Source: Deltaproteobacteria bacterium
GTDB lineage: Bacteria; Myxococcota; Myxococcia; SLRQ01
Length of the DNA stretch: 64,000 bases
NCBI GenBank assembly: GCA_029210625.1
Contig: JARGFU010000024.1
Coordinates: 1-64,000 of the forward strand
Reading direction: 5' to 3'
In this document: one piece after another, positions 1 through 64,000 of the stretch
How the letters are laid out: the number at the start of each line of letters is the position of its first letter
Position numbering within the stretch: the first letter of the stretch is position 1
The notes under the pieces: generated by a model
Databases searched by the model: none
Seen by the model: the letters and a program-made list of their open reading frames with translations, nothing else
What the model was told of the DNA's origin: nothing
Program-made: the position numbers and the translations under genes

Positions 1-50
1 GGCTCGGGCTCGGGCTCGGAGTTGTGGATCAAGACGAAAGTGAAGCTCAT
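1..50 (-). CDS. Partial small protein, 5' end only
   Basis: Only the first 16 codons are in the window. The ATG overlaps the TGA of the gene before it (ATGA), as is usual in this operon. The visible protein begins MSFTFVLIHN and then runs into a Ser/Glu-Pro repeat encoded by a gagccc-type DNA repeat. No function can be given. Confidence 0.6.
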   Translation of the reverse strand, partial: MSFTFVLIHNSEPEPE

Positions 51-211
51 CGGGCTCCCTCCTGCTCCTGGCGGCGGGCGTTGGCCTTGCAGTGGGGGCA
101 GTTGACGAAGACCGGGTCCAGCGAGTAGTCGACGTTCCGGGGGAGACGGCGGATCTCGGCCCCACAGGCGGTCGTCAGGTTGCGGCGGTTGAGAACGAGA
201 TGGGTCTTCAT
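47..211 (-). CDS. Small CxxC protein (54 aa)
   Basis: A short basic protein with one clear metal-binding-like pair (CPHC, residues 38-41) and a third Cys at residue 16. The start ATG follows a GGAGG-containing stretch, and the stop overlaps the next start (ATGA), which supports reality despite the small size. It looks like a phage zinc-knuckle peptide. The partner and role are unknown. Confidence 0.65.
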   Translation of the reverse strand: MKTHLVLNRRNLTTACGAEIRRLPRNVDYSLDPVFVNCPHCKANARRQEQEGAR

Positions 212-214
212 GGT

Positions 215-418
215 CTAGGCCTCCTTTTCGTTTCGCATTTCGCGGATGACGTCCTTCGCGTCCTCCAGGGTGTCGGCCTCGAAGACTTCCTGGGTCGCGG
301 TGTCGGTGACCTTCCACCAGAAGCCAAACCCCCCATAGTGAGAGCCAAACTTCTGAACGGTGAAGTCTCCCGATACGGTGCGGCGGATGGTGGGGTCATT
401 GGTCGGGATCAGTTGCAT
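215..418 (-). CDS. Hypothetical phage protein (67 aa)
   Basis: The start was placed at MQLIPTND because AGGAGTCAGATC directly precedes it, the same ribosome-binding string used by the neighbour upstream. A further in-frame Met ten codons earlier lacks such a site. The protein has an aromatic Gly-rich core (GGFGFWWKV) followed by an acidic helix, typical of small soluble phage proteins. I recognise no family. Confidence 0.7.
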   Translation of the reverse strand: MQLIPTNDPTIRRTVSGDFTVQKFGSHYGGFGFWWKVTDTATQEVFEADTLEDAKDVIREMRNEKEA

Positions 419-428
419 GATCTGACTC

Positions 429-584
429 CTATCGCTCGAGGGCGACATTGCAGAAGCGGGAGAGCCGGTCGGAAACTTCCTTATGCTCTGCGGACCCCAA
501 GCCGTGCTTCGCGATCGCTTCGAGGAGCGCGGCCTTGAGGGCGTCGATCATCTTGTGGCTGGCTTCCATCTGGAACGTGGTCAT
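429..584 (-). CDS. Hypothetical helical protein (51 aa)
   Basis: A short alpha-helical protein (MTTFQMEASHKM...). Its ATG is preceded by AGGAGTCAGACC and its stop lies within the leader of the next gene. No family is recognised. The shared ribosome-binding string and 10-bp spacings to both neighbours indicate one transcription unit from the promoter at 938-967. Confidence 0.65.
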   Translation of the reverse strand: MTTFQMEASHKMIDALKAALLEAIAKHGLGSAEHKEVSDRLSRFCNVALER

Positions 585-594
585 GGTCTGACTC

Positions 595-891
595 CTACAG
601 GGAGAGGAAGAGCCCAGTGTTCGACTCGAAGTGGGGGACCAACATGTCGAAGAAGAGCCCCTCGGCTCTGCGCTGGTTCTTCAGCTCAAACTTGACGATC
701 TTCCCCAGCTCCACGGTGTAGAGGTCGTCGGCGGTCAGGGTGACCTTGCAGTAGTTGAAGGAGCGCGAGCCCTTGAAGCGAAAGGAAAGGGCGTTGCCGT
801 GGTCGAGCAGGTTGTGGGCGCCCACCATGCAGCGCAGCTTTCCAAAGCCGCCCATTTGCTCGATGATGGTCTTCGCGATCGCCTGGCTCAT
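595..891 (-). CDS. Conserved phage/plasmid hypothetical protein (98 aa)
   Basis: First gene after the promoter at 938-967. The start at MSQAIAKT has AAGGAGAAGACC in front of it; a longer reading would begin inside the promoter leader. The pattern 'IIEQMGG...MVGAHN...LSFRFKGS...NYCKVTL...DLYTVELGKI' resembles a small family found on many phages and plasmids, whose function is not known to me. Predicted as a single alpha/beta domain, cytosolic. Confidence 0.75.
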   Translation of the reverse strand: MSQAIAKTIIEQMGGFGKLRCMVGAHNLLDHGNALSFRFKGSRSFNYCKVTLTADDLYTVELGKIVKFELKNQRRAEGLFFDMLVPHFESNTGLFLSL

Positions 892-937
892 GGTCTTCTC
901 CTTGGTTCTTGTTGGGTCGCCTTGCTTCCTTGTCTCC

Positions 938-967
938 AATCTAGCCCCCCCATTGGGTGGTCGTCAA
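938..967 (-). promoter_or_regulatory. Sigma-70-like promoter with spacer operator
   Basis: TTGACG (962-967) and TAGATT (938-943) on the minus strand, 18-bp spacer. The spacer carries ACCACCCAATGGGG, the operator shared by eight promoters in this window. It drives the genes from 891 leftwards. Confidence 0.7.
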
Positions 968-988
968 GGGAAAAAGTGATAAAAAATG

Positions 989-1022
989 AAAAAAAAGGGA
1001 GACCTGTCTCCAGGCCTCCCGA
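989..1022 (-). terminator. Rho-independent terminator
   Basis: On the minus strand a GGGAG-CCTG stem with GAGA loop pairs with CAGG-CTCCC and is followed by a run of nine T. It ends the 1647-1064 unit just before the promoter at 938-967. Confidence 0.8.
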
Positions 1023-1063
1023 GGGGGGAAAGTCGCCCGCCTATCCCCGGCGGGCTGGGGTCG

Positions 1064-1285
1064 TCAGGACTTGACCGGGTTGTCGAACGTCGGGGCGAAC
1101 GGGCTCTGGACCTGCTCGGGGTGGAACCTCGTGTGCGGCGGTTCGTCCCGTCCCTCCTCGATCGGGCGGATGTAGAAGAACTGCTGGTCCGAGTGGAAGA
1201 CCTCCCAGCCGGCCTCGACCTGGTCGGGCTTGAACTGGCGCACCGGGACGGCCCGGTGCTCGAAGGCGAACTGCTTGGCGTGCAT
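1064..1285 (-). CDS. Hypothetical protein (73 aa)
   Basis: The start MHAKQFAFEHR was chosen because AAGGAGCTGACC lies just upstream. The longer frame overlaps the previous gene and lacks a site. The protein is hydrophilic with several aromatic residues and ends in a Pro-rich tail. It is the last gene of a two-gene unit closed by the terminator at 989-1022. No family is recognised. Confidence 0.65.
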   Translation of the reverse strand: MHAKQFAFEHRAVPVRQFKPDQVEAGWEVFHSDQQFFYIRPIEEGRDEPPHTRFHPEQVQSPFAPTFDNPVKS

Positions 1286-1287
1286 GG

Positions 1288-1647
1288 TCAGCTCCTTGTG
1301 AAGGGGAGGGTAGGGCGGTTGGCTAGCCCGAGACGGTCGGCCTGGAGCCAGAGCATCCGCCACCAGATGTCGACGTAGGCGTCGTGCAGCTCCCGATCCG
1401 AAACGGAGTCCTTGAAGTTGTCGTAGTCGATCCCCATGATCTGCTTCGAGAGCTCCGCGGCGACGACCTTCTTGGAGATGAGCGCCCGGTAGAAGTAGTC
1501 GGCCTCCTCGTCGGTGAAGACGTCGGGCAGGCAGTCAGGGAAGGCGCGCTGGATGTCGCCGTCCCTGCGCGCCCGCACGAGCAGGAAGTCTGGATCGCGT
1601 CGGTGCGCGACGATGGATACAAAGGCGTCATTCAGACAAATCCACAC
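1288..1647 (-). CDS. Conserved phage protein, 'MWICLNDAF' type (119 aa)
   Basis: The start codon is GTG, preceded by GGAGGAGAAAA. The N-terminus MWICLNDAFVSIV, then LLVRARR-GDI and YDNFKDSV-D-LHDAY, matches from memory a small hypothetical family common in phages and integrative elements of high-GC bacteria. Its biochemical role is unknown. It is divergent from the plus-strand gene at 1725, and the two share a 77-bp control region. Confidence 0.75.
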   Translation of the reverse strand: MWICLNDAFVSIVAHRRDPDFLLVRARRDGDIQRAFPDCLPDVFTDEEADYFYRALISKKVVAAELSKQIMGIDYDNFKDSVSDRELHDAYVDIWWRMLWLQADRLGLANRPTLPFTRS

Positions 1648-1676
1648 TTTTCTCCTCCTCCGACCTCTTTAGGTCC

Positions 1677-1704
1677 TTGCTTTCCCTCCATTGGGTGGTA
1701 TGAT
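1677..1704 (+). promoter_or_regulatory. Plus-strand promoter with spacer operator
   Basis: TTGCTT (1677-1682) and TATGAT (1699-1704), 16-bp spacer containing CCTCCATTGGGTGG, the recurring operator. The leader AAGGAGACAAGGA leads directly to the ATG at 1725. Confidence 0.7.
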
Positions 1705-1724
1705 ACTAGACAAGGAGACAAGGA

Positions 1725-1985
1725 ATGTCCACTAAAAAGCCTCGAGCCGTGCTCGCCCCGACCGCCAAAATGGCCGACCTGAAGTTCAAGTACCAGGCCT
1801 GCCCGATCGCGGAGACCCGCGACCGTGAGTGGGTCGACCGCCTCCGGACCTTCGAGGACTTCATCGCCAATGGTCCCCTTGCTGCCGATGGGATCCGCGA
1901 CTCCGAGCCAAGGGACCAGGCCTGGATCCGGTCGCTCGCGCCCGACCTCCACGACCTCCTCCTCGAGACCTTCCCCGAGCCCTAG
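1725..1985 (+). CDS. Lone plus-strand protein of unknown function (86 aa)
   Basis: The only plus-strand gene in the first 32 kb. It has its own operator-bearing promoter and an AAGGAG site. The protein has a basic N-terminus (MSTKKPRAVLAPTAK) and then an acidic, helix-rich body, suggesting a soluble regulator or accessory factor. Its stop overlaps the stop of the convergent 1326-residue head gene by four bases. No family is recognised. Independent expression under the shared operator suggests a job in the regulated rather than the virion programme; this is inference. Confidence 0.75.
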   Translation: MSTKKPRAVLAPTAKMADLKFKYQACPIAETRDREWVDRLRTFEDFIANGPLAADGIRDSEPRDQAWIRSLAPDLHDLLLETFPEP

Positions 1986-4900
1986 TAGCGGTAGGAGAGC
2001 CGCTCGTAGCGCAGCGGGATCCCCAGGACGATGTACTCGTTCTCCCGGTCGTAGTAGCTCATGTAGTCGCGCCCCTGCCGCCAGGTCTTGACGAAGTGCT
2101 CGTTCCTGGCCTTTAGGAGCAGTTTGACCGAGCTCGTGTAGTTGCCCTCGGTCGCTGCCGTCGATGCCACGGCGTTCGCCGTGTAGAGCCCCTCCGCCCC
2201 GGTCTCGTCCTTGTTGCCCTTGAGGTTCTTCGCTTGCCTGGCGTAGTCGCTGCGGGAGACGTACCGGATGACGTTGTATTCCTCATAACGATGCAGGCGC
2301 CGAAGCTGCCACTGGGTGAACTCGTATTCGGCATCGAGGACCTTCATGAGCTGCTCGGAGGTCATGCCGTAGTTGCTGACGAAGTGGTCGAAGTCCTGCC
2401 GCACCGCCTTCCGCAATAGGGTCTCCGCGTGGGCTTCCCGGTGGTAGCCCACCTCGAGGTTGAAGCGCTTGCGCGCCCAGTTCTTCAGCGCCCCGCCTCC
2501 GGAGGAGGAGGAGTTCGAGCTCCATCCCCCGCTCCCGTAGATGCTGCGGATCGCCTCGTCGGCCCGGGGGTGGATCTGGTTGATGTACTCCTTGAAGCGC
2601 CCCATGACCTTCATGGTGTCGTCGCGGGCCTTGTAGCTGGTCTGGGTCCCCTTCACCCCGTCGAAGTCGCGAGTCAGGTCGTCCAGGCCGTGTCGCGACC
2701 AGGTCTTGAAGACCTCGAGGTGCTGCCCGTAGCCCTCGTAGTGCTGGAAGTCGACGTTGTAGTGCTCGCGCAGCTTCTCGGAGCGGACCTGGAGGGAGCG
2801 CATGAGCGACTTGCGCTCGGCCTTGTCGAAGCCGGCCCCGACCAGGGCCTTCTCGATCGTGTCGTCATTGAGCGCGTCGAGCACCCCTCGGGCGACCTCT
2901 CCCTCCGCGAAGACGTCAGCGTTGAAGACGTGGTCGAAGACCTGGCCGGACTGCCGGTTGCGGGACCGCAGGGAGACGAGCTCGTCGATGTCCCCGCCGA
3001 AGTCCTTCGCGCCCCCCTGCGCCCGGTACTTGAACGAGCCCCCGGTGTCGACGACGACCAGGCGGTTCGTCGACCGGTCGAGGAGCAGGTTGTCGAACTC
3101 TTGGCCCACGACGTCCCAGTTCTTGGTCACGGTCGCGGCCATGTAGTGGCGGGCGAGGTCCTGGGCGCGGCTGGGGTCGGCGAGCTGCTCCCGGGACAGG
3201 CGCACCAGGTCGTCCCGCCACTGGGTCGCCAGGGCGACGCGCCCGTCGATGTTCGCGATCTGGGGGTTGAGGGTCTTCGCGCCCATCGCTTCGCAGAGCT
3301 GCGCGGAGGCGACCTCGGAGCGGGCCTGGTTGGCGTCCCGGTAGAACTTGACGTAGTAGTCCTTGCCGTCCGGCCCCCGGAACTTGCCGCCCTCGTTCGA
3401 ACCGAGCTGCCCGCCGACCCGCTCCCAGGCGCCCGCGGGGAGCGCGGAGACGGCCCCCCCGTTTCCCAGGACGTAGGCGTTGAAGTCCTCCATCCCCTCG
3501 GCGACGGTGAAAGCGAGCTTGGGATTGCCGAGCAGGGTGACGCCCCCGCTGCCCTGGACGTTGTGGATGAAGGCGACGTCGTCGAGGTCGACCTCGGTCG
3601 CGATGACGAAGCCCTTGGGGCGGGCGAGGGCCGCGGCGGGCGGCTTGTACTCGTTGAGCGCCTGCGCCGCCTTGGCCCGCATCTCATCGGCCTTGTTGTA
3701 GCGCATGAGGAGCCGGACGTCCCAGTTGTCGGCGGCGGGCAGCTCTGCGAGCCCGTGCTGGGCGGCGTAGTGGATCCGGGCGAGCTCCCCCTTGTTGAGG
3801 CTGGCGAGGTTCTGCTTCGCCCAGGCCGGCAGGACCGGTTCGGGGGGAGGGGAGACGTCGCGGTAGGCCCGGGCCTTCGCCCTCTCGACGCTCGTCGTCC
3901 AGTTGCTCCCCGGGCTCGCGTCGAAGTGCTTCTTGTCGGCCTGGAAGAAGGAGGCGACCGAGCTCTCGTTGCCGTCCGGCACCGAAAGCCCCTTGTAGAG
4001 CTTGACCTTGGTGATCCCGGCCTTGCGGAGCGAGGCCTTCTGGAGCTCGGCGGTCTCGTCGAGGAGCCGCAGGATCTCCAGGGTCCGGTCCTTGCCGTGC
4101 ATCATATCGAGCAGGTCGTCGAGGGTCTCGGTCCCCATGTTCTGCATCCACTCGAGGAGCTTGCCGGTGGGCGGCTGGCCGCTCTTGACGAGCCCGAGCG
4201 CGGCCCCCCATTCGGTCTGCGAGTGTTTGCCCTCGGCGAGGACCTTGTCGAAGGCGTCGAGGGCCTCGGGGGAGACCTTGACCTTCACGCTCCCGTCGCG
4301 GATGGACTGGGAGAGGGCCTTGCCGTAGCCGTTGAAGAGCTGCCCCTGGCCGGTGGTGCTCGTGCGGTCGGGCAGCATTCCCCCGTGCTCGTCCATCACG
4401 GCCTGGGTCAGGAGGCCGAAGTGCCTGCGGGCCAGCTCGCCCGAGTTGGTGGCGGTGATGGGGATCGCCCGGTCGAAGGCGGGGTCGATGTGCCCCCCCT
4501 TGCGCCAGCCCTCGGCCCGGAGGCGCGAGACCGCCTCGGCCATCTCCCGGGGGGGGAGGTGGATGATCTCCGAGAGCTTCTGGGCGCTCATGATCTCCTT
4601 GACGTGAGTCTTGGGGATGAGCCCCGCGGTCTCCTGTTGGACGTAGGAGACCATCTCCCCGTGCTTCATGTTGCGCTTGAGCGCGGCGACGGTCGCCTCC
4701 TTGGCCTTGGCCTTTTGCTCGACCTCGAGCGCCTTCTGCTTGGCGATCTCTGCCGCCTTCTCCTTCTTGTCCTTCTGGAGCTCCTCGCGCTTGGTCTTGA
4801 AGTAGTCCTGCTCGAGGATCTCGACGACGTGGCACAGGCAGTTCGGGTGCCAGGGGGGGAGCTTGACCGAGGCCCGCGTGACGCCCTTCGCGGGGTCGAA

Positions 4901-5962
4901 GAGGATCTCCTTCGCCAGCTCGTCGCAGATGTCCTGCCGGGGGTGGGATCCGGAGAGGATGATCCGGTAGCCCTTCAGGTAGGGCCGGCTCTGCCCGCTC
5001 TCCCGCAGCTCCTCGACGTAGGCTCGCGCCGTCTCGGTGCGGGCGATGACCTTGCACTGGTAGAGGGCCTTGTGCCCGAGCCATTGCTCGAGAGCGCGGT
5101 TGACGGCGCCGTAGGTGGTCGCCTGCTCGACGTTCTGGATGAACGCCTTGGTCGCTTTGCGGATCCCGAGATGCTGGAAGCCCTTCGCGCCCTTGCGCGT
5201 GAGGGAGTCGGCGTAGCTCCGGTAGAAGCGGGTGACTTGCTGGAGCTCGGCCTTCTTGGCGGGGTCGATGACGCCCGAGAGCCCACTGATACGCTGGTCG
5301 ATCGCCCGGATGTAGCGGTTGCGAAGGGCGGCGTTGGTGAAGACCGAGACCTCTTGGAGGGCCTTCGCCGTCTTGACGATGTCCTGGCCGGCGGTGATCG
5401 CCTCCTGCATCCGGTTAAGGAACTGCGCCTGGTTGAGCGACGCGAGCTGCATGAGCCGCCCGGAGATCGAGAAGTGCGACTGCTGGCCCGAGAGCAGCGT
5501 CATGCTCCGCGTCGCCCCGAAGAGCTGCGCGGCCTTGACGTTGGGTTTGTCGAAGGCGATCGCGAAAAGCGGGTTCACGGCCTGGACGCCGTAGGCGTTG
5601 AGCATCCCCCGGATGATGACGTCCTGGCCGGTCTCGATCCCCGCCGCGAGGCACGCCTTGACGGCTTCGGCCTGCTCGTGGAAGACCGCGCTCAAGAGGG
5701 CCTGGATCTGGTCCTTGACCGACCAGGCGAGCCCCCCGTGTTGCAGCGCGTCGTTATAGGCGCGCCCGATTGCCATGATGGTCTTTGCCTTGTCCTTGAT
5801 GAGCTTGGCCGGGAGCTCGGTGTCGAGCCGCATGAGCGCCGCGGCGATCTTCGGGCGCTGGTCGAGCCTGAGTTTGGCGAGGAGCCATTGCTCCCCGTAT
5901 GCCAAGGGCCGGGGGGAGGTGAGGACCGGCTGGGGGTCGACGCGGCGGGCCAGGCTGGGCAT
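1982..5962 (-). CDS. Polyvalent Mu F-type head protein with ART-like and HipA-like kinase domains (1326 aa)
   Basis: Start MPSLARRV is two bases after the stop of the kinase gene (TAACCATG). Residues about 190-385 are a phage Mu F-like minor head domain (ARTE 307-310, HPNCLC 372-377). A charged coiled coil follows (385-430). Residues 500-825 look like an ADP-ribosyltransferase fold (LYKGLS 655-660, SNWTTS 686-691), though the usual Arg is Lys and no clear ExE is seen. Residues 840-1065 resemble a HipA/PI-kinase fold: glycine loop 851-860, K872, NWD 948-950, VDTGG 971-975. The last 100 residues form a second ART candidate with R1233, VASTAA 1265-1270 and ENE 1307-1309. Usual Mu F proteins are about 300-450 aa. 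The effector domains probably enter the host with the DNA; that is inference from known polyvalent proteins. Confidence 0.8.
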   Translation of the reverse strand: MPSLARRVDPQPVLTSPRPLAYGEQWLLAKLRLDQRPKIAAALMRLDTELPAKLIKDKAKTIMAIGRAYNDALQHGGLAWSVKDQIQALLSAVFHEQAEAVKACLAAGIETGQDVIIRGMLNAYGVQAVNPLFAIAFDKPNVKAAQLFGATRSMTLLSGQQSHFSISGRLMQLASLNQAQFLNRMQEAITAGQDIVKTAKALQEVSVFTNAALRNRYIRAIDQRISGLSGVIDPAKKAELQQVTRFYRSYADSLTRKGAKGFQHLGIRKATKAFIQNVEQATTYGAVNRALEQWLGHKALYQCKVIARTETARAYVEELRESGQSRPYLKGYRIILSGSHPRQDICDELAKEILFDPAKGVTRASVKLPPWHPNCLCHVVEILEQDYFKTKREELQKDKKEKAAEIAKQKALEVEQKAKAKEATVAALKRNMKHGEMVSYVQQETAGLIPKTHVKEIMSAQKLSEIIHLPPREMAEAVSRLRAEGWRKGGHIDPAFDRAIPITATNSGELARRHFGLLTQAVMDEHGGMLPDRTSTTGQGQLFNGYGKALSQSIRDGSVKVKVSPEALDAFDKVLAEGKHSQTEWGAALGLVKSGQPPTGKLLEWMQNMGTETLDDLLDMMHGKDRTLEILRLLDETAELQKASLRKAGITKVKLYKGLSVPDGNESSVASFFQADKKHFDASPGSNWTTSVERAKARAYRDVSPPPEPVLPAWAKQNLASLNKGELARIHYAAQHGLAELPAADNWDVRLLMRYNKADEMRAKAAQALNEYKPPAAALARPKGFVIATEVDLDDVAFIHNVQGSGGVTLLGNPKLAFTVAEGMEDFNAYVLGNGGAVSALPAGAWERVGGQLGSNEGGKFRGPDGKDYYVKFYRDANQARSEVASAQLCEAMGAKTLNPQIANIDGRVALATQWRDDLVRLSREQLADPSRAQDLARHYMAATVTKNWDVVGQEFDNLLLDRSTNRLVVVDTGGSFKYRAQGGAKDFGGDIDELVSLRSRNRQSGQVFDHVFNADVFAEGEVARGVLDALNDDTIEKALVGAGFDKAERKSLMRSLQVRSEKLREHYNVDFQHYEGYGQHLEVFKTWSRHGLDDLTRDFDGVKGTQTSYKARDDTMKVMGRFKEYINQIHPRADEAIRSIYGSGGWSSNSSSSGGGALKNWARKRFNLEVGYHREAHAETLLRKAVRQDFDHFVSNYGMTSEQLMKVLDAEYEFTQWQLRRLHRYEEYNVIRYVSRSDYARQAKNLKGNKDETGAEGLYTANAVASTAATEGNYTSSVKLLLKARNEHFVKTWRQGRDYMSYYDRENEYIVLGIPLRYERLSYRY

Positions 5963-5964
5963 GG

Positions 5965-6561
5965 TTAGGCGACCCGGTGGCGGGCCAGGGCCGCGGCCTC
6001 GAGGATCTGCTCGGCCAGAGCCGCCAGGCCCCCGTAGGCGGGCGTGACGCGCAAAGAGAAGCCTGGGTAGTTGTCCAGGGCCGTCTCGGAGAGGTGCTGG
6101 GGATCGCGCTCGGTGGGCGCCTGCCAGCCCTCGTAGGGGTCGATCCGCACGAGGAAGCCCCCCGGCTGGGAGAGGACCCACTTGGCCTCGTTGAGGAAGC
6201 GCACGTCGTCAACGATGATGTCCTCGCCAGGGTGCGCCTCGGCCCACTCCTGCATCCTCTTCGTCCAGTAGTCGGGGTCCTGCGCCCGCCGGAACTCGGT
6301 GCCGTGGTACTGGAGGATCTCCCCGAGGGTCATGAGCGGGCGCGGCATCTTCCAGGGGTCCGAGGGGAGCTGGGGGATCCGGTAGGCCTTGCCCTCCTGG
6401 GAGTAGGTCCAGCTCAGGGGGATCCCGAAGAGCTCGGAGACCTCCTCCTTGATCGCGTCCCCGAAGGCGCGGCGGCGGAAGGGCCGGCTGACCTGGAGGT
6501 TCTCGGCGACGGTGGTCTTGCCGCAGCGGATCTTCCCGCTAAGTCCGATGACGCTTTGCAT
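5965..6561 (-). CDS. Deoxynucleoside monophosphate kinase (198 aa)
   Basis: Start MQSVIGLSG with AGGAGACCAACG upstream. The P-loop GKIRCGKTT (residues 9-17) and the later DDVRFLNEA and dNMP-binding segments fit phage dNMP kinases of the T4 gp1 type, which phosphorylate dNMPs to dNDPs for phage DNA synthesis. It sits between the head genes, which is common for such auxiliary kinases. A general adenylate-kinase-like NTPase is the alternative. Confidence 0.75.
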   Translation of the reverse strand: MQSVIGLSGKIRCGKTTVAENLQVSRPFRRRAFGDAIKEEVSELFGIPLSWTYSQEGKAYRIPQLPSDPWKMPRPLMTLGEILQYHGTEFRRAQDPDYWTKRMQEWAEAHPGEDIIVDDVRFLNEAKWVLSQPGGFLVRIDPYEGWQAPTERDPQHLSETALDNYPGFSLRVTPAYGGLAALAEQILEAAALARHRVA

Positions 6562-6745
6562 CGTTGGTCTCCTGGGGAACGGGCTCGATGATGACGTAGA
6601 AGGTCCCGTCGTCGGGGTCGAGGATGTCAGAGAGAGCGACGGCCTGGTCGTCGCCCAGGTGGTCGAGCTTGCGGATCTCGGAGGAGCGCATACCAGCGAG
6701 CAGGTCTCGCACCTCTCCAAGGGTCCAGGTGGCCGGGGCGCTCAC
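6539..6745 (-). CDS. Hypothetical protein (68 aa)
   Basis: Start codon GTG overlapping the TGA of the previous gene (GTGA). The protein VSAPATWTLGEVRDLL... is short, acidic and probably alpha/beta. It overlaps the dNMP kinase start by 23 bases, indicating translational coupling. No family is recognised. Confidence 0.6.
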   Translation of the reverse strand: MSAPATWTLGEVRDLLAGMRSSEIRKLDHLGDDQAVALSDILDPDDGTFYVIIEPVPQETNDAKRHRT

Positions 6746-6987
6746 GGGACCCCCCACAGGACCGCCTTGACCAGCGCCCAGGCGATCCGGATCCGGTTCT
6801 TCAAGGGGACCTGGTTGGTCGTCGCGAGCTCTTGTGCCGGCGTATTCGGTCGAAGCACGCGCACAAAGCGCAGCCGGTTCCTCTTGGCACCGGGGACGGG
6901 GCCGAAGCCGTAGGAGAGGAAGATCATCCCCCCGGCGTCGACGGTTGCCCTGTTCTTGGCCCGCTGGCGGTCTTCGTAGGCGCTCAT
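6742..6987 (-). CDS. Hypothetical protein (81 aa)
   Basis: Start MSAYEDRQRAK is preceded by GAGGAGGACACG. A basic N-terminal half with GMIFLSYGFGPV and an amphipathic C-terminal helix (KNRIRIAWALVKAVLW) that could touch a membrane or another protein. It lies between portal and head genes, so a head-assembly accessory role is possible but unsupported by motif. Confidence 0.65.
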   Translation of the reverse strand: MSAYEDRQRAKNRATVDAGGMIFLSYGFGPVPGAKRNRLRFVRVLRPNTPAQELATTNQVPLKNRIRIAWALVKAVLWGVP

Positions 6988-6997
6988 CGTGTCCTCC

Positions 6998-7177
6998 TCA
7001 GTTTTCGATGTAGTGGACGTAGAGGATCCCGTAGGGCTCCTCGTGCTCATCCGGCAGACAGAAGCAGTCGTGGGAGAACTGGTGGTCGGTGCCCCCCTCC
7101 CGGTTGTGGGGGTAGACGTGAGCCTCCCGTTGCCCCGTCACTGGATCTTCTGGGGAGACGTGGGTTCCCCAGCTCAC
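6998..7177 (-). CDS. Small hypothetical protein (59 aa)
   Basis: GTG start overlapping the portal stop (GTGA). The protein runs VSWGTHVSPEDPVTG to HYIEN and is rich in His and Asp with CFC at residues 38-40, so metal binding is possible. Too small to be called from length alone; the overlap and the good site for the next gene support it. Confidence 0.6.
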   Translation of the reverse strand: MSWGTHVSPEDPVTGQREAHVYPHNREGGTDHQFSHDCFCLPDEHEEPYGILYVHYIEN

Positions 7178-8745
7178 TGAAGCGTTCCCGGCCCCTGCGG
7201 GGGCTCCTCGGCGCCCAGGGAGGGCGTTTTGCCGTTGATCGCGTCGACCCGGCCAGCGTCGAAGGAGGAGAGCAGGTCCTCGACGCCCCCAGCGTCGGGG
7301 TCCCAGGCGGTGATCGCGTCGTCCAGGCGGCCCGCAACATCGGGGGAGAGGTCGGGGAGGACCTTCCGCACGAGGGACCGGACAAACTCCTTCCAGACGT
7401 CGGCGGGCAGCTTGAGCCGGGAGAGCTTGTCCGCGAGCTCGGCCTCGGTCTGGGGGTCGGCCAGCGAGAAGGTGGTGGGGTACTGGACCTGGTAGTCCAG
7501 CTCGGCCTCCTCGAGGGAGGGGTAGCTGCCGGTCTCGTAGGCGAACCAGAGAGCCGCCAGCTTGAGCTCGAACTCCTTGAGCAGGTCGGCCTTCGAGGTC
7601 AGGGAGTGGTTGACCATCTCCCAGTCAAACGCCCAGGCGACGCCCGACTGAGCGACCCCGCCCATGTACTTGATCGCGCCGATCCGGTGGATCTCCTCGA
7701 CGATCCAGCCGATGTGATCGGCGAGGACGGTCGCGTTCGCCGAGTCTGCCGAGATGAAGGCCGGGGCCTTGCCGCCCGGGAGGCTGGCGTCGTAGGGCAG
7801 GGCGCGGTCGGTCCCGACCTTGATGCCCGTGATGTCCTCGTCTGCCGACTGGACCGGGATGGTGAGGATCGAGAAGGACTGGTTGCGGAACAGCTCGGTC
7901 GCCTCCGAGAGGCGGTTGTAGAGCGCCTTGGCGAGCGGGACGATGTCCTCCAGCTCGGAGCGTCCCACGAGCTGGCCCATCTTCCCGAGCTTGTTGTAGA
8001 GACACAGGCCGGGGACGACGCCCAGGTTGTGTTCGACGGGCACGCCCTCAACGGTGTAGCCCCCGTCCTTGTCGTTCGGACGGTAGAGGGTCGTGTTCTG
8101 GCGCGTCCAAATCCGGATGAACTCGACGGTGGAGCGCGCCACAAGGGGATCGGACTCCCCCAGGGGGAGGACGCCGTAGACGTAGTGCGTCTCTCGCACC
8201 TTCACCCACCGCAGCTTCTTCGCCCGGTCCACGTCCCAGTCGAGCACGTCGGTCGGGTTGACGGCGTAGATGTAGGGCCGGATCCCCTCGCTCTTCACGT
8301 CGGCCTTGGTCACGGGCTCCCCGGACTCCTCCTTGGCGGCGATGACCTGGGAGCGTGGGAGGTCCATGAAGACCCAAACGTGGTCGTAGATCATCGCCTC
8401 CTTCATCGAGGTTCGGAGGAAGTCGTTGAGGCGCGTCCCGTTGCCGTCCACGTCGGCGAGCCACTTCTCGAGCTCGGGATTCTCGGTCGTGCGCGAGATC
8501 TCCTGCTTGAACAGGTGCCCGACCCTGGAGTCGATGATGAGGGAGCCGTAGGAGGGGATCCAGGCGAGCTCCTTGCGCTTCTTGAACTTGTCGGTCTCGA
8601 TCCCGTCCTTGACCTCGCCCCCGTGGGCGACGAGGTAGGCGCCGTCCGCGAAGCCCCCCTCGAGGTAGTACAGGTTGGCGGCATCCGCCCACTTGTCTTT
8701 GCGGGCTTTGTACTCGGGGTGAATGGACTTGATTGTCTCGGCCAT
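7174..8745 (-). CDS. Portal protein (523 aa)
   Basis: The length, position after TerL and sequence fit phage portal proteins of the SPP1 gp6-like/DUF4055 class. Visible features are an N-terminal helical region, a central block IRPYIYAVNPTDVLDWDVD typical of portals that recite the membrane/stem crown, a helical stem region around residues 260-300, and an acidic Glu/Asp-rich C-terminus. Twelve copies form the ring at the capsid vertex through which DNA enters and leaves. The start has AAGGAGACCTC upstream. Confidence 0.85.
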   Translation of the reverse strand: MAETIKSIHPEYKARKDKWADAANLYYLEGGFADGAYLVAHGGEVKDGIETDKFKKRKELAWIPSYGSLIIDSRVGHLFKQEISRTTENPELEKWLADVDGNGTRLNDFLRTSMKEAMIYDHVWVFMDLPRSQVIAAKEESGEPVTKADVKSEGIRPYIYAVNPTDVLDWDVDRAKKLRWVKVRETHYVYGVLPLGESDPLVARSTVEFIRIWTRQNTTLYRPNDKDGGYTVEGVPVEHNLGVVPGLCLYNKLGKMGQLVGRSELEDIVPLAKALYNRLSEATELFRNQSFSILTIPVQSADEDITGIKVGTDRALPYDASLPGGKAPAFISADSANATVLADHIGWIVEEIHRIGAIKYMGGVAQSGVAWAFDWEMVNHSLTSKADLLKEFELKLAALWFAYETGSYPSLEEAELDYQVQYPTTFSLADPQTEAELADKLSRLKLPADVWKEFVRSLVRKVLPDLSPDVAGRLDDAITAWDPDAGGVEDLLSSFDAGRVDAINGKTPSLGAEEPPQGPGTLQ

Positions 8746-8754
8746 GAGGTCTCC

Positions 8755-10458
8755 TTAGAGCCAGTCTGGGTTGGCGCCTTTTTGCTCGGGGATCTTGTCG
8801 AGGTAGTCGAGACCCTGGGAGGTCATATCGACGCAGTCGTCGTTCTTGGCGTTCGGGAACGTGGCGAGCTCGTCGATGTAGTCGTCGACCCACGGGAAGA
8901 GCCGCGGGTGCGGGATGATGACGTTGCCAGCCTCGAAGAGCGGTTGGTGGGCGAAGGCCCGGGTGTACTTGTCCCCTCGGGGCTCGTAGCCGATGATCCC
9001 TGAGACGATCTTGCGGAGCGTGGCGATGAGCGCCGGCCCGTTAGCCTTCTTCTCGACGATCTTCGCCTTGGCTTGGGGCCACTTGGCGGTCAGTTTCCGC
9101 AGCGCCTTGATGGTGTCTGGAAACTCCTCTTGCTCCCGGTGCAGGTCGAGCAGGTAGCGCTCGGCCCCGGCGCGGGCCAGGACCCCGCCCACGGCGTAGG
9201 AGTGGCCGTCATCCTCGGCGGTGAGGTCGCCCTTGGTGAAGGGCAGGTCCCAGGACTGGATGACGCGGGTAAAGCCGCCGGGAAGGGTAACGACCTCGCA
9301 GAGGTGGATCGTGCCGTCTGCCTTCTTGACCGGGACCGGGGGGAGGTTGGCGCCCGCCGGTTGCCAGAAGCGGAAGTAGTAGCGCTTGAAGAGCCCGCCC
9401 TCGTCGGGGCTCGGCTCTTGGATGTACTGCCCCGCGTAGCCGTAGGTCCCCAGGCGCTTCTTCATCTTCTTGTGCTCGGCCTCCCCCTCCCGGGCCTCGT
9501 GGAGGTAGGTGCCGGCGTCGATGTCGACGCCCGTGACCGCTTCGCCCTCGCCGCCGATCTGCCGGGGCCGGAAGAAGTCGAACACGGCGGGCCGCTCGAA
9601 GTAGCCGGGGATCTTGAGGTGGGTCCACTCGCCCTCGCCCTCGAGCTCGCCCTCGAGCAGATGCCCCGTCAGGTCGAGCTCGTGGAGGCGCTGCATGATG
9701 ACGATGATGACGCCGTTCTTCTTGTCGTTGAGGCGGTTGTAGAAGGTCCCGTCGAACCAGGTGTTGGCGTTCTTCCGCTCCTTGAACGACGCGGCCTGCT
9801 TGGGGTTGACGGGGTCGTCGACGATGAGGATGTTGCCGCCGCGGCCCGTCTGGGTTCCGCCTACGCCCACGGCGATCCGGTGGCCGCGTTGCGTGGTGAC
9901 GAACATCGACTGGGTATCCTTCCCCATCCGATCGCGGGCGCCCGCGACGCGAGTGTCGGGGAAGACCTCCTGATACCACTCCTGCTCCATGAGGAAGCGC
10001 GTGGCGATGCCGTGCTCCTGCGCCAGGTCCCCCGAGTAGGAGGCGCACATAAAGCGCTCGCTGGGGTCGTTGCCCAGGACCCAAGCGGGGAAGGCGATCG
10101 TCGCCGTCATGCTCTTCAGGTAGCGCGGGACGATGTTGACGATGAGGCGCTTGATCTCACGTCGGGCGCAGGCCTCGAGGTGGTCGGCGACGGCGTCGAT
10201 GTGCCAGTTCCAGAGGAGCTTGGTGTTGGGGTCCAGCGTGCGGAAGGCGTAGCGCGTAAACGTGGACAGGCCCGCCCGGATCTGCGGGATGTCACGCTCG
10301 AACTTCCGGCGGTCGACCTGCTCGCGTGCGAGCTCGGAGAGCAGACGCAGGTCTGCATGGTCGAGCTTCCTCGACGCGCTGCGGAGCGCCTTGAGCCCGT
10401 CCGGCCCCAAGACCTTCGCAGCCTGCGGCAGGATCTCAGTCGGTATTCCCAGCCCCAC
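8755..10458 (-). CDS. terL: Terminase large subunit (567 aa)
   Basis: Motor and nuclease of DNA packaging. The ATPase half shows a Walker A-like PRYLKS (111-116), Walker B ILIVDDP (210-216) and a C-motif region near 250-260. The nuclease half shows QSWDLPF, DGHSYAVGG and the late NAKNDDCVDMTSQGL acidic segment of RNase H-like TerL nucleases. The GTG start lies inside the end of the small-subunit gene, a 23-base overlap typical of coupled terS-terL. Confidence 0.9.
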   Translation of the reverse strand: MGLGIPTEILPQAAKVLGPDGLKALRSASRKLDHADLRLLSELAREQVDRRKFERDIPQIRAGLSTFTRYAFRTLDPNTKLLWNWHIDAVADHLEACARREIKRLIVNIVPRYLKSMTATIAFPAWVLGNDPSERFMCASYSGDLAQEHGIATRFLMEQEWYQEVFPDTRVAGARDRMGKDTQSMFVTTQRGHRIAVGVGGTQTGRGGNILIVDDPVNPKQAASFKERKNANTWFDGTFYNRLNDKKNGVIIVIMQRLHELDLTGHLLEGELEGEGEWTHLKIPGYFERPAVFDFFRPRQIGGEGEAVTGVDIDAGTYLHEAREGEAEHKKMKKRLGTYGYAGQYIQEPSPDEGGLFKRYYFRFWQPAGANLPPVPVKKADGTIHLCEVVTLPGGFTRVIQSWDLPFTKGDLTAEDDGHSYAVGGVLARAGAERYLLDLHREQEEFPDTIKALRKLTAKWPQAKAKIVEKKANGPALIATLRKIVSGIIGYEPRGDKYTRAFAHQPLFEAGNVIIPHPRLFPWVDDYIDELATFPNAKNDDCVDMTSQGLDYLDKIPEQKGANPDWL

Positions 10459-10963
10459 TCTTGCTCCCCATAATCATCTCCCCCAGCGCGGCCAGAGCGA
10501 GCAGCTCCTCGTCGCTGAGTTTCGAGAGGTCGATGATCGGCGCGCCGTCCTTGCCGGTGATCTCGTGAGCGCTCGGCGCGTTGAGCCCGATGAGCTTCGC
10601 CTCGCGCTCGTCGATCTTGACGACGGCGTAGATCGCCTTGGTGTCCCCCTTGCGGGCTCGTGCCCAGACCGAAGCCCTCATATCGTCGAGGCGCTGGAGC
10701 TGGAGCTCGAGGAGCTCTTCCGCCGGCTCCCTGGTGATCTCCCGAAGCGCGGTCTGGACCGCCTTGTGCGCGGCCCCCCGGTCGGCATAGCCCACTTGCT
10801 GGGCGATGATCTCGTAGGTGTAGCCGGCCTTCTTGAGCTCGAGGGCCTTGCGGCGCTTGTGCGCGGCTGCGACCGTGCGCTCGGTGACCTTCTTCGTCTT
10901 GGGGCGGCGGCGCGCTGGTTTCCCCTTCTTCGGGGCCGTCGCCGGGGCCTTGGTCTTCGCCAT
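10436..10963 (-). CDS. terS: Terminase small subunit-like protein (175 aa)
   Basis: Directly upstream of and overlapping terL. A Lys/Arg-rich N-terminus leads into a helix-turn-helix (ELKKAGYTYEIIAQQVGY, then a second helix to about residue 75). A coiled segment and acidic C-terminus that would contact TerL follow. These fit TerS proteins that recognise pac/cos and hand DNA to TerL. The family assignment is by architecture and position. Confidence 0.75.
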   Translation of the reverse strand: MAKTKAPATAPKKGKPARRRPKTKKVTERTVAAAHKRRKALELKKAGYTYEIIAQQVGYADRGAAHKAVQTALREITREPAEELLELQLQRLDDMRASVWARARKGDTKAIYAVVKIDEREAKLIGLNAPSAHEITGKDGAPIIDLSKLSDEELLALAALGEMIMGSKSGAGNTD

Positions 10964-10989
10964 CTGTTGTCTTCCCCTAGCGTTGTCCT

Positions 10990-11018
10990 ATCGTACCGGC
11001 AAGCCAGCAAGCCAGCAA
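10990..11018 (-). promoter_or_regulatory. Promoter for the packaging operon
   Basis: TTGCTG (11013-11018) and TACGAT (10990-10995), exactly 17 bp apart. The spacer and -35 consist of tandem TTGCTGGC repeats, the second repeat family of this genome. The ATG of the small terminase gene is 27 bp further on. Confidence 0.65.
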
Positions 11019-11027
11019 GACAGGCAT

Positions 11028-11546
11028 TTAGACGAGCCCTTTGGGACCCCCCTGGGTACAGACCCAAACGGGGCTCTTGCGCCCGCCTACGCAGAGGACG
11101 CGGCTGTGACCGAAGGCCTCGGCCAGGAGCGACTTGACCAGCCAGGAAGAGGCGACCCACCCCTTGGACGTGGTCGTTTTGCGGGGGTCCTCGGGGTAGT
11201 TGCAGAGCAGGAGCCCCCCAGGGCGCACGCAGCTCGCCGCCTGGTCGATGACGAGCTTCAGCGTCGGGGGGTTGGGCTGGACGTTGAGGACGTTCGAGAG
11301 GAGCACCGCGTCGTAGGCCCCGGGGATGATGTGCCGCTCGCTTCCCGGGTGCCACAGGTCGCAGCCCACGGCGTCGTAGCCCATCTCGCGGAGCTGGGCG
11401 ACCTGGGCGGCGTAGCGCCCGCAGCCGAAGTCGAGGACCTTGGCCGGCGGCGGCAGCGTGCGAACCAGGACGCGGAAGGGAAGGGGGGCGATGCCCACGG
11501 CACCGCGGCCCCGGCTGGTGCGCTTGATCGCGTCGGTATCCATCAC
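11028..11546 (-). CDS. Class I SAM-dependent methyltransferase (172 aa)
   Basis: Motif I VLDFGCGRY is near residue 38, the acidic partner GCDLWHP near 60, and motif IV region AVLLSNVLNV near 80; these are a Rossmann methyltransferase. No DPPY or PC catalytic motif is present, so a DNA base target is not supported; a small molecule or RNA is possible. The start is GTG (GTGA overlap), with ATG one codon later as an alternative. It is the last gene of the 16657-11028 accessory chain. Confidence 0.75.
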   Translation of the reverse strand: MMDTDAIKRTSRGRGAVGIAPLPFRVLVRTLPPPAKVLDFGCGRYAAQVAQLREMGYDAVGCDLWHPGSERHIIPGAYDAVLLSNVLNVQPNPPTLKLVIDQAASCVRPGGLLLCNYPEDPRKTTTSKGWVASSWLVKSLLAEAFGHSRVLCVGGRKSPVWVCTQGGPKGLV

Positions 11547-11746
11547 TCGGGGGTCCTTTCCTGGGTGAGTTCGAGGCTAAGTTCGAGGCTGGCGACCCCG
11601 ATCGCGATAACGGCGAGGGCCCCGTGCTTGGCGACGAACGCCTTGACCTCGGCGACGAGCGCCTCGATTTTCGCCTGGTCCTCCGCGGGCAGGGTCGCCA
11701 GGTCGCGGCGCATCACTTCGAGTTGGAGCTGGGTGGTGGTCCTCAT
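11543..11746 (-). CDS. Hypothetical helical protein (67 aa)
   Basis: MRTTTQLQLEVMRRDL... begins with a coiled-coil-like charged stretch. A hydrophobic C-terminal segment (HGALAVIAIGVASLELSLEL) follows that may be a single membrane or buried helix. It overlaps its upstream neighbour (ATG within the stop region) and its downstream neighbour (GTGA). No family is recognised. Confidence 0.6.
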   Translation of the reverse strand: MRTTTQLQLEVMRRDLATLPAEDQAKIEALVAEVKAFVAKHGALAVIAIGVASLELSLELTQERTPE

Positions 11747-12066
11747 GGGTCCAGCTCGATCCCGATGTCGGCGGCGTCCGCGTCGAGGGTGCCGTATATC
11801 ACCTCGAAGGAGATCTGGTCGGCCTGTCGGAGCTGGCGGGCCGGGATCTTGCGGAAGGAGACGATGGTGCCCTCCATCCGGCGGGCCTTGCCGTAGCCCC
11901 GGGAGAGGAGGACGCGCCGGCCCAAGCGGCAGGTCCTCTCGTTGAACCGGTGCCCGTACTCGCGGAGCTCGTTGGTCTTGATCCCCATCTCGAAGGCGTC
12001 GTAGTAGACGCCCATGAGCGGGATGAAGAGGGCCTTCTCCTCGGGACTCACTGCCTGGTGACTCAT
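11743..12066 (-). CDS. ASCH/PUA-like domain protein (107 aa)
   Basis: The central segment KTNELREYGHRFNERTCRL, then RRVLLSRGYG and GTIVSFRKI, has the spacing of ASCH-fold domains (K-x-x-E-x-R helix, then the beta-barrel with a GYG turn). ASCH proteins bind or cleave nucleic acid or modify tRNA. Substrate unknown here. Start has GAGGAACC upstream. Confidence 0.6.
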   Translation of the reverse strand: MSHQAVSPEEKALFIPLMGVYYDAFEMGIKTNELREYGHRFNERTCRLGRRVLLSRGYGKARRMEGTIVSFRKIPARQLRQADQISFEVIYGTLDADAADIGIELDP

Positions 12067-12176
12067 GGTTCCTCCGGTAGGAAATACTCAAGGATATTCA
12101 TCGTTTTACGGGTTGCACGGGAGGCCTCCTCGACCTTCTTGGGGTCAGGAGCCGGCCCGAGGGGGTCGTCGCTCAT
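12063..12176 (-). CDS. Small hypothetical protein (37 aa; may extend to 12272)
   Basis: ATG overlaps the upstream TGA (ATGA), giving a 37-residue acidic peptide ending LEYFLPEEP. The same frame stays open to an ATG at 12272, adding a Cys-rich segment (CAPTCSGWCSLC) that reads more like real protein than the overlapping frame. This may be the displaced C-terminus of the DUF1643 gene. Neither start has a strong ribosome-binding site. Confidence 0.5.
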   Translation of the reverse strand: MSDDPLGPAPDPKKVEEASRATRKTMNILEYFLPEEP

Positions 12177-13000
12177 GGTGAGGAACTGGAAGTCAGGACC
12201 CCCGGGAGGGCAGGGCACCTCGGGGGGGCGCGGGCACAGGGAGCACCAGCCGGAACACGTCGGGGCGCACATGGGGTCCACAAAGCCGGATCGAACGGCG
12301 TGCGGGGTGCGGAAAATTTGGCCGGCGCGGCTGCGCCGCCTCCTATCTTGCCCCCCCCGGGTTCCGCGGCCCCCCCCCGCTCGGCGGTGCCCTTCGCGAG
12401 CTCGATCCGGCACGGGGCACAGTAGAGGCCGTTGTACTTCGACCAGGCGAGGCTTGCCCACGGCAGGAGCTTGCCACAACCTTCGCAGTAATCGCGAGCG
12501 TAGATCTCGAGCTGGGTTTCGTTCGAAATGTAGAGGGGGTGCCGCGGATGCCCGTCCTTGGTGACGCCCAGGCAGACCCTCTTGTTGGTGGGGATCATGC
12601 GGAGCACTTCCCGGGCACGGCCCCGGAGCTCCCCGTGGACGCCCCAGGCGAGGACGACGGTGTCGGCGACCGAGATGATCTTGGCGAGGGCCTCGTCGTT
12701 GCCCGGGCCGATGGGGTCGGGCTCGGTGTAGAGCGCCTTCGGATCCGTTGAGCGCAGCCCAAAGAGGTTGACCATGTAGAAGCGCTCGTAGTCCAGCGAG
12801 CGCGCCCGCCTCTCGCAGCGCGTGATGGTGGGGTCGTTGACGTTCTGGTCGGCGGTCGAGGGGTTGAGCCCCAGGAAGGCGATCGACTGGACGACGTCGA
12901 ACGTGAAGAGCGGCGTTCCGATGTCCCGCCAGAGGACGTATCGGTAGGTCTCGCTCTCGGAGAAGACCGCCCCGCCGTGGGTGCCGAGAATTGTCTTCAT
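12173..13000 (-). CDS. DUF1643 family protein with zinc-ribbon extension (275 aa)
   Basis: Residues 15-160 carry the DUF1643 signature: FLGLNPSTADQ, NDPTITRCERRA, FYMVNLFGLRSTDP, VLAWGVHGEL, CLGVTKDGHPRHPLY. A zinc-ribbon-like CEGCGK...CAPC follows near residues 172-197. The family's role is unsettled. The last 75 residues are Ala/Pro/Arg/Ser-rich and encoded after runs of nine and eight G; another frame there looks more protein-like. The true C-terminus may therefore be shifted by an indel or slippage. Confidence 0.75.
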   Translation of the reverse strand: MKTILGTHGGAVFSESETYRYVLWRDIGTPLFTFDVVQSIAFLGLNPSTADQNVNDPTITRCERRARSLDYERFYMVNLFGLRSTDPKALYTEPDPIGPGNDEALAKIISVADTVVLAWGVHGELRGRAREVLRMIPTNKRVCLGVTKDGHPRHPLYISNETQLEIYARDYCEGCGKLLPWASLAWSKYNGLYCAPCRIELAKGTAERGGAAEPGGGKIGGGAAAPAKFSAPRTPFDPALWTPCAPRRVPAGAPCARAPPRCPALPGVLTSSSSP

Positions 13001-13113
13001 TCGCCAACCCCCTCGCTCCTCCGCCGCTCCCGCCGCTTCGCTCGGCGCCAGCGCCTCCGCTCCTTGCTGCTCGGGGCGCCTCCTGCTTCATACCCGGTTC
13101 CGTAGGTCGGCAT
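12997..13113 (-). CDS. Arginine-rich small protein (38 aa)
   Basis: AAGGAGAGAGCTC precedes the ATG and the stop overlaps the DUF1643 start (ATGA). After MPTYGTGYEAGG the peptide is dominated by Arg and Lys (KERRRWRRAKRRERRR), suggesting nucleic-acid binding or a ribosomal-peptide-like role. Low-complexity composition limits confidence. Confidence 0.55.
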   Translation of the reverse strand: MPTYGTGYEAGGAPSSKERRRWRRAKRRERRRSEGVGE

Positions 13114-13124
13114 GAGCTCTCTCC

Positions 13125-13313
13125 TTATCCGCCGCGGTTGCGGCGCTGGGCCTTCTGACGGGCCTTGCGCTTGGCTTTCTTGGCCGCGCCTGCCTTGTGG
13201 TGTAGGCCTTGGCCTGAACGTCCCTTCTCGGGCCTCCTGGGAGCTCCCAGGGCGCCAAGGCCGGCAGCGAGGGCAAACAGGGTTGTCGTGGTCAGGGCGG
13301 CGGGGCTAGCCAT
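13125..13313 (-). CDS. Small membrane-anchored basic protein (62 aa)
   Basis: Start MASPAALTTTT has GAGGAGATCACCA upstream. Residues 3-24 are hydrophobic (a single membrane helix or uncleaved signal). The remainder is strongly basic (KKAKRKARQKAQRR), predicted to face the cytosol. Function unknown. Confidence 0.6.
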   Translation of the reverse strand: MASPAALTTTTLFALAAGLGALGAPRRPEKGRSGQGLHHKAGAAKKAKRKARQKAQRRNRGG

Positions 13314-13467
13314 TGGTGATCTCCTCCTTCCAGAAGCACTCGGTCTCCTCGGGGTCGAGGTCGGGGATCTTGCGCTTGCAGGCGTAGAAGTTCTGACAGT
13401 CGCGGCAGGTCGTCTTCTCGGTCACGGTGTAACCTCCTGGCGCATCGCCCCCACGGGGGTCATTCAT
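13306..13467 (-). CDS. Cys-rich small protein (53 aa)
   Basis: Overlaps the upstream gene by an ATGA-type junction and the downstream gene by 8 bases. The core TTCRDCQNFYACKRK...CFWKEE holds four Cys, spaced as for a zinc or Fe-S site. It is a plausible small regulatory or scaffold protein. No family name can be given. Confidence 0.65.
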   Translation of the reverse strand: MNDPRGGDAPGGYTVTEKTTCRDCQNFYACKRKIPDLDPEETECFWKEEITNG

Positions 13468-13724
13468 CGCCGCCGGCCTTTCCTCTTGACCAGCGGTTCC
13501 GGGGCCTCCGGAGGCGGGCGCATCGGGGGGAAGACCCTGTACTCCTTCCCCTTGAGCTTCCATCCAAAAGGGTTGTCGTGGTCCTCCGTCTCGCAACCCA
13601 GCCCCTCGTAGATCTTCCGCGTGCTCAGGCGCCCCTCGACGGCCTGGTCCCACCAGCGGAAGCAGGGGTCGCAGTCGAAGGGGATCCGCAGCGACCCGGA
13701 GGCGTCGAGGGAGGGAGCGCTCAC
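13464..13724 (-). CDS. Hypothetical protein (86 aa)
   Basis: GTG start overlapping the preceding TGA (GTGA). It contains DCDPCFRWWDQAVEGRLSTRKIYEGLG, a compact acidic segment with two Cys, and a basic Pro-rich tail ending KRKGRRR. Part of the continuous accessory chain. No family is recognised. Confidence 0.65.
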   Translation of the reverse strand: MSAPSLDASGSLRIPFDCDPCFRWWDQAVEGRLSTRKIYEGLGCETEDHDNPFGWKLKGKEYRVFPPMRPPPEAPEPLVKRKGRRR

Positions 13725-13993
13725 GCGACCCTCCGCGTCCCGAACACCTTCCAGTCGTCGAGCAGGGAGAGGCGGATGACGTCCCCCGTGCGGATCCAGC
13801 GCCCGTACCAGGTCTGCTCGAGCCTCTCGAACTTGAAGTGGAGGAAGGATTCGCTCCCGCTCTTGGCGTAGGCGGCGAGGGCCTCCTTCCTCGGGACCTT
13901 CGCGTGGGTGTAGGTGTTCCCCCGGTACTCGATGCACGGGGCAGGGCGCGTCAGGCGCCCCACGGCGGCGCGGAAAAGGCCTATGATCTTCAT
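13721..13993 (-). CDS. Hypothetical protein (90 aa)
   Basis: Begins MKIIGLFRAAVGRL, then CIEYRGNTYTHAKV, with a predicted beta-rich C-terminal half (WYGRWIRTGDVIRLSLLDDWKVFG). It looks like a single small domain of about 90 residues. No catalytic motif is seen. Only five bases separate it from the upstream HTH gene. Confidence 0.65.
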   Translation of the reverse strand: MKIIGLFRAAVGRLTRPAPCIEYRGNTYTHAKVPRKEALAAYAKSGSESFLHFKFERLEQTWYGRWIRTGDVIRLSLLDDWKVFGTRRVA

Positions 13994-13997
13994 CGTC

Positions 13998-14228
13998 TTA
14001 GACCTTCCAGCCGTGCGCCTGGGCGGCGAGGACGTTCCAGTTGACCGACCACCCCGGCGAGCACGCGATCAGCTTCTCGACGAAGCGGACGGTGGGCAGG
14101 GCGCGCCCCTTCTCGATGTCGCAGAGGTATTGCTGGGAGATCCCCAGGGCGCGGGCGAACTCCTTCTGGGTCAGGTTCCACTTGTTGCGAAGGGCGACGA
14201 GCGCCTCGTTGAACCGTTGCATACTCAT
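13998..14228 (-). CDS. XRE/Cro-type HTH regulator (76 aa)
   Basis: Residues 8-55 form a lambda-repressor-like helix-turn-helix: LRNKWNLTQKEFARALGI then SQQYLCDIEKGRALPTV, followed by a fifth helix. At this size it is a DNA-binding domain alone, like Cro. Start overlaps the HAD gene stop (ATGA). It is a candidate for binding the spacer operators, but nothing in the sequence proves the pairing. Confidence 0.8.
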   Translation of the reverse strand: MSMQRFNEALVALRNKWNLTQKEFARALGISQQYLCDIEKGRALPTVRFVEKLIACSPGWSVNWNVLAAQAHGWKV

Positions 14229-14731
14229 AGCGCGTTGATCCCCTTGTCGGAGTAGCCCCCGATCGTCATGGTGTAGATCCCCATCTTCAGCGCGTCGTAG
14301 GCGGCGGTGATCCGGGGGTCGTCGTCGACGGCGATGACGGTCGGGCGGCAGTCGTTGATGTAGTAAATCGACGGCAGATCGGCGACCTCACGCTTCACGA
14401 TCTCGGTCTTGAACTCGACCCCGGGGCGGCGGTCGCCGTGGGGTCGCATGATGAGGTGCTCGTAGTCGCCGAGACCGTTCGCGGCGAGCCAGTGGGCGGT
14501 CACTGAGCGCTGGCTCTCGGCCCGGGCGGTGAGGAAGAAGACGTCGACCTGGCTCTCCATGAGCCCGCGCACGAGGAGAAAGCCCCCCGGGATGACGGGG
14601 TCCTTCTCGGCCCCCTCGTGGAACGTGGCCCAAGCGGCGTCGTCCCTCTTGTTGCCGTGGAGGGCAAGCATCCTCTCGCGGCGGCGGCGGGCGTCGGCGA
14701 CGACCCCGTCGATGTCGATGAAAGCGATCAT
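14225..14731 (-). CDS. HAD-family phosphatase (168 aa)
   Basis: Motif I is DIDGVVAD (D6, D8), motif II FLTARAE near residue 68, a Lys in FKTEIVKREV and motif III DDDPRIT near 150. These are the complete HAD set of PNKP/5'-nucleotidase-like phage proteins. It could act as a polynucleotide 3'-phosphatase or nucleotidase. No kinase domain is attached. Start MIAFIDIDG has AAGGAGGAGAACTGCGA upstream. Confidence 0.8.
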   Translation of the reverse strand: MIAFIDIDGVVADARRRRERMLALHGNKRDDAAWATFHEGAEKDPVIPGGFLLVRGLMESQVDVFFLTARAESQRSVTAHWLAANGLGDYEHLIMRPHGDRRPGVEFKTEIVKREVADLPSIYYINDCRPTVIAVDDDPRITAAYDALKMGIYTMTIGGYSDKGINAL

Positions 14732-15039
14732 TCGCAGTTCTCCTCCTTCCAACGATTGAGCTCCTCGAGCTCGTGTTCAACTTGTTCCAGCCGGGACTGG
14801 TAGACGGCGAGCTGGCGCTCCTTGTAGTCCCTGGCGTGCCTCCAGGCCTCGCGGGCGTTGTTGTAGTAGGCGCGAGTCTTGGTGCGCCTCTTGGTCTTGT
14901 AGGTAACGGGGTAGAGCTCCCCGGTCCCTCGGCGTAACAGGTCCTCGGTGACGGTGACGTGGGTCTCGGTGGCCTCGGACACGTCGGCCACGACGGGCAG
15001 TGGGAAGTCCTTCCGGACCAACCACCAGCCCCCGCTCAC
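14728..15039 (-). CDS. Hypothetical coiled-coil protein (103 aa)
   Basis: GTG start (GTGA overlap). The N-terminal half is beta-rich and basic (VTYKTKRRTKTRAYY). The C-terminal half is a continuous amphipathic helix (REAWRHARDYKERQLAV to LEELNRWKEEN), probably a coiled coil for oligomerisation. No family is recognised. Confidence 0.65.
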   Translation of the reverse strand: MSGGWWLVRKDFPLPVVADVSEATETHVTVTEDLLRRGTGELYPVTYKTKRRTKTRAYYNNAREAWRHARDYKERQLAVYQSRLEQVEHELEELNRWKEENCE

Positions 15040-15479
15040 GGGACGCTCCCTTCCAGTTCCAGGGCGAGCCGGACGGCGTCGCCGGCCTCGGCGGCGTGCT
15101 CGTAGCCGGGGTCGAGCAGGGCGTAGAGGCCGTCGAGGTTGCGGATCAGGGTCTCGTAGAAGACGCGCTTGCCCCGGTGGGTGACGCGCTCGAGCTGGTC
15201 CTCGGCCCATGCCATCCAGGCTTGCAGGAGGACGACGAACGAGGCCTGCCTCCCGAGTTTCTCAGTGATCTCGATCGCCTTAGCGCTCAGGGCTTGGACG
15301 ACGCCGGCCTTGGTGACGTAGAACGCCAGGACGTCGGCGCTCGGCCCGGAGACGTGCTCGATGATCCGGTCGCACCAGATCCGCACGGGCTCCTCGGTCT
15401 CCTGGTGCTTCTTGACCAAGTCGCACAGGAGAGCGATCGAGCAAACGGCGACGTAGGTCCTCCGGTTGGCGCGGCTCAT
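15036..15479 (-). CDS. Hypothetical helical protein (147 aa)
   Basis: An all-alpha protein with MSRANRRTYVAVCSIALLCDLV at the N-terminus and a long conserved-looking middle. There are no membrane segments beyond a weakly hydrophobic first helix, and no catalytic motif. It overlaps its downstream neighbour by GTGA and abuts the small HTH gene upstream without a gap. Confidence 0.65.
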   Translation of the reverse strand: MSRANRRTYVAVCSIALLCDLVKKHQETEEPVRIWCDRIIEHVSGPSADVLAFYVTKAGVVQALSAKAIEITEKLGRQASFVVLLQAWMAWAEDQLERVTHRGKRVFYETLIRNLDGLYALLDPGYEHAAEAGDAVRLALELEGSVP

Positions 15480-15668
15480 CTAGGGGACGATGCCGTAGAC
15501 GATCTTGGAGACCTGGGAGCGCCCGATGTTGAACTCCCTCGCGAGGGCCTGGAACGCCTCGTCGGTCTTCGTCCCTGCCTCCCGCAGCTCCTTCCAGCTC
15601 TGGCGCATTTTGGCGTTCCGGGCGGCGCGCTGGGGTTGGGTTGTGTGCCAGGCCTTCTTCGTTTCCAT
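15480..15668 (-). CDS. Small HTH protein (62 aa)
   Basis: The start METKKAWHTTQ has GAGGAGAGAGACCG in front. The C-terminal 35 residues, TDEAFQALAREFNIGRSQVSKIVYG, form a clear helix-turn-helix of the resolvase/sigma-region-4 type. A GCCAGCAAA repeat lies 40 bp upstream. Probably a DNA-binding regulator. Confidence 0.65.
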   Translation of the reverse strand: METKKAWHTTQPQRAARNAKMRQSWKELREAGTKTDEAFQALAREFNIGRSQVSKIVYGIVP

Positions 15669-15714
15669 CGGTCTCTCTCCTCGTGGTGGCATGGTGACAA
15701 AACGCTTTGCTGGC

Positions 15715-16056
15715 TCAGTAGGCGAACTCGTCCTCGGGATAGTAGAGCTGGCCCGACTCCTCACGGCCCAAGGCGTTCATCGCATCGGCCAGGTTGAGCG
15801 CCGTCCAGAACTCGGCGGCGTCCTCGGCGTAGGTGCGGGCGCAGGGCGCGCAGACGGCCTCGCCGGTCTCGACGATCATGAACTCGGCGGGATCGGAGCA
15901 GTGGACGCAGCGCCCACGCTCGGCGAAGCGGGCCTTGCGGAACCAGTCCTTGACGGTCTTGAGCCTCTTGGCGACACGCTCGGCCAGGGCGCGGCGGTGC
16001 GCCGGCTCCAGCTCGTCGACGTTGAAGTGGACCTCGATCAATCGGCCAGGGCTCAT
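15715..16056 (-). CDS. Zinc-finger protein (113 aa)
   Basis: CVHCSDP...CAPCARTYAEDAAEF (near residues 50-75) forms a four-Cys zinc knuckle, flanked by helical, charged segments. The ATG has GGAGGCACCA upstream. Possibly nucleic-acid or protein binding. Confidence 0.7.
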   Translation of the reverse strand: MSPGRLIEVHFNVDELEPAHRRALAERVAKRLKTVKDWFRKARFAERGRCVHCSDPAEFMIVETGEAVCAPCARTYAEDAAEFWTALNLADAMNALGREESGQLYYPEDEFAY

Positions 16057-16241
16057 TGGTGCCTCCTATCGTTGCGGTGCGTGCCGGCGTCCGGGCAGGT
16101 CGCGAAGTGCGAGATCCTGCCGCTCACGACGGCCCCCTCATCGGTGACGATGACGACGCGGGGCAGGTCGACCGGGTTCTTCTTGCCGCTGGCGAGTTTG
16201 ACCCAGTCGATCTCCGCGGCGCAGCTTCGGCACCGGCTCAC
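16053..16241 (-). CDS. Small Cys protein (62 aa)
   Basis: GTG start overlapping the preceding TGA. The pattern SRCRSCAAEIDWVKLASGKKNPVD and later HFATCPDAGTHR is like a small zinc-binding family seen in other phages (CxxC, then C with His). Function unknown. Confidence 0.7.
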   Translation of the reverse strand: MSRCRSCAAEIDWVKLASGKKNPVDLPRVVIVTDEGAVVSGRISHFATCPDAGTHRNDRRHQ

Positions 16242-16657
16242 TCGCCACCCCCGGGCCAGATCTCGGCGATCGCGTACTGGGAGATCTCCCTCGGGGTGAG
16301 GAAGCAGGTCCCCCCGTCGATCTCGTCCGGGATCTTGCCGTCGAACGGGCGCGCCTCGTGGTGGTTGTAGCTGGTCTTGTCGTTGCGCTCGATCGCCCGC
16401 ATCGCCTCAACGGCGATCTCCAGCCGCTCGCGCAGGACGGACTCGGGGATCTCCTCCTCGACGCTGGCGCCGTAGATCCTCATGAGCCTCGCAACGGGGC
16501 CGGGGATCGCCCGGGACTCCCGGCGCCAGTTCTCAACGGAACGCTCGGTAGAGTTGAGCTTCTCGGCCATCTCCGCGTTCGTGACGCCGAGCATATCTTG
16601 GATCTCCAAGAACTCGTCGGCGGTCATGGTGTCGCGCCGGATCGGTTTCCTCTTCAT
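16238..16657 (-). CDS. HTH transcription regulator, antitoxin-like (139 aa)
   Basis: First gene after the promoter at 16701-16729; start MKRKPIRRD has AAAGGAGGACGGC. Residues 11-60 form an XRE-type helix-turn-helix (MTADEFLEIQDMLGVTNAEMAEKLN then STERSVENWR...IPGPVARLMRIY), as in HigA/MqsA antitoxin domains and phage repressors. The rest is helical and probably dimerises. No toxin is adjacent, so a repressor role at its own operator is more likely; this is inference. Confidence 0.75.
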   Translation of the reverse strand: MKRKPIRRDTMTADEFLEIQDMLGVTNAEMAEKLNSTERSVENWRRESRAIPGPVARLMRIYGASVEEEIPESVLRERLEIAVEAMRAIERNDKTSYNHHEARPFDGKIPDEIDGGTCFLTPREISQYAIAEIWPGGGE

Positions 16658-16700
16658 GCCGTCCTCCTTTGTGTCTTTTCCTTCGTTCCACTCGTTGAGA

Positions 16701-16729
16701 AGTATCCACCCAACGAGAGGCAAAAGCAA
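16701..16729 (-). promoter_or_regulatory. Promoter with spacer operator
   Basis: TTGCTT (16724-16729) and GATACT (16701-16706), 17-bp spacer holding CTCGTTGGGTG, the shared operator. It drives the HTH gene and the long accessory chain to 11028. Confidence 0.75.
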
Positions 16730-16749
16730 GGTCCCCTTTTCCGGGGACC
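16721..16749 (-). terminator. Rho-independent terminator
   Basis: GGTCCCC (minus strand, 16743-16749) pairs with GGGGACC (16730-16736) around a 6-nt loop, followed by CTTGCTTTT. The T-rich tail is also the -35 region of the next promoter, so terminator and promoter are fused. Confidence 0.75.
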
Positions 16750-16754
16750 CCCCT

Positions 16755-17045
16755 TCAGCTCTGGTTGTGCAGGATGACGCGGGCCTTGCCGGCCTCCGCG
16801 GCGAGGCGTGCGGCCTCCCACTCGCTGTAGTGCTCCTTGTCGCGCTCGTAGTGGTAGGCGCCCCACTTCTCGGCCCAAGCCGCGACGAGCTCCATCTCCT
16901 CGGCGTAGGTGCGCTCGTAGTTGTCGAGCCAGTCGGGGCAGACGACGTCGAGGACGTCGCAGATGTTGAAGGCCTCGATCGGCGCCTGGTCCCGGTCGAT
17001 CAGGCACATTGGTTGGACTCCGGTCTCGTGCGGGGTCTGGATCAT
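16755..17045 (-). CDS. Hypothetical protein (96 aa)
   Basis: The start at MIQTPHETG was chosen because AAGGAGACCGCG, which would be coding in a longer reading, is its ribosome-binding site. It has two Cys (CLIDRD, FNICDVLDVVC) and a long charged helix (NYERTYAEEMELVAAWAEKW...). It is the second gene of the unit headed by the cyclotransferase-like gene. No family is recognised. Confidence 0.7.
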   Translation of the reverse strand: MIQTPHETGVQPMCLIDRDQAPIEAFNICDVLDVVCPDWLDNYERTYAEEMELVAAWAEKWGAYHYERDKEHYSEWEAARLAAEAGKARVILHNQS

Positions 17046-17055
17046 CGCGGTCTCC

Positions 17056-17808
17056 TTAGCCAAGGACGGTCACAAGGCGGTCGTTGTGGTCGTAGAAGTA
17101 GAGGTCGGGGTGCTTCGATACGCGCTTGCCCTTCTTCTTGCCCTTCTGGGAGGCCTTGGCGGGGGCGCTGCTGGCGTTCCAGCTCCACCCCTTGTTCCCC
17201 TTGGCCGGGGCGAAGGTCGCCTCCCAGGGCTCCTCGGGGATCTCGAGGGTGCTCTTCCAGCCCTTGAGCTTCGCGAGCTCGGCGAAGCTGGTGCGAAAGC
17301 CGGCCTGGGAGCGGTTGTCGACCAGCTCCCACTGCTCCATCTTCTCGGAGACGCGGAGCAGGGCGTCCTTGAGGTTCGTCAACGGCAGCTTCCAGGCCTT
17401 GTAGGCGCGGGCGATGACCCCCAGGTAGTCCTCGGCGGGGTCGTGCTCGCGGCACCCGGGGGCCATGACGTAGACGAGGGCCTGGATCCGGAGCCCCTGG
17501 TGGTTCACGGTCAGCCACTTCTTCCGGTAGACGTCAGAGGCGACGCCCTCGCAGCGGTCCAGGGTCGCCTCGTGGTCGGGGGTGATCGCCCACAGGATCC
17601 CGGGGACCTCGCACCCCACCTTGCGCTCGACGTCGGCGACGCCGGTCACGCGGGACCAGCGGCGGAAGGTGAGGCGGTGCTCGGCCAGGGTCGCCAAGCC
17701 CAGGGCCACGGCGCCGGGGCAGCGGCGGCGCATCTGCTTGCCGTTGCAGTTGGATCCGTAGGCGAAGTAGTAGACCTCTCGGGCTCGGTTCTTCTTGTTG
17801 CTTGCCAT
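17056..17808 (-). CDS. Gamma-glutamylcyclotransferase-like protein (250 aa)
   Basis: FAYGSN (residues 15-20) is the GGCT/AIG2 substrate-loop signature, and LDRCEGV supplies the expected catalytic Glu. The family releases 5-oxoproline from gamma-glutamyl amines or peptides. Residues after about 190 are a Lys/Ala-rich extension. Start MASNKKNRA has GGAGACTGGAG upstream; the leader has the CGGCAT hairpin. One terminator and one promoter separate it from a second cyclotransferase and an amidoligase, which fits synthesis and removal of a gamma-glutamyl-type linkage. Confidence 0.75.
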   Translation of the reverse strand: MASNKKNRAREVYYFAYGSNCNGKQMRRRCPGAVALGLATLAEHRLTFRRWSRVTGVADVERKVGCEVPGILWAITPDHEATLDRCEGVASDVYRKKWLTVNHQGLRIQALVYVMAPGCREHDPAEDYLGVIARAYKAWKLPLTNLKDALLRVSEKMEQWELVDNRSQAGFRTSFAELAKLKGWKSTLEIPEEPWEATFAPAKGNKGWSWNASSAPAKASQKGKKKGKRVSKHPDLYFYDHNDRLVTVLG

Positions 17809-17824
17809 CTCTCCAGTCTCCTTT

Positions 17825-17840
17825 CGCCCATGCCGGGGCG
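17825..17840 (-). promoter_or_regulatory. 5' leader hairpin, CGGCAT loop
   Basis: Minus-strand RNA CGCCC-CGGCAT-GGGCG, a 5-bp stem, 17 nt before the ATG at 17808. One of five such leader hairpins whose stems covary while CGGCA stays constant. Confidence 0.65.
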
Positions 17841-17862
17841 CGTTGTTTCTTTCTACGTCCAC

Positions 17863-17891
17863 ACAATACCACCCAATGGGGGGTACTACAA
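17863..17891 (-). promoter_or_regulatory. Promoter with spacer operator
   Basis: TTGTAG (17886-17891) and TATTGT (17863-17868), exactly 17 bp apart, with CCCCCCATTGGGTGG filling the spacer. It drives the cyclotransferase-like gene. Confidence 0.8.
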
Positions 17892-17913
17892 GGAAAAAAG
17901 TGACAAGGCGACC

Positions 17914-17951
17914 AAAAAAACGAGGCCCCTCTCGGGGGCGAGAAGGGCCTC
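17914..17951 (-). terminator. Rho-independent terminator
   Basis: GAGGCCC...GGGCCTC stem on the minus strand (17945-17951 with 17922-17928) followed by seven T. It closes the amidoligase operon. Confidence 0.8.
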
Positions 17952-17972
17952 TGTTGCCGGTTCTTCGGCCCC

Positions 17973-18389
17973 CTATGCGAAGGCCTGCCGGGGCTCGAAG
18001 AGGCGCTGCCGGGGCGCCTGCGGCCTCTGGTGGTCACTGTAGTCCCCTGATGGGACCGGAACGCCTCGGGGGGTGGGGCAGAAGTAGAGCCAAGCGGTGA
18101 CGCTCTCGCCGTTGTCGAGCGTGACCGTGATCTCCTGGCGGCGATACCAGCGGGGATGTTCCTCCAGGCTGTCGAGGCGTTCCAGCGTCTCGGGATCCAC
18201 GGCGTAGACCTCCCCCCGGATCGGGGTAACAGGTTCGTCCTTGACGACGTAGGGGATCCGTTCGGCGTACATGGCATAGAGCTCGTCGGTCATGGCCGGC
18301 CCCAGCTCTCGGACCCCCGGGCCGGTGAGGAAGCAGTGGTTGTGGAAGCCCTTGCGGAGCGAGCCATAGACGAAGATCTTGCGGTTCAT
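17973..18389 (-). CDS. Second gamma-glutamylcyclotransferase-like protein (138 aa)
   Basis: FVYGSLRKG (residues 6-14) is the GGCT/AIG2/GGACT signature, and LERLDSLEEHP holds the conserved acidic residue. The length is that of a bare family domain, about half its neighbour at 17056, and the two share little beyond the fold motifs, so recent duplication is unlikely. Last gene of the operon begun by the amidoligase. Expected to act in the cytosol on a gamma-glutamyl or related amide. Confidence 0.8.
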   Translation of the reverse strand: MNRKIFVYGSLRKGFHNHCFLTGPGVRELGPAMTDELYAMYAERIPYVVKDEPVTPIRGEVYAVDPETLERLDSLEEHPRWYRRQEITVTLDNGESVTAWLYFCPTPRGVPVPSGDYSDHQRPQAPRQRLFEPRQAFA

Positions 18390-18391
18390 GG

Positions 18392-18661
18392 TTAGCCCTC
18401 CTCGGTCGGGGTCGTTCCGGGGACCTTGCCCTGGGACGGGATGATCGCGATGAACCCCCAGTAGGCCAGCGAGTGAAGGAAGGCCTCCGGGGAAGCAGTC
18501 GAGACGATGACCTCCTTGTAGCGCAAGGCGCGGCGGGCGACTTCCTTCATCCAGTCGTCCCGGTCGTCCTCGGCCAGGAAAGCGTCTCGGTGCAGGAGGG
18601 CGAGGACCTCCTCGGGGGTGCCGGCTTCGTAGGTGCGTCCCTGCGGGGTCGTGATGGTCAT
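18392..18661 (-). CDS. Hypothetical protein (89 aa)
   Basis: Start MTITTPQGRTYE with AAGGAGGAACCGACC upstream. A beta-strand N-terminus is followed by helices and WGFIAIIPSQGK. It sits between the amidoligase and the cyclotransferase, two bases from the latter, so it may supply or carry their substrate; no motif shows this. Confidence 0.65.
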   Translation of the reverse strand: MTITTPQGRTYEAGTPEEVLALLHRDAFLAEDDRDDWMKEVARRALRYKEVIVSTASPEAFLHSLAYWGFIAIIPSQGKVPGTTPTEEG

Positions 18662-18682
18662 GGTCGGTTCCTCCTTGGCTGC

Positions 18683-18706
18683 GGGGTGGGGAGGAGCCCC
18701 CACCCC
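18683..18706 (-). repeat. Intercistronic GC hairpin
   Basis: GGGGTGGGG pairs perfectly with CCCCACCCC around a short loop, between the amidoligase stop and the next start. No U-tract follows, so it is more likely an mRNA-stabilising or attenuating element than a full terminator. Confidence 0.5.
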
Positions 18707-18720
18707 CTGGCTCGGTTCGG

Positions 18721-19716
18721 TTAGGCGGCTTCGGCGAAGGTCGAGGCGCGCAGGGTGAAGTAGGCGACGTCGGCGGCGGCGAGGGAGGCGAGGCGCATGA
18801 GACCGGCCAGGGTCGCTGTGCGCTCAGGAGCCGCGGGCGCTCCTTCGGCGTTGCCGGTGGTCAGGTGGTAGCGCACGGTGCCGTTCTCGCGGGTCGTCTT
18901 GAGGTCCAGGCCCATCGCCCACACGGCCTTATAGATCTGGAAGCTCGGGTTCTTGGCGCCGGTCATTTCCTTCGCCTCGGCCAGGGTCAGCCCTTCAGAG
19001 ACGAGCTTCTGGATGACCGGGCGATACTTGCCGCGGGTCGTGACGGTGACGTTGTGGACGTCGGCGGCGGCGGGGGCCTTGCTCTTCTCGACCAGGGCGA
19101 GGCACAGGCGCAGCCAGGGGAGGACCTTCGCGGCTTCGACGGTTCCGGAGTGCTGGCGGAACTCCACGGTGCCGTGGACGGTGTAGCTCTGGAGGTTGAG
19201 CTTGTGGTAGCGGTCGTTGTTGAGACAGTAGCAAAGCTCGTTCATGGTCGTCGCGGCCATGATTGCGCGGTAGGTCGTCGCGCTGCGGAGGCTCTTGCAG
19301 AAGCGGTTGTTTTGGGCGCGGCGGCTGGTGGGCATGAAGGAGTCGGTGACGGGCTCGTAGTGCCGGTAGTCGGCGACCAGCTTCTTCCAGTTCTCCAGGG
19401 TCAGGTCGCGGGCGTCAGCGTGAACGTGGAGCCCAGTGGTACGGTTGACGCGGCACCCAATGGCGGTCAGACATTCGAGGACCTTTTGGAGCTGCTCGAT
19501 GCCGGCGTCGCCACTCAGGACCGGGGAGACGACTTCCATCTCGGTTCCGGTGCCGTGGACGCTGCAATCGGTCACGATCTTCCACCAGGTGCGCGTCGCG
19601 TGGTTGTAACCCTCTTCGCGGCAGTTGACGCCGGTCTCGCGGATCTTCTCGGCTACCTGAGCGCGGCTCATCGTAGGGTGGAAGGTCTCGATCTCGATCC
19701 CAAAAGAGCGTGCCAT
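18721..19716 (-). CDS. Putative amidoligase, COOH-NH2 ligase superfamily (331 aa)
   Basis: FGIEIE (5-10), EMEVVSP (59-65), TGLHVHAD (94-101) and VEFRQHSGT (184-192) are the hallmark motifs of the Amidoligase_2 family. These glutamine-synthetase-like enzymes are thought to join an amine to a carboxylate using ATP. The family is known to co-occur with cyclotransferase-like genes, as here. The start MARSFGIEI has GGGAGACTCACA and a CGGCAA-type leader hairpin upstream. The C-terminal 80 residues are helical and Ala-rich, beyond the catalytic core. Substrate unknown. Confidence 0.85.
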   Translation of the reverse strand: MARSFGIEIETFHPTMSRAQVAEKIRETGVNCREEGYNHATRTWWKIVTDCSVHGTGTEMEVVSPVLSGDAGIEQLQKVLECLTAIGCRVNRTTGLHVHADARDLTLENWKKLVADYRHYEPVTDSFMPTSRRAQNNRFCKSLRSATTYRAIMAATTMNELCYCLNNDRYHKLNLQSYTVHGTVEFRQHSGTVEAAKVLPWLRLCLALVEKSKAPAAADVHNVTVTTRGKYRPVIQKLVSEGLTLAEAKEMTGAKNPSFQIYKAVWAMGLDLKTTRENGTVRYHLTTGNAEGAPAAPERTATLAGLMRLASLAAADVAYFTLRASTFAEAA

Positions 19717-19738
19717 TGTGAGTCTCCCTGAAGGTTCG

Positions 19739-19755
19739 CGCCCTTGCCGTGGCGC
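19739..19755 (-). promoter_or_regulatory. 5' leader hairpin, ACGGCAA loop
   Basis: Minus-strand RNA with GCGCC pairing GGCGC around ACGGCAAG, 23 nt before the amidoligase ATG. Member of the five-copy leader family. Confidence 0.6.
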
Positions 19756-19779
19756 TGGTTGCCTTGCTTTGTTGTCTAC

Positions 19780-19809
19780 ATAGTACCCACTCATTGGGGT
19801 GGGACGCAA
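19780..19809 (-). promoter_or_regulatory. Promoter with spacer operator
   Basis: TTGCGT (19804-19809) and TACTAT (19780-19785), 18-bp spacer containing CACCCCAATGAGTGGG. It drives the amidoligase operon. Confidence 0.8.
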
Positions 19810-19830
19810 GGGGAAAAAGCGACAAATCGA

Positions 19831-19870
19831 CAAAAAAACACGGCGCCCTCACTTTTTTTTGAGGGGCCGT
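19831..19870 (-). terminator. Rho-independent terminator
   Basis: ACGGC-CCTC (minus strand) pairs with GAGGGCGCCGT with one bulged base, followed by seven T. It ends the 23294-19967 unit. Confidence 0.75.
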
Positions 19871-19966
19871 CTAAGGTCTTTGCGGGACTCGGTTTTTCGA
19901 GAGGGCCCGAGGCTCGGTTTCGACGACCAAGCCCCGGGGCAGGGGAGGGGGGGGTGGACTTGTCTC

Positions 19967-20350
19967 CTACGCTGGGAGGGCGACCGCCCGACTCTGCCTG
20001 CGGCGGCGGCGGTCGTTGCGGATCCTGCGGACCTGTTGGAGGCAGTGCCGGCGGCATTCGGTGTCCTCGTCCCGCAACCGCTCGAGGGTGGCGTAGATGT
20101 CGTCCATGAGCCACTCGAAGAGCCCGGTGAACCAGGGACCCTCGTCGGGGAAGTCGGACCAAGCGTTCGCCATCTCGAACACGTCGTTGCAGACCGAACA
20201 GAGGCGGTAGCGCTGCCATCTCCCGTCCCAGAGCCCGGAGTGCTCGTGGTAGCGATGCCCGATCTCGATGGTCCCGTCACACTCGGCGCAGGTATGGGCG
20301 ACCCTGGCCCGGGGGTTGGCGTGCTGGTAGACGGCGGGGAGGTCGGTCAT
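19967..20350 (-). CDS. Zinc-binding protein (127 aa)
   Basis: HTCAECDGTIEIGHRYHEHSG...RYRLCSVC (residues 19-55) is a treble-clef or zinc-ribbon-like four-Cys site seen in small phage proteins. The C-terminal 35 residues are strongly basic (RRIRNDRRRRRQSR), suggesting nucleic-acid contact. Last gene before the terminator at 19831-19870; weak ribosome-binding site (GGGATAGCCC). Confidence 0.7.
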   Translation of the reverse strand: MTDLPAVYQHANPRARVAHTCAECDGTIEIGHRYHEHSGLWDGRWQRYRLCSVCNDVFEMANAWSDFPDEGPWFTGLFEWLMDDIYATLERLRDEDTECRRHCLQQVRRIRNDRRRRRQSRAVALPA

Positions 20351-20353
20351 GGG

Positions 20354-20535
20354 CTATCCCTCGGGGAGCTCGTCGAGCTGCTTGTCGGTGAGGTCGATAC
20401 GCTTGAACAGGACCCCGAAGGTCTCCCCGGGGTCGTGGTCGTCTCCTCGTACTCGGGACCCCCGGCGGTCACTCGGTAGCGCACAGGGGTCCCGACTTTG
20501 TATTAGGCGTTGAACTCGGCGGCGGTGATTCTCAT
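20354..20535 (-). pseudogene. Decayed small phage gene (nonsense and frameshift)
   Basis: The ATG overlaps the upstream stop (ATGA) and opens MRITAAEFNA, then meets TAA (20503-20505). The same frame continues YKVGTPVRYRVTAGGPEYEET, a pattern I associate with a common small phage protein. The frame that reaches the next stop, ending GVLFKRIDLTDKQLDELPEG, is reached only by a one-base shift near the GACCCCGGGGAG stretch. One nonsense change and one indel explain it. Confidence 0.6.
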
Positions 20536-21026
20536 CGCCTCCCCCCGGTGAGGTCCATGAGCTCGTGGAGCTTGGCCTTGATCTTCCCGACCTGGCCGGC
20601 CAGCTCGTCGTCGACGATCCTCCGGACGGTGCGCTTGACCTGGTTGAGGATTTCGACCTCCAGGGTCGCTTGGATCTTGTCCCGTAGATCCTGGGTCTGG
20701 GTCGCGACGGCCTCGCGGACCTGGGCGCGCACGGTTTCATCGGCGGCCCGGTTCGCCTCCTCCCGCACGACGATCTTGCCCAGGTCGGTCAGGGCGAGCT
20801 TGGTCCCCCGGCTCGACCATTCCGGCTTCGCGTACAACTGGACCTCTTGTGCCACGGTGGCCGCGAACACTCGGGAGAGGGTCTCGTCGTGGCCGGCTTT
20901 CACCAGGATCCCCCGGGCAAGCCCCTTCACAACGGATCGCTCCAGCTCTGCGCGGGCCACGGTTCCCACGGGGAACAAGGCGTCGAGAGCCTCCTCGGTT
21001 AAACGGATCTTGACGTCGGTCTTCAT
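20532..21026 (-). CDS. Hypothetical helical protein (164 aa)
   Basis: Predominantly alpha-helical with a long central coiled-coil-like part (REEANRAADETVRAQVREA and onward) and MDLTGGRR at the C-terminus. No membrane segment, no catalytic motif. AGGAGGCGACC precedes the ATG. It may be a structural or DNA-associated factor; unknown. Confidence 0.7.
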   Translation of the reverse strand: MKTDVKIRLTEEALDALFPVGTVARAELERSVVKGLARGILVKAGHDETLSRVFAATVAQEVQLYAKPEWSSRGTKLALTDLGKIVVREEANRAADETVRAQVREAVATQTQDLRDKIQATLEVEILNQVKRTVRRIVDDELAGQVGKIKAKLHELMDLTGGRR

Positions 21027-21037
21027 GGTCGCCTCCT

Positions 21038-21060
21038 GCCGGGGGCACTCGGCCCCCGGC
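21038..21060 (-). repeat. Intercistronic GC hairpin
   Basis: GCCGGGGGC pairs perfectly with GCCCCCGGC around five bases, between the DUF932 gene and the next start. No U-tract; probably attenuation or 3'-end protection. Confidence 0.5.
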
Positions 21061-21077
21061 GTCGTTTGGTGAACGGT

Positions 21078-22208
21078 CTAGTTGGGGATCAGCTTCGTTG
21101 CGGCCTGTTCCACGGCGATGCGGCTGTCCGTGTGGGGGATCGAGCGGGCGGCGGCGGTGATGCCTTGCACCATATCCCAGGCGGTGTCGACTTTGCCCTC
21201 CTCGGTCTGCGCCTGCTTCCAGCCGTCCTCGATGATCCCCTTGGCGATCCCCGTGCGCTCGCGGACCCAGCGCAGAATATCCTCGTAGGAGCCCTCTCCG
21301 GGGGCGGCGGTCTTGAGGCGAAGGTTCTGCGCCCTCTCGATCGCCTGGACCTCCTGCTCAACGGAGCGCTCGGCGTAGTCCTCCAGGGCGGGCGCGGCCT
21401 CGCGCAGGAAGCGCGCAGGCGCCCCGGCGTTGTGCCGGATCGAGAGCTGCTCAACGTGGCGGGCGCCCCAGATGATCCGGTTGTCGCAGACCTTCTCGTA
21501 GAGCATGAGCATGAGCTTGAAGGAGGCGCTCCCGGTCTCGGAGTTCGAGACGATGAAGCCCCGGTAGCTCGGGGCCTGCTGGCCTGGGATCTGGATCGGG
21601 TTCGCGGGGTCGCACAGGAAGCAGAAAACGTCCCGGTCGCTCGCGTAGAGGGTCGTCGCTCGCTTGGGGTTGTGGCTGGTGTAGCTGGAGGCGGGGACGA
21701 CCCAGCGCCCCCCCTGCTCCTGGTTGAGCCTCATGACGGCGTCGACCACATCGAGGTCGAAGATGCGCCCATAGCTCGGGGAGGTCACTGCGCGCAGGGT
21801 GCCCGCTCCCTCTCCCTGGTCCTCGTAGTAGAAGGCGCTCTCGCCCTTGTCGGAGTCGACGCGCAAGCCGTGGGTGAGGAGCGCCGTGGTCAGCTCCGGG
21901 GGGAGCCGGCGCAGGTAGGCGGCGGGGGCCTTGGCGACCTGGGCGGTCTGTCCGAAGCTCCAGTGGGTGAAGTCCAGGCGCTCGAACTTGCGGTGCTTGA
22001 GGACGACGTCGCGGCCCACGATGTCGGGGTAGAGCTCCTTCGGCTGGATCTCAACCGTCCGGACGTTCTCGGTGCGGAGGGCGACCGCGGCCCGGAGCCC
22101 CTCGAGGGTGACGAAGCGCTCGTCGTCCGGGCGGCTCGCCCACTGGCGCGAGAGGTGATAGAGGTTGGTCGGGGCGGCGGCGCCTGCGTTGGTCTGTAGC
22201 TGGTTCAT
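21078..22208 (-). CDS. DUF932-like phage/plasmid protein (376 aa)
   Basis: The central block YRGFIVSNSETGSASFKL, then LYEKVCDNRIIWG, is the signature of DUF932/phage-plasmid-like proteins, often encoded near plasmid replication or conjugation regions. Function unknown. Predicted cytosolic with a mixed alpha/beta core and a helical C-terminal third (AERSVEQEVQAIERAQ). Start MNQLQTNAG has GGAGGAGAG upstream. Confidence 0.75.
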   Translation of the reverse strand: MNQLQTNAGAAAPTNLYHLSRQWASRPDDERFVTLEGLRAAVALRTENVRTVEIQPKELYPDIVGRDVVLKHRKFERLDFTHWSFGQTAQVAKAPAAYLRRLPPELTTALLTHGLRVDSDKGESAFYYEDQGEGAGTLRAVTSPSYGRIFDLDVVDAVMRLNQEQGGRWVVPASSYTSHNPKRATTLYASDRDVFCFLCDPANPIQIPGQQAPSYRGFIVSNSETGSASFKLMLMLYEKVCDNRIIWGARHVEQLSIRHNAGAPARFLREAAPALEDYAERSVEQEVQAIERAQNLRLKTAAPGEGSYEDILRWVRERTGIAKGIIEDGWKQAQTEEGKVDTAWDMVQGITAAARSIPHTDSRIAVEQAATKLIPN

Positions 22209-22218
22209 CTCTCTCCTC

Positions 22219-22512
22219 CTACTGGCTGACGGCGTAACGGGGCAGGAAGCATCCGGTCAGCTTGCCCGTCTCGCGGTCGAGGTGGTTGTGGATCCCGGTG
22301 ACGTCGTGGAGCAGGTCGTAGTCGCTGGCGGCGGCGAGCTCCTCCAGGCGAAGCGGGCATCCGTTGAGGTGGGCCAAGGTCAGGGTCCGGCACGTTGCAG
22401 CGGGCACCAGCCGGACCCCCAGGACCTCGCAGGCTTTCACGGCCCGCTCGGCGATCTTGGTGATGAGGTCGATCTCGTGGTTCGGGGCGAGGGTCTTCAA
22501 CTCTGTCTTCAT
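22219..22512 (-). CDS. Hypothetical protein (97 aa)
   Basis: Start MKTELKTLAPNHEIDL with AAGGAGAAGCCGCG upstream. A helical N-terminus carries ITKIAERAVKACEVLG, then VPAATCRTLTLAHLNGCPLRLEEL and a His-rich TGIHNHLDRETG. It resembles small phage proteins of unknown role. Confidence 0.65.
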   Translation of the reverse strand: MKTELKTLAPNHEIDLITKIAERAVKACEVLGVRLVPAATCRTLTLAHLNGCPLRLEELAAASDYDLLHDVTGIHNHLDRETGKLTGCFLPRYAVSQ

Positions 22513-22533
22513 CGCGGCTTCTCCTTCGGGGTG

Positions 22534-22557
22534 GCGGGGGGCGCCCATGCCCCCCGC
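22534..22557 (-). repeat. Intercistronic GC hairpin
   Basis: GCGGGGGGC pairs with GCCCCCCGC around GCCCAT, between two genes of the 23294-19967 operon, without a U-tract. Third member of the same kind of element. Confidence 0.5.
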
Positions 22558-22566
22558 GCTGGGGTT

Positions 22567-23016
22567 CTAGTGAACGATGATCGTGCCCCACGGGGGGACG
22601 AGGTGGGTCTGCGCGCTCTCGACGATCCGGGGACCCAGGGAGCGCCCCTTGCCCTCGGTCTTGATCTCGGCGAAGTACATGACGCCGGAACCGTCCGGGG
22701 TCACTTCCACCAGGGAGAGGGCCTCCTGGCGCCCCTCCATATTCTTCACGCGCCCCTCGGGGATCGTCTCGCCTGGCGCGAGCTTCTTGATCCAGCTCTC
22801 GGAGATGACGACGACCAGGTCGGCCCCGGTGCGGCGGGCGAGCGCGCTGGCCTGGCGGCAGGACTGCATCTTCAACGCCTCGGAGCTGAAGTTGACCTGG
22901 CCGTGCGCGATGATGTGGTTGTCCTTGACGATGAAGATAAACGGGAGGGCCTCGGCCTCTGCGGTCACGATGTCGGCGGCGGTTCTCCAGAGGGTCTCGG
23001 TAATATGTTTGCTCAT
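22567..23016 (-). CDS. Hypothetical protein (149 aa)
   Basis: MSKHITETLWRTAADI... contains IFIVKDNHIIAHGQV and a later VVVISESWIKKL strand-turn pattern, suggesting an alpha/beta sensor- or nuclease-like fold, but no motif is decisive. ATGA overlap with the upstream gene. Confidence 0.65.
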   Translation of the reverse strand: MSKHITETLWRTAADIVTAEAEALPFIFIVKDNHIIAHGQVNFSSEALKMQSCRQASALARRTGADLVVVISESWIKKLAPGETIPEGRVKNMEGRQEALSLVEVTPDGSGVMYFAEIKTEGKGRSLGPRIVESAQTHLVPPWGTIIVH

Positions 23017-23294
23017 GCGCGCTCGCTCCTCTTGAAGTAGGTGACGTCGATGTCGTCGTAGTGGCGCTTGCCGCCTGCGACGGTGTAGGTGCAGGCGACC
23101 AGGGCGAGGGTGTTGCTGCTGGGGGTGCGGGAGCCGGCCTTCTCGAGGTGGCGTTCGGCGGTCCTGAGCCGGCGGAAGCGCCCCTGGGCGGATCCCCTGG
23201 TGCTGCGGCGGAACTGCTTGCCGTCCCAGAGCTTCACCTCGCGCCCCCGGACCTCGATGAAGTAGTAGTCGACGGTCTTGCCGGTTGGGTCCAT
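23013..23294 (-). CDS. Hypothetical protein (93 aa)
   Basis: First gene after the promoter at 23347-23376; ATG preceded by GGAGACTCCA and the ACGGCAA hairpin. MDPTGKTVDYYFIEVRGREVKLWDGKQF begins a small beta-rich domain, followed by a basic Arg/Ser linker and a second beta segment. No family is recognised. Confidence 0.7.
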   Translation of the reverse strand: MDPTGKTVDYYFIEVRGREVKLWDGKQFRRSTRGSAQGRFRRLRTAERHLEKAGSRTPSSNTLALVACTYTVAGGKRHYDDIDVTYFKRSERA

Positions 23295-23312
23295 TGGAGT
23301 CTCCTTCGTCGG

Positions 23313-23328
23313 CGGGCTTGCCGTGCCC
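23313..23328 (-). promoter_or_regulatory. 5' leader hairpin, ACGGCAA loop
   Basis: Minus-strand RNA GGGC-ACGGCAA-GCCC, 19 nt before the ATG at 23294. The stem is the reverse pairing of the GCCC/GGGC copies, so the structure covaries. Confidence 0.6.
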
Positions 23329-23346
23329 TTTGTCGTCTTGTCTCCC

Positions 23347-23376
23347 TATATACCCCTCAACGGGGGGGTCGTGCAA
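23347..23376 (-). promoter_or_regulatory. Promoter with spacer operator
   Basis: TTGCAC (23371-23376) and TATATA (23347-23352), 18-bp spacer holding CCCCCCGTTGAGGGG. It drives the six-gene unit to 19967. Confidence 0.8.
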
Positions 23377-23396
23377 GGGCAAAAATGGGGCAAAGC

Positions 23397-23429
23397 AAAA
23401 AAAGAGGTCGCCCCAGCGACGAGGCGACC
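23397..23429 (-). terminator. Rho-independent terminator
   Basis: GGTCGCC/GGCGACC 7-bp stem (23423-23429 with 23406-23412) followed on the minus strand by CTCTTTTTTT. It ends the 24163-23488 unit. Confidence 0.8.
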
Positions 23430-23487
23430 CAAAAGGGTGGAACGTGGTTGGTCCTGCGAGGGCGTAGAGCGCGGGGTTGCGGAGCCT

Positions 23488-23952
23488 TTAGAAGAGCGAC
23501 GGGTAGCCGTAGCGAGCGACGGCGAACTGGAAGTTCCGGCAGGTCGTGAACTCCGCGGCGAGACCCTTCCAGCCCTCGGGCAGGGCGGGGATCTCGAGGA
23601 GCTCGGCGTGCTTGACGCGGAACTCGTAGCCGTTCCACGTTCGGAGGACGGCGACGCTGCCCGGTTTCAAGCGAAGCGGCATATGGAAGTTCTGCGACCA
23701 CTGGAGTCGTTGGTGGACCCCGCAGATGTAGAGATAGTCCCAGGCGGCGGTCGGGACCTCGTCGAGGTCGATGACGGTCGCGAGCGGCAGCGTCTCGATC
23801 TTGATCTTCGGGGAGACGGGACCCACCAGCCCCTTCTGACAGTGCTTCCGGGGGTTGGCCCCCCGGACGTACTTCATCCAGAATTGCCGGAAGCCTTCGA
23901 GCTTCTTGGTCTCCTTGCACGGGGGCTTGATGTAGAGCTGCGGTGTCGTCAT
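23488..23952 (-). CDS. Hypothetical protein (154 aa)
   Basis: Start MTTPQLYIKPPC was preferred over an earlier Met because of the GGGGGCCGACC leader. Basic, aromatic-rich, probably a single beta-rich domain; two Cys pairs (CQKG, CGVH) are unpaired by known motifs. Second gene of a two-gene unit. No family is recognised. Confidence 0.65.
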   Translation of the reverse strand: MTTPQLYIKPPCKETKKLEGFRQFWMKYVRGANPRKHCQKGLVGPVSPKIKIETLPLATVIDLDEVPTAAWDYLYICGVHQRLQWSQNFHMPLRLKPGSVAVLRTWNGYEFRVKHAELLEIPALPEGWKGLAAEFTTCRNFQFAVARYGYPSLF

Positions 23953-23962
23953 GGTCGGCCCC

Positions 23963-24163
23963 CTAGAAACCAAGGATCTCGACGGCAGCCTTGACGGTCA
24001 GTGGAGTCGTCAAGGAGAGGTCGAGGCCCTTGTCCCAGCGGGTGATCGTGTCGTCGCCCCAGATCTTCACGCGAACGCTACGGCGGCGGCTTGTGATGAC
24101 GCCCTCGGCGTCTGCATACTCGCGAAGCTGCTTGCGTGTGCGGATCTTGGTCTTGCTTTTCAT
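23963..24163 (-). CDS. Small basic protein (66 aa)
   Basis: First gene after the promoter at 24213-24241; AAGGAGACTCGAAG before ATG. MKSKTKIRTRKQLREYADAEG...RRRSVRVKIWGDD looks like a compact DNA-binding or KOW-like basic domain, but no family is assignable. Confidence 0.65.
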   Translation of the reverse strand: MKSKTKIRTRKQLREYADAEGVITSRRRSVRVKIWGDDTITRWDKGLDLSLTTPLTVKAAVEILGF

Positions 24164-24180
24164 CTTCGAGTCTCCTTGTG

Positions 24181-24194
24181 CCCCATGCCGGGGG
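24181..24194 (-). promoter_or_regulatory. 5' leader hairpin, CGGCAT loop
   Basis: Minus-strand RNA CCCC-CGGCAT-GGGG, 18 nt before the ATG at 24163, followed by AAGGAGACT. Confidence 0.6.
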
Positions 24195-24212
24195 TCTTGT
24201 TGACGTGGCGAC

Positions 24213-24241
24213 AAAGTACCCCCCGTTGGGTGGTTCCGCAA
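24213..24241 (-). promoter_or_regulatory. Promoter with spacer operator
   Basis: TTGCGG (24236-24241) and TACTTT (24213-24218), 17 bp apart, spacer AACCACCCAACGGGGGG. It starts the two-gene unit to 23488 and lies immediately after the ParB-methyltransferase gene with no terminator between them. Confidence 0.8.
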
Positions 24242-24259
24242 GGGGAAAATGATCTCTTT

Positions 24260-25663
24260 TTACTTTTTCGCTTCTTTTTCCCGTGCCGCCCGATACGCGG
24301 CTTCGACCTCATCCGCGAGGCCGACCCTGCGGCACCCGGGCCACGGCAGGTCGAACTCCCGGCGCAGGGCGGCGATCGCCTGGTCCTCGGGGATCTCCCC
24401 GGTCTTGATCGCTGACGCCTGCCAGGTGGTCGAGTGCTTGTGCCCCGTCAGTTTCATCTTGTAGGCGTCGAGCATGGCCGGGACTTCGTCCTTGGCGTGG
24501 AACCGCTGGTAGACCCAGTTCCCCAGGAAGAAGATCGCAGTGAAGCCGTCGTCGTCGAGGAACTGGATGTAGCGGCGCTCGGCGTCCCCATCGACCGTCG
24601 CTTCCAGCGCCCGGGCGGTGTACTCCTTGCAGCGTCCCGAGAGGTAGATGCGCGCCCCTGGCTTGGCGAGGGCGTTGATGGTGGTGAGCACGTCGGCCTC
24701 GGCCTGCGGGGAGTCGACCGCGCAGATGACGACGTCGAGGACGACCACGTCGTAGCGCCCCCGCTCCGCGATGTCCTTGAACATGGCCCGGCACATTCGA
24801 TGGACCTGTCCGGTGTCGATGGTCGCCCCGCCTTTGGCCCGGCGGAAGAACTCGACCCCGTGGATCCGGTAGCCCTCCCGGTTGAGCTTCGCCTGGTAGT
24901 CCCCCTGGCCGCAGCCGAAGTCGAGCACGCGCTCGTCCTTGCGGAGCTCCGGAAGGATGTGCTTCTCATAGAGGGGACTGCGGTTGCTCATCCGGCCCGT
25001 CTTCTCGTTCTCGCGGAGCCGGAAGACCTGGACGTTGGTCTGGGCGTAGGTGAGTTTCGGAAGGTGGGCGTAGGAGAACTTCCCGTAGGCGCGCCCGAAG
25101 CGCTCGAGGACCTCGGCCTCCTTGTCGTCTGGAATGTAGTTGACCCGGCAGGGCTTCCCGATGACCTTGCAGGCGAGGGCGTAGTTCGCCCCCGAGAGGA
25201 CCTTGCCGGACTGTGTCGCGACCGCGGCGCCCCAGAGCCCGTGGGCGAGGATCAGCTTGATCGACTCCTTGCGGATCCCGGCCCCGGGGGACCGCAGGTT
25301 GCCGGCGATCTCCTTCGCGGGCACGTCGACCCAGCCGAGGACCCCGGCGGGCGGAACGGAGCACGCCTCATCGCCCGTGTCGGCGTCGGTGCCGTTGTGG
25401 AGCTGGTTGAAGCGCACCTCGTCGACGTCGCTCAACCCCTCGAGCAGGACGACCGGCGCGTGGGTGTAGCCGAGCGCCCGGAGGCTCTTGGTGCGCTGGT
25501 GACCCGCGACGATCGTGCCGTCCTCCTTGCGGACGAGGATCGGCTTGAGCACTCCCAGCGAGGAGAGCGACTCCCGCAGCGCGGCCAGGTCGTCGTCCCC
25601 GATGATCCGGGGGTTGTAGATCGCCCCCTTGATCTCGGCAATCGGATATTCGGGGTAGAACAT
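24260..25663 (-). CDS. ParB-like nuclease domain fused to SAM methyltransferase (467 aa)
   Basis: Residues 8-85 are a ParB/Srx-like domain (GAIYNPRIIGDDDLAALRES, with AGHQR 53-57). Residues 230-400 are a class I methyltransferase with VLDFGCGQG (246-254) and VVVLDVVICAVDSP as the motif IV region. There is no DPPY or PC motif, so the methyl acceptor is unclear. ParB-methyltransferase fusions are typical of phage DNA-modification or anti-restriction modules. A second ParB-like gene lies directly upstream. RBS GGAGAGGACCCC. Confidence 0.8.
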   Translation of the reverse strand: MFYPEYPIAEIKGAIYNPRIIGDDDLAALRESLSSLGVLKPILVRKEDGTIVAGHQRTKSLRALGYTHAPVVLLEGLSDVDEVRFNQLHNGTDADTGDEACSVPPAGVLGWVDVPAKEIAGNLRSPGAGIRKESIKLILAHGLWGAAVATQSGKVLSGANYALACKVIGKPCRVNYIPDDKEAEVLERFGRAYGKFSYAHLPKLTYAQTNVQVFRLRENEKTGRMSNRSPLYEKHILPELRKDERVLDFGCGQGDYQAKLNREGYRIHGVEFFRRAKGGATIDTGQVHRMCRAMFKDIAERGRYDVVVLDVVICAVDSPQAEADVLTTINALAKPGARIYLSGRCKEYTARALEATVDGDAERRYIQFLDDDGFTAIFFLGNWVYQRFHAKDEVPAMLDAYKMKLTGHKHSTTWQASAIKTGEIPEDQAIAALRREFDLPWPGCRRVGLADEVEAAYRAAREKEAKK

Positions 25664-25691
25664 GGGGTCCTCTCCTCCCCGGGGCCGCTTC

Positions 25692-26339
25692 TCAGTTCCC
25701 CAGGAGCCCCAGAACGAAGCCGAACTGGACCCCGGCGGTCTCGACGTGGGCCTTCAGCGCGGCCTCCAGTAGCGCGAGCTCCTCCTCGGTGAGCGGGATC
25801 GCCCGCAGCTTCTTGTTGACCTCCCACTTGAGCAGGCACTCCCCATGAGCGCCGACACTGGCGCCGTCTGTTTCGAGCGGGATCTCCGCGCTGCCCGATC
25901 CGGTGCGGTGCAGGCCGGCCTTCTCGGCGGTGTCCTCGAGGAGCTGCATGACGGCGGCGTCGCCCGTCTCGATGTCCTCGAGGAGAGCGTGCAGGTTTGC
26001 GGCATCCGAGCCGGCCAGGGCGGCGATCGGATCCAGGGTCGCGAGGATCTTCTTCTCCTCGGCCTCGGAGAGGTCGACGTAGACGACCGGAACCGCGGAG
26101 ATGTGCTCCCGCAGGGCGAGCATGACGCGCAGATGCCCGTCGACCAGGTGACCGGTGCGCTTGTTGACGACGACCTGCTGGACCCAGCCGACCTCGGAGA
26201 GGAGCCCCTTGAGGGCGTCTTGCTGGAACTCGGGATGGATGCGCCAGTTGAGGGGGTTCGCGAGGATCTGTTCGGGATCTTCCTCCCCGCTGCCAACGAT
26301 CCGGTTGGGAAAGGCTGGCTTGCTCTTGCTCTTGCTCAT
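25692..26339 (-). CDS. ParB-like nuclease domain protein (215 aa)
   Basis: Residues 25-105 show the ParB/Srx core: NPLNWRIHP (28-36), GLLSEVGWVQQVVVNK, and VDGHLRVML (66-74) as the phosphate-binding loop. No helix-turn-helix follows, unlike partition ParB, so it is more like the phage nuclease/ATPase type found beside modification enzymes. Start overlaps the DUF4406 stop (ATGA). Confidence 0.8.
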   Translation of the reverse strand: MSKSKSKPAFPNRIVGSGEEDPEQILANPLNWRIHPEFQQDALKGLLSEVGWVQQVVVNKRTGHLVDGHLRVMLALREHISAVPVVYVDLSEAEEKKILATLDPIAALAGSDAANLHALLEDIETGDAAVMQLLEDTAEKAGLHRTGSGSAEIPLETDGASVGAHGECLLKWEVNKKLRAIPLTEEELALLEAALKAHVETAGVQFGFVLGLLGN

Positions 26340-26743
26340 GCGGCCTCCGCGCACTGGTGAAAGTCGGCCAGGCACGCGAGGAGTACATGGTCGCGGCGAT
26401 CTTCGACGTAGACCTCCAGGCCCAGGAACTGGGCCAGCGCGAGCTCGGCGAGAGCCCCGGCGCTCTTCTGCCACCCCTTGAGGAGGTAGATCGCGTCGCC
26501 TTTGGTCTTGTCGAAGGTCTGGATCGCCGCAAGATCCCGGGAGATGCAGCGGATCTGGAGCTCGCGGTCGACGACCAGGTCCTCGGGAGGGTAGGCCCCC
26601 CAGCCCTCGTAGGCCCGGTCCAGGTCAGCGGGGGAGACGACGATCCAGCCCTGGGCTCGGAGCCGATCGCGGGCGGCGTCGAAGGCGTCGAAGTTGAAGT
26701 TCGCGTAGCCCCGCATTGGACCGGCGATGTAGACCCTTCTCAT
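26336..26743 (-). CDS. DUF4406, nucleoside 2-deoxyribosyltransferase-like (135 aa)
   Basis: YIAGPMRGYANFNFDAFDAA and then GWIVVSPADLDRAYEG are diagnostic of DUF4406/NDT-like folds, as is the later CISRDLAAIQ...YLLKGWQKSAGALAELALA. These enzymes handle nucleoside-ribosyl bonds and may act in nucleotide hypermodification or NAD metabolism. Length is typical. Confidence 0.85.
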   Translation of the reverse strand: MRRVYIAGPMRGYANFNFDAFDAARDRLRAQGWIVVSPADLDRAYEGWGAYPPEDLVVDRELQIRCISRDLAAIQTFDKTKGDAIYLLKGWQKSAGALAELALAQFLGLEVYVEDRRDHVLLACLADFHQCAEAA

Positions 26744-26913
26744 CGGGTGAGGTTCCCCCAGGCCTGTTTGACGATCTTCTGGAGTTCCTTGGGGTCCTTG
26801 ACGTCCACCCCGGAGCGGCGGGCGGCGGTGAGGAGCTTGCGGTACTCGGCGCCCACGGCGCGGCGCGTTTGGCGGTTGGGGCGTTGCTGGATGACCGAAG
26901 GGGAGGTTGCCAT
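26740..26913 (-). CDS. Small basic protein (57 aa)
   Basis: Start MATSPSVIQQRPNRQ has AAGGAGTCAAA; a GCCAGCAAAG repeat lies 15 bp further upstream. Arg/Lys-rich helices (RQTRRAVGAEYRKLL) suggest nucleic-acid contact. ATGA overlap with the DUF4406 gene. Confidence 0.6.
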   Translation of the reverse strand: MATSPSVIQQRPNRQTRRAVGAEYRKLLTAARRSGVDVKDPKELQKIVKQAWGNLTR

Positions 26914-26948
26914 TTTGACTCCTTGCCGCTTTGCTGGCATATGGGGCC

Positions 26949-26975
26949 GAAGAAAGCCGGGGGGGAATCCCCGGC
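26949..26975 (-). terminator. Rho-independent terminator
   Basis: GCCGGGG/CCCCGGC stem (26969-26975 with 26956-26962) followed on the minus strand by TTTCTT. It ends the ribbon-helix-helix gene. Confidence 0.7.
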
Positions 26976-26992
26976 CCCTTCGAGTGTGGACG

Positions 26993-27193
26993 CTACCCTC
27001 TGCGACGGCCTCGAGCATACTCCTCGAGGACGTTCGTGACCATATCACTCATCGGGCGGTCGTCGAACGCGGCGAGACTCTTGAGCTCGCGGTGGAGCCC
27101 CGCCGGAATGTAGAACGTCACCTTGCGCGTCTCGCGCAGCGTGGCCGTCCGGGTCGTTACCTCCGTGTCGGTCTGCCTGTTCGTCTGTGCCAT
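26993..27193 (-). CDS. Ribbon-helix-helix DNA-binding protein (66 aa)
   Basis: After a flexible Thr/Gln/Arg tail, RKVTFYIPAGLHRELKSLA (strand, helix 1) and PMSDMVTNVLEEYARG (helix 2) form a CopG/Arc-type RHH domain. It stands alone between a near-consensus promoter (TTGACA-17-TATAGA) and its own terminator. An operator-like CCCATTGGGG lies in its leader. This is the layout of an autoregulated master regulator. A second RHH protein is at 29999. Confidence 0.8.
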   Translation of the reverse strand: MAQTNRQTDTEVTTRTATLRETRKVTFYIPAGLHRELKSLAAFDDRPMSDMVTNVLEEYARGRRRG

Positions 27194-27230
27194 ATCTCCT
27201 CCCCGATTCTCCCCCCCCCGGTGGTTCCCC

Positions 27231-27242
27231 CCCAATGGGTAT
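27231..27242 (-). promoter_or_regulatory. Operator-like site in the RHH leader
   Basis: ATACCCATTGGG on the minus strand matches the core of the spacer operators but lies downstream of the promoter, about 40 bp before the ATG. A roadblock or autoregulatory site is inferred. Confidence 0.5.
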
Positions 27243-27277
27243 CTACGACTTACAGCATACCACTAAACCGTCAAACG

Positions 27278-27306
27278 TCTATAGAAGTTTTCAACTTTGC
27301 TGTCAA
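27278..27306 (-). promoter_or_regulatory. Near-consensus promoter for the RHH gene
   Basis: TTGACA (27301-27306) and TATAGA (27278-27283), exactly 17 bp. This is the closest match to a consensus sigma-70 promoter in the window, embedded in unusually A/T-rich sequence with a second TTGACA-like word at 27311-27316. Confidence 0.8.
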
Positions 27307-27313
27307 TTTACTG

Positions 27314-27856
27314 TCAAAATCGGCGCGGGTGGAGCGTGATCTCCACCCCGGGGCGCTCCTTGTCGACCGCAAAGTCGTCCGAAAACCCTACGACATGCTC
27401 CCAGCCGTCGTTGGCGAGGATGCCGGCGTAGCGCAGCCCGTCGATGATGAGCTTCTTCGCGCCGGCCACGTTGTCCTTATCGCGTCTGCGGTTGCGCTCG
27501 ATCCAGCGGAAGTGAACGTGGACGGGGTAGTCGACCGCCCGGGTCCCCGCGGTCCAAAGCGCCACGGCGACGGCCTCGGACCAGTGCTTCTTCATCTCGT
27601 TGTAGGGGTCGACGAAGATCCTCTCGCCGCCCCGTCTGCGCCAGCCGGCCTTTCGGGCGGCGGCGAGCAGCTCGTTCTCCCCGGGGCAGGGACCATCGAG
27701 GAAGAACGTCTGGGCGACCGCCGCCCGCTCTGCCGGCGGGGCCTCCAGGCGCTCCAGCCGCTTTGCTGGCCTGCTTGCTGGCTTGCCGTGGTGCTTTGCT
27801 GGCACGGCATAGCGCCCCTTGAGCTGGATCGAGCGACCCCGGATCCGCCCCCTCAC
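27314..27856 (-). CDS. RusA-like Holliday junction resolvase (180 aa)
   Basis: DKDN (126-131), LIIDGLRYAGILANDGW (136-152) and a late acidic VDKERPGVEI match the RusA fold (phage-type, about 120-150 aa). The acidic residues coordinate Mg at the junction. GTG start overlaps the helicase-loader stop (GTGA). An extra basic N-terminal 45 residues is encoded by DNA rich in the GCCAGCAAA/TTGCTGGC repeat, suggesting the repeat was accommodated in coding sequence. Confidence 0.8.
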   Translation of the reverse strand: MRGRIRGRSIQLKGRYAVPAKHHGKPASRPAKRLERLEAPPAERAAVAQTFFLDGPCPGENELLAAARKAGWRRRGGERIFVDPYNEMKKHWSEAVAVALWTAGTRAVDYPVHVHFRWIERNRRRDKDNVAGAKKLIIDGLRYAGILANDGWEHVVGFSDDFAVDKERPGVEITLHPRRF

Positions 27857-28641
27857 GGTTGCTTGCCCAGGCGCTTCTCGACGCGGTAGTCCGGCCCCCC
27901 CAGGGCGATCCACTCGTTCATCTCGGTCAGGCGCGACGCGGCCCGGGCCGTGATGCGCTCGGAAAGCTCGTCGGGCATGAGGTTCGAGGTGACGATGGTC
28001 GGGAGCAGGTCCTCGTAGCGGCGGTTGATGATCCGGGGGATGAGCTCTTGGACCCACTCGGTCGCCCGTTCCGCACCGATGTCGTCGAGCACCAAGACCG
28101 GGACCTGCATGACCTCCTCGGCCAGGTCCTCGACGGTCCCCTTCGAGATCCCGGCGCGGAAGTCGGCGATCAAGTCGGGGACGTAGGCGAAGAGCACCTT
28201 GACCCCCTGGCGGTGTAGCGCGTTGACCATCGCCGCGGCGAGATGCGTCTTGCCTCGGCCCACGTCGCCCACCAGAGAGATCCCCTCGCCCCCCTCCTGG
28301 GGGTAGGCCGTGACCCAGCGCCTACAGGCCTCCAGGGCGCCACGGTTGGCCGGCGTCGCCCGGAAGCTGTCGAAGGTGCGGGTCCGGAAGCGCTTGCTGA
28401 TCTTCGTCGAGGCGAGCTTCTCGGCCATCTTCTCGGCGGCTCTCCAGGCCTGCCACGGCTTGCAGCGAGCGCGGACCTGGCGCTGGTCCTGCTTGATCGA
28501 GATCCAGCCCCCATCGGGGCACTGGCTGGGGTCCTCGCAGGAGCAGTTCTCCCCTCGGGGCTCCTCGCCCGGATCCGGAACCAGCGTGAGTCGGGCGAGG
28601 TTCGCCAGCGCGTCTTTCGTCTCGAAACCAATGCCGTTCAT
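27853..28641 (-). CDS. DnaC/IstB-type helicase loader (262 aa)
   Basis: AAA+ ATPase with Walker A GDVGRGKT (125-132), Walker B VLVLDDIG (182-189) and a TSNL sensor. The N-terminal domain holds CSCEDPSQCPDGGW and a further Cys, a zinc site typical of phage DnaC proteins. It is expected to load the host replicative helicase at the phage origin with the product of the overlapping upstream gene (ATGA). Confidence 0.85.
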   Translation of the reverse strand: MNGIGFETKDALANLARLTLVPDPGEEPRGENCSCEDPSQCPDGGWISIKQDQRQVRARCKPWQAWRAAEKMAEKLASTKISKRFRTRTFDSFRATPANRGALEACRRWVTAYPQEGGEGISLVGDVGRGKTHLAAAMVNALHRQGVKVLFAYVPDLIADFRAGISKGTVEDLAEEVMQVPVLVLDDIGAERATEWVQELIPRIINRRYEDLLPTIVTSNLMPDELSERITARAASRLTEMNEWIALGGPDYRVEKRLGKQP

Positions 28642-29636
28642 TGCTCCCCTCCCTCTGCGGAGCTGCGAACCAGGGCGTTCAGGCCGGCGCCTCGTGGGGC
28701 TCCCGGGCTCCTGGGCGCGCTCGGCCTCTGACCTCCCCCTCCTCCCCCTGCGGGGCGGTTGTCGTACTTGCCCTCGACGATCCGCGTCAGGTTGCGCTCG
28801 GAGAGGATCCAGTCGAAGTCGACCATCCACCCCCGCTCGTTGTCGCCGCGCAGGAACCGGGAAGCGTTGACGCGCTCGATGACCGCCTCCCACCAGGCGG
28901 GCTCGGGATGGATCGAGAGCCTGGTGCGCAGCTTCTTCCGGCGGTCGTCGGTAAGGGCCTTGATGCGCGGCAGGGGAGCGACGGCCTTCTCGTTCCAGAG
29001 CAGCGCGAGCTCCCGGGCCGTGAACGCAGCCGGCGGGCGAGCGGGCGTGAGCGCGACCTCCTCCTCCTCAGAGTCTTTCTGTTCTTGGTCTTGGTCTTGG
29101 TCTATTGTAGGCAAGCCCTCCGGAAGCCCTTCGGAAGGGCTTGCCAAGCCCTCCGGAAGCCCTTCGGAAGGGCTTGCCAAGCCCTCCACAAGCCCTTCAT
29201 ATTCCTCCCCGGCGAGCCCGGTTATGGACAGGGCCTCGATCAAATAAGCGTTGCCGGACGCGAGGATAGCAGAAATCGCCTCTTTTCGCAGCGGCGACTC
29301 TTTGGGGATCGTGTCGATGACGGCGACTGCCGCTTTGCCAGCATTGGGCGACTGGGGGGGGTTGTGCTTGATGTAGTTCGGAAGGAAGATCCAGCCGAGC
29401 TCGTCGGTCACGACGAAGCCGATCTCCTCGAGGGTCTCGAGGGCCTGCTTCGCGTCGTCGTAGGAGAGCCGAAGGTCTTCGGACAGGTAGCCCACCGGGG
29501 CGCGATAGCATCCCAGGGCGTTCGAGTGGGGGGAGGTGAGCAGGTAGGCCCCCATGAGGCGGGCCGGCAGGCTCAGTCGGTGAACGTCTGGATCGGTCCA
29601 GTACCGCGTCCGGATGACGCCATACTCTCTACTCAT
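28638..29636 (-). CDS. Replisome organizer / replication initiation protein (332 aa)
   Basis: The N-terminal 110 residues (MSREYGVIRTRYWTDPDV...LMGAYLLTSP...GFVVTDELGWIFLPNYIKHN) resemble winged-helix replication initiators that precede DnaC genes in temperate phages. A linker of 11-residue repeats (GLASPSEGLPE) is encoded by 33-bp DNA repeats, probably the origin. The C-terminal third (FDWILSERNLTRIVEGKY) is a typical helicase-loader-contacting tail. Start overlaps the stop of a 14-codon leader peptide. Confidence 0.8.
   Translation of the reverse strand: MSREYGVIRTRYWTDPDVHRLSLPARLMGAYLLTSPHSNALGCYRAPVGYLSEDLRLSYDDAKQALETLEEIGFVVTDELGWIFLPNYIKHNPPQSPNAGKAAVAVIDTIPKESPLRKEAISAILASGNAYLIEALSITGLAGEEYEGLVEGLASPSEGLPEGLASPSEGLPEGLPTIDQDQDQEQKDSEEEEVALTPARPPAAFTARELALLWNEKAVAPLPRIKALTDDRRKKLRTRLSIHPEPAWWEAVIERVNASRFLRGDNERGWMVDFDWILSERNLTRIVEGKYDNRPAGGGGGGQRPSAPRSPGAPRGAGLNALVRSSAEGGEQ
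29113..29198. repeat. Iteron array, probable origin of replication
   Basis: Two perfect 33-bp direct repeats (29113-29145, 29146-29178) and a partial third (29179-29198). Each repeat contains the palindrome AAGCCCTTCGGAAGGGCTT. They lie in the middle of the initiator gene, as in lambda O-type origins. Confidence 0.65.
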
Positions 29637-29673
29637 GGGGGTCCCACACCTGGGACCGGTGGTTGTTCTCCAT
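29629..29673 (-). CDS. Leader peptide upstream of the replisome organizer (14 aa)
   Basis: ATG after GGGAGACTCGCG opens MENNHRSQVWDPHE and stops at TAG overlapping the initiator ATG (CCCCATGAGTAG). The good ribosome-binding site belongs to this peptide; the initiator itself has none, so translation of the initiator probably depends on reading the leader. Confidence 0.6.
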   Translation of the reverse strand: MENNHRSQVWDPHE

Positions 29674-29698
29674 CGCGAGTCTCCCTGAAAGGTCTGTA

Positions 29699-29714
29699 GG
29701 CCCATGCCGGGGCC
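29699..29714 (-). promoter_or_regulatory. 5' leader hairpin, CGGCAT loop
   Basis: Minus-strand RNA GGCCC-CGGCAT-GGGCC, 26 nt before the leader-peptide ATG, followed by GGGAGACT. Confidence 0.6.
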
Positions 29715-29727
29715 TGGTACGACGCAG

Positions 29728-29756
29728 AGAGTAAATCAAGCCGTTTTGCTGGTCAA
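29728..29756 (-). promoter_or_regulatory. Promoter of the replication operon
   Basis: TTGACC (29751-29756) and TACTCT (29728-29733), 17 bp apart; a CCAGCAAAA repeat overlaps the spacer. It drives leader peptide, initiator, helicase loader and RusA genes. Confidence 0.75.
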
Positions 29757-29770
29757 GAGACAAAAAGACA

Positions 29771-29793
29771 AGACTACCACTCATTGGGAGGGC
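29771..29793 (-). promoter_or_regulatory. Operator-like site upstream of the replication promoter
   Basis: CCCTCCCAATGAGTGG matches the spacer operators and is followed by TAGTCT, but no -35 hexamer stands in front. It lies between the leftward replication promoter and the rightward small-RNA promoter. Confidence 0.55.
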
Positions 29794-29831
29794 GGCTCGC
29801 GTAACCCCTTTTCGGGAAAGCGTTTTTTCCC

Positions 29832-29860
29832 TTGCCGGATCGTCGAGGAGATGATACCTT
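29832..29860 (+). promoter_or_regulatory. Plus-strand promoter of a candidate small RNA
   Basis: TTGCCG (29832-29837) and TACCTT (29855-29860), 17-bp spacer, start predicted near 29867. Confidence 0.6.
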
Positions 29861-29865
29861 GGGAA

Positions 29866-29995
29866 GCGTAGGGTCGATGAGACCCTATGCCTCGGGCAGG
29901 TCCGAGTCTCCCGTCCGAGTCCGGGGTTGAGGGGATGCCGCTCCTCTACCCCATCTACAACAAAGCCCCGACCCTGGCCGGTCGGGGCTTTCTCT
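29866..29995 (+). ncRNA. Candidate small RNA, about 130 nt
   Basis: A promoter at 29832-29860 and a strong terminator at 29962-29991 bracket it. The 5' end is a 10-bp hairpin (GCGTAGGGTC with GACCCTATGC), then CTCGG/CCGAG and CCCG/CGGG hairpins. No convincing long coding frame; a 17-codon frame from 29878 is possible. It fills most of the 325-bp gene-free gap 29674-29998, runs divergently from the replication promoter, and does not overlap the replication mRNA. Confidence 0.55.
29962..29991. terminator. Bidirectional rho-independent terminator
   Basis: Perfect 12-bp stem AAAGCCCCGACC/GGTCGGGGCTTT with a 6-nt loop; T-rich on both strands. It serves the par operon from the right and the small RNA from the left. 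Confidence 0.85.
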
Positions 29996-29998
29996 TGT

Positions 29999-30217
29999 CT
30001 AGTTCAAGAGCTTGTGCTCCCTTCCGTAGCCTTCGAGAATCTGGGAGACCAGGTCGCTCATGCTGGTCTCCTCCTCGACCGCCTGGATCCGAACCATGCG
30101 CGCCAGGTGGGCCGGTAGATAGAAGCTCACCTTCTTCTGATCCCCGCGCAACACCTTGGTTGGTCGTGCGCGGTTCGTCTCCAGCGCCTTGGGCGAAAAC
30201 CCCTTGAGCAGACTCAT
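29999..30217 (-). CDS. Ribbon-helix-helix partition partner of ParA (72 aa)
   Basis: A basic flexible N-terminus (GFSPKALETNRARPTKV) precedes KKVSFYLPAHLARMVRIQA and TSMSDLVSQILEGYGRE, an RHH domain like ParG/ArsR-type centromere binders and CopG. It directly follows parA, the normal type Ib partition order. GAGGAGGAACG precedes the ATG. An autoregulator of the operon is an alternative role. Confidence 0.8.
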   Translation of the reverse strand: MSLLKGFSPKALETNRARPTKVLRGDQKKVSFYLPAHLARMVRIQAVEEETSMSDLVSQILEGYGREHKLLN

Positions 30218-30239
30218 GATCGTTCCTCCTCCTCTCGGT

Positions 30240-30995
30240 TCACTCCCGCGTAAGCTGCGCGGCCAGCCAGCGTGCTGCGTCTCTGTAGTCTTGCGCCCCC
30301 CCACTGCGGGGGGCCGACTGAAGTACCGAAGAACCGTTCATCGGGGCCAGGGCGATCTCGACCAGCTCCCGTATGGGCGGGGCCAAGAGCCCCGGGTAGG
30401 TTTCCTCCATCTCTGCGATCGCCACTTCATGCACCTTGCGCCGGGGGTGCGCCCGCGTCGGCAGATAGCCCAGCACGCGCAGCCCCGGGTTGTGGAGCAT
30501 CCGGACCTGGTCGACCGTCGAGGTGATGATCGTCAACGCCTTCAGCGAGAGCGGGTGGGCCTCGAACGGCACCAGCACCCCGCTTGCAGCGACCAGCGAC
30601 GAGATCGTCAGAAAGCCCAGGTGTGGGCTCGTGTCGAGCAGCACGACGTCGTAGGCCCCCTCGCACTTGGTCAGGGCGCGCTGGAGCCGGCGGATCGCCC
30701 CGCGCTCCCCCTCGAGCGCCTCGGCCTCGGCCAGCGACGGGCTCCCAGGCACCAGCCACAGCCTCTCGATCCCCGTCTCCCGGGCGAGTTCGCCGATCCC
30801 GCAGGCCGCGACGATCGCCGCCGCCAGGGCCTCCCCGCCGATGTCCTGGCCGGTCAGGCTCAGGCTCGCCCCGCCTTGGGGATCGAGATCCACCAGGAGC
30901 ACCTTCGCCCCCTGCTCCGCAAGCGCGGCCCCCATGTTGACGACCGTCGTCGTCTTGCCGACCCCGCCCTTCTGGTTCGCCACGGCGAGAATCAC
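30240..30995 (-). CDS. parA: ParA-type partition ATPase (251 aa)
   Basis: The deviant Walker A KGGVGKTT (9-16), VDLDPQGG (about 38-45) and VVLLDTSPHLG are definitive for ParA/Soj/MinD-type ATPases. No N-terminal helix-turn-helix, so type Ib, paired with an RHH protein. GTG start overlaps the recombinase stop (GTGA). It moves replicated phage-plasmid copies apart on the nucleoid, if the prophage is extrachromosomal as inferred. Confidence 0.9.
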   Translation of the reverse strand: MILAVANQKGGVGKTTTVVNMGAALAEQGAKVLLVDLDPQGGASLSLTGQDIGGEALAAAIVAACGIGELARETGIERLWLVPGSPSLAEAEALEGERGAIRRLQRALTKCEGAYDVVLLDTSPHLGFLTISSLVAASGVLVPFEAHPLSLKALTIITSTVDQVRMLHNPGLRVLGYLPTRAHPRRKVHEVAIAEMEETYPGLLAPPIRELVEIALAPMNGSSVLQSAPRSGGAQDYRDAARWLAAQLTRE

Positions 30996-31570
30996 CAGTC
31001 GATCCCCGTCACGGCAGAGTCGATCTCGGCCCGGTCGAAGGACAGGTAGGCGACCGTCGTCTGGATCCACCGATGCCCGAGCGCCTCCTTGGTGCGGTTG
31101 ATGTCCCGCCCGAGCCGCTCGTGGACCTGGGAGGCGAAGAACTTCCGCATCGAGTGGGTCCCGACCGCCCCCGTCACGCCGGCCACTTGGTAGGCCTCCG
31201 AGAGGATGAGCTGCGCGCTTCGCACGGCCAGGGCCGAGTCGCCCGTGCGGCGCCGCTTGGATCCGAACAGGAAGGCGTCCGGCCCGAAGCGTTTGTAGGT
31301 GCGCTTGACGTGGCGCTCCCCGTGTTTGCGAACCATCGGATGCAGCGGCAGCACGCGCCCCTCCCCGGCTCCCTTCATATGCCGGCGCTTCACTTCCACC
31401 ACCCCCGACCACTCCCCGGGGTAGATGTGGCGCACGCGCACCGAGAGCAGCTCCGAGATCCGGAGCCCGGTGGTGCATCCCAGGACGAAGAGGGTGCGGT
31501 CTCGGTCGGTCTGGAGGGCCGCAATCACCTTTCCCACCTCGTCTTGCTGTAGGGGGCGGCATCCCTTCAT
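30992..31570 (-). CDS. Short tyrosine recombinase (192 aa)
   Basis: Catalytic residues are in order: R37 (TTGLRISE), a Lys in KRRHMKG (61-66), H139-x-x-R142 (THSMR), H166 (LGHRW), Y175 (AYLSF). The protein is essentially the catalytic domain; integrases normally exceed 300 aa with arm- and core-binding domains. Together with parA this favours a multimer resolvase rather than an integrase. RBS GAAGGAGACAAAACGACA. Confidence 0.85.
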   Translation of the reverse strand: MKGCRPLQQDEVGKVIAALQTDRDRTLFVLGCTTGLRISELLSVRVRHIYPGEWSGVVEVKRRHMKGAGEGRVLPLHPMVRKHGERHVKRTYKRFGPDAFLFGSKRRRTGDSALAVRSAQLILSEAYQVAGVTGAVGTHSMRKFFASQVHERLGRDINRTKEALGHRWIQTTVAYLSFDRAEIDSAVTGIDW

Positions 31571-31595
31571 TGTCGTTTTGTCTCCTTCGGAACTT

Positions 31596-31624
31596 AGCGT
31601 AGTAGGTAAAGTTGACCCCGTCAA
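31596..31624 (-). promoter_or_regulatory. Promoter of the recombinase-par operon
   Basis: TTGACG (31619-31624) and TACGCT (31596-31601), 17 bp. The -35 lies in the inverted repeat TTGAC-CCC-GTCAA (31612-31624), a probable operator. Confidence 0.7.
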
Positions 31625-31650
31625 GCGCAAGTACCGAACAATGAGCACAA

Positions 31651-31680
31651 AAAAGGCGACCCGGTAGCGAGTCGCCTTTT
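31651..31680. terminator. Bidirectional rho-independent terminator
   Basis: Perfect 10-bp stem AAAAGGCGAC/GTCGCCTTTT, loop of ten. It ends the gene at 31996-31727 on the minus strand (TTTTTT follows). Confidence 0.85.
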
Positions 31681-31726
31681 CTACGTCTTGTGAGGGGAAC
31701 GCGAACTACGTGACCGTGAGCATGAG

Positions 31727-31996
31727 CTACAAGGCGACCGCCTGGCTTCCAGTGCCGGCGGCCCGGCGCAGGAGATGTTCGAGCCGCCGCGGCAAGCCCT
31801 TCGTCGTCCGGCGCGCCTCGTGGCCTCCCTTGCACTCCATCTCGTAGCGCTTCATCTCCTGCAACACGTTGATCCCTAGATAGTTCGCTTGTTTCGCTCG
31901 CACCCACGAGCGGGCGATCTCTACGCTCCCATCGACCGTCTCAATCGTCGCGACCACGGGGTCCATCACGTTCGGAAACGCCAGCACCTTTCCCAT
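31727..31996 (-). CDS. Hypothetical protein next to the par region (89 aa)
   Basis: Start MGKVLAFPNVMDPV with GAGGAGCGTGGG. The C-terminal 30 residues are basic (CKGGHEARRTTKGLPRRLEHLLRR). A single-gene unit with its own promoter and terminator next to the switch between leftward and rightward transcription, so a regulator is plausible; no known DNA-binding fold is evident. Confidence 0.7.
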   Translation of the reverse strand: MGKVLAFPNVMDPVVATIETVDGSVEIARSWVRAKQANYLGINVLQEMKRYEMECKGGHEARRTTKGLPRRLEHLLRRAAGTGSQAVAL

Positions 31997-32062
31997 CCCA
32001 CGCTCCTCCTTGATCCCGACAAAAAGCAAAGGCCATCCGAGTTCAGATCAATCCCCTGTTGC

Positions 32063-32091
32063 CTTGTACACCGATTGACGTTCGTCGTCAA
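32063..32091 (-). promoter_or_regulatory. Promoter with inverted repeat over the -35
   Basis: TTGACG (32086-32091) and TACAAG (32063-32068), 17 bp; the -35 is one arm of ATTGACG-TTCGT-CGTCAAT (32074-32092). The same half-site occurs at the recombinase promoter. Confidence 0.7.
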
Positions 32092-32129
32092 TATGCGGAA
32101 GTGGAGACAAAAAAATTTCATTTTTCCCC

Positions 32130-32158
32130 TTGCATCCCCTCCCAGTGAGTGGCATACT
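32130..32158 (+). promoter_or_regulatory. Rightward promoter with spacer operator
   Basis: TTGCAT (32130-32135) and CATACT (32153-32158), 17 bp, spacer CCCCTCCCAGTGAGTGG. It starts the plus-strand recombination operon. Confidence 0.8.
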
Positions 32159-32224
32159 CAGGTCACCAAGGCGCCAAAGAGACAAACCCACAAGGGGTTT
32201 TGAGGCGCCGAGAAGGAGACTCGG

Positions 32225-32377
32225 ATGAGAACGATAGGGGAAAGAGCGGCACTCTCTTACCTCGCAGCCCGGAAGCAGGCGAGAGCCTACGCCCAAGGGA
32301 CCCACGACCTCGCCTGGGGCGTCGCGACGTTGGCCGTCGCCGTCGTCGCCGTGGCCTTGAAGACGTTCGCCGGTTAG
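32225..32377 (+). CDS. Small membrane protein (50 aa)
   Basis: AAGGAGACTCGG precedes the ATG. A cytosolic basic N-terminal half (SYLAARKQARAYAQG) is followed by one hydrophobic helix (WGVATLAVAVVAVAL). First gene of the rightward operon, 23 bp before the ATPase gene. Role unknown. Confidence 0.7.
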   Translation: MRTIGERAALSYLAARKQARAYAQGTHDLAWGVATLAVAVVAVALKTFAG

Positions 32378-32400
32378 GCCGGCGACCAAGGAGGAACACC

Positions 32401-33576
32401 ATGAGTCGTTACCAGAAAGCCCGCCGTACCGAAGCCCGCGCCCGGATCGCCATTGAGTCCCCCTCCGGGGGCGGCAAGACCTGGTCTGCGATCCTGCTCG
32501 CCCTGGGGTTGTCGATGGACCCCGAACGGGTCCTCCTGATCGACACCGAGCGCGGCAGCGCCTCGCTCTACGATGACCTGCCGCTGCGGCAGGGCTTCGA
32601 CGAGACCTTCTACACCGTGCAGATTCAGCCCCCGTACACGGTCGAGAAGTACATGAAGGAGCTCCAAGACGCCGAGCGTTCGGAGTTGTTCGACGTCATT
32701 GTCCTCGACTCCATCACCCACTGCTGGGACGGGCAGGGGGGCTTGCTCGAGGAGAAGGACCGCTCCAGCGACAAGAACAGCTTCACGGCCTGGAGGAGCG
32801 TCTCCAAGAAACACAACCAGTTCGTCGAGGCGCTGCTCAACTCGCCGTGTCATATCGTCTGCACCATGAGGATGAAGGACGAGGTCGTCCTCGAGGAAGA
32901 CGCCCGGGGCAAGAAGACCCCCAAGAAGATCGGCATGAAGTCCATCCAGCGCCCCGGGATGGAATACGAGTTTACCCTCGTCCTCGATCTGGACCGCGAC
33001 TCCCACGAGGCCCGGGCCTCCAAGGACCGCACGGGGCTCTTCGACGAGCTGACCGTCTATACCCCCGAGGCGATCTCGCTCCAGACCGGCAAGCGGATCT
33101 CCGAGTGGCTGGCCGGCGCCAAGCCCGAGGAGTTGAACACCAAGACCGCGAACCAAAGTCGCCAAGGCGACCAGGAGACGAAGCAGAAGCCCCGAGAAGA
33201 GCCGCCTCGCCCCTCCCGAGGGGCAGAGCAGGGTGGCGCCTCCGAAAGCCCCGCCACGGCCCGTAGGGAGCGTCCTCGCACGGTGGCCTCTCCCTTCAAC
33301 GACCGCCAGGTGAAAACCGCCGGTGTCCTGGGCTCCCAGCTCGTCCAGATCGCCGATCTGGTCGCCGGCCTGGGGGATGGGGGCAACGAGACCGTGGCGA
33401 AGTTCCTCGCCGAGATGGAGCTCGACGGCGTTCGCGCCGCCTCGACGTTCCTCACCGAGGAGGAGGGCCGGGAGCTCATTGGTCGCCTCACCGACCAGAT
33501 CCCCCCGTCCGAGCCCGCGGAGGAGACCGACCCCCTCGACGATCTGCTCGCCGAGGGCACCGAGAAAGCCGCCTAA
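32401..33576 (+). CDS. Sak4-like RecA-fold ATPase (391 aa)
   Basis: Walker A PSGGGKT (21-27), an acidic IDTERG after the second strand, Walker B VIVLDS (99-104) and a sensor-like TMRMKDEV fit the AAA_24/Sak4 family of phage annealing/recombination proteins. An acidic C-terminal third (residues 260-391) with a Pro/Arg/Gln linker is unlike the short family core and may bind partners such as SSB. An SSB gene is two genes downstream. RBS AAGGAGGAACACC. Confidence 0.8.
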   Translation: MSRYQKARRTEARARIAIESPSGGGKTWSAILLALGLSMDPERVLLIDTERGSASLYDDLPLRQGFDETFYTVQIQPPYTVEKYMKELQDAERSELFDVIVLDSITHCWDGQGGLLEEKDRSSDKNSFTAWRSVSKKHNQFVEALLNSPCHIVCTMRMKDEVVLEEDARGKKTPKKIGMKSIQRPGMEYEFTLVLDLDRDSHEARASKDRTGLFDELTVYTPEAISLQTGKRISEWLAGAKPEELNTKTANQSRQGDQETKQKPREEPPRPSRGAEQGGASESPATARRERPRTVASPFNDRQVKTAGVLGSQLVQIADLVAGLGDGGNETVAKFLAEMELDGVRAASTFLTEEEGRELIGRLTDQIPPSEPAEETDPLDDLLAEGTEKAA

Positions 33577-33588
33577 CGACAAGCGTCC

Positions 33589-33697
33589 GCGGCAGGGAAC
33601 GGCGACGACAGCCTCTCCCACCAGCGAAATGGGCAGCCGGGCTAGCCCCCACTGGAAAAACTAGCGCCCTGGTGAAGCCGAGCCGTTCCCTGTCCGC
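33589..33697 (+). ncRNA. Structured RNA element in the recombination operon
   Basis: Begins 12 nt after the ATPase stop. CAGGGAACGGC (33593-33603) pairs perfectly with GCCGTTCCCTG (33682-33692), and GCGG/CCGC extends it past one bulge. CACCAG (33619-33624) pairs with CTGGTG (33669-33674). Inside lies GGGCTAG with CTAG-CG-CCC. The gap 33577-33752 has no gene. It could be an mRNA processing or attenuation element, or a new structured RNA. Confidence 0.6.
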
Positions 33698-33752
33698 TTA
33701 ACCAACCAACCACCAGAGGGGGGGTCCGCCCCCCCCAGGCAGGAGGAGAACC

Positions 33753-35276
33753 ATGAGCGAAGAAGTCCGCGGCATCCAGACAGACGGCGCGATGCGCTGG
33801 TCCTTTTCTGTCCTCAACACCTTCAACGACTGCCCCCTCCGGGGGAAGCTGCGCTACCGGGACGGCCTGCGCGAGCCCAGCTCCGAGTATGCCGACCTGG
33901 GTCAGGCGTTCCACTCCGCGAGCGCCTTTATGCGCGTCGAGGAGCTGGAGGGCCGGGGCATCCCCAGCGACGACGAGCTGGTCAAGCGCTTCGCCGAAGA
34001 GCTCCCCAGCGAGGCCTTCATCCCCCGGCTGCGCGATCTCGTCACTTCCTTCCGGAAGAACTTCCGCGTCCCCGACAACCCCGAGCGCGTCTGGGTCGAG
34101 GAGCGCATGTTCTTCGACCGGCACCTCCAGACCATCGAGCCCCCCGAGGGCCGGATCGCCCCGGAGGCGTTCTGGCTGGGCGCGACCGACGACTGCTCCT
34201 ATATCCGCGACAAGGTCCTCTACGTCGAGGACGACAAGACCGGCTGGACGACGCCGGACCCCCAGCAAATCGTCTTCTATGCCTACCTGCGGATCCTCCG
34301 AGAGCAGCTCTCCGAGGCCGACGTCGAGCGCGTGGTGCTCCGCTACAACCTCATCGCCAAGGGGTGGGTCGACCAGCGTGAGATGCTCTACTCCGAGGTC
34401 GTGGAGGAGGGCGAGTCGATGCTCGACGCGATCCTCGCTCACGAGCAACGCACCGCCTGGCCGGCGACCCCCGGGAAGGGGTGCCGGTACTGTGGCTTCC
34501 TCGCCTCGTGCCCCGCCTACACCGTCTCGACCGCGGCGATCGCCAAGGCCCACGAGGACCTCCCCGCCGAGATCGAGCAGGAGGGGCTCTCTGCGTGGAT
34601 CCGGCGCGTGGCCGGGGGGATCATCGTCGACCATGCCGACGCCTCTCGCGTGGTGCAGTTCCGGGGCCTGGTCAAGGGCCTCCTCGAACAGATGGAAGAC
34701 TCCCTCGCGAAGTTCATCACCGAGCAGGGCGCCGTCGAGGGTGGGGGGATGCTCGCCCGCATGAGCACCAAGTCCGAGTGGTCCGGCGACACCAAGGGGA
34801 TCGTCGTCAAGCTGCGCTCCCTGGGGGCGACCGCCGATATGATCTGGAACCGGCTCTCGGTCTCCAAGTCCGACGTCGAGCGCATGGTGGGCGATCTGGT
34901 GCCGGTGCGCTTCCCCTCCCAGACCGAGGAGATCAAGGCGATCGAGGACCAGTACCCGATCCATTTCCCGCCGCTGGCCCCGGAGATCAAGGCGATCGAG
35001 GCCGAGCTCCCGCTCAAGGGCGTCGACAAGGACACCGCGGCGGCGAACAAGGAGGCCCGCAAGACCCGGATCGACGCCCTCAAGGCCGAGCGCGCCGAAC
35101 TGGTGGACGAGAACAAGGCGCTCCGGGCGCAGGCGATCGAGCAGCTCAAGAGCGATCGCGCCCAGTTGGTCGAGGAGAACAAGGCCCGCCGCGTCGAGCT
35201 GATCGACCAGCTCATCGCGCAGGGCTCCTACAAGGAGTCGGCCCCGTTCCTGGCCTTCTCGAAGGCGCGCATGTAG
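33753..35276 (+). CDS. Cas4/AddB-like PD-(D/E)XK nuclease with Fe-S cluster (507 aa)
   Basis: GQAFH (50-54), D146-D147, ED-D-K (159-162) and QIVFYAYL (172-179) are the RecB/Cas4 nuclease motifs. Cys27 and Cys244, 247, 253 match the 4Fe-4S staple. The C-terminal 110 residues form a coiled coil with repeated ALKAERAELVDENKALR-like units, absent from ordinary Cas4. With the ATPase and SSB it forms a resection/annealing module. RBS CAGGAGGAGAACC. Confidence 0.85.
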   Translation: MSEEVRGIQTDGAMRWSFSVLNTFNDCPLRGKLRYRDGLREPSSEYADLGQAFHSASAFMRVEELEGRGIPSDDELVKRFAEELPSEAFIPRLRDLVTSFRKNFRVPDNPERVWVEERMFFDRHLQTIEPPEGRIAPEAFWLGATDDCSYIRDKVLYVEDDKTGWTTPDPQQIVFYAYLRILREQLSEADVERVVLRYNLIAKGWVDQREMLYSEVVEEGESMLDAILAHEQRTAWPATPGKGCRYCGFLASCPAYTVSTAAIAKAHEDLPAEIEQEGLSAWIRRVAGGIIVDHADASRVVQFRGLVKGLLEQMEDSLAKFITEQGAVEGGGMLARMSTKSEWSGDTKGIVVKLRSLGATADMIWNRLSVSKSDVERMVGDLVPVRFPSQTEEIKAIEDQYPIHFPPLAPEIKAIEAELPLKGVDKDTAAANKEARKTRIDALKAERAELVDENKALRAQAIEQLKSDRAQLVEENKARRVELIDQLIAQGSYKESAPFLAFSKARM

Positions 35277-35354
35277 ATCCCGCACTCCCCCCCACTAACC
35301 GGGGGGAGCCATTGAACCGGGGACGTAACGAGCCCCGGAAGGAGAAAAGAGCAA

Positions 35355-35840
35355 ATGGCCCGAGGCGTCAACAAATCCATCCTCCTTGGCAACCTGGGCA
35401 AGGACCCCGAGCTGCGCTACACGCAGTCCGGCACCCCCGTCGCGACGTTCAGCCTCGCTACCACCGAGCGCGTCAAGCGCAACGGCGAGTGGCAGGACGA
35501 GACCGAGTGGCACAATATCGTCGCCTTTGGAAAGACCGCCGAGCACTGCAACGAGTACCTCCGCAAGGGCTCCCAGGTGTTCATCGAGGGCAAGATCCAG
35601 ACCCGCAAGTGGGAAGACAAGGACGGCAACACGCGCTGGACGACCGAGATCATCGTCCGGATGATCCAGTTCCTCGGCGGATCCGGGCAGGGCGGCGGAT
35701 CCGGGCAGGGCGGCGGATCCAAGCCGCGGCAGTCCGGCCCGACGAGCGGATCCGGCCCGAGCCGGGGCGGCGCGTCGAACCACGACGACTTCCCCGACTA
35801 CGAGGGGGGGTTCGATCCTAACGACGACGTGCCGTTTTGA
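35355..35840 (+). CDS. ssb: Single-stranded DNA-binding protein (161 aa)
   Basis: Residues 1-108 form the SSB OB fold ([16 protein letters not shown], then [14 protein letters not shown] and [15 protein letters not shown]). A Gly/Ser/Gln linker ([14 protein letters not shown]) follows, and the C-terminal tip is acidic, DDVPF. Length and tip match bacterial SSB, so it can recruit host partners. Confidence 0.95.
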
Positions 35841-35937
35841 CGACTTAAGTATCGGAAATCATTGAAGTTTTTTAACTAAGCCGGTCCCCCTCGAAGGTCG
35901 TGGGGGGGGGCCGGCAACGGCACCGAAGGAGGAGCTC
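35841..35937 (+). promoter_or_regulatory. Leader hairpin downstream of ssb
   Basis: Near 35880-35913 GCCGGTCCCCC pairs with GGGGGGCCGGC, but no U-tract follows. The flanks are unusually A/T-rich (TTGAAGTTTTTTAACTAAG). Probably intercistronic attenuation. Confidence 0.4.
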
Positions 35938-36153
35938 ATGAAGGAACCCCGCAAGGCCTATATCCAAGTCGAAGTCCTGCTCAACGCCGAGGAAGGGATG
36001 CACGTCCGGCTCGGTAAGCTGGCCGCGAAGAAGCTGGTCGAGCGGCTCGAGGGCGCGCCGATCGTCGAGGGCGAGGACCTGCTCTCCGGAACCTACACGG
36101 CGCTCGTCGTCGACGCGAAGTTCACCAAGACGACGGTCGCGGAAGGCGAGTAA
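35938..36153 (+). CDS. Hypothetical protein (71 aa)
   Basis: AAGGAGGAGCTC precedes the ATG. A short acidic alpha/beta protein (KAYIQVEVLLNAEEGM...LEGAPIVEGEDLLSG). No family is recognised; the partner is probably encoded in the same recombination operon. Confidence 0.65.
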   Translation: MKEPRKAYIQVEVLLNAEEGMHVRLGKLAAKKLVERLEGAPIVEGEDLLSGTYTALVVDAKFTKTTVAEGE

Positions 36154-36157
36154 CCCC

Positions 36158-36247
36158 GTGAAGACCTGCCCGAGCTGCGGTCTGCCGATTCCCCCCCGTC
36201 ATTGATCCGAGTGCGGTTGCCCCCGGTGCGGGGGTGCGCTCAATTAG
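36158..36247 (+). pseudogene. Zinc-ribbon mini-gene interrupted by UGA
   Basis: GTG-started frame VKTCPSCGLPIPPRH ends at TGA (36203-36205). The same frame continues SECGCPRCGGALN to TAG, completing a CPSC...CPRC zinc ribbon. Either one nonsense change broke a 29-codon gene or UGA is read through. Confidence 0.5.
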
Positions 36248-36280
36248 CCAGCAAAACAGGAAGCCAGCAAGGAGGTCAGG

Positions 36281-36631
36281 ATGCCGAAGAAGCCGTCGAC
36301 GCAGTGGGCCGACGCCCACATTGTCAGAACCTACGGTCGCTTCAACGCGGAGGATCCGCGCCTGAGCGACTTTCTCCCCCGGATCGCGCTCAACGACCTC
36401 GACGACCTCGAGGTCCTGGGGAAGTGGGAGCGCTTCCTGCGCTCCAAGCGCGTGCCCTACGCCGTCACGCGCCACCCCGGCGATGCCTCCGCCCCGGAGA
36501 TCCTCAAACTCTGGAAGGCGGTCGAGGTCGAGAACTGGGATGAAGCCGACGACGGCGAGCCCATCCGCTTCAAGCGCCCGATGCGCGTCGAGGAAGTCGA
36601 CGGCACGATCGGCACCATCGAGAGGAGGTAG
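36281..36631 (+). CDS. Hypothetical protein (116 aa)
   Basis: AAGGAGGTCAGG precedes the ATG; a GCCAGCAAA repeat sits in the same leader. The protein is helical N-terminally (PSTQWADAHIVRTYGRF...LNDLDDLEVLGKWERFLRSKRVP) and acidic at the end. No motif assignable; RdgC-like gene six bases on. Confidence 0.65.
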   Translation: MPKKPSTQWADAHIVRTYGRFNAEDPRLSDFLPRIALNDLDDLEVLGKWERFLRSKRVPYAVTRHPGDASAPEILKLWKAVEVENWDEADDGEPIRFKRPMRVEEVDGTIGTIERR

Positions 36632-36637
36632 CAGAAC

Positions 36638-37678
36638 ATGGGATTGCACAAGGGGGCGAAGACCTTCGCCCGATACAAGGTGGGCCGGCAAGAGAAGTCT
36701 CTCCCCGGGCTGGCCGATGAGGACGCTCGCCGGATCGCGCACGGGGCCTTCGCCGGCTTCACCGAGAACGATGAGCGCGGGGTGGTCATGGGGTGGATCC
36801 CCTTCGCCGACCCCGACCACCCCGAGCAGGCCGGGGCCGACTATGGATACGACGGCTTCGTCTTCCTGGGGGTCCGAGAGGATAAGCGCAGTGTCCCCCC
36901 GGCGCTGCTCAAGCGCCGCTGCGCGGAGCGGATGGAGGAGTTCCTCGTGAAGTCCGGGCGGGAGTACCTCTCCCGGGCCGAGAAGGAAGAGCTCCTCTCC
37001 CTCACCCGCAAGGAGTTGATCCAGCAAGCCCTCCCCTCGACGACGACCTACGACCTGTTCTGGGACGTCGACCGCGAGGAGCTGCTCATCTTCGGCGGAT
37101 CCACCACCGCGATCGACGCCTGCGCCGGCCTGTTCCAGCGCACCTTCCAGCGCAAGCTCGTCCGCTTCTGCCCCGGCTCCTACTTCCCCGGCGAGGCCCC
37201 CGTCAGTGGCCGCGACAACTGGGGCGCCCGGTTCCTGGCGTGGTTGTGGGTCCAGGCCCACGAGGGCGAGCACGGGGTCGGGATCGGCGACACGGTCAAG
37301 CTCAAGACCGACTGGAGCAGCGTGACCGTCACCGGGGAGGACCTGCGGGAGAACTCTCTGGTCCGGGCCGCGATGCACGACGGCTCGATCGTCGCCGCGC
37401 TGCGACTGTTCCCGACCGAAGGCAACGACGGGAGCCTCTCCTTCACCCTCACCGAGGGCCTCGTCTACAAGGGGCTCAAGACCGGCCTGGTCGCGGAGCC
37501 GGAAGCCGAGGGAGACCTCGCCGAGGAGCTCATCGTCCACTACGCCGCGATCCGCCCCGCCCTCGAGGCCGTCGACCAGTGGTGGTTGATGTTCGCCGGG
37601 GCCGCGTTCACCGGAGCCGACCTCGACGCCGTCGAGAAGTGGGTCCACCCGCAGGCCGAAAAGGTCGCGGCGGAATGA
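36638..37678 (+). CDS. RdgC-like recombination-associated protein (346 aa)
   Basis: The block LTRKELIQQALPSTTTYDLFWDV, then IFGGSTTAIDACAGLFQRTF, matches the core of RdgC, a ring-shaped DNA-binding protein that modulates RecA. The length is close to bacterial RdgC (about 300). The C-terminus lacks obvious extra domains. It may protect phage ends or compete with host RecA. RBS AGGAGGTAGCAGAAC. Confidence 0.75.
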   Translation: MGLHKGAKTFARYKVGRQEKSLPGLADEDARRIAHGAFAGFTENDERGVVMGWIPFADPDHPEQAGADYGYDGFVFLGVREDKRSVPPALLKRRCAERMEEFLVKSGREYLSRAEKEELLSLTRKELIQQALPSTTTYDLFWDVDREELLIFGGSTTAIDACAGLFQRTFQRKLVRFCPGSYFPGEAPVSGRDNWGARFLAWLWVQAHEGEHGVGIGDTVKLKTDWSSVTVTGEDLRENSLVRAAMHDGSIVAALRLFPTEGNDGSLSFTLTEGLVYKGLKTGLVAEPEAEGDLAEELIVHYAAIRPALEAVDQWWLMFAGAAFTGADLDAVEKWVHPQAEKVAAE

Positions 37679-37857
37679 TCGAGAGCCTCGCCCCGCTGTT
37701 TGCCGAGCTCGAGGAGGCGGTCCAGGCCTACCGCGCCGCCAGGAGCCCCGACTTCCGGGGCCGGAACCGGATCGACCGGGCGACCGATCGCCTCCTCGTC
37801 GCCTATCGAGCGATCGCTGGCACCCCTGGCGTTCCCCAAACCCCAGCCCCGGCCTAA
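37675..37857 (+). CDS. Small helical protein (60 aa)
   Basis: ATG overlaps the RdgC-like stop (ATGA). Amphipathic helix LFAELEEAVQAYRAAR followed by a basic, Pro-ending tail. Unknown. Confidence 0.6.
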   Translation: MIESLAPLFAELEEAVQAYRAARSPDFRGRNRIDRATDRLLVAYRAIAGTPGVPQTPAPA

Positions 37858-37888
37858 GCGCGCCCCAAAGCCCTTGCCCCGGTCGAAG

Positions 37889-38158
37889 ATGCGCCGGGGC
37901 AAGGGCTCTCAGGAACGCCGGGACGCCTGGGTCGAGGAGTTCGTCGAGGCGTGCCGCGTCGCCTGGGAGACGCGCCCGCGGATCTGTGAGCTGTGCGGCA
38001 AGCGCCTCGTCCAAGCCAGGGTCCACAACTTCCACCACCGGGTGAAGCGCTCCCAGGGTGGGAACAATGAGCAAGCCAACATCGCGCTCCTCTGCGCGAA
38101 CTGCCACGACGGGCAACACGGGATCCCCCCTACGCCCGCAGACTGGAGAGACGCATGA
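37889..38158 (+). CDS. HNH-type endonuclease-like protein (89 aa)
   Basis: CELCGKRLVQARVHNFHHRVKRSQGG...IALLCANCHDGQHG shows the HNH/zinc cross (CxxC twice, HH, N, H). The true start may lie further upstream within the previous gene: a Lys/Pro/Arg-rich stretch in frame (FPKPQPRPKRAPKPLPRSK) is typical of the family. Possibly a nicking enzyme for packaging or recombination; homing is an alternative. Confidence 0.75.
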   Translation: MRRGKGSQERRDAWVEEFVEACRVAWETRPRICELCGKRLVQARVHNFHHRVKRSQGGNNEQANIALLCANCHDGQHGIPPTPADWRDA

Positions 38159-38484
38159 CCCCAAAGCTCGTCGTCGTTAATGGGATGCAGTACCTCTGCT
38201 CCACCTTCTCGAGCTCCGAGAACGGGCACCTGGTCCTCGAGGAGGTGGTGCAGATGCGCCAGCTCCCCCCGAAGCAAGCCAACCAGCCGCCGCAGCTCGC
38301 GCTCGTGGATCTCACCAAGGAGGGGATGGACGGCACCGTCGCGATCGTCGGCCCGACGAACATCCTGATCCACAACATCGAGGCGGGCAGCGAGCTCCAC
38401 AAGGCGTTCGTCGCCGCCCGTTCTGGCATACACCTTGCAGAGGGTCCCCTACCCCCCTTCAAGAACGGCGGGAACCGCGCCTAG
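38155..38484 (+). CDS. Hypothetical protein (109 aa)
   Basis: ATG overlaps the HNH stop (ATGA). Beta-rich N-terminus (KLVVVNGMQYLCST) and IVGPTNILIHN core suggest a single small domain. Last gene of the rightward operon. Function unknown. Confidence 0.65.
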   Translation: MTPKLVVVNGMQYLCSTFSSSENGHLVLEEVVQMRQLPPKQANQPPQLALVDLTKEGMDGTVAIVGPTNILIHNIEAGSELHKAFVAARSGIHLAEGPLPPFKNGGNRA

Positions 38485-38504
38485 TAGCGCCCCAGAACAA
38501 ACGC

Positions 38505-38530
38505 GGGGAGGGGCGTCGCAGCCCCTCCCC
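38505..38530. terminator. Strong hairpin between convergent operons
   Basis: GGGGAGGGGC/GCCCCTCCCC, 10-bp perfect stem, loop GTCGCA, between the rightward recombination operon and the leftward virion operon. Poor T-tract, so efficiency is uncertain. Confidence 0.6.
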
Positions 38531-38552
38531 GGTTCCTTCCCGGCGACCTGGC

Positions 38553-38804
38553 CTAGCCCTCGCCGTCGCCGTCCTTGAAGACGTAGATCGGCACGCGCGC
38601 CCGCTTACCGTCCGCGCTCTTCGCGTCCTTGAAGCCGGCGTGCTCCATCGCGCCCGTCTGGATGAGAGCGCGCCGATACTTCGCGAAGGTGTCGACGCTC
38701 ACCCCGAGCAACTGCGCCCACTGGTGCGAGTCCAGCGCACCTTCCGGAGCGGCCACGGTCTCCAGCGCTCCCCGGATCTTCTCCTTCAGCAACTCCTCTG
38801 CCAT
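38553..38804 (-). CDS. Winged-helix-like small protein (83 aa)
   Basis: Helix-turn-helix-like LDSHQWAQLLGVSVDTFAKYRRALIQTG followed by a basic wing (DAKSADGKRARVPIYVFKDG). GAGGAGGGCTAGGC precedes the ATG. It lies last in the virion unit, so it could be a late regulator. Confidence 0.65.
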   Translation of the reverse strand: MAEELLKEKIRGALETVAAPEGALDSHQWAQLLGVSVDTFAKYRRALIQTGAMEHAGFKDAKSADGKRARVPIYVFKDGDGEG

Positions 38805-38828
38805 GCCTAGCCCTCCTCGTTATGTCCC

Positions 38829-39710
38829 CTAGTCGAAGAAGGGGACCCATTCGGTGCGGAAGCGCTCCAGGGTCCCCTTGCCCCAGGCCTCCACGATATG
38901 AACGCCCGGAGCGATCTCCGAGCGCGTGCGGTAGCGCATGAAGCTCGTCTGCGCCGAGAGCGTGCCGCCCTCGACGACTTGCACGTTACGGACCTGTAGA
39001 CCGACGCGGTCGTGGGTGTGCCCGAGCAGGAGGATATGGGGCTTCTCCCCCCCGCGCAGGCTTTCGACGATCTTCTGGGCGCGATAACTCTTGGCATAGG
39101 CTCGACCATCGGCCCCATGCCATACCGTGACCGAGAGCCCGTTGAGGACGAGCTGCCCCTCGTGCTCCCCGAGGTAGCTGAACTGCTCCTTGCCCAGGGC
39201 GTCTTGGAGCTCGGCACCGATGAGCACCCCCAGGTCGTTCTTCTGCAACCACCAGAGGTCGTGATTGCCGGCGACCGCCTTGATCGGGATCGGGCAGGAG
39301 CGCAGAAGGTCCCGGGCGCGCCGGAACTGCGCGTGGTAACCGACCTCCGAGAGCTCGTAAACGTGGCCCGGTCGCCCACTCATCCCCTCGGAGATGTCGC
39401 CACCGTGGACGACGAACTCGCACTTCTCCCGTTCCCAGAGGTTGTAGGCCCGGTAGAGCCAGTCCTCGCGGAACTTCGCGTGCCCGATGTGGGTGTCGGT
39501 CATGAAGCCGAACTTGAAGTAGGCGTCGCTCCAGTCCATGACGGTCGGGGCGATCCTGCTGATCTGCGAGCTCTTGAGCATCGCCTCCAGCTCGTGGACC
39601 GTGAGCGACTCCCCGAGCTTGGCGAGCAGCGTGTCCTTTTTCCCGTCGCTGGCGGTCCCCTTGACCGCCGCGAGGATCTTTGCCGCTTTGTCTCCGATCG
39701 CGTTGCCCAT
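38829..39710 (-). CDS. Calcineurin-like metallophosphoesterase (293 aa)
   Basis: All five motifs are present: DTH (72-74), GGD (103-105), GNHD (148-151), a His in LLGHTHD and HGAD. The fold cleaves phosphodiesters; SbcD-like nuclease or phosphatase are possible. An N-terminal 60-residue helical extension precedes the catalytic domain. Start and upstream stop overlap (TAATG), in the virion operon. Confidence 0.85.
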   Translation of the reverse strand: MGNAIGDKAAKILAAVKGTASDGKKDTLLAKLGESLTVHELEAMLKSSQISRIAPTVMDWSDAYFKFGFMTDTHIGHAKFREDWLYRAYNLWEREKCEFVVHGGDISEGMSGRPGHVYELSEVGYHAQFRRARDLLRSCPIPIKAVAGNHDLWWLQKNDLGVLIGAELQDALGKEQFSYLGEHEGQLVLNGLSVTVWHGADGRAYAKSYRAQKIVESLRGGEKPHILLLGHTHDRVGLQVRNVQVVEGGTLSAQTSFMRYRTRSEIAPGVHIVEAWGKGTLERFRTEWVPFFD

Positions 39711-40279
39711 TAGACGCTCGCCTCCTCATACCAGAGTGCCTTGACGTTGGCGCTCGACGCCGAGGCCCCGCCGTTGGTTGCTCGCAGGATGTAGCTCGCC
39801 CCCGGGTTGAGGACCCACTCGACGTCGTCGACCGCCTGGCCCCCGCCGCTGGCCTTGCCGCCCGAGCTCCCCCCGACGTAGATCGTGTCGAGCAGGGTGG
39901 TCGGGGTGATCGAGGCCTCCCCGCTCATGACGGTCAAGGCCGAGTTGTCGTTCGAGCCGCCGGCCCGGTTGCGGTTGCGTGGGGTGATTGCGGAGCCCCC
40001 GGTAGGGGTCCCCGTGTAGCCCTCGTAGAGCTCGAGCTTCCACTTCTCCCCGTCCGGAGCGATCGCGAGCGCCTGGAAGTGGATGTAGGTGCTCGCCGGG
40101 ACGACGATGCGGATGTCGTGGGTGCCCGCCGCGGCCAGCGCGGAGATGAAGGCGGGGAACGAGTAGGCGTTCTTGGCGTGGACCTGCCCGTGGTTGGAGT
40201 CCACAACGGCAAGGGCCTTGGCGACGAGCTCCATCGGGAGCCCGCTGTTGAGCCGGATCCTCAGTCTGTTTCCTGCCAT
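39710..40279 (-). CDS. Virion-associated protein of unknown role (189 aa)
   Basis: Beta-rich with Gly/Ser runs (YVGGSSGGKASGGGQ) and a late WVLNPGASYILRATNGG motif seen in small phage structural proteins near capsids and fibres. No signal sequence. It lies between lysis and phosphoesterase genes; a decoration or fibre tip protein is possible. Confidence 0.6.
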   Translation of the reverse strand: MAGNRLRIRLNSGLPMELVAKALAVVDSNHGQVHAKNAYSFPAFISALAAAGTHDIRIVVPASTYIHFQALAIAPDGEKWKLELYEGYTGTPTGGSAITPRNRNRAGGSNDNSALTVMSGEASITPTTLLDTIYVGGSSGGKASGGGQAVDDVEWVLNPGASYILRATNGGASASSANVKALWYEEASV

Positions 40280-40293
40280 GAATGCTCCTTGCC

Positions 40294-40728
40294 CTACTGG
40301 AGGGCGCCGAGAAGAAACAGTAGGCTAGCGCCAACCGTGACGCCGCCGATCGTGACCCCGATCTGGAAGTCGTGCGCCTCCCACCAGCTCGGCTCGACCT
40401 GTTCCGCCGTCACGCTCAGGTTCAGGTCGACCGGGATCGTCCAGTCGTAGATCGTCCCCGGCCCCACGGTGGAAGGAAGGCTCACTCGGAGCTCCAGGCG
40501 CCCCGAGGTGGCGATTTGTCCCCTTGGCCCCACGGTGACAAATGGGGAGCCCAGAACGTCCACGGACGGGGTCGTCTGTTCGCAGGCGGCGAGGTCTTGG
40601 ATGCCTTGCTCGAGCGCGTCCAGCTCCGCGGCGGTGATGGTGTAGGTGCCCTCCGCGGCGAAGACCGGATTCATCCCCCCGCAGGAGACCAGTGAGAGGA
40701 CCAGGGCGAGTGCGACGAGGCGCTTCAT
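40294..40728 (-). CDS. Unimolecular spanin candidate (144 aa)
   Basis: Signal MKRLVALALVLSLVSC has a lipobox with Cys16. The body is Ser/Thr/Val-rich and beta-prone. The C-terminal 19 residues (IGVTIGGVTVGASLLFLLG) form a membrane helix. This is the layout of a u-spanin, an outer-membrane lipoprotein anchored in the inner membrane that fuses the two at lysis. Adjacent to holin-like and endolysin genes. Family by topology only. Confidence 0.65.
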   Translation of the reverse strand: MKRLVALALVLSLVSCGGMNPVFAAEGTYTITAAELDALEQGIQDLAACEQTTPSVDVLGSPFVTVGPRGQIATSGRLELRVSLPSTVGPGTIYDWTIPVDLNLSVTAEQVEPSWWEAHDFQIGVTIGGVTVGASLLFLLGALQ

Positions 40729-41009
40729 GGGGTGCTCCTTTTGCGGGCGCGGATCCGCTCGAGGCGCTCGAGGAGCTCCTCTGCCGAGGGACGCCCGGAG
40801 GCCGGGGTTGCGTTGGGCGTCGGCACTGCCGGCCCAGCCTGCGGGGCCGAGGCGACGCTCGTCTTCGAGTAGGCCTTCCCGCCGAGCCCGACCGCGGCGC
40901 CCAGCGCGCCCAGCGCCCCGACGACCGAGTCCAGGCCGAAGGCGAGCACCAGGGCCGCTCCGAGAAGGGCGAGAAGAATGAGCCAGTTGCGTTTGAGGAG
41001 GTCTGCCAT
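40725..41009 (-). CDS. Holin-like membrane protein (94 aa)
   Basis: Two hydrophobic segments in the first 45 residues (WLILLALLGAALVLAF and VVGALGALGAAVGLGG) and a basic, helical C-terminus (EELLERLERIRARKR). Size and topology fit a class II holin or antiholin. It overlaps the spanin start by four bases. Confidence 0.6.
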   Translation of the reverse strand: MADLLKRNWLILLALLGAALVLAFGLDSVVGALGALGAAVGLGGKAYSKTSVASAPQAGPAVPTPNATPASGRPSAEELLERLERIRARKRSTP

Positions 41010-41014
41010 CGGTT

Positions 41015-41305
41015 CTACTCCTTGAGGGCCGGCTTGCCCTGCGCCGGGGGGAAGACCTTCGCCGCCACCGAGCCCGCCGCCCCCGTGAACGCCCCGCCGA
41101 AGATCGCAGAGATCGCCGCCCCGCCGAGGGCGATGAGCAGGCTTTGGATCTGCGCGGCCCGGTCGCAAACGACCTGCGAGCAAAGGCTCGCGAGCACCAC
41201 CAGGCCGAGGCCGAAAATGACGAAGTCGATGACGACCCAAGGCCGCAGCTTGCCGTCGTCGACGAACCGCAAGGACCGCCAGCCGGCCCGGATGCGCTCG
41301 ATCAT
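41015..41305 (-). CDS. Second holin-like membrane protein (96 aa)
   Basis: Two predicted membrane helices (VVIDFVIFGLGLVVLASL and IALGGAAISAIFGGAFTGAA) with short charged ends. With the neighbouring two-helix protein it may form a holin/antiholin pair, a common arrangement. No sequence family is recognised. Confidence 0.6.
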   Translation of the reverse strand: MIERIRAGWRSLRFVDDGKLRPWVVIDFVIFGLGLVVLASLCSQVVCDRAAQIQSLLIALGGAAISAIFGGAFTGAAGSVAAKVFPPAQGKPALKE

Positions 41306-41694
41306 AGGTAGCTCCTCCAGTCTCGAAGCTGGAAGTGAGGGAGGTCTTGGAAGCGATAGCGGACGAGCCAGGCCCCGCCCCACTCGATGGGACGTCCCAT
41401 CCGGATCGCGAGGTCCAGGCCGAAGGCGCCCAGCGCCCAGAGCGCCGGATCCGAGGCGTAGGCCTCCGGATAGGGGACGATGTCCAGGGCCAGGGCGGGG
41501 AAGTAGTTGTGGGGGCTCTCCCCGAAGCGCGCACGCGAGGCCCCCGAGGCGAAGGCCTGCTGCTGCGCTTCCTTGCCCCGGTGCGAGCAGACCACCGAGC
41601 AGTCCCGGTGCTTGACGAGCTCCAGGGCAAAGTCCCGAAGGAGGGGGTGGGCCTGGTCGACGTGGCCCATGCTCGCGGAGCCGTAGGTCGCCAC
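41302..41694 (-). CDS. M15-like peptidase endolysin (130 aa)
   Basis: GTG start just after the previous stop. The zinc triad H62, D71 (HNYFPALALD) and H120 (DLPHFQL) matches L-Ala-D-Glu/D-Ala-D-Ala peptidases of the M15 type. These cut peptidoglycan stem peptides. The compact size is typical of phage M15 endolysins. No signal sequence, so holin-dependent. Confidence 0.8.
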   Translation of the reverse strand: MATYGSASMGHVDQAHPLLRDFALELVKHRDCSVVCSHRGKEAQQQAFASGASRARFGESPHNYFPALALDIVPYPEAYASDPALWALGAFGLDLAIRMGRPIEWGGAWLVRYRFQDLPHFQLRDWRSYL

Positions 41695-41696
41695 GT

Positions 41697-42194
41697 CTAT
41701 TCGGTGACCGGGTAGGAGATGACGTAGTCGAAGAAGTCGCCGGGGTACATTGCGCGACCGTCCCCCATCCAGTTCGCGGACTTCGCGGCCTTCCAGACGC
41801 GCTGAACGTAGGTCGAGCAAATCTGCCCCCGGCCAGCCCAGCGGCGCCCGATGATCCGGCAGACCCAAGCCCACACGGCCTCGCCGAAGCCATAGCCCAA
41901 CTTCCCATAGGCCCACGGGAGCTCGCCGATCGCCTGCGCCCCCCGCAGATTGCCCGGGGCGATGCCGAACCAGACCTGGGTCCGGCGCGTGGCGAGCCAC
42001 TCCTCCAAGGGCGTCTCGCGCCAGCCCCCGAGGTAGGTGTACTCGGTCACCAGGAGGTCGTCGTCGCAGTCGTAGCCCGCCACCAGGGCGACGTGAGAGG
42101 CCGACTCGCACGTCAACGCTCGGATATACCAAGGGCCGGCGACGAGCAGGATGTCCCCCGGCAGGGCGGTCGCGAGGACCTCTGCCCGCGTCAA
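41697..42194 (-). CDS. YiiX-like permuted NlpC/P60 hydrolase (165 aa)
   Basis: TTG start overlapping the previous stop (TTGA). H34 (SHVALV), E51 (TEYT) and C125 (QICSTYVQ) are the circularly permuted Cys-peptidase residues (H, E, C order). Such enzymes cleave amides or peptides, possibly cell-wall-linked. With the M15 enzyme it suggests two lytic activities. Confidence 0.7.
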   Translation of the reverse strand: MTRAEVLATALPGDILLVAGPWYIRALTCESASHVALVAGYDCDDDLLVTEYTYLGGWRETPLEEWLATRRTQVWFGIAPGNLRGAQAIGELPWAYGKLGYGFGEAVWAWVCRIIGRRWAGRGQICSTYVQRVWKAAKSANWMGDGRAMYPGDFFDYVISYPVTE

Positions 42195-42397
42195 GCGGCA
42201 CCCCCGAAGACGATCCCCTTCGCCTGGGCGTCGCGGAAGATCTCTTCCTGCCCGAAGGCGCAAATATCAAGGCAGTCGTGCGGGCAGGCTCCCCTCTTGA
42301 TCCCGTCCAGGGCGAGCAGCTTCTCGGCAGCGTCCCAGGAGGGATGCCCCTTGAGCGCGGCGACCATCGGGACCAGCTTCTCCTCGCAGGCCTTCAT
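42191..42397 (-). CDS. Small Cys protein (68 aa)
   Basis: GAGGAGAACCCC precedes the ATG. Alpha-helical with ACPHDCLDICAFG (three Cys and a His), so metal binding is possible. In the lysis/virion region; unknown. Confidence 0.65.
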   Translation of the reverse strand: MKACEEKLVPMVAALKGHPSWDAAEKLLALDGIKRGACPHDCLDICAFGQEEIFRDAQAKGIVFGGAA

Positions 42398-42409
42398 GGG
42401 GTTCTCCTC

Positions 42410-42874
42410 CTACTCGGGCGAGCTGCCCGCAGTGCCCGACGTCGTGCGTGTCGCGTAGAGCGTCCCCGTGATGGTCCCGCCGACGACGGCGAGCCCCAGG
42501 ATCCCCACGACCACCCAGACGACGATCGGGCGAGTGAACAGCTCGTAGCGCCTGCGGTCCTTCTCCTTCATCGCGATCTCATGGTCCGCGATGTGTTTCG
42601 TCACCAGGCGATCGAGGTCCGCGTGATCGCGCCGGACGAGCTCGAGCTGGTGTTTGTTCTCCAAGGCCTTCGTCTCCAGTCCCCCGATGCGCTTGCCCTG
42701 GTCCTTGAGTTCCGAGAGCACCGAGTCCAGCTTTTCCGAGATGACCTTGAGCGCGGTGTCGGTGTTTTGAGCCATCTGGGAAAGCCACACGAGGACCGTC
42801 CCGTGGTTCTTCGCCATTTCCGCGTCATGCTCGCCGCCGATCTGGATGACGGGCGGCTCCAGGGTTGGGCTCAT
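42410..42874 (-). CDS. Coiled-coil membrane protein (154 aa)
   Basis: A long coiled coil (about residues 30-110, HGTVLVWLSQM...KDQGKRIGGLETKALENK) leads to a membrane helix (IVVWVVVGILGLAVVGGTI, 117-135) near the C-terminus. This tail-anchored pattern is common in phage hemolysin XhlA-like or lysis accessory proteins. Confidence 0.65.
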   Translation of the reverse strand: MSPTLEPPVIQIGGEHDAEMAKNHGTVLVWLSQMAQNTDTALKVISEKLDSVLSELKDQGKRIGGLETKALENKHQLELVRRDHADLDRLVTKHIADHEIAMKEKDRRRYELFTRPIVVWVVVGILGLAVVGGTITGTLYATRTTSGTAGSSPE

Positions 42875-42887
42875 AGACGGCTCCGTC

Positions 42888-44756
42888 CTAGCGTGCGATG
42901 ACCCGGAACTTCAGGGGCTTCGCGTTCTGGATGACCTCGTATCCGGTGTTGGTCTTGATGTTGAAGATGTAGAGCCCGGGCTCGAGCAGACGGCAGTCGA
43001 GCAGGTATTTCAGCTCCATCCGGTCGACGAGCACCGGGACGTCGAGCTGCACCGGGGTCTCCGGATAGGAGGTCAGGTCGGTCTCGTCAGAGAGCGGCCC
43101 GTAGATCGAGAAGGTCGAGGGAGGGCAGACCGTCCCCTTCTCTTCCGGATCGGTGACGACGACCGTGAGGTAGCGCTGGTCGCCCACGATGAACTTGCCC
43201 GAGTCCGACTCGACCGCGTAGGTGAAGTCGCGGTCGTAGACAGAGCCCACGGCGAACGGTTCGGAGAGGGTCCCGACGTGGCCATCCGAGGCGACGAAGG
43301 CGATCCGGAAGAAACCGTTGACGGTGGTGTCGAAGACCACCTCGTCCTCCCCTTGGGTGTAGGGGATGGTGTTGACCAGGTCCCAGACCTCCGAGAGGAG
43401 GTCGGTCGAGCGATAGACGTTGATGCTCTCCACCCCCAGCCCGGGGTCGGGGACGTCGATCGAGCGCGTGACGCGATACATCTGTGAGACCTCCGGGGGG
43501 TTGGTGGGGTTGTTGACGATGTCGAGCTCTTCAGGGACGAGGATGACCTTCTTCAGGGCCGCGGCGGTGAAGCGCCGGATCCCGCCGTCGTCCGTTGTCA
43601 GGGCCTCGAGGTAGGTCCCCGCCAGGGCGGCGGTCTGGAGGACCGAGGAGAGGAGCGTCTGGACCTCCTCCGCGATCGCGCTCGGGGTCGGGTATCCCTG
43701 GGCGATGAGACCGTCGAAGTCGTCTTGGAGCACGGTCTCCACGTTCCCCGGGACGGCTTCGACCGCCGTCTTGATCGCAGCGAGCCCGGTGGTGACGTTG
43801 GTTAGAGCGTTGAGGATTGCGGTGATGGAGTTGTTGAGCGGGGCTGCGTAGGAGCTGGCGGCGAGACGCGAGGTGATCGGCGCGTCCATGAAGTCCAGGC
43901 GGTTTAGCCGCGTCTCCGAGAGCCGGGAGAGCAAGGTCGTCAGGTCCGATTGAATCTGCGTGGTGCTCGGCGGGGCGACGTAGTTCGCAGCCGCCAGGCG
44001 GGAGAGGACCGTGATCTCCTTCGCCAGGACCGCGGAGTTCTCGATCTGCTGGAGAGTCGCGCCCGCGCCGCCGTAGTTGAACAGGTAGAGCTCGGGGAAG
44101 ACCTCCCCGTCGATGAGCCACTCCACTTGAACGGCGTGCGCGGTCGTGTCGAGGTTGGTGGTGTCCCAGAGCCAAGCCCAGGCGACCCCGTTCGAGGGCA
44201 CGTTGACCGACTTCTGGCCCCAGCCCGAGGTCTTGTAGGTGTTGTTGGCGAAGTCGAGGTAGTAGCCGTCCGAGATGCGCCGGACTTCGATCCTTGGCGG
44301 GCCTCCGGAGGCGTCAAGGTCGATGACGAACGGGACGAGCTGCCCCGAGTTGAACATCTGGGGGCCACCGGCCCCGCCGATCGCCGCGTTGCCGGCTACC
44401 CCGGACTCGCCGCCCGCAACGACCTCGAAGCTCGCGACCTCCGAAGAGAGCACCTCTGCGGCCTCGTCGTAGGTGGTAAGCAGCTTGGTCTTGAGGATGT
44501 GCCCCGCCAGGCCGGCGCTCGCCGAGGTCGGGATGACGTAGGCGAAGTTGCCGCTGCCCATATCGGAGGCGAGCAGGACGTCGCCCAGGGCCGGCTCTCC
44601 GAGGACCCACAAGCTCAGGGTCGCGTCCCAGTGCCGGTTCGCCGTAACGTCGCGGAGCAGGACGTAGACAGGCCCCCCAGTGTGGGGCTTGCCCGTGGCG
44701 AGGTTGGTCCCCGCGAGTTCATGGCGCAGGCTTGCGCCTGCTGTCAGTTGAGGCAT
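42888..44756 (-). CDS. Virion structural protein, tail or fibre (622 aa)
   Basis: The middle carries a recurring LSRLAAANYVAPPSTTQIQ and FMDAPITSRLAASSYAAPL pattern, typical of tail/fibre proteins with the 'APxSSRLAxxxY' word. The N- and C-terminal halves are beta-rich. Last large structural gene before lysis. Start has CGGAGGG; a GCCAGCAT/CAGCAAAG repeat lies upstream. Confidence 0.7.
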   Translation of the reverse strand: MPQLTAGASLRHELAGTNLATGKPHTGGPVYVLLRDVTANRHWDATLSLWVLGEPALGDVLLASDMGSGNFAYVIPTSASAGLAGHILKTKLLTTYDEAAEVLSSEVASFEVVAGGESGVAGNAAIGGAGGPQMFNSGQLVPFVIDLDASGGPPRIEVRRISDGYYLDFANNTYKTSGWGQKSVNVPSNGVAWAWLWDTTNLDTTAHAVQVEWLIDGEVFPELYLFNYGGAGATLQQIENSAVLAKEITVLSRLAAANYVAPPSTTQIQSDLTTLLSRLSETRLNRLDFMDAPITSRLAASSYAAPLNNSITAILNALTNVTTGLAAIKTAVEAVPGNVETVLQDDFDGLIAQGYPTPSAIAEEVQTLLSSVLQTAALAGTYLEALTTDDGGIRRFTAAALKKVILVPEELDIVNNPTNPPEVSQMYRVTRSIDVPDPGLGVESINVYRSTDLLSEVWDLVNTIPYTQGEDEVVFDTTVNGFFRIAFVASDGHVGTLSEPFAVGSVYDRDFTYAVESDSGKFIVGDQRYLTVVVTDPEEKGTVCPPSTFSIYGPLSDETDLTSYPETPVQLDVPVLVDRMELKYLLDCRLLEPGLYIFNIKTNTGYEVIQNAKPLKFRVIAR

Positions 44757-44969
44757 GGAAGAACCCTCCGAAGTTCAGGTGGTGCGCCGTCTCCTCCCTG
44801 CCGCTTTGCTGTCATGCTGGCTTATGGTAGCCCAATTCTCCCACTCGGAATAGGGCAAGGTTGTCATGGTGTCCGCGCAGGTCGTGGTGGTTCATATCCA
44901 CGTCGCCCGTGGAGCTCCCAGGAGCGACGAGCCGGGTCGAGCGGCCACCCTTGGCCCCGGACGCGACGA

Positions 44970-44987
44970 AGCCCCCATGCGGGGGCT
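44970..44987 (-). terminator. Possible hairpin terminator in a 254-bp gap
   Basis: AGCCCCC/GGGGGCT stem with GCAT loop on the minus strand after the gene at 45011; only weak T content follows. The remaining gap (44757-45010) holds two CAGCAAAG-like repeats and no convincing gene. Confidence 0.45.
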
Positions 44988-45010
44988 CCGAGCGCTTCAC
45001 GCGAGGCGTC

Positions 45011-45385
45011 CTACAGGATCCAGCGCCCTTGCGCGAACATCCAGAGGGCGAACTGGTACATAGGCCCGGAGACCAGGGCGTCGAGACTCAGGAAGTCGGT
45101 CGCCTCCGGGGCCGCGGGCCGGAACGGGCTCTCGGGGTGGTTGATCGCCACCGAGAAGTCGTAGATGTCCCGCAGGGTCGCCGGGTACGTCTTCGCGACC
45201 AGCTCGTCCCAGAGCTCGGCGCCGAGCAGGCCGAGGACCGGCACCCCCTCTTCGTCGATCCGCTTCGCGCCGAAGGAGATGGTCAGGGTCAGGGCCTTGT
45301 CGTTCTCCCGTGTCGCCTCGGTAATCATTCGGGAGAAGTCAACCGCCTTCACGATCCAGTCAAGGCTCTTGTAGTGTACGCTCAT
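45011..45385 (-). CDS. Hypothetical virion-region protein (124 aa)
   Basis: AAAGGAGAGAACC precedes the ATG. MSVHYKSLDWIVKAVDFSRM and a hydrophobic C-terminus (MYQFALWMFAQGRWIL). Helical; no motif. Placed within the tail operon by position only. Confidence 0.6.
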   Translation of the reverse strand: MSVHYKSLDWIVKAVDFSRMITEATRENDKALTLTISFGAKRIDEEGVPVLGLLGAELWDELVAKTYPATLRDIYDFSVAINHPESPFRPAAPEATDFLSLDALVSGPMYQFALWMFAQGRWIL

Positions 45386-45397
45386 GGTTCTCTCCTT

Positions 45398-46864
45398 TTA
45401 CCAGTCCGGAAGCATGATCGGTTGCCGGACAAGAGCCCTCATCGGGCGGTTGAAGTAGATCAGGAAGGGGAGCCCGTCGACGACGATGACGTCGGCGTCG
45501 TTCTGGTAGCTGGGGTAGGTCGAAGCGGTGTTCTGCCGCGGGCAGCTCCACATAGTCTCCCCAGTGATGTCGGAGACGAGGTCGTAGCTCATGTTCGGGG
45601 AGATGTCCGTAAACTGGTTGGGGTGCGAGATGCGGAGGTGCGCCGCCAGCTCGGGGACCGGCTTGGTCATTGCGTATTGGCAGTAGTCATACTTCGCGTT
45701 CATGCCGAGCGTGAGGTCCCCGTTGTCCTTGACGTCGAACTGGTTGCCCGTCGCGAAGTCGGCCAGGTTGAACTTATCCCAGCCCCCGTAGGGGTAGGTG
45801 TGCGTGTAGATGTAGGGCAGGTAGGCGAAGCCCGCTTCCCGGTTGAACGGGGAGAACTGGAAGGCGTAGCCGGTGGGGTGCGAGTAGTACCGGTAGTTCG
45901 TCTGGAACCCGGTGTTCAGCATGAGGTTCCACGTCCAGGCGGTCGAGAGCGGCGCCGCCCGGACGTCGGTCCAGTAGAAGTTGTTGTTGTAGCCATAGTA
46001 GAGCTTGTCGTTGAGGTTGAGCGCGTCGAGGTCGTGCTTGAGGGTGTAGGTCCCCGCCTGGCTGAAGGAGGCGGTGACGCGCAGGTCCCCCGAGGTGGTC
46101 CCCATGTAGACGACCGCGCCGACGACGTTCGACGGGAAGGCCGGGATCGTCACGTCGATCGAGCCCAGGCCACCCCCCCCGCTTACCGCCGCGGTCTGCT
46201 CGGCGGAGGCCAGCGTGAAGCCGTGCGCCGTCCGGGCCATGTTGCGCTTTGTGACCCAGGCGTAGGCGATGTAGTAGGTGCCGTCGGCCAGGTTGCCGCC
46301 GCTCGTCGCCGGGGTGCAGGTCGGCGCGGCCCCAGGGTCGGCCACGGTGGGCGAGGTGTCGTTGATCGTTTTCGGCGCGATCCGCCAGCGCTCGTCGCAC
46401 CAGTTCGAGAGCCCGCTCATGTGCTGGGTGTTCGGCGTGACCGGGAGGTTCGTCTGGGCGGGGAGCGGCGCCCCTTGCGTCCACCCCTGCGCCATCTGTC
46501 CGTAGTTCGTCCCGTTGATGTTGACGAGCCCCTGGCCCCCGAAGGGGTAGATGTTGAGGGTCTGGGAGTTGCCCGCGTACTGGTTGACGAAGAAGCGCTG
46601 CCCGTTGGCGTCCTCGATCTCCTCGAACGTCTGGTTGCCGTTGAAGTAGGTCGGGTCGGGCGAGTAGATCGTCCAGCGGACCTGCATCGAGGCCGGATCG
46701 AAGACGAGCATCCCCCGATCCCGGTGGGTGCCGGCGATGAAGTAGTTCTTGGTCGTCTTGACCCAACAATAGGAGAGAGACTGGACGAGGAAACCAGACA
46801 GGTCGACGACCTGCGGCGGGAGCCGCTCGAACTCGCGGAAACTGGCAAGACTGAGGTTGAGCAT
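45398..46864 (-). CDS. Virion structural protein (488 aa)
   Basis: A large beta-rich protein, rich in Asn/Thr/Tyr. Fibre-like segments such as TNYRYYSHPTGYAFQF and GGGGLGSIDVTIPAFPSNVVGA suggest a receptor-binding or fibre role. No enzymatic motif. RBS AAAGGAGATCCC. Confidence 0.65.
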   Translation of the reverse strand: MLNLSLASFREFERLPPQVVDLSGFLVQSLSYCWVKTTKNYFIAGTHRDRGMLVFDPASMQVRWTIYSPDPTYFNGNQTFEEIEDANGQRFFVNQYAGNSQTLNIYPFGGQGLVNINGTNYGQMAQGWTQGAPLPAQTNLPVTPNTQHMSGLSNWCDERWRIAPKTINDTSPTVADPGAAPTCTPATSGGNLADGTYYIAYAWVTKRNMARTAHGFTLASAEQTAAVSGGGGLGSIDVTIPAFPSNVVGAVVYMGTTSGDLRVTASFSQAGTYTLKHDLDALNLNDKLYYGYNNNFYWTDVRAAPLSTAWTWNLMLNTGFQTNYRYYSHPTGYAFQFSPFNREAGFAYLPYIYTHTYPYGGWDKFNLADFATGNQFDVKDNGDLTLGMNAKYDYCQYAMTKPVPELAAHLRISHPNQFTDISPNMSYDLVSDITGETMWSCPRQNTASTYPSYQNDADVIVVDGLPFLIYFNRPMRALVRQPIMLPDW

Positions 46865-46874
46865 GGGATCTCCT

Positions 46875-47183
46875 TTAGGCGTCGGTCAGGCTCGAGACGA
46901 AGGTGCGGAAGGCTTGGAACCGGATCGAGTCGCCGTTGCGCTCGGCGATGTAGTTGACGTCTGTGATGTTCAACGGGGACGTTGCGTGATTGGAGACCGT
47001 GACCGTCCCCGAGATCGGCTGGGAGCCCGTGGCGATCCCGCCGACCTGGTAGACCGGAAGCGCGTCAGAGCTGGACCCGAGTCCGTTCGGGTAGCTCTTG
47101 AGCTGCATGAGGATCGCCCGCAGGAGATGAGCAACGGCGCCCAAGTGCTCCCGGGGGGTCTTGACGTCTACTATTCCAGGCAT
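46875..47183 (-). CDS. Small virion-region protein (102 aa)
   Basis: MPGIVDVKTPREHLGAVAHLL... then beta-rich GGIATGSQPISGTVTVSNH. Position and composition suggest a fibre or baseplate accessory protein; no family. Spacing of 10 bases to each neighbour. Confidence 0.6.
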   Translation of the reverse strand: MPGIVDVKTPREHLGAVAHLLRAILMQLKSYPNGLGSSSDALPVYQVGGIATGSQPISGTVTVSNHATSPLNITDVNYIAERNGDSIRFQAFRTFVSSLTDA

Positions 47184-47192
47184 CGGGGTCTC

Positions 47193-47843
47193 CTATCCAA
47201 TAACGGGGGCCGGCAGGGGGCTCGCCGCGTAGAGCAGCGAGACGCGCCCGATCCGGAACTGGTTGGTCACAAGGGGGACGTTCTGGATGCCGACCCGGAC
47301 CTGCTTGATGCGCTGGCGGCTGAACCCCGGGGGGATGAGGAACTTGATCTGGTCCCAGGTCCCCGCGAGGACCGGCATCTCCACGGTCGTCGAGCGCGTG
47401 TCGTCGGTGAAGACCAGCTCGCAGCCGAAGGTCATTGCCTGCTCGCTCCAGGCGGTGATCTCCACCGCGCCGAACTCGTGGACGTACTCGGAGCCAGCCG
47501 TGAACACCACCCGGCGGCGGGCGACCGCGGGCGAGGCCGGGGCGGTCACGTTCATCGGGCGCAGGGCTTCGAGCCCCACCGTCTGGGCGAAGGCCGCGTT
47601 CAACGGCGACTCGATCGACGCCAGGGTCTCGGAGAGGTAGAGGTCCTTGCGTCGCATGGTGCGCCGCACCACCTCGCGAAAGATCTCTGCCTGGTAGTTG
47701 TCGAGGTTCTCGGGCAGGGCGAAGTCCCCGGCATACGGCGCTCCGGTGCCCCAGGCGGCGCCGAAGGTGTCCTCGACAACCGGATCCACCGCAGGCCCGC
47801 CCATGCCCTCGATACTGAAGTCCCTCCAGAGAAGGCCGAGCAT
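47193..47843 (-). CDS. Virion structural protein (216 aa)
   Basis: Start MLGLLWRDFSIEGMG chosen because it overlaps the upstream stop (TAATG). Beta-rich C-terminus (GSEYVHEFGAVEITAWSEQ). Unknown structural role in the tail region. Confidence 0.6.
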   Translation of the reverse strand: MLGLLWRDFSIEGMGGPAVDPVVEDTFGAAWGTGAPYAGDFALPENLDNYQAEIFREVVRRTMRRKDLYLSETLASIESPLNAAFAQTVGLEALRPMNVTAPASPAVARRRVVFTAGSEYVHEFGAVEITAWSEQAMTFGCELVFTDDTRSTTVEMPVLAGTWDQIKFLIPPGFSRQRIKQVRVGIQNVPLVTNQFRIGRVSLLYAASPLPAPVIG

Positions 47844-48034
47844 TAGAGGAACTCGATCAGGCGCCACTTGGCCGGGGCGCTGAACTGGAGGATCTTCGCC
47901 TTGGGCGACTGCGGGAGCGTGGCGACGATGACCTCCCGGGACGACCCCATCGTCACGGTCCCCAGGTTCGCGGTCGAGGGCCGCACGTCGACGTTCTTCG
48001 TTACCCCGTCAGGGGTGAAGGCCGGCATCGCCAT
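47843..48034 (-). CDS. Small virion-region protein (63 aa)
   Basis: ATG within TAATG, one base overlap with the next stop. MAMPAFTPDGVTKNVDVR to a conserved-looking KILQFSAPAKWRLIEFL. Probably a small structural connector. Confidence 0.6.
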   Translation of the reverse strand: MAMPAFTPDGVTKNVDVRPSTANLGTVTMGSSREVIVATLPQSPKAKILQFSAPAKWRLIEFL

Positions 48035-48642
48035 TAGACCGCGACCTCCTTGATCGTCGCTCGCGTGACGCGGCGGGAGGTCTCGTCGCGGAAGTATTCG
48101 ATCCGGTATTTCTTGTCCGGGTTGTCGAAGTTCGGCGCGTTGTCGTCGGTGACGAGCCGGATGTTGACCGCCTGGATCTCGGTCCCGTCGACGTTCCACT
48201 CGAAGGTCTTCTCGACGTTGGCTTCGGTGGGGACGAGGAGCAAACCGAGCTGCTGGATGACGGTCGCCTCGAAGGCGTCGAAGTCCACCCTGAACTCCCC
48301 GAGGCTCGCGGCAAGAGCGCTGACCTGGGTCCGGACGGTCGTCGGGAAGAAGACGACCTCGAAGATCTGCGTGTAGAACGCCCCAGTCGGGGAGTAGGCG
48401 TAGATAAAGAAGTTCTCGACCAGCGTCGGCAGGCTCGCCCCCGGAATGAGGAGGCAGGCCTCGCCGTAGGCCGAGACCGGGACCACCGAGTAGCCGGCGA
48501 GGCTCCAGGCCGGATAGTCCGGATGGAACGCCACGACCTCCAGGGCCTCCGGGTTGAGGGGGTTGTAGATGTAGGGACCGCCGGCGCCCCGGAGCGCGAG
48601 AGGGAGCAGAAGGTCGCCGCGAGCTTGTTCGATCCTGTCCAT
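48034..48642 (-). CDS. Virion structural protein (202 aa)
   Basis: Mixed alpha/beta, with aromatic-rich FFIYAYSPTGAFYTQIFEVVFF and an acidic C-terminus. Tail-region gene of unknown role; stop and next start overlap (TAATG). Confidence 0.6.
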   Translation of the reverse strand: MDRIEQARGDLLLPLALRGAGGPYIYNPLNPEALEVVAFHPDYPAWSLAGYSVVPVSAYGEACLLIPGASLPTLVENFFIYAYSPTGAFYTQIFEVVFFPTTVRTQVSALAASLGEFRVDFDAFEATVIQQLGLLLVPTEANVEKTFEWNVDGTEIQAVNIRLVTDDNAPNFDNPDKKYRIEYFRDETSRRVTRATIKEVAV

Positions 48643-48655
48643 GAAGCTCTCCTAT

Positions 48656-51600
48656 CTAGCCGCGAGGGAAGTGCGCCAAGATCTGGCGGGGGATGACCCC
48701 GTGGTGGCACATAGCGTTATGGAGGAGCGGAGTGGCCTGCGGCTCTCCGGGCATGATGTTCCAGGTGATGTGCTTCTCGGCGCAGCCGACGCCGTTGTTG
48801 CCGATGTGATACCACTCCGAGCCCGGGGTCTGGATCTTGTCCCACCCCTGGGGAGTCATGGCCGACCCCGCCCCGAAGTGGGCCGCGAACGGGACCGCGG
48901 TGCAGAGGTTGTCCTCGAGGAGGAAGTAGGGAACCCCACGGGGGCTCGCCTCCGAGAAGCCGCTGCCGTTGACGAAGTTGACGATCGAACGCATATCCGC
49001 GAGGGTGTTGTCGTAGACCGCCAGGTAGTGGTCGGTGTTCGCCTCGAGGAACGCGGCAGCGGCGGCAGCGTCGGCAAACTGGGTCCAGTCGATCGCCCCT
49101 TCCACCAGGGAGTGGGTGAAGGTCATGAACTTCGGCCACTCCGGGCAGTAGTAGTCCCAGCGATCCCCGACCCGGTGGATCCCGATGAAGTCCTTTCCGG
49201 AGTCCGAGTCGTTGCCGTGGATCCTCACCCGCGACTGGGGGAGCGCAGAGCCGGTGAAGACGATGTCGTAGAGGGCCTCGCGTCCCGCCGTGGGCTTGCG
49301 GAAGGTGTTGCCCGCGATCTCGAAGTTGGGCTCCATGCCCTTATTCAGATCGTCCTCGACGATCGCGATCGGGGCGAAGTGGGGGTCGTAGACGACGTTC
49401 CAGTAGGGGTTCTGCACATAGGCCGAGAAGTTGACCGCCCACTTCGGGTCGTCGGTGAAGCTCGGCATCCGGCGCCAAACGTCGTCGTCCCGGTTGATCG
49501 CCTGCGAGCCGATCGCAGAGAAGACCCCGCAGTCGGTGAAGGAGTTGCCGTTGATCCGGCAGTTGCGCTCGATGAGGTTCGAGCGCTTGGCCGCGATGAT
49601 GAAGGTCCCCGCCGTTACCCGCGCCCCCGTGCTGTCAAGGACGTCGAGATCAATGTGCTCGGTGCGGATCCGCAAGCCCTCGAGGCAGTCCTCGATCTCG
49701 ATGTCCCGCACCGTGAGCTTGTTGTCGATCTGTTGCACCGAGTCGCCATAGGCGGTGATGTCGCCGGCCCGGTAGAGCCCGGAGAACTTGATCTTCTCGA
49801 TGATGACGGGCGCGTGCATGATGAGTTGCATGTTCATGCCGTCGTAGGCCCAAGCATTCGGGAGATCCGGCCACTCGTTGGAAACGTAGAAATGACCCAT
49901 GAGCGACGGGAAATAGATATACATATTGGTCGAGACCGCGTTGTATGCCCAGTCCCGTTGCCGCTTGAAGTAAGCGAACCTGATATAGTTCAAGTGGCTC
50001 TTGTATGTAGTCCAGTCCTGGCTCGTATAGACCGCCCCGTTGTGGGAAGAAGCATCCCATCCGCCCGTGATGTTGAACGCGATGTTCTTGCCGGCGATCC
50101 TCATCGGGACGTCGAAGAAGATCCCGTCTGCCGTGCCGGCAAGCTGGATCAAGTCGTTGGGCTTGTGATGCCGGATCGCCAGCCGCAGGTCTTGATAGAT
50201 CGCGTCGCTCTCCACGTCTGCCGGGGTGATGTAGACCGCGTCCAGCCAGGTCCGGTAGGTCCGGCCCCCGTCGCGGTTGTCGGTCATGACGTAGATCCGG
50301 ACGTTGGTCTGCCCAGAGACGCTGAAGTAGGCGCTCGCGACCCCGTAGGTGACGGACCAGTCGGCGTTCCGCTTGGTCACGAGGTTCGAGCCGCGGATGA
50401 TCGCCTGGTCACTGAAGAGCAGGTTCCCATCGGCGTCTTGGACGAAGATCCAAAACTTCAGGTCATTGTTGAGCCGCTTGTCGACGTGCTGTTTGGCGAC
50501 CCGGAACTTCATGTAGTAGCGGGAGTCGGTCAGCGGCAGGGTCACGTCCCGATGCGCCGCCCAGTTCAGGGCGACCGAGTTGTGGGCGGCGCCGTCATAA
50601 TTGACGCTTTGCACCGTCCCGCCCACGGCTTCCGAGTAGTCCGCGTCCTCGTAGAAGGTCCAATTCGCCACGTCCGGGGCGACCTGGTCGAACGGGAGGA
50701 CGTTGTTGACGAAGGTGCGATCCGAGTTGACGCAAAAGGTCCTCTGCGCGGAGACGAGGAACGTGACCGAGGCCGTGTCGACCCCGCCGGCCCCGTCGTC
50801 GACCGTGACCGAGAAGGTGTAGGTCCCCGCCTGGGAGAGGACCGCCGACTGGTTCATGCCGGCGAAGGTGCCGTTGTTGACCCAGACCTGGGAGGTGGGG
50901 TTGCCGGGGTCGTCGGCCCAGGTGAAGGTCGGCTCCACCCCGCCGCCCCACGTCGAGCGGTTGCCCTTCAGCTCGAGGTGCATCCCCGTATAGACCTTGG
51001 TGTAGTTGACCGGGACGAAGGAGTCGATCCAGTAGATCCGGGCGACGACGACGTTGGTGCCTGCCGGCCCCCCGGTGTGCCCGACCGTGTTGCGGGCGCC
51101 GTCTGCATCGTTGTACGCGACGCCCGGGTTGCCGGCGTTGATGTAGGGCGAGCTCGGCAGAGGCCGGAAGCCGATGACGTCGTAGAACTGCGCGAGGTCG
51201 ATCTCCTGGTTGTAAGCGGACATACCATCGCTAGAGCCCGAGTCGTAGTGCGTCGGGGCGACCCCGAGCCACTCCTTGAAGGTCGCCTTGCCCATCCCCA
51301 CGAGGTCGACCAGTTGCGCGTTCGCCCGGTTGAAGAGCACCGGCTGGATCTTGTAGTGGATGATGTTGTTGGCGAAGCTCATGTAGTTCTCGTATTCGGG
51401 GTCGCTCCAGTTCTTCTCCTCCCCGTTGCCGTACCAGTTGCCGACCGTGAGCCCGCCCACCCCAAGTTGGCACTCGTTCTGCCTCCGGATGGTCGCCACC
51501 GGCCAGGTCCCGGTCGAGATGAGCTTGTCCTGGCGCGTGCCGTGGATCGTCTTGTTGGCGGGGTATGCGGTGTAGTCGTAGAGCTCGACGCCGTCGTCCG

Positions 51601-53248
51601 GGTAGAGATCCCCGAGGAGGTAGACCGGCGTCTGCATGTTGTCGTCGGTGGTGTTGTTCTCGACGATGAGGTTGCGGCGCCCCTCGCAGCGGAACTGCTT
51701 GATCGTGTAGGAGTCGTAGGGGAAGGACCCCATGACGACGTTGTTGGTGAAGTACATGGAGCCGACCCCGGCGTTGAACCGGACGACCGTGCAGTTGTCG
51801 CGGAAGGTGTTGCGCCGGACCTCGACGTGGGTGTCGTAAGAGTCCCAGTTGCCCGTATTCGGGTTCTTGTAGCAGGCCTCCCAGAAGGTGATGAACATGG
51901 TGTCGATCGGGGTCCCGTCGAGGTAGGCCCCGTCGATCTTCCAGTTCCCGAAGTTGTGCCAAGCCGACTTTCCGAAAAAGCCGCCCCAGTAGGGACCCAT
52001 CCCCAGGTTATCGAGGTGCTGCGCGTCGGCCTCCCCGTAGAACTGGACGTAGTCGGCGCGACTCGGCATGGGGACCTTGAGTAGCTTCCAGTGGATGTTC
52101 GACCAGTAGGCGGGGTCGATGTAGCTCAAGGCCCCGTAGCTGCCGCCCCGCGGAATCATCGTGAAGTGTTCGGTGTAGTCCCAGAGGGGATCCTGGCGAA
52201 CAATCGAGGCCGAGACCTCGTTGTCGAGGAAGACGTAGCGGTCGGTCACATAGGTCTTGACCAGCGAGAGCGCGAAGGCCGACCGGTGGCACTCGAAGGT
52301 GTTGAGGAGCCCTTTGATGTGGACCGAGGAGAAGTCCACGTCGTAGATCCGGAGGTGGGTGTTGAGCGGGGCCGGGTGGTGGTTGTAGCCGCAATACTTC
52401 ACGGTCGACCAGTAGGTTTGCATGTTGCCGAGGTACTCGTCGAACGACCCCAGGTGCCAGGCCGAGTAGTCGGCGTCCTCGTTGCACCAAACCTTCGGGC
52501 GGTTGTCGACGTCACCGAAGACGTCCACGGTCGCGCCCGGGACGAAGAAGTGGAAGAACTTGGTGTCCTCGTACTCCCCCGGGGCGATGTGGACGTTGAC
52601 CTTGTGCCCGTAGTAGCGGGAGATCAGGCCGGCCCGCTGGATCGCCTCGTAGGGGTTGTAGAGGGGGGTGAGCTGGGACCCCGTGGCGTTGAGCAGCGAG
52701 CGCTCTTCGGCCACGTCGTCGCAGTAGATGTCCGTGGTGTCGGCACCCGGGGAGATCGGAGCCCCGGTGAGGAAGTCGTAGCCGAGGTAGGAGTCGGCCT
52801 CCCAGAGGTTCCCGTAGCTGGGGACCCCGGCGTAGAGGTAGACCCCCACCGTGTCGAGGACGCAGGGCAGCGCGCCGACCGGGCGAGCGAAGCTGACCGC
52901 CCGGTGAGAGAAGCTGCCCTTGATGTAGAAGCCGTAGCGCTGCCAGAGACGGTTGCCCTTCCCCGGGCGCTGGAGCTCGATGAAGTTGTCGGTGAACTCA
53001 AAGGGCGAGAGCGCGCTCCCGAAGCGATAGTCGCCCCACCCCGCCGCGTCGTCGTAGGCAGTGCAGGTCAGGGCGTCCCCGTACCACTGATAGCCGTTGA
53101 TCCGGACGCCCATGACCTGGAGGCCGTCGGGCCGGTAATACACCGCAGGATCCCAAGAGAGCCGGAAGGTGATGTAGCCCTTGTAGACCCCGTTCGCGTC
53201 CTGGGACCCGGTGAAGAGGTAGTTCGTCATGGTGAAAGGGTTCGCCAT
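48656..53248 (-). CDS. Giant tail fibre/tailspike-like protein (1530 aa)
   Basis: The body has long tracts of short Asn-rich rungs (IDGAYLDGTPIDTMF, VEVRRNTFRDNCTVV, ENNTTDDNMQTPVY) like right-handed parallel beta-helices of tailspikes. A PKD-like immunoglobulin domain lies near residues 760-830 (SQAGTYTFSVTVDDGAGG). A second helix-like part follows with RNCRINGNSFTDCG. No catalytic residues are assignable. Probable receptor-binding or depolymerising fibre. Confidence 0.75.
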   Translation of the reverse strand: MANPFTMTNYLFTGSQDANGVYKGYITFRLSWDPAVYYRPDGLQVMGVRINGYQWYGDALTCTAYDDAAGWGDYRFGSALSPFEFTDNFIELQRPGKGNRLWQRYGFYIKGSFSHRAVSFARPVGALPCVLDTVGVYLYAGVPSYGNLWEADSYLGYDFLTGAPISPGADTTDIYCDDVAEERSLLNATGSQLTPLYNPYEAIQRAGLISRYYGHKVNVHIAPGEYEDTKFFHFFVPGATVDVFGDVDNRPKVWCNEDADYSAWHLGSFDEYLGNMQTYWSTVKYCGYNHHPAPLNTHLRIYDVDFSSVHIKGLLNTFECHRSAFALSLVKTYVTDRYVFLDNEVSASIVRQDPLWDYTEHFTMIPRGGSYGALSYIDPAYWSNIHWKLLKVPMPSRADYVQFYGEADAQHLDNLGMGPYWGGFFGKSAWHNFGNWKIDGAYLDGTPIDTMFITFWEACYKNPNTGNWDSYDTHVEVRRNTFRDNCTVVRFNAGVGSMYFTNNVVMGSFPYDSYTIKQFRCEGRRNLIVENNTTDDNMQTPVYLLGDLYPDDGVELYDYTAYPANKTIHGTRQDKLISTGTWPVATIRRQNECQLGVGGLTVGNWYGNGEEKNWSDPEYENYMSFANNIIHYKIQPVLFNRANAQLVDLVGMGKATFKEWLGVAPTHYDSGSSDGMSAYNQEIDLAQFYDVIGFRPLPSSPYINAGNPGVAYNDADGARNTVGHTGGPAGTNVVVARIYWIDSFVPVNYTKVYTGMHLELKGNRSTWGGGVEPTFTWADDPGNPTSQVWVNNGTFAGMNQSAVLSQAGTYTFSVTVDDGAGGVDTASVTFLVSAQRTFCVNSDRTFVNNVLPFDQVAPDVANWTFYEDADYSEAVGGTVQSVNYDGAAHNSVALNWAAHRDVTLPLTDSRYYMKFRVAKQHVDKRLNNDLKFWIFVQDADGNLLFSDQAIIRGSNLVTKRNADWSVTYGVASAYFSVSGQTNVRIYVMTDNRDGGRTYRTWLDAVYITPADVESDAIYQDLRLAIRHHKPNDLIQLAGTADGIFFDVPMRIAGKNIAFNITGGWDASSHNGAVYTSQDWTTYKSHLNYIRFAYFKRQRDWAYNAVSTNMYIYFPSLMGHFYVSNEWPDLPNAWAYDGMNMQLIMHAPVIIEKIKFSGLYRAGDITAYGDSVQQIDNKLTVRDIEIEDCLEGLRIRTEHIDLDVLDSTGARVTAGTFIIAAKRSNLIERNCRINGNSFTDCGVFSAIGSQAINRDDDVWRRMPSFTDDPKWAVNFSAYVQNPYWNVVYDPHFAPIAIVEDDLNKGMEPNFEIAGNTFRKPTAGREALYDIVFTGSALPQSRVRIHGNDSDSGKDFIGIHRVGDRWDYYCPEWPKFMTFTHSLVEGAIDWTQFADAAAAAAFLEANTDHYLAVYDNTLADMRSIVNFVNGSGFSEASPRGVPYFLLEDNLCTAVPFAAHFGAGSAMTPQGWDKIQTPGSEWYHIGNNGVGCAEKHITWNIMPGEPQATPLLHNAMCHHGVIPRQILAHFPRG

Positions 53249-53251
53249 TGC

Positions 53252-55039
53252 TTAGATCCTCTCGAAGTAGAGGGACCGGAGCGCGAACTCGCCCCCGGAC
53301 TCATAGATGGATCCGGTGATAATGAAGCCCCCGGCGCCGTTCTTCAGGGAGATCCGGACGCGGGCGCCGCCGCCGAGCTGGTGGTCAAGCGCACAGGCGG
53401 TATTGACCCCTACAATCGCTTGGCACCGGACCCACCCGTATTCAGTGTTCGCGGGGATCGTCCACGTCGCCCCCTCGCGATGCTGCCCGCGGATCCGGCG
53501 GGGGTAGTCGGCCTCGATGATGAGCGGGAGGGCCGAGGTGTTCTTGGCATAGGCCCACACTTCGTAGGCCCCGTCCGGTAGGTCCTGCGGCAGGTAGAAG
53601 CCCGGGGCGAGGTTGGGTTGCCCCTCATGGACGAGGCTCGCGCCGAGCACGGTCTTCTCGTCGGGCCAGAGGTTGCAGGGGTTGGTCGCGGCGATGTCGT
53701 GCGCCTTCAGGACCACCTCCCCCCAGTTGCGTTCCGCGCAGCTCAGGTCGATCGTGTTGTTGGGCCGGACGTAGCGCCAGATGTTGTTCTGCCCGACCAG
53801 CGCCCAGGGGAGCGACGAGGTATGGCGGGCGAAGCAGGGCTGCGCGTGGGGATGGACCTCCGCGTTCTCGAACCGGTGGCAGTAGTACATGGGAGCGGTC
53901 TTGCAGGCGTGGAAGGCCTCACTATGCAGCTTGTCCCAGTCGGGGCGCGGCCCCTTCCAGGCGTAGTAAGGCCGGTAGGCGAGGCCGTCGTTGAGGTTGA
54001 AGAACTTCTGGATGTCCTCGTCGTTGATGGTGAGGACCCCGGTTGTCGCGTCGTAGTCGAAGAACTCCTTTGCGGCCAAGAAGGCGCACTTGCGCCAGGG
54101 CTTGTACTCGCGGCACTCGGTGGGCTCCTTCATGCCGTCGCAGGAGATCCGCCGGATCGTACACATAGAGTCGGCGCGGACCTTGTCCTTGAGGGTCCCC
54201 CCCCCGTAGGTGGTGTTGGCGCGGTCGATGTAGCGGCAAATCGCGTGAGACTCGTCCGCGACCGTGTCAGGGAAGTCGCAGGTCAGGAGCATCCGGGGGA
54301 GCATCTGGGAGACGGGGACCTCGACCGCGACCTTCTCGCAGAACTTCCCGATCGACCCAGCCGCCCCGTAGGCCGAGAGCCGCACCGAGGTCGCTTCCGG
54401 CGGAACCGCGATCTGGGAGAGCCGCGGGGCGTCGTTGAAGCCCATGACCTCGAGGACCCGGTCCACCGAGGGGACCGCATAGGTGAAGTCGGCGAAGGAC
54501 CAGGTCCAGAAGAAGTTGTTTGTCCATATGGTGTCGACGTAGGAGGTCGAGACCCCCGAGGTGTAGGCCCCGTCGTCGGGGTAGTCCCGGTTCGCCTGGT
54601 AGATGTAGGAGGAGGAGAAGTTCGGGATGGTCTGCGTGTACTGGAACCGGATCTCCCCGTCCCAGCCGGTGGGAAGCTGGAAGTCGAAGTGATGGTGGAG
54701 GGTGTAGATGTTCTTGGTGACGTCGATCCCCGGGCCGGTGACCTTCAGGAGGAGCTGGAAGCGCTCGATGCAGGGGACGAAGGTGTAGCCAGGTGCCGGG
54801 TCAGCCAGCCGCAGTTCGTCGAGGTGGGCGGCGAAGCCCTCCCGCAGCTCTGCCCCATAAATCGGGAAGCTGGTGTTCTTGCGGAAAAAGCCGGTGTCGT
54901 AGGGCGGGACAAAGGGACGCCGCACCACGAGCCGCGGGGGGATCTTGACGTCAACGTGCGCCCAGCCGTAGCTCGACCGGATCGTGGTGACGATGCCGTT
55001 GTTGGTCCCGTCGTCGAAGCCGTGAACGTACTTTCCCAT
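53252..55039 (-). CDS. Virion protein with jelly-roll-like C-terminus (595 aa)
   Basis: Many Cys and Trp (GMKEPTECREYKPWRKCAF); the C-terminal 130 residues (LPDGAYEVWAYAKNTSALPL...WTIPANTEYGWVRCQAIVG) resemble carbohydrate-binding beta-sandwiches. Suggests a fibre or host-range accessory protein. Three bases from the giant fibre gene. Confidence 0.65.
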   Translation of the reverse strand: MGKYVHGFDDGTNNGIVTTIRSSYGWAHVDVKIPPRLVVRRPFVPPYDTGFFRKNTSFPIYGAELREGFAAHLDELRLADPAPGYTFVPCIERFQLLLKVTGPGIDVTKNIYTLHHHFDFQLPTGWDGEIRFQYTQTIPNFSSSYIYQANRDYPDDGAYTSGVSTSYVDTIWTNNFFWTWSFADFTYAVPSVDRVLEVMGFNDAPRLSQIAVPPEATSVRLSAYGAAGSIGKFCEKVAVEVPVSQMLPRMLLTCDFPDTVADESHAICRYIDRANTTYGGGTLKDKVRADSMCTIRRISCDGMKEPTECREYKPWRKCAFLAAKEFFDYDATTGVLTINDEDIQKFFNLNDGLAYRPYYAWKGPRPDWDKLHSEAFHACKTAPMYYCHRFENAEVHPHAQPCFARHTSSLPWALVGQNNIWRYVRPNNTIDLSCAERNWGEVVLKAHDIAATNPCNLWPDEKTVLGASLVHEGQPNLAPGFYLPQDLPDGAYEVWAYAKNTSALPLIIEADYPRRIRGQHREGATWTIPANTEYGWVRCQAIVGVNTACALDHQLGGGARVRISLKNGAGGFIITGSIYESGGEFALRSLYFERI

Positions 55040-55051
55040 CGCGTGAGCTCC

Positions 55052-57733
55052 TTACGCCGTCCGGGTCGGATCGACGGTCCCGTCGTGGAGGTCTTGGAAG
55101 TCCCATTGGTAGCGCACCGACCAGTCGAGCTTCTGCATCCCCCGGGGGAGCGGGTTGCCCTCTGCGTCAGTGCCCCCACCGGGGCCGGCGTATTTCGCGT
55201 CGGCGACGTAGATCTGGACCGAGCTGATGTTGCTGACGTGCTCCGGAACATAGTCGGCGACGTCCAAGGGAAGCGTCTCGTTGGCCGCGTAGCTGCCCGC
55301 ATAGGAGAAGTCGTCTGAACTGACGACTCCGATCGGGGGGTTCGCCGTGGGGTCGTAACAGGCCAGGTAAACGGGGTTGAGCAGGAACGGGGTCGCGTTG
55401 AAACCATCCGCCCGAAAGCCGGCCTGCTTGCGCGTGTTGACCGCATAGTCCAGCCAGTAGACGTCCCAGGCGTAGAGGGGTCCGTTGGTCTCCATGATGC
55501 GGTAGAGCCAGAGCCCCGCCGGCCCGTTGACCTCGAGGGCCTGGTCCCATTCCGCCTTCGTCCAGGGCGTCCCGTCCGGCTTGTTGAGGGGGATGTCGTC
55601 CTTGTCGACCGGGGAGTAGAGGCGGTCCCAAATCACCCTCCAGTCCCCGTTCCAGTCCATGACGTAGGGGTAGGAGATCGTGACCCCGACGAAGAAGTTG
55701 ACGAGGAGGATGACCGAGACCTTGTTACGGTCAAGGTCGAAGGCGCCCGAGCCCGAGAAGTGGCTGGTCGCCGTACCGAAGGGAAGGCCGATGTCGATTC
55801 CCCGACGCGTCGCCGTCTCATAGGCGGAGCCCGAGGTGAGGAAGTCGAGGAAGGTCCCAGACCCCCAGCCGCGTTCGTCGAGGAAGGCCTGCGCCCGCCC
55901 GAGCCAGTCCTCTTGCACACAGCCGACCCAGTTCGATTGCCCGAGCCAGTAGACCATCTGGTGGACAAAGCTCGCGTCGTTCGCGAACTGGTAGCCCCCG
56001 TGGCGGATGTTCTCGTGGTTGCCGACACTCATGAAGAAGGTCGAGAAGCTGGTCGCCAGGGTGCAGCATCGCTCGAGCGAGTTCCCCACCGGGTTCTCGA
56101 CGTCGAACAGGTGCATGAAGTTGCCGAGGGCGATGAACTTGTTGACGTCCCCGAAGAAGGCGTCCCGGTTGGCCTGGGAGGGGTCGAGGTCCATCGCCTT
56201 GGTCGAGAAGGTGACGAACGGCTCGCCGTTGACGAGCAGCGTCTCGTCGGGGTGCGCGTCGTCGTCGGGGATCCCGATCCAGATGGTGTAGACGAAGGAG
56301 CACTCCAAGGGGTTCGCGGAGTTCGACTCGAAGATCCGCACCGGCCCGTTTACCCCCGCGTCGAGGGAGCTCCCCGGCAAGACGATGCGGTAGGCGGTCT
56401 GGGCGCCCGTGAAGTTGAAGGTGAGCGGCACCGGGCAGTCGGTCTGCTGCCCCGGGGCGCCGCGGTCGTGGATGAAGAACTGGAGAGGGACCAGGCTCGG
56501 GAAGCCGGGGTGGACGGGGATGTCCACCGGGTCGATCGCCAGCGGGAGGATGACGAGCTGGAAGCGCGCCGAGAGATCCAAGACCATCCAGTTATAAACC
56601 GCCCGGGGGCGCTTGTCCCACGGGTTGGTCCCGAGGAGCCCGCTCTTGGTCCGGTCGCCGTCTGCCGCAGAGCCGATCGGGATCGAGAAGGTCTTCGACT
56701 CCTGCATCTGGACCTGGGGGACCGCAACGGGCGAGATCCCGAAGTTGACCGAGGAGTAGTCGTCCCAGGAGTCGATCGTGAAGCTGCGGAAGGTCCCGAC
56801 CTGCGCGGCGGCAAGGTTGATCTGGTAGCCGTCCGGCATTCCCGTAATGTCGCCGATCGCGCCTCGCAGCCGCACGGTGCCGCTGAACGCGGAGCCCCGG
56901 CTCGCCTGCGTGAGCAGGTCGAGGAGCGTGTTGTCGTCGCAGGGCGCCATCCGGGCCGGCACCGCGGTCGGGAGGTACTGGTCCCAGACGCGGAAGACCA
57001 CCGGGCCGGTCCCCAGGGGGGAGAGGATCCGCTTGTCTTCGGTCTCGCGGAAGAAGACCGAGACCGAGCTGAAGACGTAGTCGCGGTAGCGATAGGTCTT
57101 GCCGTTGGCGATGTAGGTCTCCCAGCCGATCGCGGCTGGATTCGCGTCGAACGACCACTCGGTGACGTCGTCCGAGATCTTGTTGGTGATGATTTCCACT
57201 CCCGTGGGGTAGCCGACGTTGAGGTAGACGTCCGAGCGGTTGAGCGGCTCGTTCTCGGGGTGGAGGATCTCGAGGCGCACCGGTTCGGCGCCGCCGTTGA
57301 GGACGTGGACCCGCACGCGCCCGGTCGGGAAGCCCCAGATGTCGACCTCCGGTTCCCAGGGCTTGTCGAGGTCGATGACCAGGCAGTCGGAGGGGACGAT
57401 GTAGCGCCGGAAGGTCTTGACGACCCGGGCCGTCTGGAGCTGGTAGGACAAGACGACCCCCAGCCCGTCCACGGCGGATAGGCCGAGCTCATACTCTCCG
57501 GGGTCGGTGGTGAAGAAGTTGTTGCCGTCGAGAGGCGTGACGAGCCCGGTGTTCTGATTGATGAGCGCGGCCCCGAAGGCTTCCGGATCGGTAACGTCGC
57601 TCCCCTGCGGGGCGAGGTTGAGCTTCTCGAGGCCGCTCGCTGCGGGGTTTGTGCTGGGACTTGCCTGGGGGATATTCAAGGCCGAGGGAGTCGCCCCAAG
57701 GCTTACGTCGGTCACTCCGGGGTTGAAGCCCAT
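55052..57733 (-). CDS. Large tail protein (893 aa)
   Basis: A long beta-rich protein with few repeats; DPGEYELGLSAVDGLGVVL is like Ig/fibronectin-type modules near the N-terminus. Later regions with WYGxx-like and acidic surface loops give no family. AGAAGGAGGCCGCG precedes the ATG. Position suggests baseplate or fibre-attachment. Confidence 0.65.
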   Translation of the reverse strand: MGFNPGVTDVSLGATPSALNIPQASPSTNPAASGLEKLNLAPQGSDVTDPEAFGAALINQNTGLVTPLDGNNFFTTDPGEYELGLSAVDGLGVVLSYQLQTARVVKTFRRYIVPSDCLVIDLDKPWEPEVDIWGFPTGRVRVHVLNGGAEPVRLEILHPENEPLNRSDVYLNVGYPTGVEIITNKISDDVTEWSFDANPAAIGWETYIANGKTYRYRDYVFSSVSVFFRETEDKRILSPLGTGPVVFRVWDQYLPTAVPARMAPCDDNTLLDLLTQASRGSAFSGTVRLRGAIGDITGMPDGYQINLAAAQVGTFRSFTIDSWDDYSSVNFGISPVAVPQVQMQESKTFSIPIGSAADGDRTKSGLLGTNPWDKRPRAVYNWMVLDLSARFQLVILPLAIDPVDIPVHPGFPSLVPLQFFIHDRGAPGQQTDCPVPLTFNFTGAQTAYRIVLPGSSLDAGVNGPVRIFESNSANPLECSFVYTIWIGIPDDDAHPDETLLVNGEPFVTFSTKAMDLDPSQANRDAFFGDVNKFIALGNFMHLFDVENPVGNSLERCCTLATSFSTFFMSVGNHENIRHGGYQFANDASFVHQMVYWLGQSNWVGCVQEDWLGRAQAFLDERGWGSGTFLDFLTSGSAYETATRRGIDIGLPFGTATSHFSGSGAFDLDRNKVSVILLVNFFVGVTISYPYVMDWNGDWRVIWDRLYSPVDKDDIPLNKPDGTPWTKAEWDQALEVNGPAGLWLYRIMETNGPLYAWDVYWLDYAVNTRKQAGFRADGFNATPFLLNPVYLACYDPTANPPIGVVSSDDFSYAGSYAANETLPLDVADYVPEHVSNISSVQIYVADAKYAGPGGGTDAEGNPLPRGMQKLDWSVRYQWDFQDLHDGTVDPTRTA

Positions 57734-57753
57734 CGCGGCCTCCTTCTGTCAAG

Positions 57754-57773
57754 CCAGCAAAACTCTTTGCTGG
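57754..57773 (-). repeat. CCAGCAAA inverted repeat
   Basis: Perfect hairpin CCAGCAAA/TTTGCTGG with a four-base loop, in the 63-bp gap before the 893-residue gene. It belongs to the GCCAGCAAA repeat family and lies 20 bp before the ATG. Confidence 0.6.
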
Positions 57774-57796
57774 TATTAGACCTCAAATGAACAGGC

Positions 57797-58306
57797 TCAG
57801 AAAGGGTAAACCTGTACCCCCTTGACGATGGTCAGCGAACCGTTGCTGGTGTCTCCTCCCCCCGCGCCTTCAGTGAAGACGATCCCGGTGTCCTCCGAGA
57901 AGGTCGCGACCTCGATGACGTCGACGCCGTAGTAGTATTCCGGAGCGACCTGGGCGGCGAGCGGGAGCCAGCGCAGGGCGCCCTTTGTGACCCCGGCGTA
58001 GTCGCAGAGAGTGAGCTGGTCGAGGGCGACGATGACGTCGTCCTGGGGGATGAAGCCCGAGATGATCGGGTTGGTCCCCACCCCTACGATCGCGCCCGCG
58101 AAGATGATCTCGTAGTCGTAGCGATAGCGGCGCAGGGTGGGGTTCCACTTCATCCCCTGGTCGTAGGGGGCGACCCCCACCGTCGCCCCGCCCAGCGGGT
58201 AGATGACGCATTTACCGAGGATGTTGTCGTAGAGGATGTAGGCCCGGTCGGTGGCCGTCGCCCCGTCAGCCAGGACCAGGGCCTTCGCCCGATAGTCGTA
58301 GTTCAT
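57797..58306 (-). CDS. Virion-region protein (169 aa)
   Basis: MNYDYRAKALVLADGATATDR...YDYEIIFAGAIVGVGT..., beta-rich, Gly-rich end (TEGAGGGDTSNG). Short enough to be a tail tip or fibre-associated protein. No family is recognised. Confidence 0.6.
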   Translation of the reverse strand: MNYDYRAKALVLADGATATDRAYILYDNILGKCVIYPLGGATVGVAPYDQGMKWNPTLRRYRYDYEIIFAGAIVGVGTNPIISGFIPQDDVIVALDQLTLCDYAGVTKGALRWLPLAAQVAPEYYYGVDVIEVATFSEDTGIVFTEGAGGGDTSNGSLTIVKGVQVYPF

Positions 58307-58960
58307 CTAGGCGCTCCAGTAGAGGATGTTGGCGCCGATGTCGGCGACCTTCATCTGCTTGTCCGTTTCACAGAGCCGCGGCGTATGCAGCGCGAGCTCG
58401 ATCATATGGGTCCGCGTGCAGAGGGACGGGACCATCGCTGCCGCGTAGCTCTTGCCGGTGAACGAGTTGACCTCCCCGATCGAGCCCCGCACGTCCCCGG
58501 CAAGGTCGGTGAGCTCGAGCAAGTTGACCTTCACCGTGGGGGAGAAGTAGCGCCGCTTGAGCCGGATGAACTGGTCGCTCGCGGGGTTGGTGTCCCAGGC
58601 CGGATCGGTCCAGGGGTCCAGGGTGCGCCACGGGGTGAACGTCCCGCCGGCCCCAGCGCCCGGGTAGTGGGCGATGATCTGATAGTGGGACGCGGCCCGC
58701 CCCATCCCGGCCTGGTCGTTGAAGGTCTGCTCAGGGACGCCGGGCACTCGGGGGATCCACCCCTCGTAGAGGGAGAAGTCGCCGCCCGGTTGCCCGAGGG
58801 TGTTCTTGGGGCGAGCGAGCAGCGCGCCCAGCGTCTCGACGACCTGGCCGGTCCCGTTGAGGACGTACCAACCGGGGTCGCACTGGTCCCAGCGCACGAT
58901 GAAGAAGCCGGCGGGGAAGCCCCCGCCACACTGCCACTTGAGGATGTAACCGTTCGCCAT
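58307..58960 (-). CDS. Virion-region protein (217 aa)
   Basis: CGGGFPAGFFIVRWDQCDPGWYV and later PWRTLDPWTDPAWDTNPAS; Trp-rich with a late helix. Its stop is directly followed by the next gene (no gap). Tail region; role unknown. Confidence 0.6.
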   Translation of the reverse strand: MANGYILKWQCGGGFPAGFFIVRWDQCDPGWYVLNGTGQVVETLGALLARPKNTLGQPGGDFSLYEGWIPRVPGVPEQTFNDQAGMGRAASHYQIIAHYPGAGAGGTFTPWRTLDPWTDPAWDTNPASDQFIRLKRRYFSPTVKVNLLELTDLAGDVRGSIGEVNSFTGKSYAAAMVPSLCTRTHMIELALHTPRLCETDKQMKVADIGANILYWSA

Positions 58961-58963
58961 TGT

Positions 58964-59518
58964 CTAGTTTCCCACGGGAGGGGTTCCGAGCTTGATGAGG
59001 GCGTAGGCGCTGGACGGCAGGGCGACGTTGATCCCGAGGATCTGCTCGATCTTGTCGAGGGCCTCCATGACCTGCTCGAGGTGGCGGGCGTCCCTGGCGT
59101 CGTCCCAGGGCTCCGGAAGCGTCGCCCCTGCCCCGTCGTACTTCGGGCGAAGCGTGCCGATCGGGACCGCCCACACGGTGAGGGTCAGGGTCGGGTCGAT
59201 CATCGCCTTGACGACCGACTGGATCGCGTTGGTCTTTTGCTTGAGGTCGTCGACGTGCGAGACGTAGATCGCGTCCGACCGGACGCCGAGAGCGAGGGAG
59301 GGGTCCAGGGTGGTCTCGTTGCCCCGCGTCCATATCGGGAGGGGGTTCATGACGAGGGCCTGGTACAGGGAGCGGATCCGCACGCGCTGGGCGAGGACGA
59401 TCTCGTCCCAGTTGGGGAGCTCGACCCCCGCGGCGTTGCACCCCAGCAAGAGGTCCCCCGTCTCGTAGCCTAAGAGGAGCGTGATCCCGTCGCTTGCGTA
59501 CATTTTCTTCAGTGCCAT
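58964..59518 (-). CDS. Virion-region protein (184 aa)
   Basis: Alpha/beta with LPNWDEIVLAQRVRIRSLYQ in the centre and a helical C-terminus (HLEQVMEALDKIEQILG). Three bases from its neighbours on one side. No family is recognised. Confidence 0.6.
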   Translation of the reverse strand: MALKKMYASDGITLLLGYETGDLLLGCNAAGVELPNWDEIVLAQRVRIRSLYQALVMNPLPIWTRGNETTLDPSLALGVRSDAIYVSHVDDLKQKTNAIQSVVKAMIDPTLTLTVWAVPIGTLRPKYDGAGATLPEPWDDARDARHLEQVMEALDKIEQILGINVALPSSAYALIKLGTPPVGN

Positions 59519-59527
59519 CGGTTCCCC

Positions 59528-62116
59528 CTACCCCTGTTTGAAGCCGACCTTGATCCCGGCCATGACGCCGTTCGTTCCGATCTTCCAGACGAGGTTGTTG
59601 CCGCTATCATAGCGGGCGACCTCCCCGTTGTTCTTGACCTGGAAGTAGCCCCCGCCCGAGTCGTAGTAGCGAAAGCCCTTGGTGCTGACCTTCGAGTCGA
59701 ACTCCGCGACGAGCGTGTTCGCCGAGAAGTATTGGAGCTTCCCGGTCGCGTCGTCGATCTGGAGCCGGGTGGTCGCGTCGTCCGGATCTTGGATCTTGTC
59801 GACGTTCCCGCCGCCGCCGACTCCCCCCGCGACCCACTGGATGACGCCGTCGACGATCCCCAGGGCATACTCGGTGCCGACTGCCTGGTTGGCGGGGCCG
59901 GCGAGCCTCCCGGTGGTCCCGTTGGCCTTGGCGTAGGCGATGGTGTTCTCGACGTTCGGCAGCGCCGAGAGGCCCCCGTAGATGGTCTTGACGACCGAGT
60001 CCTTCAGCCCCAGGGCGACGTTGCCGTTCTCGTCGATCCCCCACTTCCGGAGCCCGCTAGTCCAGCCCTCGACGTTCTGGATGTAGGCCCACTTGAAGGT
60101 TCGGTTCGAGGCGCCGAGCACCGTCTTCCCGCCATGCTGGTATCCCGCCATGTCGGCAAACGGGAGGACCTGGTCGTTGACGATGTCGACCGAGAGGTGC
60201 TCGACCGCGGGCATCCCCGGGGGCGCGTAGGTGAAGAGGACGCGCTTCGATGGGTCCACCGTGACGGCGGTCTCCCCCGAGAGGTCGGTGTAGGAGAGCT
60301 TGGAGGCCGTGACCGCTTGCGTCGAGATAGCGAGGATCTCGTCGCGCAACGTCCCGGTGACGCTGCCATCGGCCTCGATCGTCCAGGCAGAGGCCGGGGC
60401 GGAGGGGAGGCCGGTGAAGCCCCGCACGCCTTGGGTGTGGAGCATCGCCGTCAGGTAGTCGAACCAGCCTACGACGTAGGGGTTGCCGCCCCCGTCTGCG
60501 AAGTAGAAGAGCACCCCCGGGGTCGTCTCGCTTCCCCAGGTCCCGTCGTCTGGGACGTAGGCGCACTCGACCTTGATGGTCCCGTTGAAGGGGCCGAAGT
60601 CGGCCTCGCCCTCGATGAGAAGGTGGGTGAGCTCGAGCTGGATCTTGTCCTTGAGCGTGCCGGTGACCGAACCATCCGGGGCGACCGTCCAGTTGGTGGC
60701 GATGCCCTCGTTGGCCCCCGAGTTCGCGTAGGCGCGCAGGGTGCCGTCTGCGTCCCAGCGGAAGCGCGTCTTGCTGTTCGCTGCGAGGACCGCAACGGTG
60801 CCGTCGATGTGCTGCCCGTCGTCGTCGAACTGGCACTCGACGCTCATGTTGCCGACGCCGCCGTCGATCTTGGTCGGGTCCGTCAGGAAGTTCCAGGGGT
60901 AGCCGGCGAGCGCCGTGTTGGGGATCGACCCGGGCTTGGCATGGGAGCCGTCGAAGCTCTCGGCTTCGGTGCCCCGCTTCCCCCGCTGCCAGCGGTCGAG
61001 GAGGTCAATGCGCCAGTCCCGGTGGTTCTCGATCGGCTTGACGAAGTCCCCCTTCCGCAGGAGGGAGTTGAGCCGGTCCCCGGAGCTCACGGTGTAGGAG
61101 CACTTCAGCGCGACGGTCGCCCCGCCCGTGGGCAAGACGTCCACGCTGACCGCCCCCACCCCGACCTCCCAGGGCATCTTCTCGTGCTCGCCCGAAGCTG
61201 AGGTCGGGGACTGGATGACCTTCCGGCTCTCGCTCGAGGCGACCGGGCCGGCGAAGACGCCGAGCCACTTGGTGGCAAAGTTCAGCGCCGCCGCGGTGTC
61301 CCCGATATAGGGGACTTGCACGCGCTCCTCCCGGCGCCCGTAGGTGGAAACCGAGGCGAGGTTGGCGTAGGCGAACTGCTTGCGGTCAGAGTAGAAGCGG
61401 GCCTGCCCGTCTGCGTAGCCGGTGAGACCGGTCTGGTCGTTGAGCTCGGTGTAGCGCGCCCACTTCTGCGCGTCGGTCATGCCCGACTCGTCGACGTACT
61501 TCCGCGGGCGCCCCTCGATGATGAGGATGTTCTTGATGTTCTCGGTCGACTCCTCGGTCGGGGTGGGGACCCCCGGCTGCGACAAGCCGGTCAGGTAGAT
61601 AACGCGCCGCCCGGAGGACGTCGTCTGGGAGACGTACCAGGTCTTTTGACAGGCTTGCGCGATGCTGGTCAGCGTGTCGCGCACGCTGCCCGAGATGTCG
61701 GCCTCGTCGGGGCGGATCCCGCTGGTGAGCGTAGGGTAGAGGCTCCCGGCGTCGATGGTCAGGCCGGCAGTCTGGACGAGCGGCTGGAGGTAGGCGAGGA
61801 TCTGGACGACGTCGGTGACGCTTGTCGAGCCATAGCGCGCCGTCCCGTCCGAGTCGGTGCAGTTGTAGAGGCCGCGGAAGGGCATCCTCTCCAGCCGGCG
61901 TGAGAGCCCGGAGAGGATGATCTCGGTGCGATAGTTGTCGACCTGCTTCTTGGTGATGACCTCCCCGACCCAGTGGCTCCCCAAAGTCTGGATCGTACCC
62001 AAAGCGATCCCGCTCGCGACCGCGGTCGCAACGGTGTAGCTGGCCGTCCGAGGCCCGCCGAAGAGCTCGTAGTCGAACCGGATGTTGTGGGCGTCCGTTG
62101 CTGGGACGTAGCTCAT
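59528..62116 (-). CDS. Large baseplate/tail protein (862 aa)
   Basis: Start MSYVPATDAHN was chosen for the AGGGAGAGGAT site. The N-terminal 300 residues resemble the baseplate-hub pattern of tail proteins (ITKKQVDNYRTEIILSGLSRRL...GSTSVTDVVQILAYL). The rest carries repeated 'DGSVTGTLRDEI' units at about residues 510 and 600 and a Gly-rich beta end. Best guess is hub or fibre-attachment protein. Confidence 0.65.
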   Translation of the reverse strand: MSYVPATDAHNIRFDYELFGGPRTASYTVATAVASGIALGTIQTLGSHWVGEVITKKQVDNYRTEIILSGLSRRLERMPFRGLYNCTDSDGTARYGSTSVTDVVQILAYLQPLVQTAGLTIDAGSLYPTLTSGIRPDEADISGSVRDTLTSIAQACQKTWYVSQTTSSGRRVIYLTGLSQPGVPTPTEESTENIKNILIIEGRPRKYVDESGMTDAQKWARYTELNDQTGLTGYADGQARFYSDRKQFAYANLASVSTYGRREERVQVPYIGDTAAALNFATKWLGVFAGPVASSESRKVIQSPTSASGEHEKMPWEVGVGAVSVDVLPTGGATVALKCSYTVSSGDRLNSLLRKGDFVKPIENHRDWRIDLLDRWQRGKRGTEAESFDGSHAKPGSIPNTALAGYPWNFLTDPTKIDGGVGNMSVECQFDDDGQHIDGTVAVLAANSKTRFRWDADGTLRAYANSGANEGIATNWTVAPDGSVTGTLKDKIQLELTHLLIEGEADFGPFNGTIKVECAYVPDDGTWGSETTPGVLFYFADGGGNPYVVGWFDYLTAMLHTQGVRGFTGLPSAPASAWTIEADGSVTGTLRDEILAISTQAVTASKLSYTDLSGETAVTVDPSKRVLFTYAPPGMPAVEHLSVDIVNDQVLPFADMAGYQHGGKTVLGASNRTFKWAYIQNVEGWTSGLRKWGIDENGNVALGLKDSVVKTIYGGLSALPNVENTIAYAKANGTTGRLAGPANQAVGTEYALGIVDGVIQWVAGGVGGGGNVDKIQDPDDATTRLQIDDATGKLQYFSANTLVAEFDSKVSTKGFRYYDSGGGYFQVKNNGEVARYDSGNNLVWKIGTNGVMAGIKVGFKQG

Positions 62117-62197
62117 ATCCTCTCCCTCTCGCGTGCCCCCAGGAGGCCCCAGGAGGCCCAAGGCTGGACTTCCCCCCCCTCCCCCCTGCCCTTACCC

Positions 62198-62515
62198 CTA
62201 CGCCGGGAGCCGGCGTAGCCTAATGGTCAAACGCTGCGACTTCTTCCCCGGCCTGTCCGAGTGGCTGAAGCTCTCGACGTAGCCGGTATAGGCCCCGATG
62301 GTCATGGTCGCCTGGGCGTCGAACGTCGCCCGGAGCGAGGTGAGCTGGCCCATCGTGTCGGAGTAGCTCGTCCCCGTGACCCAACCGCTCAGGGTGACGA
62401 CGTCGCCCTTGAGAACCGAGCCCAGGTAGAGCGGGGTCGTGCGCCCCGGCAGGTTGTCGACGACGATGATCTCCCGCTGCGCTTCGACCTGGGCGTCAGT
62501 GATGACCGTACTCAT
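62198..62515 (-). CDS. Small tail protein (105 aa)
   Basis: MSTVITDAQVEAQREIIVV...LYLGSVLKGDVVTLSGWV, a beta-barrel-like small tail component with a basic C-terminus (RPGKKSQRLTIRLRRL). GAGGAGC near the start. Next upstream is the tape-measure-like gene. Confidence 0.6.
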   Translation of the reverse strand: MSTVITDAQVEAQREIIVVDNLPGRTTPLYLGSVLKGDVVTLSGWVTGTSYSDTMGQLTSLRATFDAQATMTIGAYTGYVESFSHSDRPGKKSQRLTIRLRRLPA

Positions 62516-62527
62516 GGTGCGCTCCTC

Positions 62528-64000
62528 TTACGGGACGAGCCGCCGGACCTCGCTCGCGATGAAGTCGGCCCACTGGTTGACGTCGGCCTGGAGCTTGGCG
62601 ACGTGGATCTGGAAGTTCTGCGTCAAACTGCCGGCCACGGTTTCGAGCGCCTTGGCCGAGCGCTCGTTGACCTTGACGGTGTCGGTGACCGCCTGCGCCA
62701 GCCGCTCCATGCGGTCGAGGGCCTGGTCGTGGCGGGCCTTCTCGTTGGCGTCGAGGGTGTTGATCGCTTCGGCCAGCTTGAACTCGATCAGCTTCAGGTC
62801 GGTCGCCGCCCCGGCGAGCCCCTGGGTTGCCGTCCCGAGGGTCGTGATGGAGTCGGCGATCTTGACCGAGCCCTCCTGCATCGTGGTCCCCGAGGCGGCG
62901 AGCTGCCCCGCCGATCCCGAGAGCCCGGTGACGACGTCGGCGAGCGCTCCCTGGGAGGTCCCCAGCGCCTTCGCCGACTCAGTGACCTTGCCGGCCACGG
63001 CGTCAGTTGCCGCCGCCTTCTCCTTGAGGTCGTTCGCTGCGGTGACTGCCGCCGACTCGGCCCCCTTGGTGGTCCCCTGCATCTGGTCGAGGACCTTGTG
63101 CGCGTACTCCAGGGGGTCCTGAGTCGCCCCGAGCGCGGCGTTCAGGCGGGAGTTGACCTGCTCGTTCGCATCCTTGAGGACGTAGCCCACCTCGCGCCGG
63201 AAGACCCAGTCGGTGTCTTTGAAGCGGGCCTGGAGCTCGGTCTCGGTCTTGTAAATGTCTTGGATGTATTTCAGCGCGTTCTGGCGGGCCTCTCCCCGCT
63301 GTTTGTCGGTCAAGGTGGTATCCGAGGCGCGCTTCGTCTCGAGGTCGTACTGGGCGACCTGCTGGTCGATGAGCTGCCGGTAGGTGTCGATGAGCCCCAT
63401 GAGGCGGGATTTCTTGTCGCCCGCGCTCTCCTGCTTGTTGAAGCCCTCCCAGGTATCCCCGAGCAGTTGGACCTTCGCCTGGAGGAGCCCCACGGCGCGA
63501 GTCTGCTCCTCGATCGGGCGGTTGTAGTCGATCTCCGCGATGACGTCTCGGAGCTCCTCTTGAAGCCGGCGCTTCTCGAAGGTGCCCTCCTCGAGGAGCG
63601 CGATCTCCTTGTTGAGGTACTCGCGCTTGCGGATGAGCGCGTTCGCATCGACCCGGCTCTCGTAGTCGAAGGTCGCGAGCTTCGCGGCCCGGATCTGGCG
63701 CTCCACCCCGAGGCGTTGCTGCATGAGCGCCTCGACCTTGTCCTCGTTCTTCCCCGCGAGCTGGATCTCTTCGTCCAGGCGCGCCTTCCATGCCTCGAGG
63801 TCCTTGAGGGAGTTGTTGGCGCGGTTCTGGACCCTGCGCGCCTGCGAGGCCCGGATCGCCTCGTCGGTGGCCTCCAGCGCCCGCTGAGTCGCTTCTTTCT
63901 CCCCCTCCCTGTACCAGACGTCGGCGTCGAGCTTCTCGCTCAGATAGGCCCGGTATTCGGCCAGAGAGACACGTCCCCGGGCGAGGTCGGTCTGGAAGGT
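62528..64000 (-). CDS. Tape-measure-like tail protein, C-terminal part (490 aa visible)
   Basis: The frame enters from the right edge and is almost entirely alpha-helical coiled coil (RALEATDEAIRASQARR, RIRAAKLATFDYES, EEGTFEKRRLQEELRDV), ending in a helix-rich VAKLQADVNQWADFIA. Length, helicity and position next to small tail genes suit a tape-measure protein that fixes tail length. No lysozyme or peptidase motif in the visible part. Confidence 0.65.
   Translation of the reverse strand, partial: TFQTDLARGRVSLAEYRAYLSEKLDADVWYREGEKEATQRALEATDEAIRASQARRVQNRANNSLKDLEAWKARLDEEIQLAGKNEDKVEALMQQRLGVERQIRAAKLATFDYESRVDANALIRKREYLNKEIALLEEGTFEKRRLQEELRDVIAEIDYNRPIEEQTRAVGLLQAKVQLLGDTWEGFNKQESAGDKKSRLMGLIDTYRQLIDQQVAQYDLETKRASDTTLTDKQRGEARQNALKYIQDIYKTETELQARFKDTDWVFRREVGYVLKDANEQVNSRLNAALGATQDPLEYAHKVLDQMQGTTKGAESAAVTAANDLKEKAAATDAVAGKVTESAKALGTSQGALADVVTGLSGSAGQLAASGTTMQEGSVKIADSITTLGTATQGLAGAATDLKLIEFKLAEAINTLDANEKARHDQALDRMERLAQAVTDTVKVNERSAKALETVAGSLTQNFQIHVAKLQADVNQWADFIASEVRRLVP

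Follow-up and report, generated by a model that had tools for sequence, protein, structure and literature searches.

A promoter-embedded palindromic operator and its candidate XRE-type repressor in an orphan phage-plasmid

Twelve copies of a 19-bp palindrome, TACCACYCAWTGRGTGGTA, are dispersed over a circular phage-plasmid, and nine of them fill the spacers of predicted promoters. The best explanation is very probably an autoregulated XRE-type repressor that reads this palindrome, blocks the promoters in which it lies, and imposes an early shut-off on promoters throughout the phage. This supports the core of the first-pass annotation, which had proposed a regulon of promoter-embedded operators where one phage protein blocks polymerase; the binding and the repression we infer from sequence. 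In our best reading, a repressor of the HigA2/Aca type, which usually serves a single operon, has been expanded to a phage-wide and mainly early or accessory regulon, so that a single protein probably silences many phage genes at once.

The operator and its replicon

The window analyzed comprises bases 1 to 64,000 of contig C24 (77,331 bp), part of a 6.1-Mb draft genome. The ends of the contig have 55 identical bases in common and it therefore closes into a circle of 77,276 bp. Its gene content includes a terminase (phrog_38, 2e-103), large structural-type genes, a tyrosine recombinase, ParA, and then a small RHH protein, as well as a replication and recombination set composed of an initiator, a DnaC-like loader, RusA, a Sak4/RecA-like ATPase, and an exonuclease. 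Circular, and with phage structural genes alongside replication and partition genes, C24 is a phage-plasmid. A weak similarity to Mx8/Mx9 hints at a host in the Myxococcota. Searches with the terminase, HTH protein, RHH protein, and initiator found only distant relatives of the phage, and covariation within its own lineage therefore cannot be traced.

A weight matrix built from the reported sites converged on the 19-bp palindrome. There are 12 clear operators, centered at 953, 1691, 16695, 16713, 17876, 19794, 23360, 24226, 29784, 32145, 74220, and 75522, and a weak thirteenth operator-like site at 27235 (matrix score, 13.0). Three of the 12 had been overlooked in the first reading, namely, 16695 within the window and 74220 and 75522 in the rest of the contig. 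With up to three mismatches allowed, CCACCCANTGGGTGG has 20 matches versus 3.9 expected, and the highest of 100 shuffles reached 9. The genome scan that had been called for gave 10 positions scoring >16 with the 12-site matrix, versus 0.13 expected in second-order Markov sequence, and each site left out of the matrix in turn ranked 1 to 3 genome-wide. Exact copies of CCNCYCAWTGRGNGG occur at four places in the 6.1-Mb genome, all on this contig; the only match to the full promoter-operator pattern is at 1677, and no strict operator form was found elsewhere in the genome. The operator set is far above chance and confined to the phage replicon. Six operator strings had no match in an open-access library of 5.4 million papers.

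Promoters were predicted by eye and consensus. All eight promoters said to hold a palindrome in a 16- to 18-bp spacer do carry it between -35 and -10. Together with 75522, in a predicted promoter spacer of the remaining contig, they make nine sites at which the palindrome fills a spacer of 16 to 18 bp in nearly constant phase: the -35 element starts 14 to 16 bp before the center, the -10 element starts 7 to 10 bp after it, and the -10 often begins with the palindrome's outer TA. Four sites, 16695, 27235, 29784, and 74220, depart from this pattern. Nine of the 12 strong sites lie in predicted spacers; 16695, 27235, and 74220 lie outside spacers.

The genes under the operators are mostly small unknowns, together with an amidoligase/GGCT group, a DUF932 gene, and recombination genes. 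At the left end, GACCACCCAATGGGGGGGC (944..962, minus strand, center 953) sits in the predicted spacer TTGACG-18-TAGATT ahead of 595-891 and the small genes that follow, and TTCCCTCCATTGGGTGGTA (1682..1700, plus strand, center 1691) sits in TTGCTT-16-TATGAT ahead of 1725-1985. The predicted promoter of the regulator gene, read as TTGCTT-17-GATACT or -18-ATACTT, holds the operator at 16704..16722 (minus strand, center 16713); a second operator, TACTTCTCAACGAGTGGAA (16686..16704, minus strand, center 16695; leave-one-out rank 1), lies 18 bp downstream, around the predicted start of the regulator transcript. The best-scoring operator, TACCCCCCATTGGGTGGTA (17867..17885, minus strand, center 17876), fills TTGTAG-17-TATTGT in a promoter predicted to drive the gamma-glutamylcyclotransferase-like gene 17056-17808. 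Further operators on the minus strand are found at 19785..19803 (center 19794; TTGCGT-18-TACTAT), ahead of the amidoligase-like gene 18721-19716; at 23351..23369 (center 23360; TTGCAC-18-TATATA), where the promoter is predicted to drive 23013-23294, 22567-23016, 22219-22512, and the DUF932 gene 21078-22208; and at 24217..24235 (center 24226; TTGCGG-17-TACTTT), ahead of 23963-24163 and the small gene(s) after it. On the plus strand, 32136..32154 (center 32145; TTGCAT-17-CATACT) precedes 32225-32377 and the RecA/Sak4-like ATPase gene 32401-33576, both predicted to depend on this promoter.

Both additional copies proposed near the RHH gene and the replication promoter are present, one strong and one weak. 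The strong operator at 29775..29793 (minus strand, center 29784; score, 22.9) lies upstream of the promoter of the replication-initiator operon; it lacks a well-placed good -35, a better initiator promoter (TTGACC-17-TACTCT) follows just downstream, and the operator possibly also covers an extended -10 (TGGTAGTCT). The weak site at 27226..27244 (minus strand, center 27235) has one good half and falls between a promoter-like sequence and the Arc-like RHH gene 26993-27193; a score like its own is expected about once per genome by chance. The claim that all non-structural cassettes are co-controlled goes too far: the recombinase-ParA-RHH operon has no site, and operator 74220 lies ahead of the scaffold/capsid operon, just upstream of a -35-like sequence.

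The candidate regulator and its pairing with the operator

The protein that reads the operator is likely the 139-amino-acid XRE-type HTH protein encoded by 16238..16657 (minus strand), whose ATG at 16657 lies behind AGGAGG. Its gene sits directly behind the only double operator (16695/16713), with palindromes upstream of its own start, and its product is the only RxxENW HTH and the only HTH-profile match in the 6.1-Mb genome. The protein matches a PHROG transcription regulator at 1e-7; the neighboring genes 15715-16056 and 16755-17045 have no PHROG match. The AF2 model, in which blocks of residues 11 to 60 average pLDDT 91 to 97, places the recognition helix (TERSVENWRRESR) at residues 38 to 45, giving an XRE HTH fold with the recognition residues R39, E42, N43, and R49. 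HigA2 is both the best PDB sequence match of this protein and the top Foldseek match of its model, its chains filling the top eight ranks at weak E-values (1.5e-2). In the HigA2-DNA crystal (PDB 8a0x), bases are contacted by Arg68, Glu71, Asn72, and Arg77 (PMC11006873), and their counterparts in the window protein are R39, E42, N43, and R49, all of them invariant or nearly so in the alignment.

The same helix recurs beside the operator in other phages. A scan of viral contigs for operators with a -10 hexamer behind them yielded about two dozen phages. They vary in base composition and have near-perfect operators such as TTGACATACCACTCATTGAGTGGTATAATA, combined in unrelated phages with consensus TTGACA/TATAAT; in these phages, an HTH with R-x-x-E-N-W and a following R typically lies 0.1 to 2 kb downstream of the operator. 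After removal of duplicates, such an HTH was found within 2.5 kb of 10 of 16 promoter-type operators versus 1 of the 52 remaining exact palindrome matches (Fisher p=2.7e-7), and the one exception, L021, is itself a promoter-type site. Exact CCACCCATTGGGTGG occurs at 62 loci in IMG/VR, about chance by estimate; that set was set aside as evidence, many members being terminator-like (aaaaCCACCC...GGGTGGtttt) or in other contexts, with only the promoter-phase subset informative.

The reverse search started from the protein. The full 15-row HTH alignment is too divergent for pattern search. In a divergent alignment, R, E, N, W, and R are the only recognition residues that are invariant or nearly so. 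The sole criterion for choosing HTHs was the peptide P[KL]R[TS][IVM]ENW, and operators were scored with the matrix of the window phage. Of the HTHs, 31 of 40 genomic and 19 of 33 viral ones have an operator within 1.5 kb upstream, versus none of 39 and none of 33 equal downstream stretches. Column-permuted matrices averaged about 1 to 1.5; a few scored far higher (up to 26/40), presumably those that do no more than swap similar columns. Several misses have close operator variants such as TATCACTCAATGAGTGATA. The intended control helix, PKRTIEKW, was found at one locus only, too few to serve as a control. Judged by their titles, the hosts belong mostly to Clostridia and Tenericutes. Some Tenericutes carry the HTH as a fusion with a nucleotidyltransferase antitoxin domain, and a HEPN-like gene comes next. 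There is a slight overlap of the viral and genomic sets with the phages selected by operator (e.g., L132/L179/L120), and the two directions are therefore not wholly independent. The window HTH itself is divergent from the others (13 to 31% identity), and phmmer ties it to operator-linked HTHs at E-values of only 0.003 to 0.02. As far as sequence searches can tell, the RxxENW recognition helix is paired with the operator in both directions, across phages and bacteria.

Proposed mechanism and rival explanations

In the proposed mechanism, a dimer of the regulator would read TACCACYCAWTGRGTGGTA through Arg39, Glu42, Asn43, and Arg49 of its recognition helix. Since the palindrome occupies the whole spacer in near-constant phase, a dimer bound at any of the nine promoters would exclude RNA polymerase, and the two adjacent operators at the regulator promoter would provide negative autoregulation. 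Strong promoters would fire on entry and then, with rising repressor levels, all fall silent; binding may also keep these promoters down in the plasmid-prophage state, and the three operators outside promoter spacers would act in some other way. Aca proteins have been proposed to shut off an early burst in this manner (PMC9410906), as has the Aca thought to silence the early anti-defense genes in the Aca8-linked regulon of SIRV2 (PMC11065993).

A second reading, which we consider a serious contender though somewhat improbable, makes the HTH protein a CI/C1-like master repressor of lysogeny and immunity that holds the early program off in the plasmid-prophage instead of attenuating an early burst. 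The distribution of the sites suits such a role, with the recombination genes covered (32145) and the initiator (29784) and head (74220) operons adjoined, while the ParA operon, needed in a prophage, has no site; P1, a plasmid prophage too, has 22 dispersed C1 operators (PMC8546580). However, the repressor gene itself lies within the repressed set, no CI-type C-terminal protease or oligomerization domain was recognized in the protein, and the relatives found are, without exception, small autorepressors of one operon or linked to toxin-antitoxin genes. We favor the early-burst role over that of a lysogeny master repressor; the sequence does not decide between them.

RHH repressors are able to bind promoter spacers, and the omega protein of pSM19035 and the dispersed centromere sites of N15 are models for a combined centromere and regulator. 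An RHH protein of this phage, either the one next to ParA (29999-30217) or the Arc-like one (26993-27193), could bind the palindromes in such a double role, and ParA with a small RHH gene does resemble a partition cassette, with sites 29784 and 27235 adjoining RHH genes. Yet we regard this as very unlikely: no relatives of either RHH protein were found in viral contigs or in operator-bearing phage loci, and in the latter RxxENW HTHs, by contrast, are strongly enriched, and the promoter of the ParA operon has no site. Of the HTH and RHH proteins named for binding tests in the first-pass annotation, the former could thus be narrowed to 16238-16657, while the latter have no relatives in operator-bearing phages. 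A partition-site reading was also set aside, no iterated palindromes being found around the ParA-RHH cassette. A last alternative, in which a sigma factor of the host or the phage recognizes the motif as part of the promoter, would fit its nearly constant phase to the -10 and the overlap of its outer TA with the first -10 bases but is largely refuted and barely credible. The motif is a two-fold palindrome, occurs outside spacers too (16695, 27235, 74220), is found nowhere else in the 6.1-Mb genome, and accompanies consensus promoters in unrelated phages.

The proposed promoter-blocking XRE repressor gives an orphan phage-plasmid a named candidate repressor and a defined operator, and it connects a single operator with four residues of the recognition helix in phages and bacterial phyla that are far apart. 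The operator is also a handle for listing co-regulated, mostly unknown early genes, among which are candidate anti-defense genes. More tentatively, the R-x-x-E-N-W helix and TACCACYCAWTGRGTGGTA might form a transferable module, used in toxin-antitoxin and phage operons and here built into a whole-phage regulon that labels early host-takeover and anti-defense genes. If true, the regulon would be a bacterial counterpart of the early anti-defense regulons of archaeal viruses.

Comparison with known systems

The likeness to stoperators proposed in the first reading is a poor one. Some relatives of the Cluster A mycobacteriophages are maintained as plasmids, and as in the present phage, one repressor has many sites, some in promoters, but their stoperators are asymmetric and directional, lie mostly outside promoters, and block elongation (PMC6550527), whereas here a symmetric palindrome sits in predicted spacers at 9 of 12 strong sites. 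The C1 regulon of P1 is likewise that of a plasmid-prophage in which one repressor serves about 20 dispersed operators (PMC8546580), but the C1 operator is a 17-bp asymmetric sequence instead of a 19-bp palindrome. C1 works with Coi and Lxc. The Aca8-linked regulons of SIRV2-type archaeal viruses resemble the present one in joining many small early genes with strong promoters through one shared regulatory sequence (PMC11065993); they differ in their archaeal promoters, winged HTH, and unrelated operator.

HigA2 and Aca-type autorepressors, with palindromes inside core promoters, fit better than stoperators. HigA2, the XRE antitoxin of Vibrio cholerae HigBA2, has the helix R-T-x-E-N-W...R and a 19-bp palindrome that starts after the -35, extends over the -10, and represses in vivo (PMC11006873); autorepression, here predicted, is common to both. 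HigA2, whose partner is the toxin HigB, differs from the window protein in its disordered N terminus, in controlling one operon, and in reading another half-site (TGTACGC, in TGTACGC-N5-GCGTACA), with half-sites 2 bp further apart if the common ACnC is the read-out. The R-E-N-R residues alone therefore do not fix the site.

Acas are likewise small HTH repressors of phage operons that bind palindromes inside strong -35/-10 promoters (PMC9410881, PMC9410906), and the regulator operon here has its inverted repeat inside a predicted core promoter. The family profile A3 has its best match in Aca10 (E=2.9e-9), with Aca2 at 0.02, while the window protein alone reached neither at E<=1. Aca10 binds ATACGCTCATTGAGCGTAT inside a TTGCAA-N16-TATTCT promoter (PMC9410881), and that site has the core CTCATTGAG in common with the phage operator, a resemblance that is only suggestive and could be chance, as an equal score is reached by 2.7% of random palindromes. 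The Acas described so far serve one acr-aca operon, compared to a dozen sites here, and the Aca10 helix is RTWQQW; among the controlled genes of this phage, mostly unknowns, no anti-CRISPR gene was identified. Promoter-embedded palindromes with small phage HTH repressors were thus already known for single operons, and dispersed operators were known from P1 and Cluster A. What is new is a dozen sites for a putative HigA2/Aca-like repressor in one phage, a new variation because the 20 other operator-bearing phage records, most of them fragments, have one or at most two sites each.

Partition-like cassette and two RHH proteins

A ParA protein is encoded at 30240-30995 (-), followed by a 72-amino-acid ribbon-helix-helix (RHH) protein at 29999-30217 (-), and together the two genes (29999-30995, minus strand) resemble a phage-plasmid's type Ib-like partition cassette. 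Immediately upstream of this pair is a tyrosine recombinase (30992-31648). Two TTGAC...GTCAA inverted repeats (31612-31624 and 32075-32091) are candidates for the sites bound by this partition RHH protein; one is close to where the promoter of the recombinase-ParA operon probably lies, the other farther upstream. Another RHH protein, at 26993-27193 (-), looks like a paralogue of the one at 29999-30217, both apparently sharing the DNA-facing strand KVxFY[IL]P.

Boxes beside operators and other genes

TTGACAGCAA-like boxes, possibly a second regulatory element, adjoin the operators centered at 27235, 29784, and, elsewhere on the contig, 74220, which lie outside promoter spacers or lack a good -35 element. 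These boxes occur at 27296-27317, as two 11-bp direct repeats upstream of an RHH gene, near 29758, and at contig position 74196.

Two gamma-glutamylcyclotransferase-like genes and one amidoligase-like gene are found at 17056-17808, 17973-18389, and 18721-19716 (-), two of the three standing first in operator cassettes. A fusion of a ParB N-terminal domain with a methyltransferase domain is encoded at 24260-25663 (-). A second XRE protein, CI/Cro-like and 76 amino acids long (13998-14228, minus strand), has no operator in front and is possibly a separate switch.

The HTH-operator module in other genomes

Three other phages carry the palindrome in tandem, 32 to 36 bp apart (L021:11226-11258, L066:12243-12279, and L044:748-781); an HTH protein with an RxxENW recognition helix lies downstream in L021 and L066, and small unknown or RHH-like genes take its place in L044. 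In four Tenericutes loci (L131, L145, L150, and L152), an antitoxin gene of the HTH-nucleotidyltransferase (MntA-like) kind is driven by the same HTH-operator module, and a HEPN-like toxin gene comes next.

Follow-up and report, generated by a model that had tools for sequence, protein, structure and literature searches.

The early operons of the element studied here are probably repressed by a small antisense RNA (sRNA) of phage origin acting in trans, through loop-loop kissing and occlusion of the Shine-Dalgarno (SD) sequence. Its target would be formed jointly by a set of leader hairpins and the GGAGACT sites that follow them, with the sRNA encoded on the same element. The window is the whole stretch of 64,000 nucleotides that was analysed, part of a 77-kb contig. 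The element is probably a bacterial virus with a plasmid lifestyle and makes up 1.3% of the 6.1-Mb host genome (66% G+C).

Five leaders (h1 to h5, Table 1) lie on the minus strand and display the same arrangement, a perfect Watson-Crick stem of 4-6 bp enclosing a loop with CGGCA, then GGAGACT and then ATG. The hairpins had been located in the preliminary description, and their coordinates were exact or at most 1 nt off; the GGAGACT reported there between hairpin and start codon was recovered in all five leaders, the start being always ATG. The loop, described as invariant, does contain CGGCA in every case but is not uniform, since it appears in two registers, CGGCAU closed directly by the stem (h1, h4 and h5) and a shifted form, A-CGGCA-A in h3 and A-CGGCA-AG in h2. 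Within the window a stem of at least 4 bp is possible at 20 of the 267 CGGCA sites, that is, at all five leader sites and at 15 of the 262 others, the chance of five leader stems being 0.057^5 = 6e-7 (a post hoc figure). Before a credible start, GGAGACT is found at six places on the contig, the five leaders and 32215 (+), and its association with the hairpins across the ~98 gene starts counted on this contig is strong (Fisher p = 9e-8). Throughout the genome, 5 of the 13 GGAGACTC-ATG arrangements fall on the element (p = 4e-7).

The paired changes in the stems had been presented as covariation that reveals selection on RNA structure. They fit selection for pairing, but as a comparison of five paralogous leaders of one genome with two loop registers, where the pairs are nearly all G-C, they do not amount to a formal covariation test. 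Recent duplication of one leader does not account for the similarity, as the leaders have promoter, loop and SD extension in common but differ in their stems and spacers. When 96-nt segments are folded, the MFE structure lacks the local hairpin in h1, h2 and h4; the loop stays largely unpaired.

Another view would be that the hairpins are cis elements only, either stabilising the mRNA 5' end or exposing the SD, and that the loop was kept by common ancestry of the leaders. The hairpins do lie near the inferred 5' ends of short-leader transcripts, but stabilisers require no fixed loop sequence, and while stems and spacers diverged, precisely the two blocks complementary to the sRNA locus described below persisted; we regard this explanation as quite improbable. 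An antitermination (nut) system of the N/boxB type would also have a short G+C stem with an invariant pentanucleotide loop right downstream of early promoters. Inspection of the leader sequences by eye gave no boxA-like element between promoter and hairpin, the hairpins abut the SD, and the SD extension would be left unexplained, making such a system extremely improbable.

The antisense reading stems from a locus divergent from h5, on the plus strand, whose predicted fold has four hairpins and is very stable (MFE -74.6 kcal/mol, z = -5.7; none of 200 shuffles was as stable). It is preceded by one of only six matches to the phage T-tract/-35/-10 promoter pattern on the whole contig, with a -10 that is weak by consensus (the promoter was not reported by a generic sigma-70 scan), and it ends in a terminator-like sequence with an interrupted U-tract. 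This terminator could serve the convergent gene 29999-30217 (-) as well. The only plus-strand ORF overlapping the locus (29887-30207) had no family match and was rejected as non-coding, its GC by codon position being 0.61/0.74/0.52 versus 0.64/0.41/0.94 in the portal gene. No Rfam family matched the locus, and none reached its gathering score in the window; sar scored 17.3 bits at the locus, below its cut-off of 43.

Table 1. Leaders, downstream genes, candidate sRNA and operator-promoters, with positions in the window
Feature	Position (strand)	Description
h1 leader	17815..17840 (-)	Hairpin CGCCC-CGGCAT-GGGCG 17825-17840; SD GGAGACT 17815-17821
Gene downstream of h1	17056-17808 (-)	AIG2-like gamma-glutamyl cyclotransferase
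h2 leader	19721..19756 (-)	Hairpin GCGCC-ACGGCAAG-GGCGC 19739-19756; SD GGGAGACTC
Gene downstream of h2	18721-19716 (-)	Amidoligase
h3 leader	23298..23328 (-)	Hairpin GGGC-ACGGCAA-GCCC 23314-23328; SD GGAGACTC
Gene downstream of h3	23013-23294 (-)	93 aa, no family
h4 leader	24169..24194 (-)	Hairpin CCCC-CGGCAT-GGGG 24181-24194; SD GGAGACTCG
Gene downstream of h4	23963-24163 (-)	66 aa, no family
h5 leader	29678..29715 (-)	Hairpin AGGCCC-CGGCAT-GGGCCT 29698-29715; SD GGGAGACTCG
Gene downstream of h5	28638-29672 (-)	DnaD-like replication initiator
Loader gene	27853-28641	IstB/DnaC-like, next after the DnaD-like initiator gene
Putative trans-acting sRNA	29866..29995 (+)	~130 nt; start and end inferred
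sRNA promoter	29832..29860 (+)	T-tract; -35 TTGCCG 29832-29837; 17-nt spacer without operator
sRNA promoter -10	29855-29860 (+)	TACCTT, TG upstream
HP2	29891-29919 (+)	Apical loop UCCGAGUCU, unpaired probability >=0.97
Anti-SD segment	29901..29911 (+)	UCCGAGUCUCC; final CC within HP2 stem; complementarity to six leader SDs over 7-11 nt
HP3	29923-29952 (+)	Stem of 5 + 6 bp, one U-U mismatch
Kissing loop of HP3	29935..29940 (+)	AUGCCG, perfectly complementary to leader loop CGGCAU; probability of being unpaired >=0.99
Putative sRNA terminator	29962..29991 (+)	Intrinsic; 12-bp stem, tail CTCTTGTC
Operator palindrome	17867..17885 (-)	TACCCCCCATTGGGTGGTA, in spacer of h1 promoter
Similar operator sites	19803, 23369, 24235, 29793, 962, 1700 (-); 32136 (+)	
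p6, a sixth such leader	32136-32225 (+)	Operator-promoter and GGAGACTCGG SD present; whole unit with promoter and ORF 32129..32377
p6 SD	32215-32225 (+)	GGAGACTCGGA; overlaps A of start
p6 ORF	32225-32377 (+)	50 aa; Sak4-like, exonuclease and SSB genes downstream

Both conserved elements of the leaders have their complement in this locus. The loop of HP2, UCCGAGUCU, together with the following CC is complementary to the leader SD GGAGACUCGGA, and five leaders combine this with loop-loop complementarity to HP3, limited in h2 and h3 to 5 loop pairs at most. The two sites stand in the sRNA in reverse order to those in the mRNA (antiparallel-colinear), which is what a single antiparallel complex requires. 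When the anti-SD segment was compared with every start codon by raw duplex energy, the leaders did not stand out in this 66% G+C genome; contiguous complementarity was adopted as the measure instead. By it, the longest anti-SD matches among the ~98 gene starts are of 11, 10, 9, 9, 8 and 7 nt, the rest not exceeding 6 nt, and these six starts are exactly those of h1 to h5 and of a sixth leader, p6. Summed SD complementarity was 54; dinucleotide shuffles gave 34.7 +/- 4.4, with 4 of 2000 attaining the observed value, and the locus ranked first of 10129 contig windows. Since the sRNA partner was found after looking, the p-values are to be taken as guides. In the 6.1-Mb genome the pattern GAGTCTCC...ATGCCG is present only at the sRNA locus and antisense to h4 and h5. 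Both parts of the sRNA co-occurred by chance 25 times in IMG/VR, and in none of these cases did a stem of more than 3 bp enclose ATGCCG in its loop.

The p6 leader carries no CGGCA hairpin (a different hairpin is located there) and yet has the longest SD match to the candidate sRNA. Promoters with a palindromic operator in the spacer are shared by h1 to h4; in h5 the operator is instead upstream of the -35. The sRNA-like locus, this sixth leader at 32225 and the shared operator-promoters come in addition to what the preliminary description contained.

That description had inferred a translational-control or RNA-binding-protein site. A translational-control site in the RNA is well supported by the sequence. 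A phage or host protein could read the CGGCA loop and control translation, with 29900-29940 (-) as an extra protein site or decoy; an invariant loop on a varying stem immediately upstream of the SD would suit it, as would the leader-like hairpin with GGGAGACTCGG on the minus strand at 29911-29940. It would leave unexplained the conserved ACT(C) beside the SD core as well as p6, with its SD extension and no such hairpin; at 29940 the minus strand shows no match to the promoter pattern, promoter and terminator sequences both being on the plus strand, and no candidate protein was identified. A protein partner is unlikely and not the best explanation, because the adjacent sRNA-like gene carries exact complements of the loop and of the extended SD, each in its own predicted hairpin loop. 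The locus might otherwise be what is left of a leader that was duplicated in inverted orientation and is not transcribed, the complementarity being a by-product of ancestry, and its minus strand is indeed leader-like in order and spacing. This is very improbable, considering its own promoter-like and terminator sequences, the very stable fold of four hairpins in which both complements occupy loops, stems unlike those of the leaders and the lack of an extended match to any leader.

On the best explanation, the candidate sRNA would work like the c4 RNA of P1 or RNAIII and RsaA of Staphylococcus aureus, even though it matches no Rfam family. The c4 antisense RNA of phages P1 and P7 blocks translation in prophage immunity through short complements to the ribosome-binding region of its target, thought to be borne by loops (PMC12197685). 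The candidate likewise exposes such complements in loops (HP2 against the SDs, HP3 against the leader loops), a likeness of working principle only. The target of c4 is the ant mRNA, while here six separately promoted leaders are the apparent targets, five of them with a kissing hairpin. Even with E-values of up to 5 allowed, the C4 Rfam family did not turn up among the matches to 29640-30020. The first genes of the six leaders code for an AIG2-like protein, an amidoligase, a DnaD-like initiator and three small proteins; those of h1 to h5 had no antirepressor match in Pfam or PHROGs. Bipartite recognition, an SD duplex plus a loop-loop contact, is known for RNAIII (coa, rot) and RsaA (mgrA) (PMC2837412, PMC3961350). 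Here both contacts are predicted by complementarity and no homology is claimed; those RNAs are chromosomal regulators of a Firmicute, and their loop-loop contact in coa and mgrA is in the coding region rather than upstream of the SD. Among phage antisense RNAs silencing phage genes, P22 sar, lambda OOP and aQ act on single genes as described, one phage target being described for each of them and for c4 (PMC12197685), whereas no target is matched by the candidate locus in full antisense. The phage-encoded trans sRNAs VpdS (phage VP882) and PreS (lambda) are described as Hfq-bound, VpdS affecting phage mRNA levels too (PMC12197685). In our case the apparent targets are the element's own leaders, and neither Hfq (PF17209) nor ProQ (PF04352) was found in the 98%-complete host genome, control searches being positive.

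No second system appeared in IMG/VR, where the amidoligase, the DnaD-like initiator and the portal protein, used as protein queries, gave distant or no matches, and DNA patterns (hairpin plus SD, sRNA core, operator-promoter and two exact 18-mers) gave chance or unrelated matches where examined. An exact 18-mer match (L195) lay within an open coding frame. Scans of genome contigs with terminase and amidoligase, and of phages, plasmids and genomes of the class and phylum, contributed nothing further of use. In another genome (L045), a stretch 80% identical to part of the sRNA falls within an apparent PTS enzyme I gene, judged from the sequence, and was treated as a chance match. Where contigs carry related terminases or initiators (G030:C183 in its first half), no recurring leader-hairpin loop stood out. 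No related element was found in which sRNA and targets could be compared for co-variation.

In the mechanism we propose, AUGCCG of HP3 would kiss the leader-hairpin loop CGGCA(U) and the HP2 loop UCCGAGUCU(CC) would pair with the Shine-Dalgarno GGAGACUC, covering the SDs of six early operons and blocking their translation, perhaps with RNase III cleavage after pairing. The operons hit would include the replication initiator with the helicase loader, recombination genes and accessory genes. Most target promoters have an operator in the spacer, but the sRNA promoter has none; the lysogen may therefore make the sRNA, which would be a second, post-transcriptional lock beneath a protein repressor.

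A broader reading, possible but tentative, is that of a phage-plasmid RNA regulon, in which a single structured sRNA with two dedicated recognition loops, needing neither Hfq nor ProQ, would control at least six separately promoted early operons via a modular cassette in their leaders, made up of a kissing hairpin and an extended SD, layering post-transcriptional immunity on a protein repressor with scattered operators. The sequence points to such a regulon, in which a single RNA would act on about six operons through a target cassette that recurs in their leaders, and neither Hfq nor ProQ is detectable in the host. This would, if true, be a natural modular design (loop plus SD), directly testable by compensatory mutations. 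The finding also suggests a search strategy for other phages, namely to look for leader hairpins that recur and for a locus close by that ends in a terminator and contains their complement.

The five leader hairpins with a CGGCA loop (leaders h1-h5) proved to be real; all of them lie on the minus strand and each is followed by GGAGACT and then ATG. A perfect stem of at least four pairs surrounds CGGCA at 20 of the 267 sites in the window, that is, in 5/5 leaders versus 15/262 sites elsewhere. GGAGACT precedes a credible start at six places on the contig, five of them with the hairpin (Fisher p = 9e-8, about 98 gene starts), and 5 of the 13 GGAGACTC-ATG arrangements of the whole genome are located on this element. 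The stem covariation of the preliminary description is visible and suggestive, short of a formal test because the leaders are paralogous within one genome. Its interpretation of the hairpins as sites for a protein gives way to another, given a complementary locus nearby: they are most likely target sites of a small RNA (sRNA) instead.

This locus emerged from a promoter-pattern scan of the whole contig, which returned six places, five gene promoters and 29832 (+), the latter with no credible gene after it. The overlapping ORF 29887-30207 (+) was rejected as a gene (no family match, non-coding composition). The putative sRNA downstream of this promoter (29866-29995, +) has four predicted hairpins (MFE -74.6 kcal/mol, z = -5.7) and a terminator-like site at its end. 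We infer its transcription; its -10 is weak and its terminator has an interrupted U-tract. The third hairpin exposes AUGCCG, the exact complement of the leader loop CGGCAU, and the second exposes UCCGAGUCU, running on into CC and complementary to GGAGACUCGGA, both loops being predicted unpaired at 0.97 or more. Since the order of the sites (anti-SD, i.e., complementary to the Shine-Dalgarno sequence, then anti-loop) is reversed in the mRNA (loop, then SD), both contacts are possible in one antiparallel complex. On its minus strand the locus resembles a leader that lacks a start codon, which points to the inverted copying of a leader as its possible origin. No Rfam family matches it, so that it is not classed as c4, sar or any other known RNA, to which we have likened it only in working.

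Contiguous anti-SD complementarity amounts to 7, 9, 8, 9, 10 and 11 nt for h1-h5 and p6 (a sixth leader of the class), and to 6 nt or less at all other gene starts listed by a simple caller. The longest match thus belongs to the leader without CGGCA loop. Summed complementarity was 54 versus 34.7 +/- 4.4 in shuffles, 4 of 2000 reaching 54, and the locus ranked first among contig windows. As the partner came to light only after looking, the p-values serve as guides. The two-part pattern appeared in the whole genome only at this locus and antisense to h4 and h5, and in none of 25 chance co-occurrences of both parts in IMG/VR did a stem of more than 3 bp carry ATGCCG in its loop. No relatives of the system were found in IMG/VR, phage, plasmid, or class and phylum genomes.

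The most likely mode of action, judging from these complementarities, is that the sRNA would recognise the leaders by loop-loop kissing and cover their SD, blocking ribosome binding. Bipartite binding of this kind is established for RNAIII-coa (PMC2837412) and RsaA-mgrA (PMC3961350), and the complements of P1/P7 c4 to the phage ribosome-binding region are thought to lie in loops (PMC12197685). The host genome, 98% complete, yielded neither Hfq (PF17209) nor ProQ (PF04352), in keeping with a structured RNA that is independent of a chaperone.

Each promoter of h1-h4 combines a TTGnnn -35, preceded by a tract rich in T, with a spacer holding a palindrome that resembles TACCACCCAATGGGTGGTA; in h5 the palindrome is placed upstream of the -35. 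Both the CGGCA hairpin and the ACT that extends the SD are missing from the leaders at 962 and contig 75531, and p6 has GGAGACTCGG and a hairpin of a different kind. Near-identical promoter-operators (CTTGACATACCACCCATTGAGTGGTATAAT) recur in several IMG/VR contigs that are unrelated and richer in A+T (L101, L143, L171, L175, L192), which suggests a widespread phage regulator. Two small proteins weakly matching Arc-like repressors are candidates for the operator-binding repressor or a ParA partner.

Features of the element (window positions unless marked contig)
Feature	Position	Strand	Remarks
Operators near TACCACCCAATGGGTGGTA	962, 1700, 17885, 19803, 23369, 24235, 29793	-	palindrome, mostly within promoter spacers
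Operator near TACCACCCAATGGGTGGTA	32136	+	same class, p6 leader
Operator near TACCACCCAATGGGTGGTA	contig 75531	-	same class
p6 hairpin	32150-32225 (leader)	+	GGCGCC arms around ACCC-ACAA-GGGT, no CGGCA
Two small related-looking proteins	29999-30217, 26993-27193	-	weak PHROG matches to Arc-like repressors
Head-morphogenesis-like protein, 1399 aa	1982-6181	-	C-terminal part matches DRAT ADP-ribosyltransferase family, E 1e-8
AIG2-like gamma-glutamyl cyclotransferase	17056-17808	-	first gene after own hairpin leader
Amidoligase	18721-19716	-	first gene after own hairpin leader

The window covers bases 1-64000 of a 77,331-bp contig (C24) from a 6.1-Mb draft genome. The contig has an exact 55-bp repeat common to both ends, as expected of a circular replicon in an assembly, so that the element probably forms a circle of about 77.3 kb. 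It encodes terminase, portal and head proteins, a DnaD-like replication initiator with an IstB/DnaC-like loader, Sak4-like, exonuclease and SSB genes; together with the structural genes, the ParA and tyrosine-recombinase domains detected give it the look of a temperate phage living as a plasmid (phage-plasmid). The head-morphogenesis-like protein is a possible virion-borne enzyme from its DRAT-like part, and the cyclotransferase and amidoligase are possibly a pair attaching and removing amide-linked groups.

Since replication and recombination genes are among the predicted target operons, the sRNA would most naturally serve to hold the lysogen silent or to adjust copy number; an alternative role is the shutdown of early genes in lytic growth. 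What is new is the regulon design, in which one phage RNA would address six leaders by a kissing loop and SD pairing.
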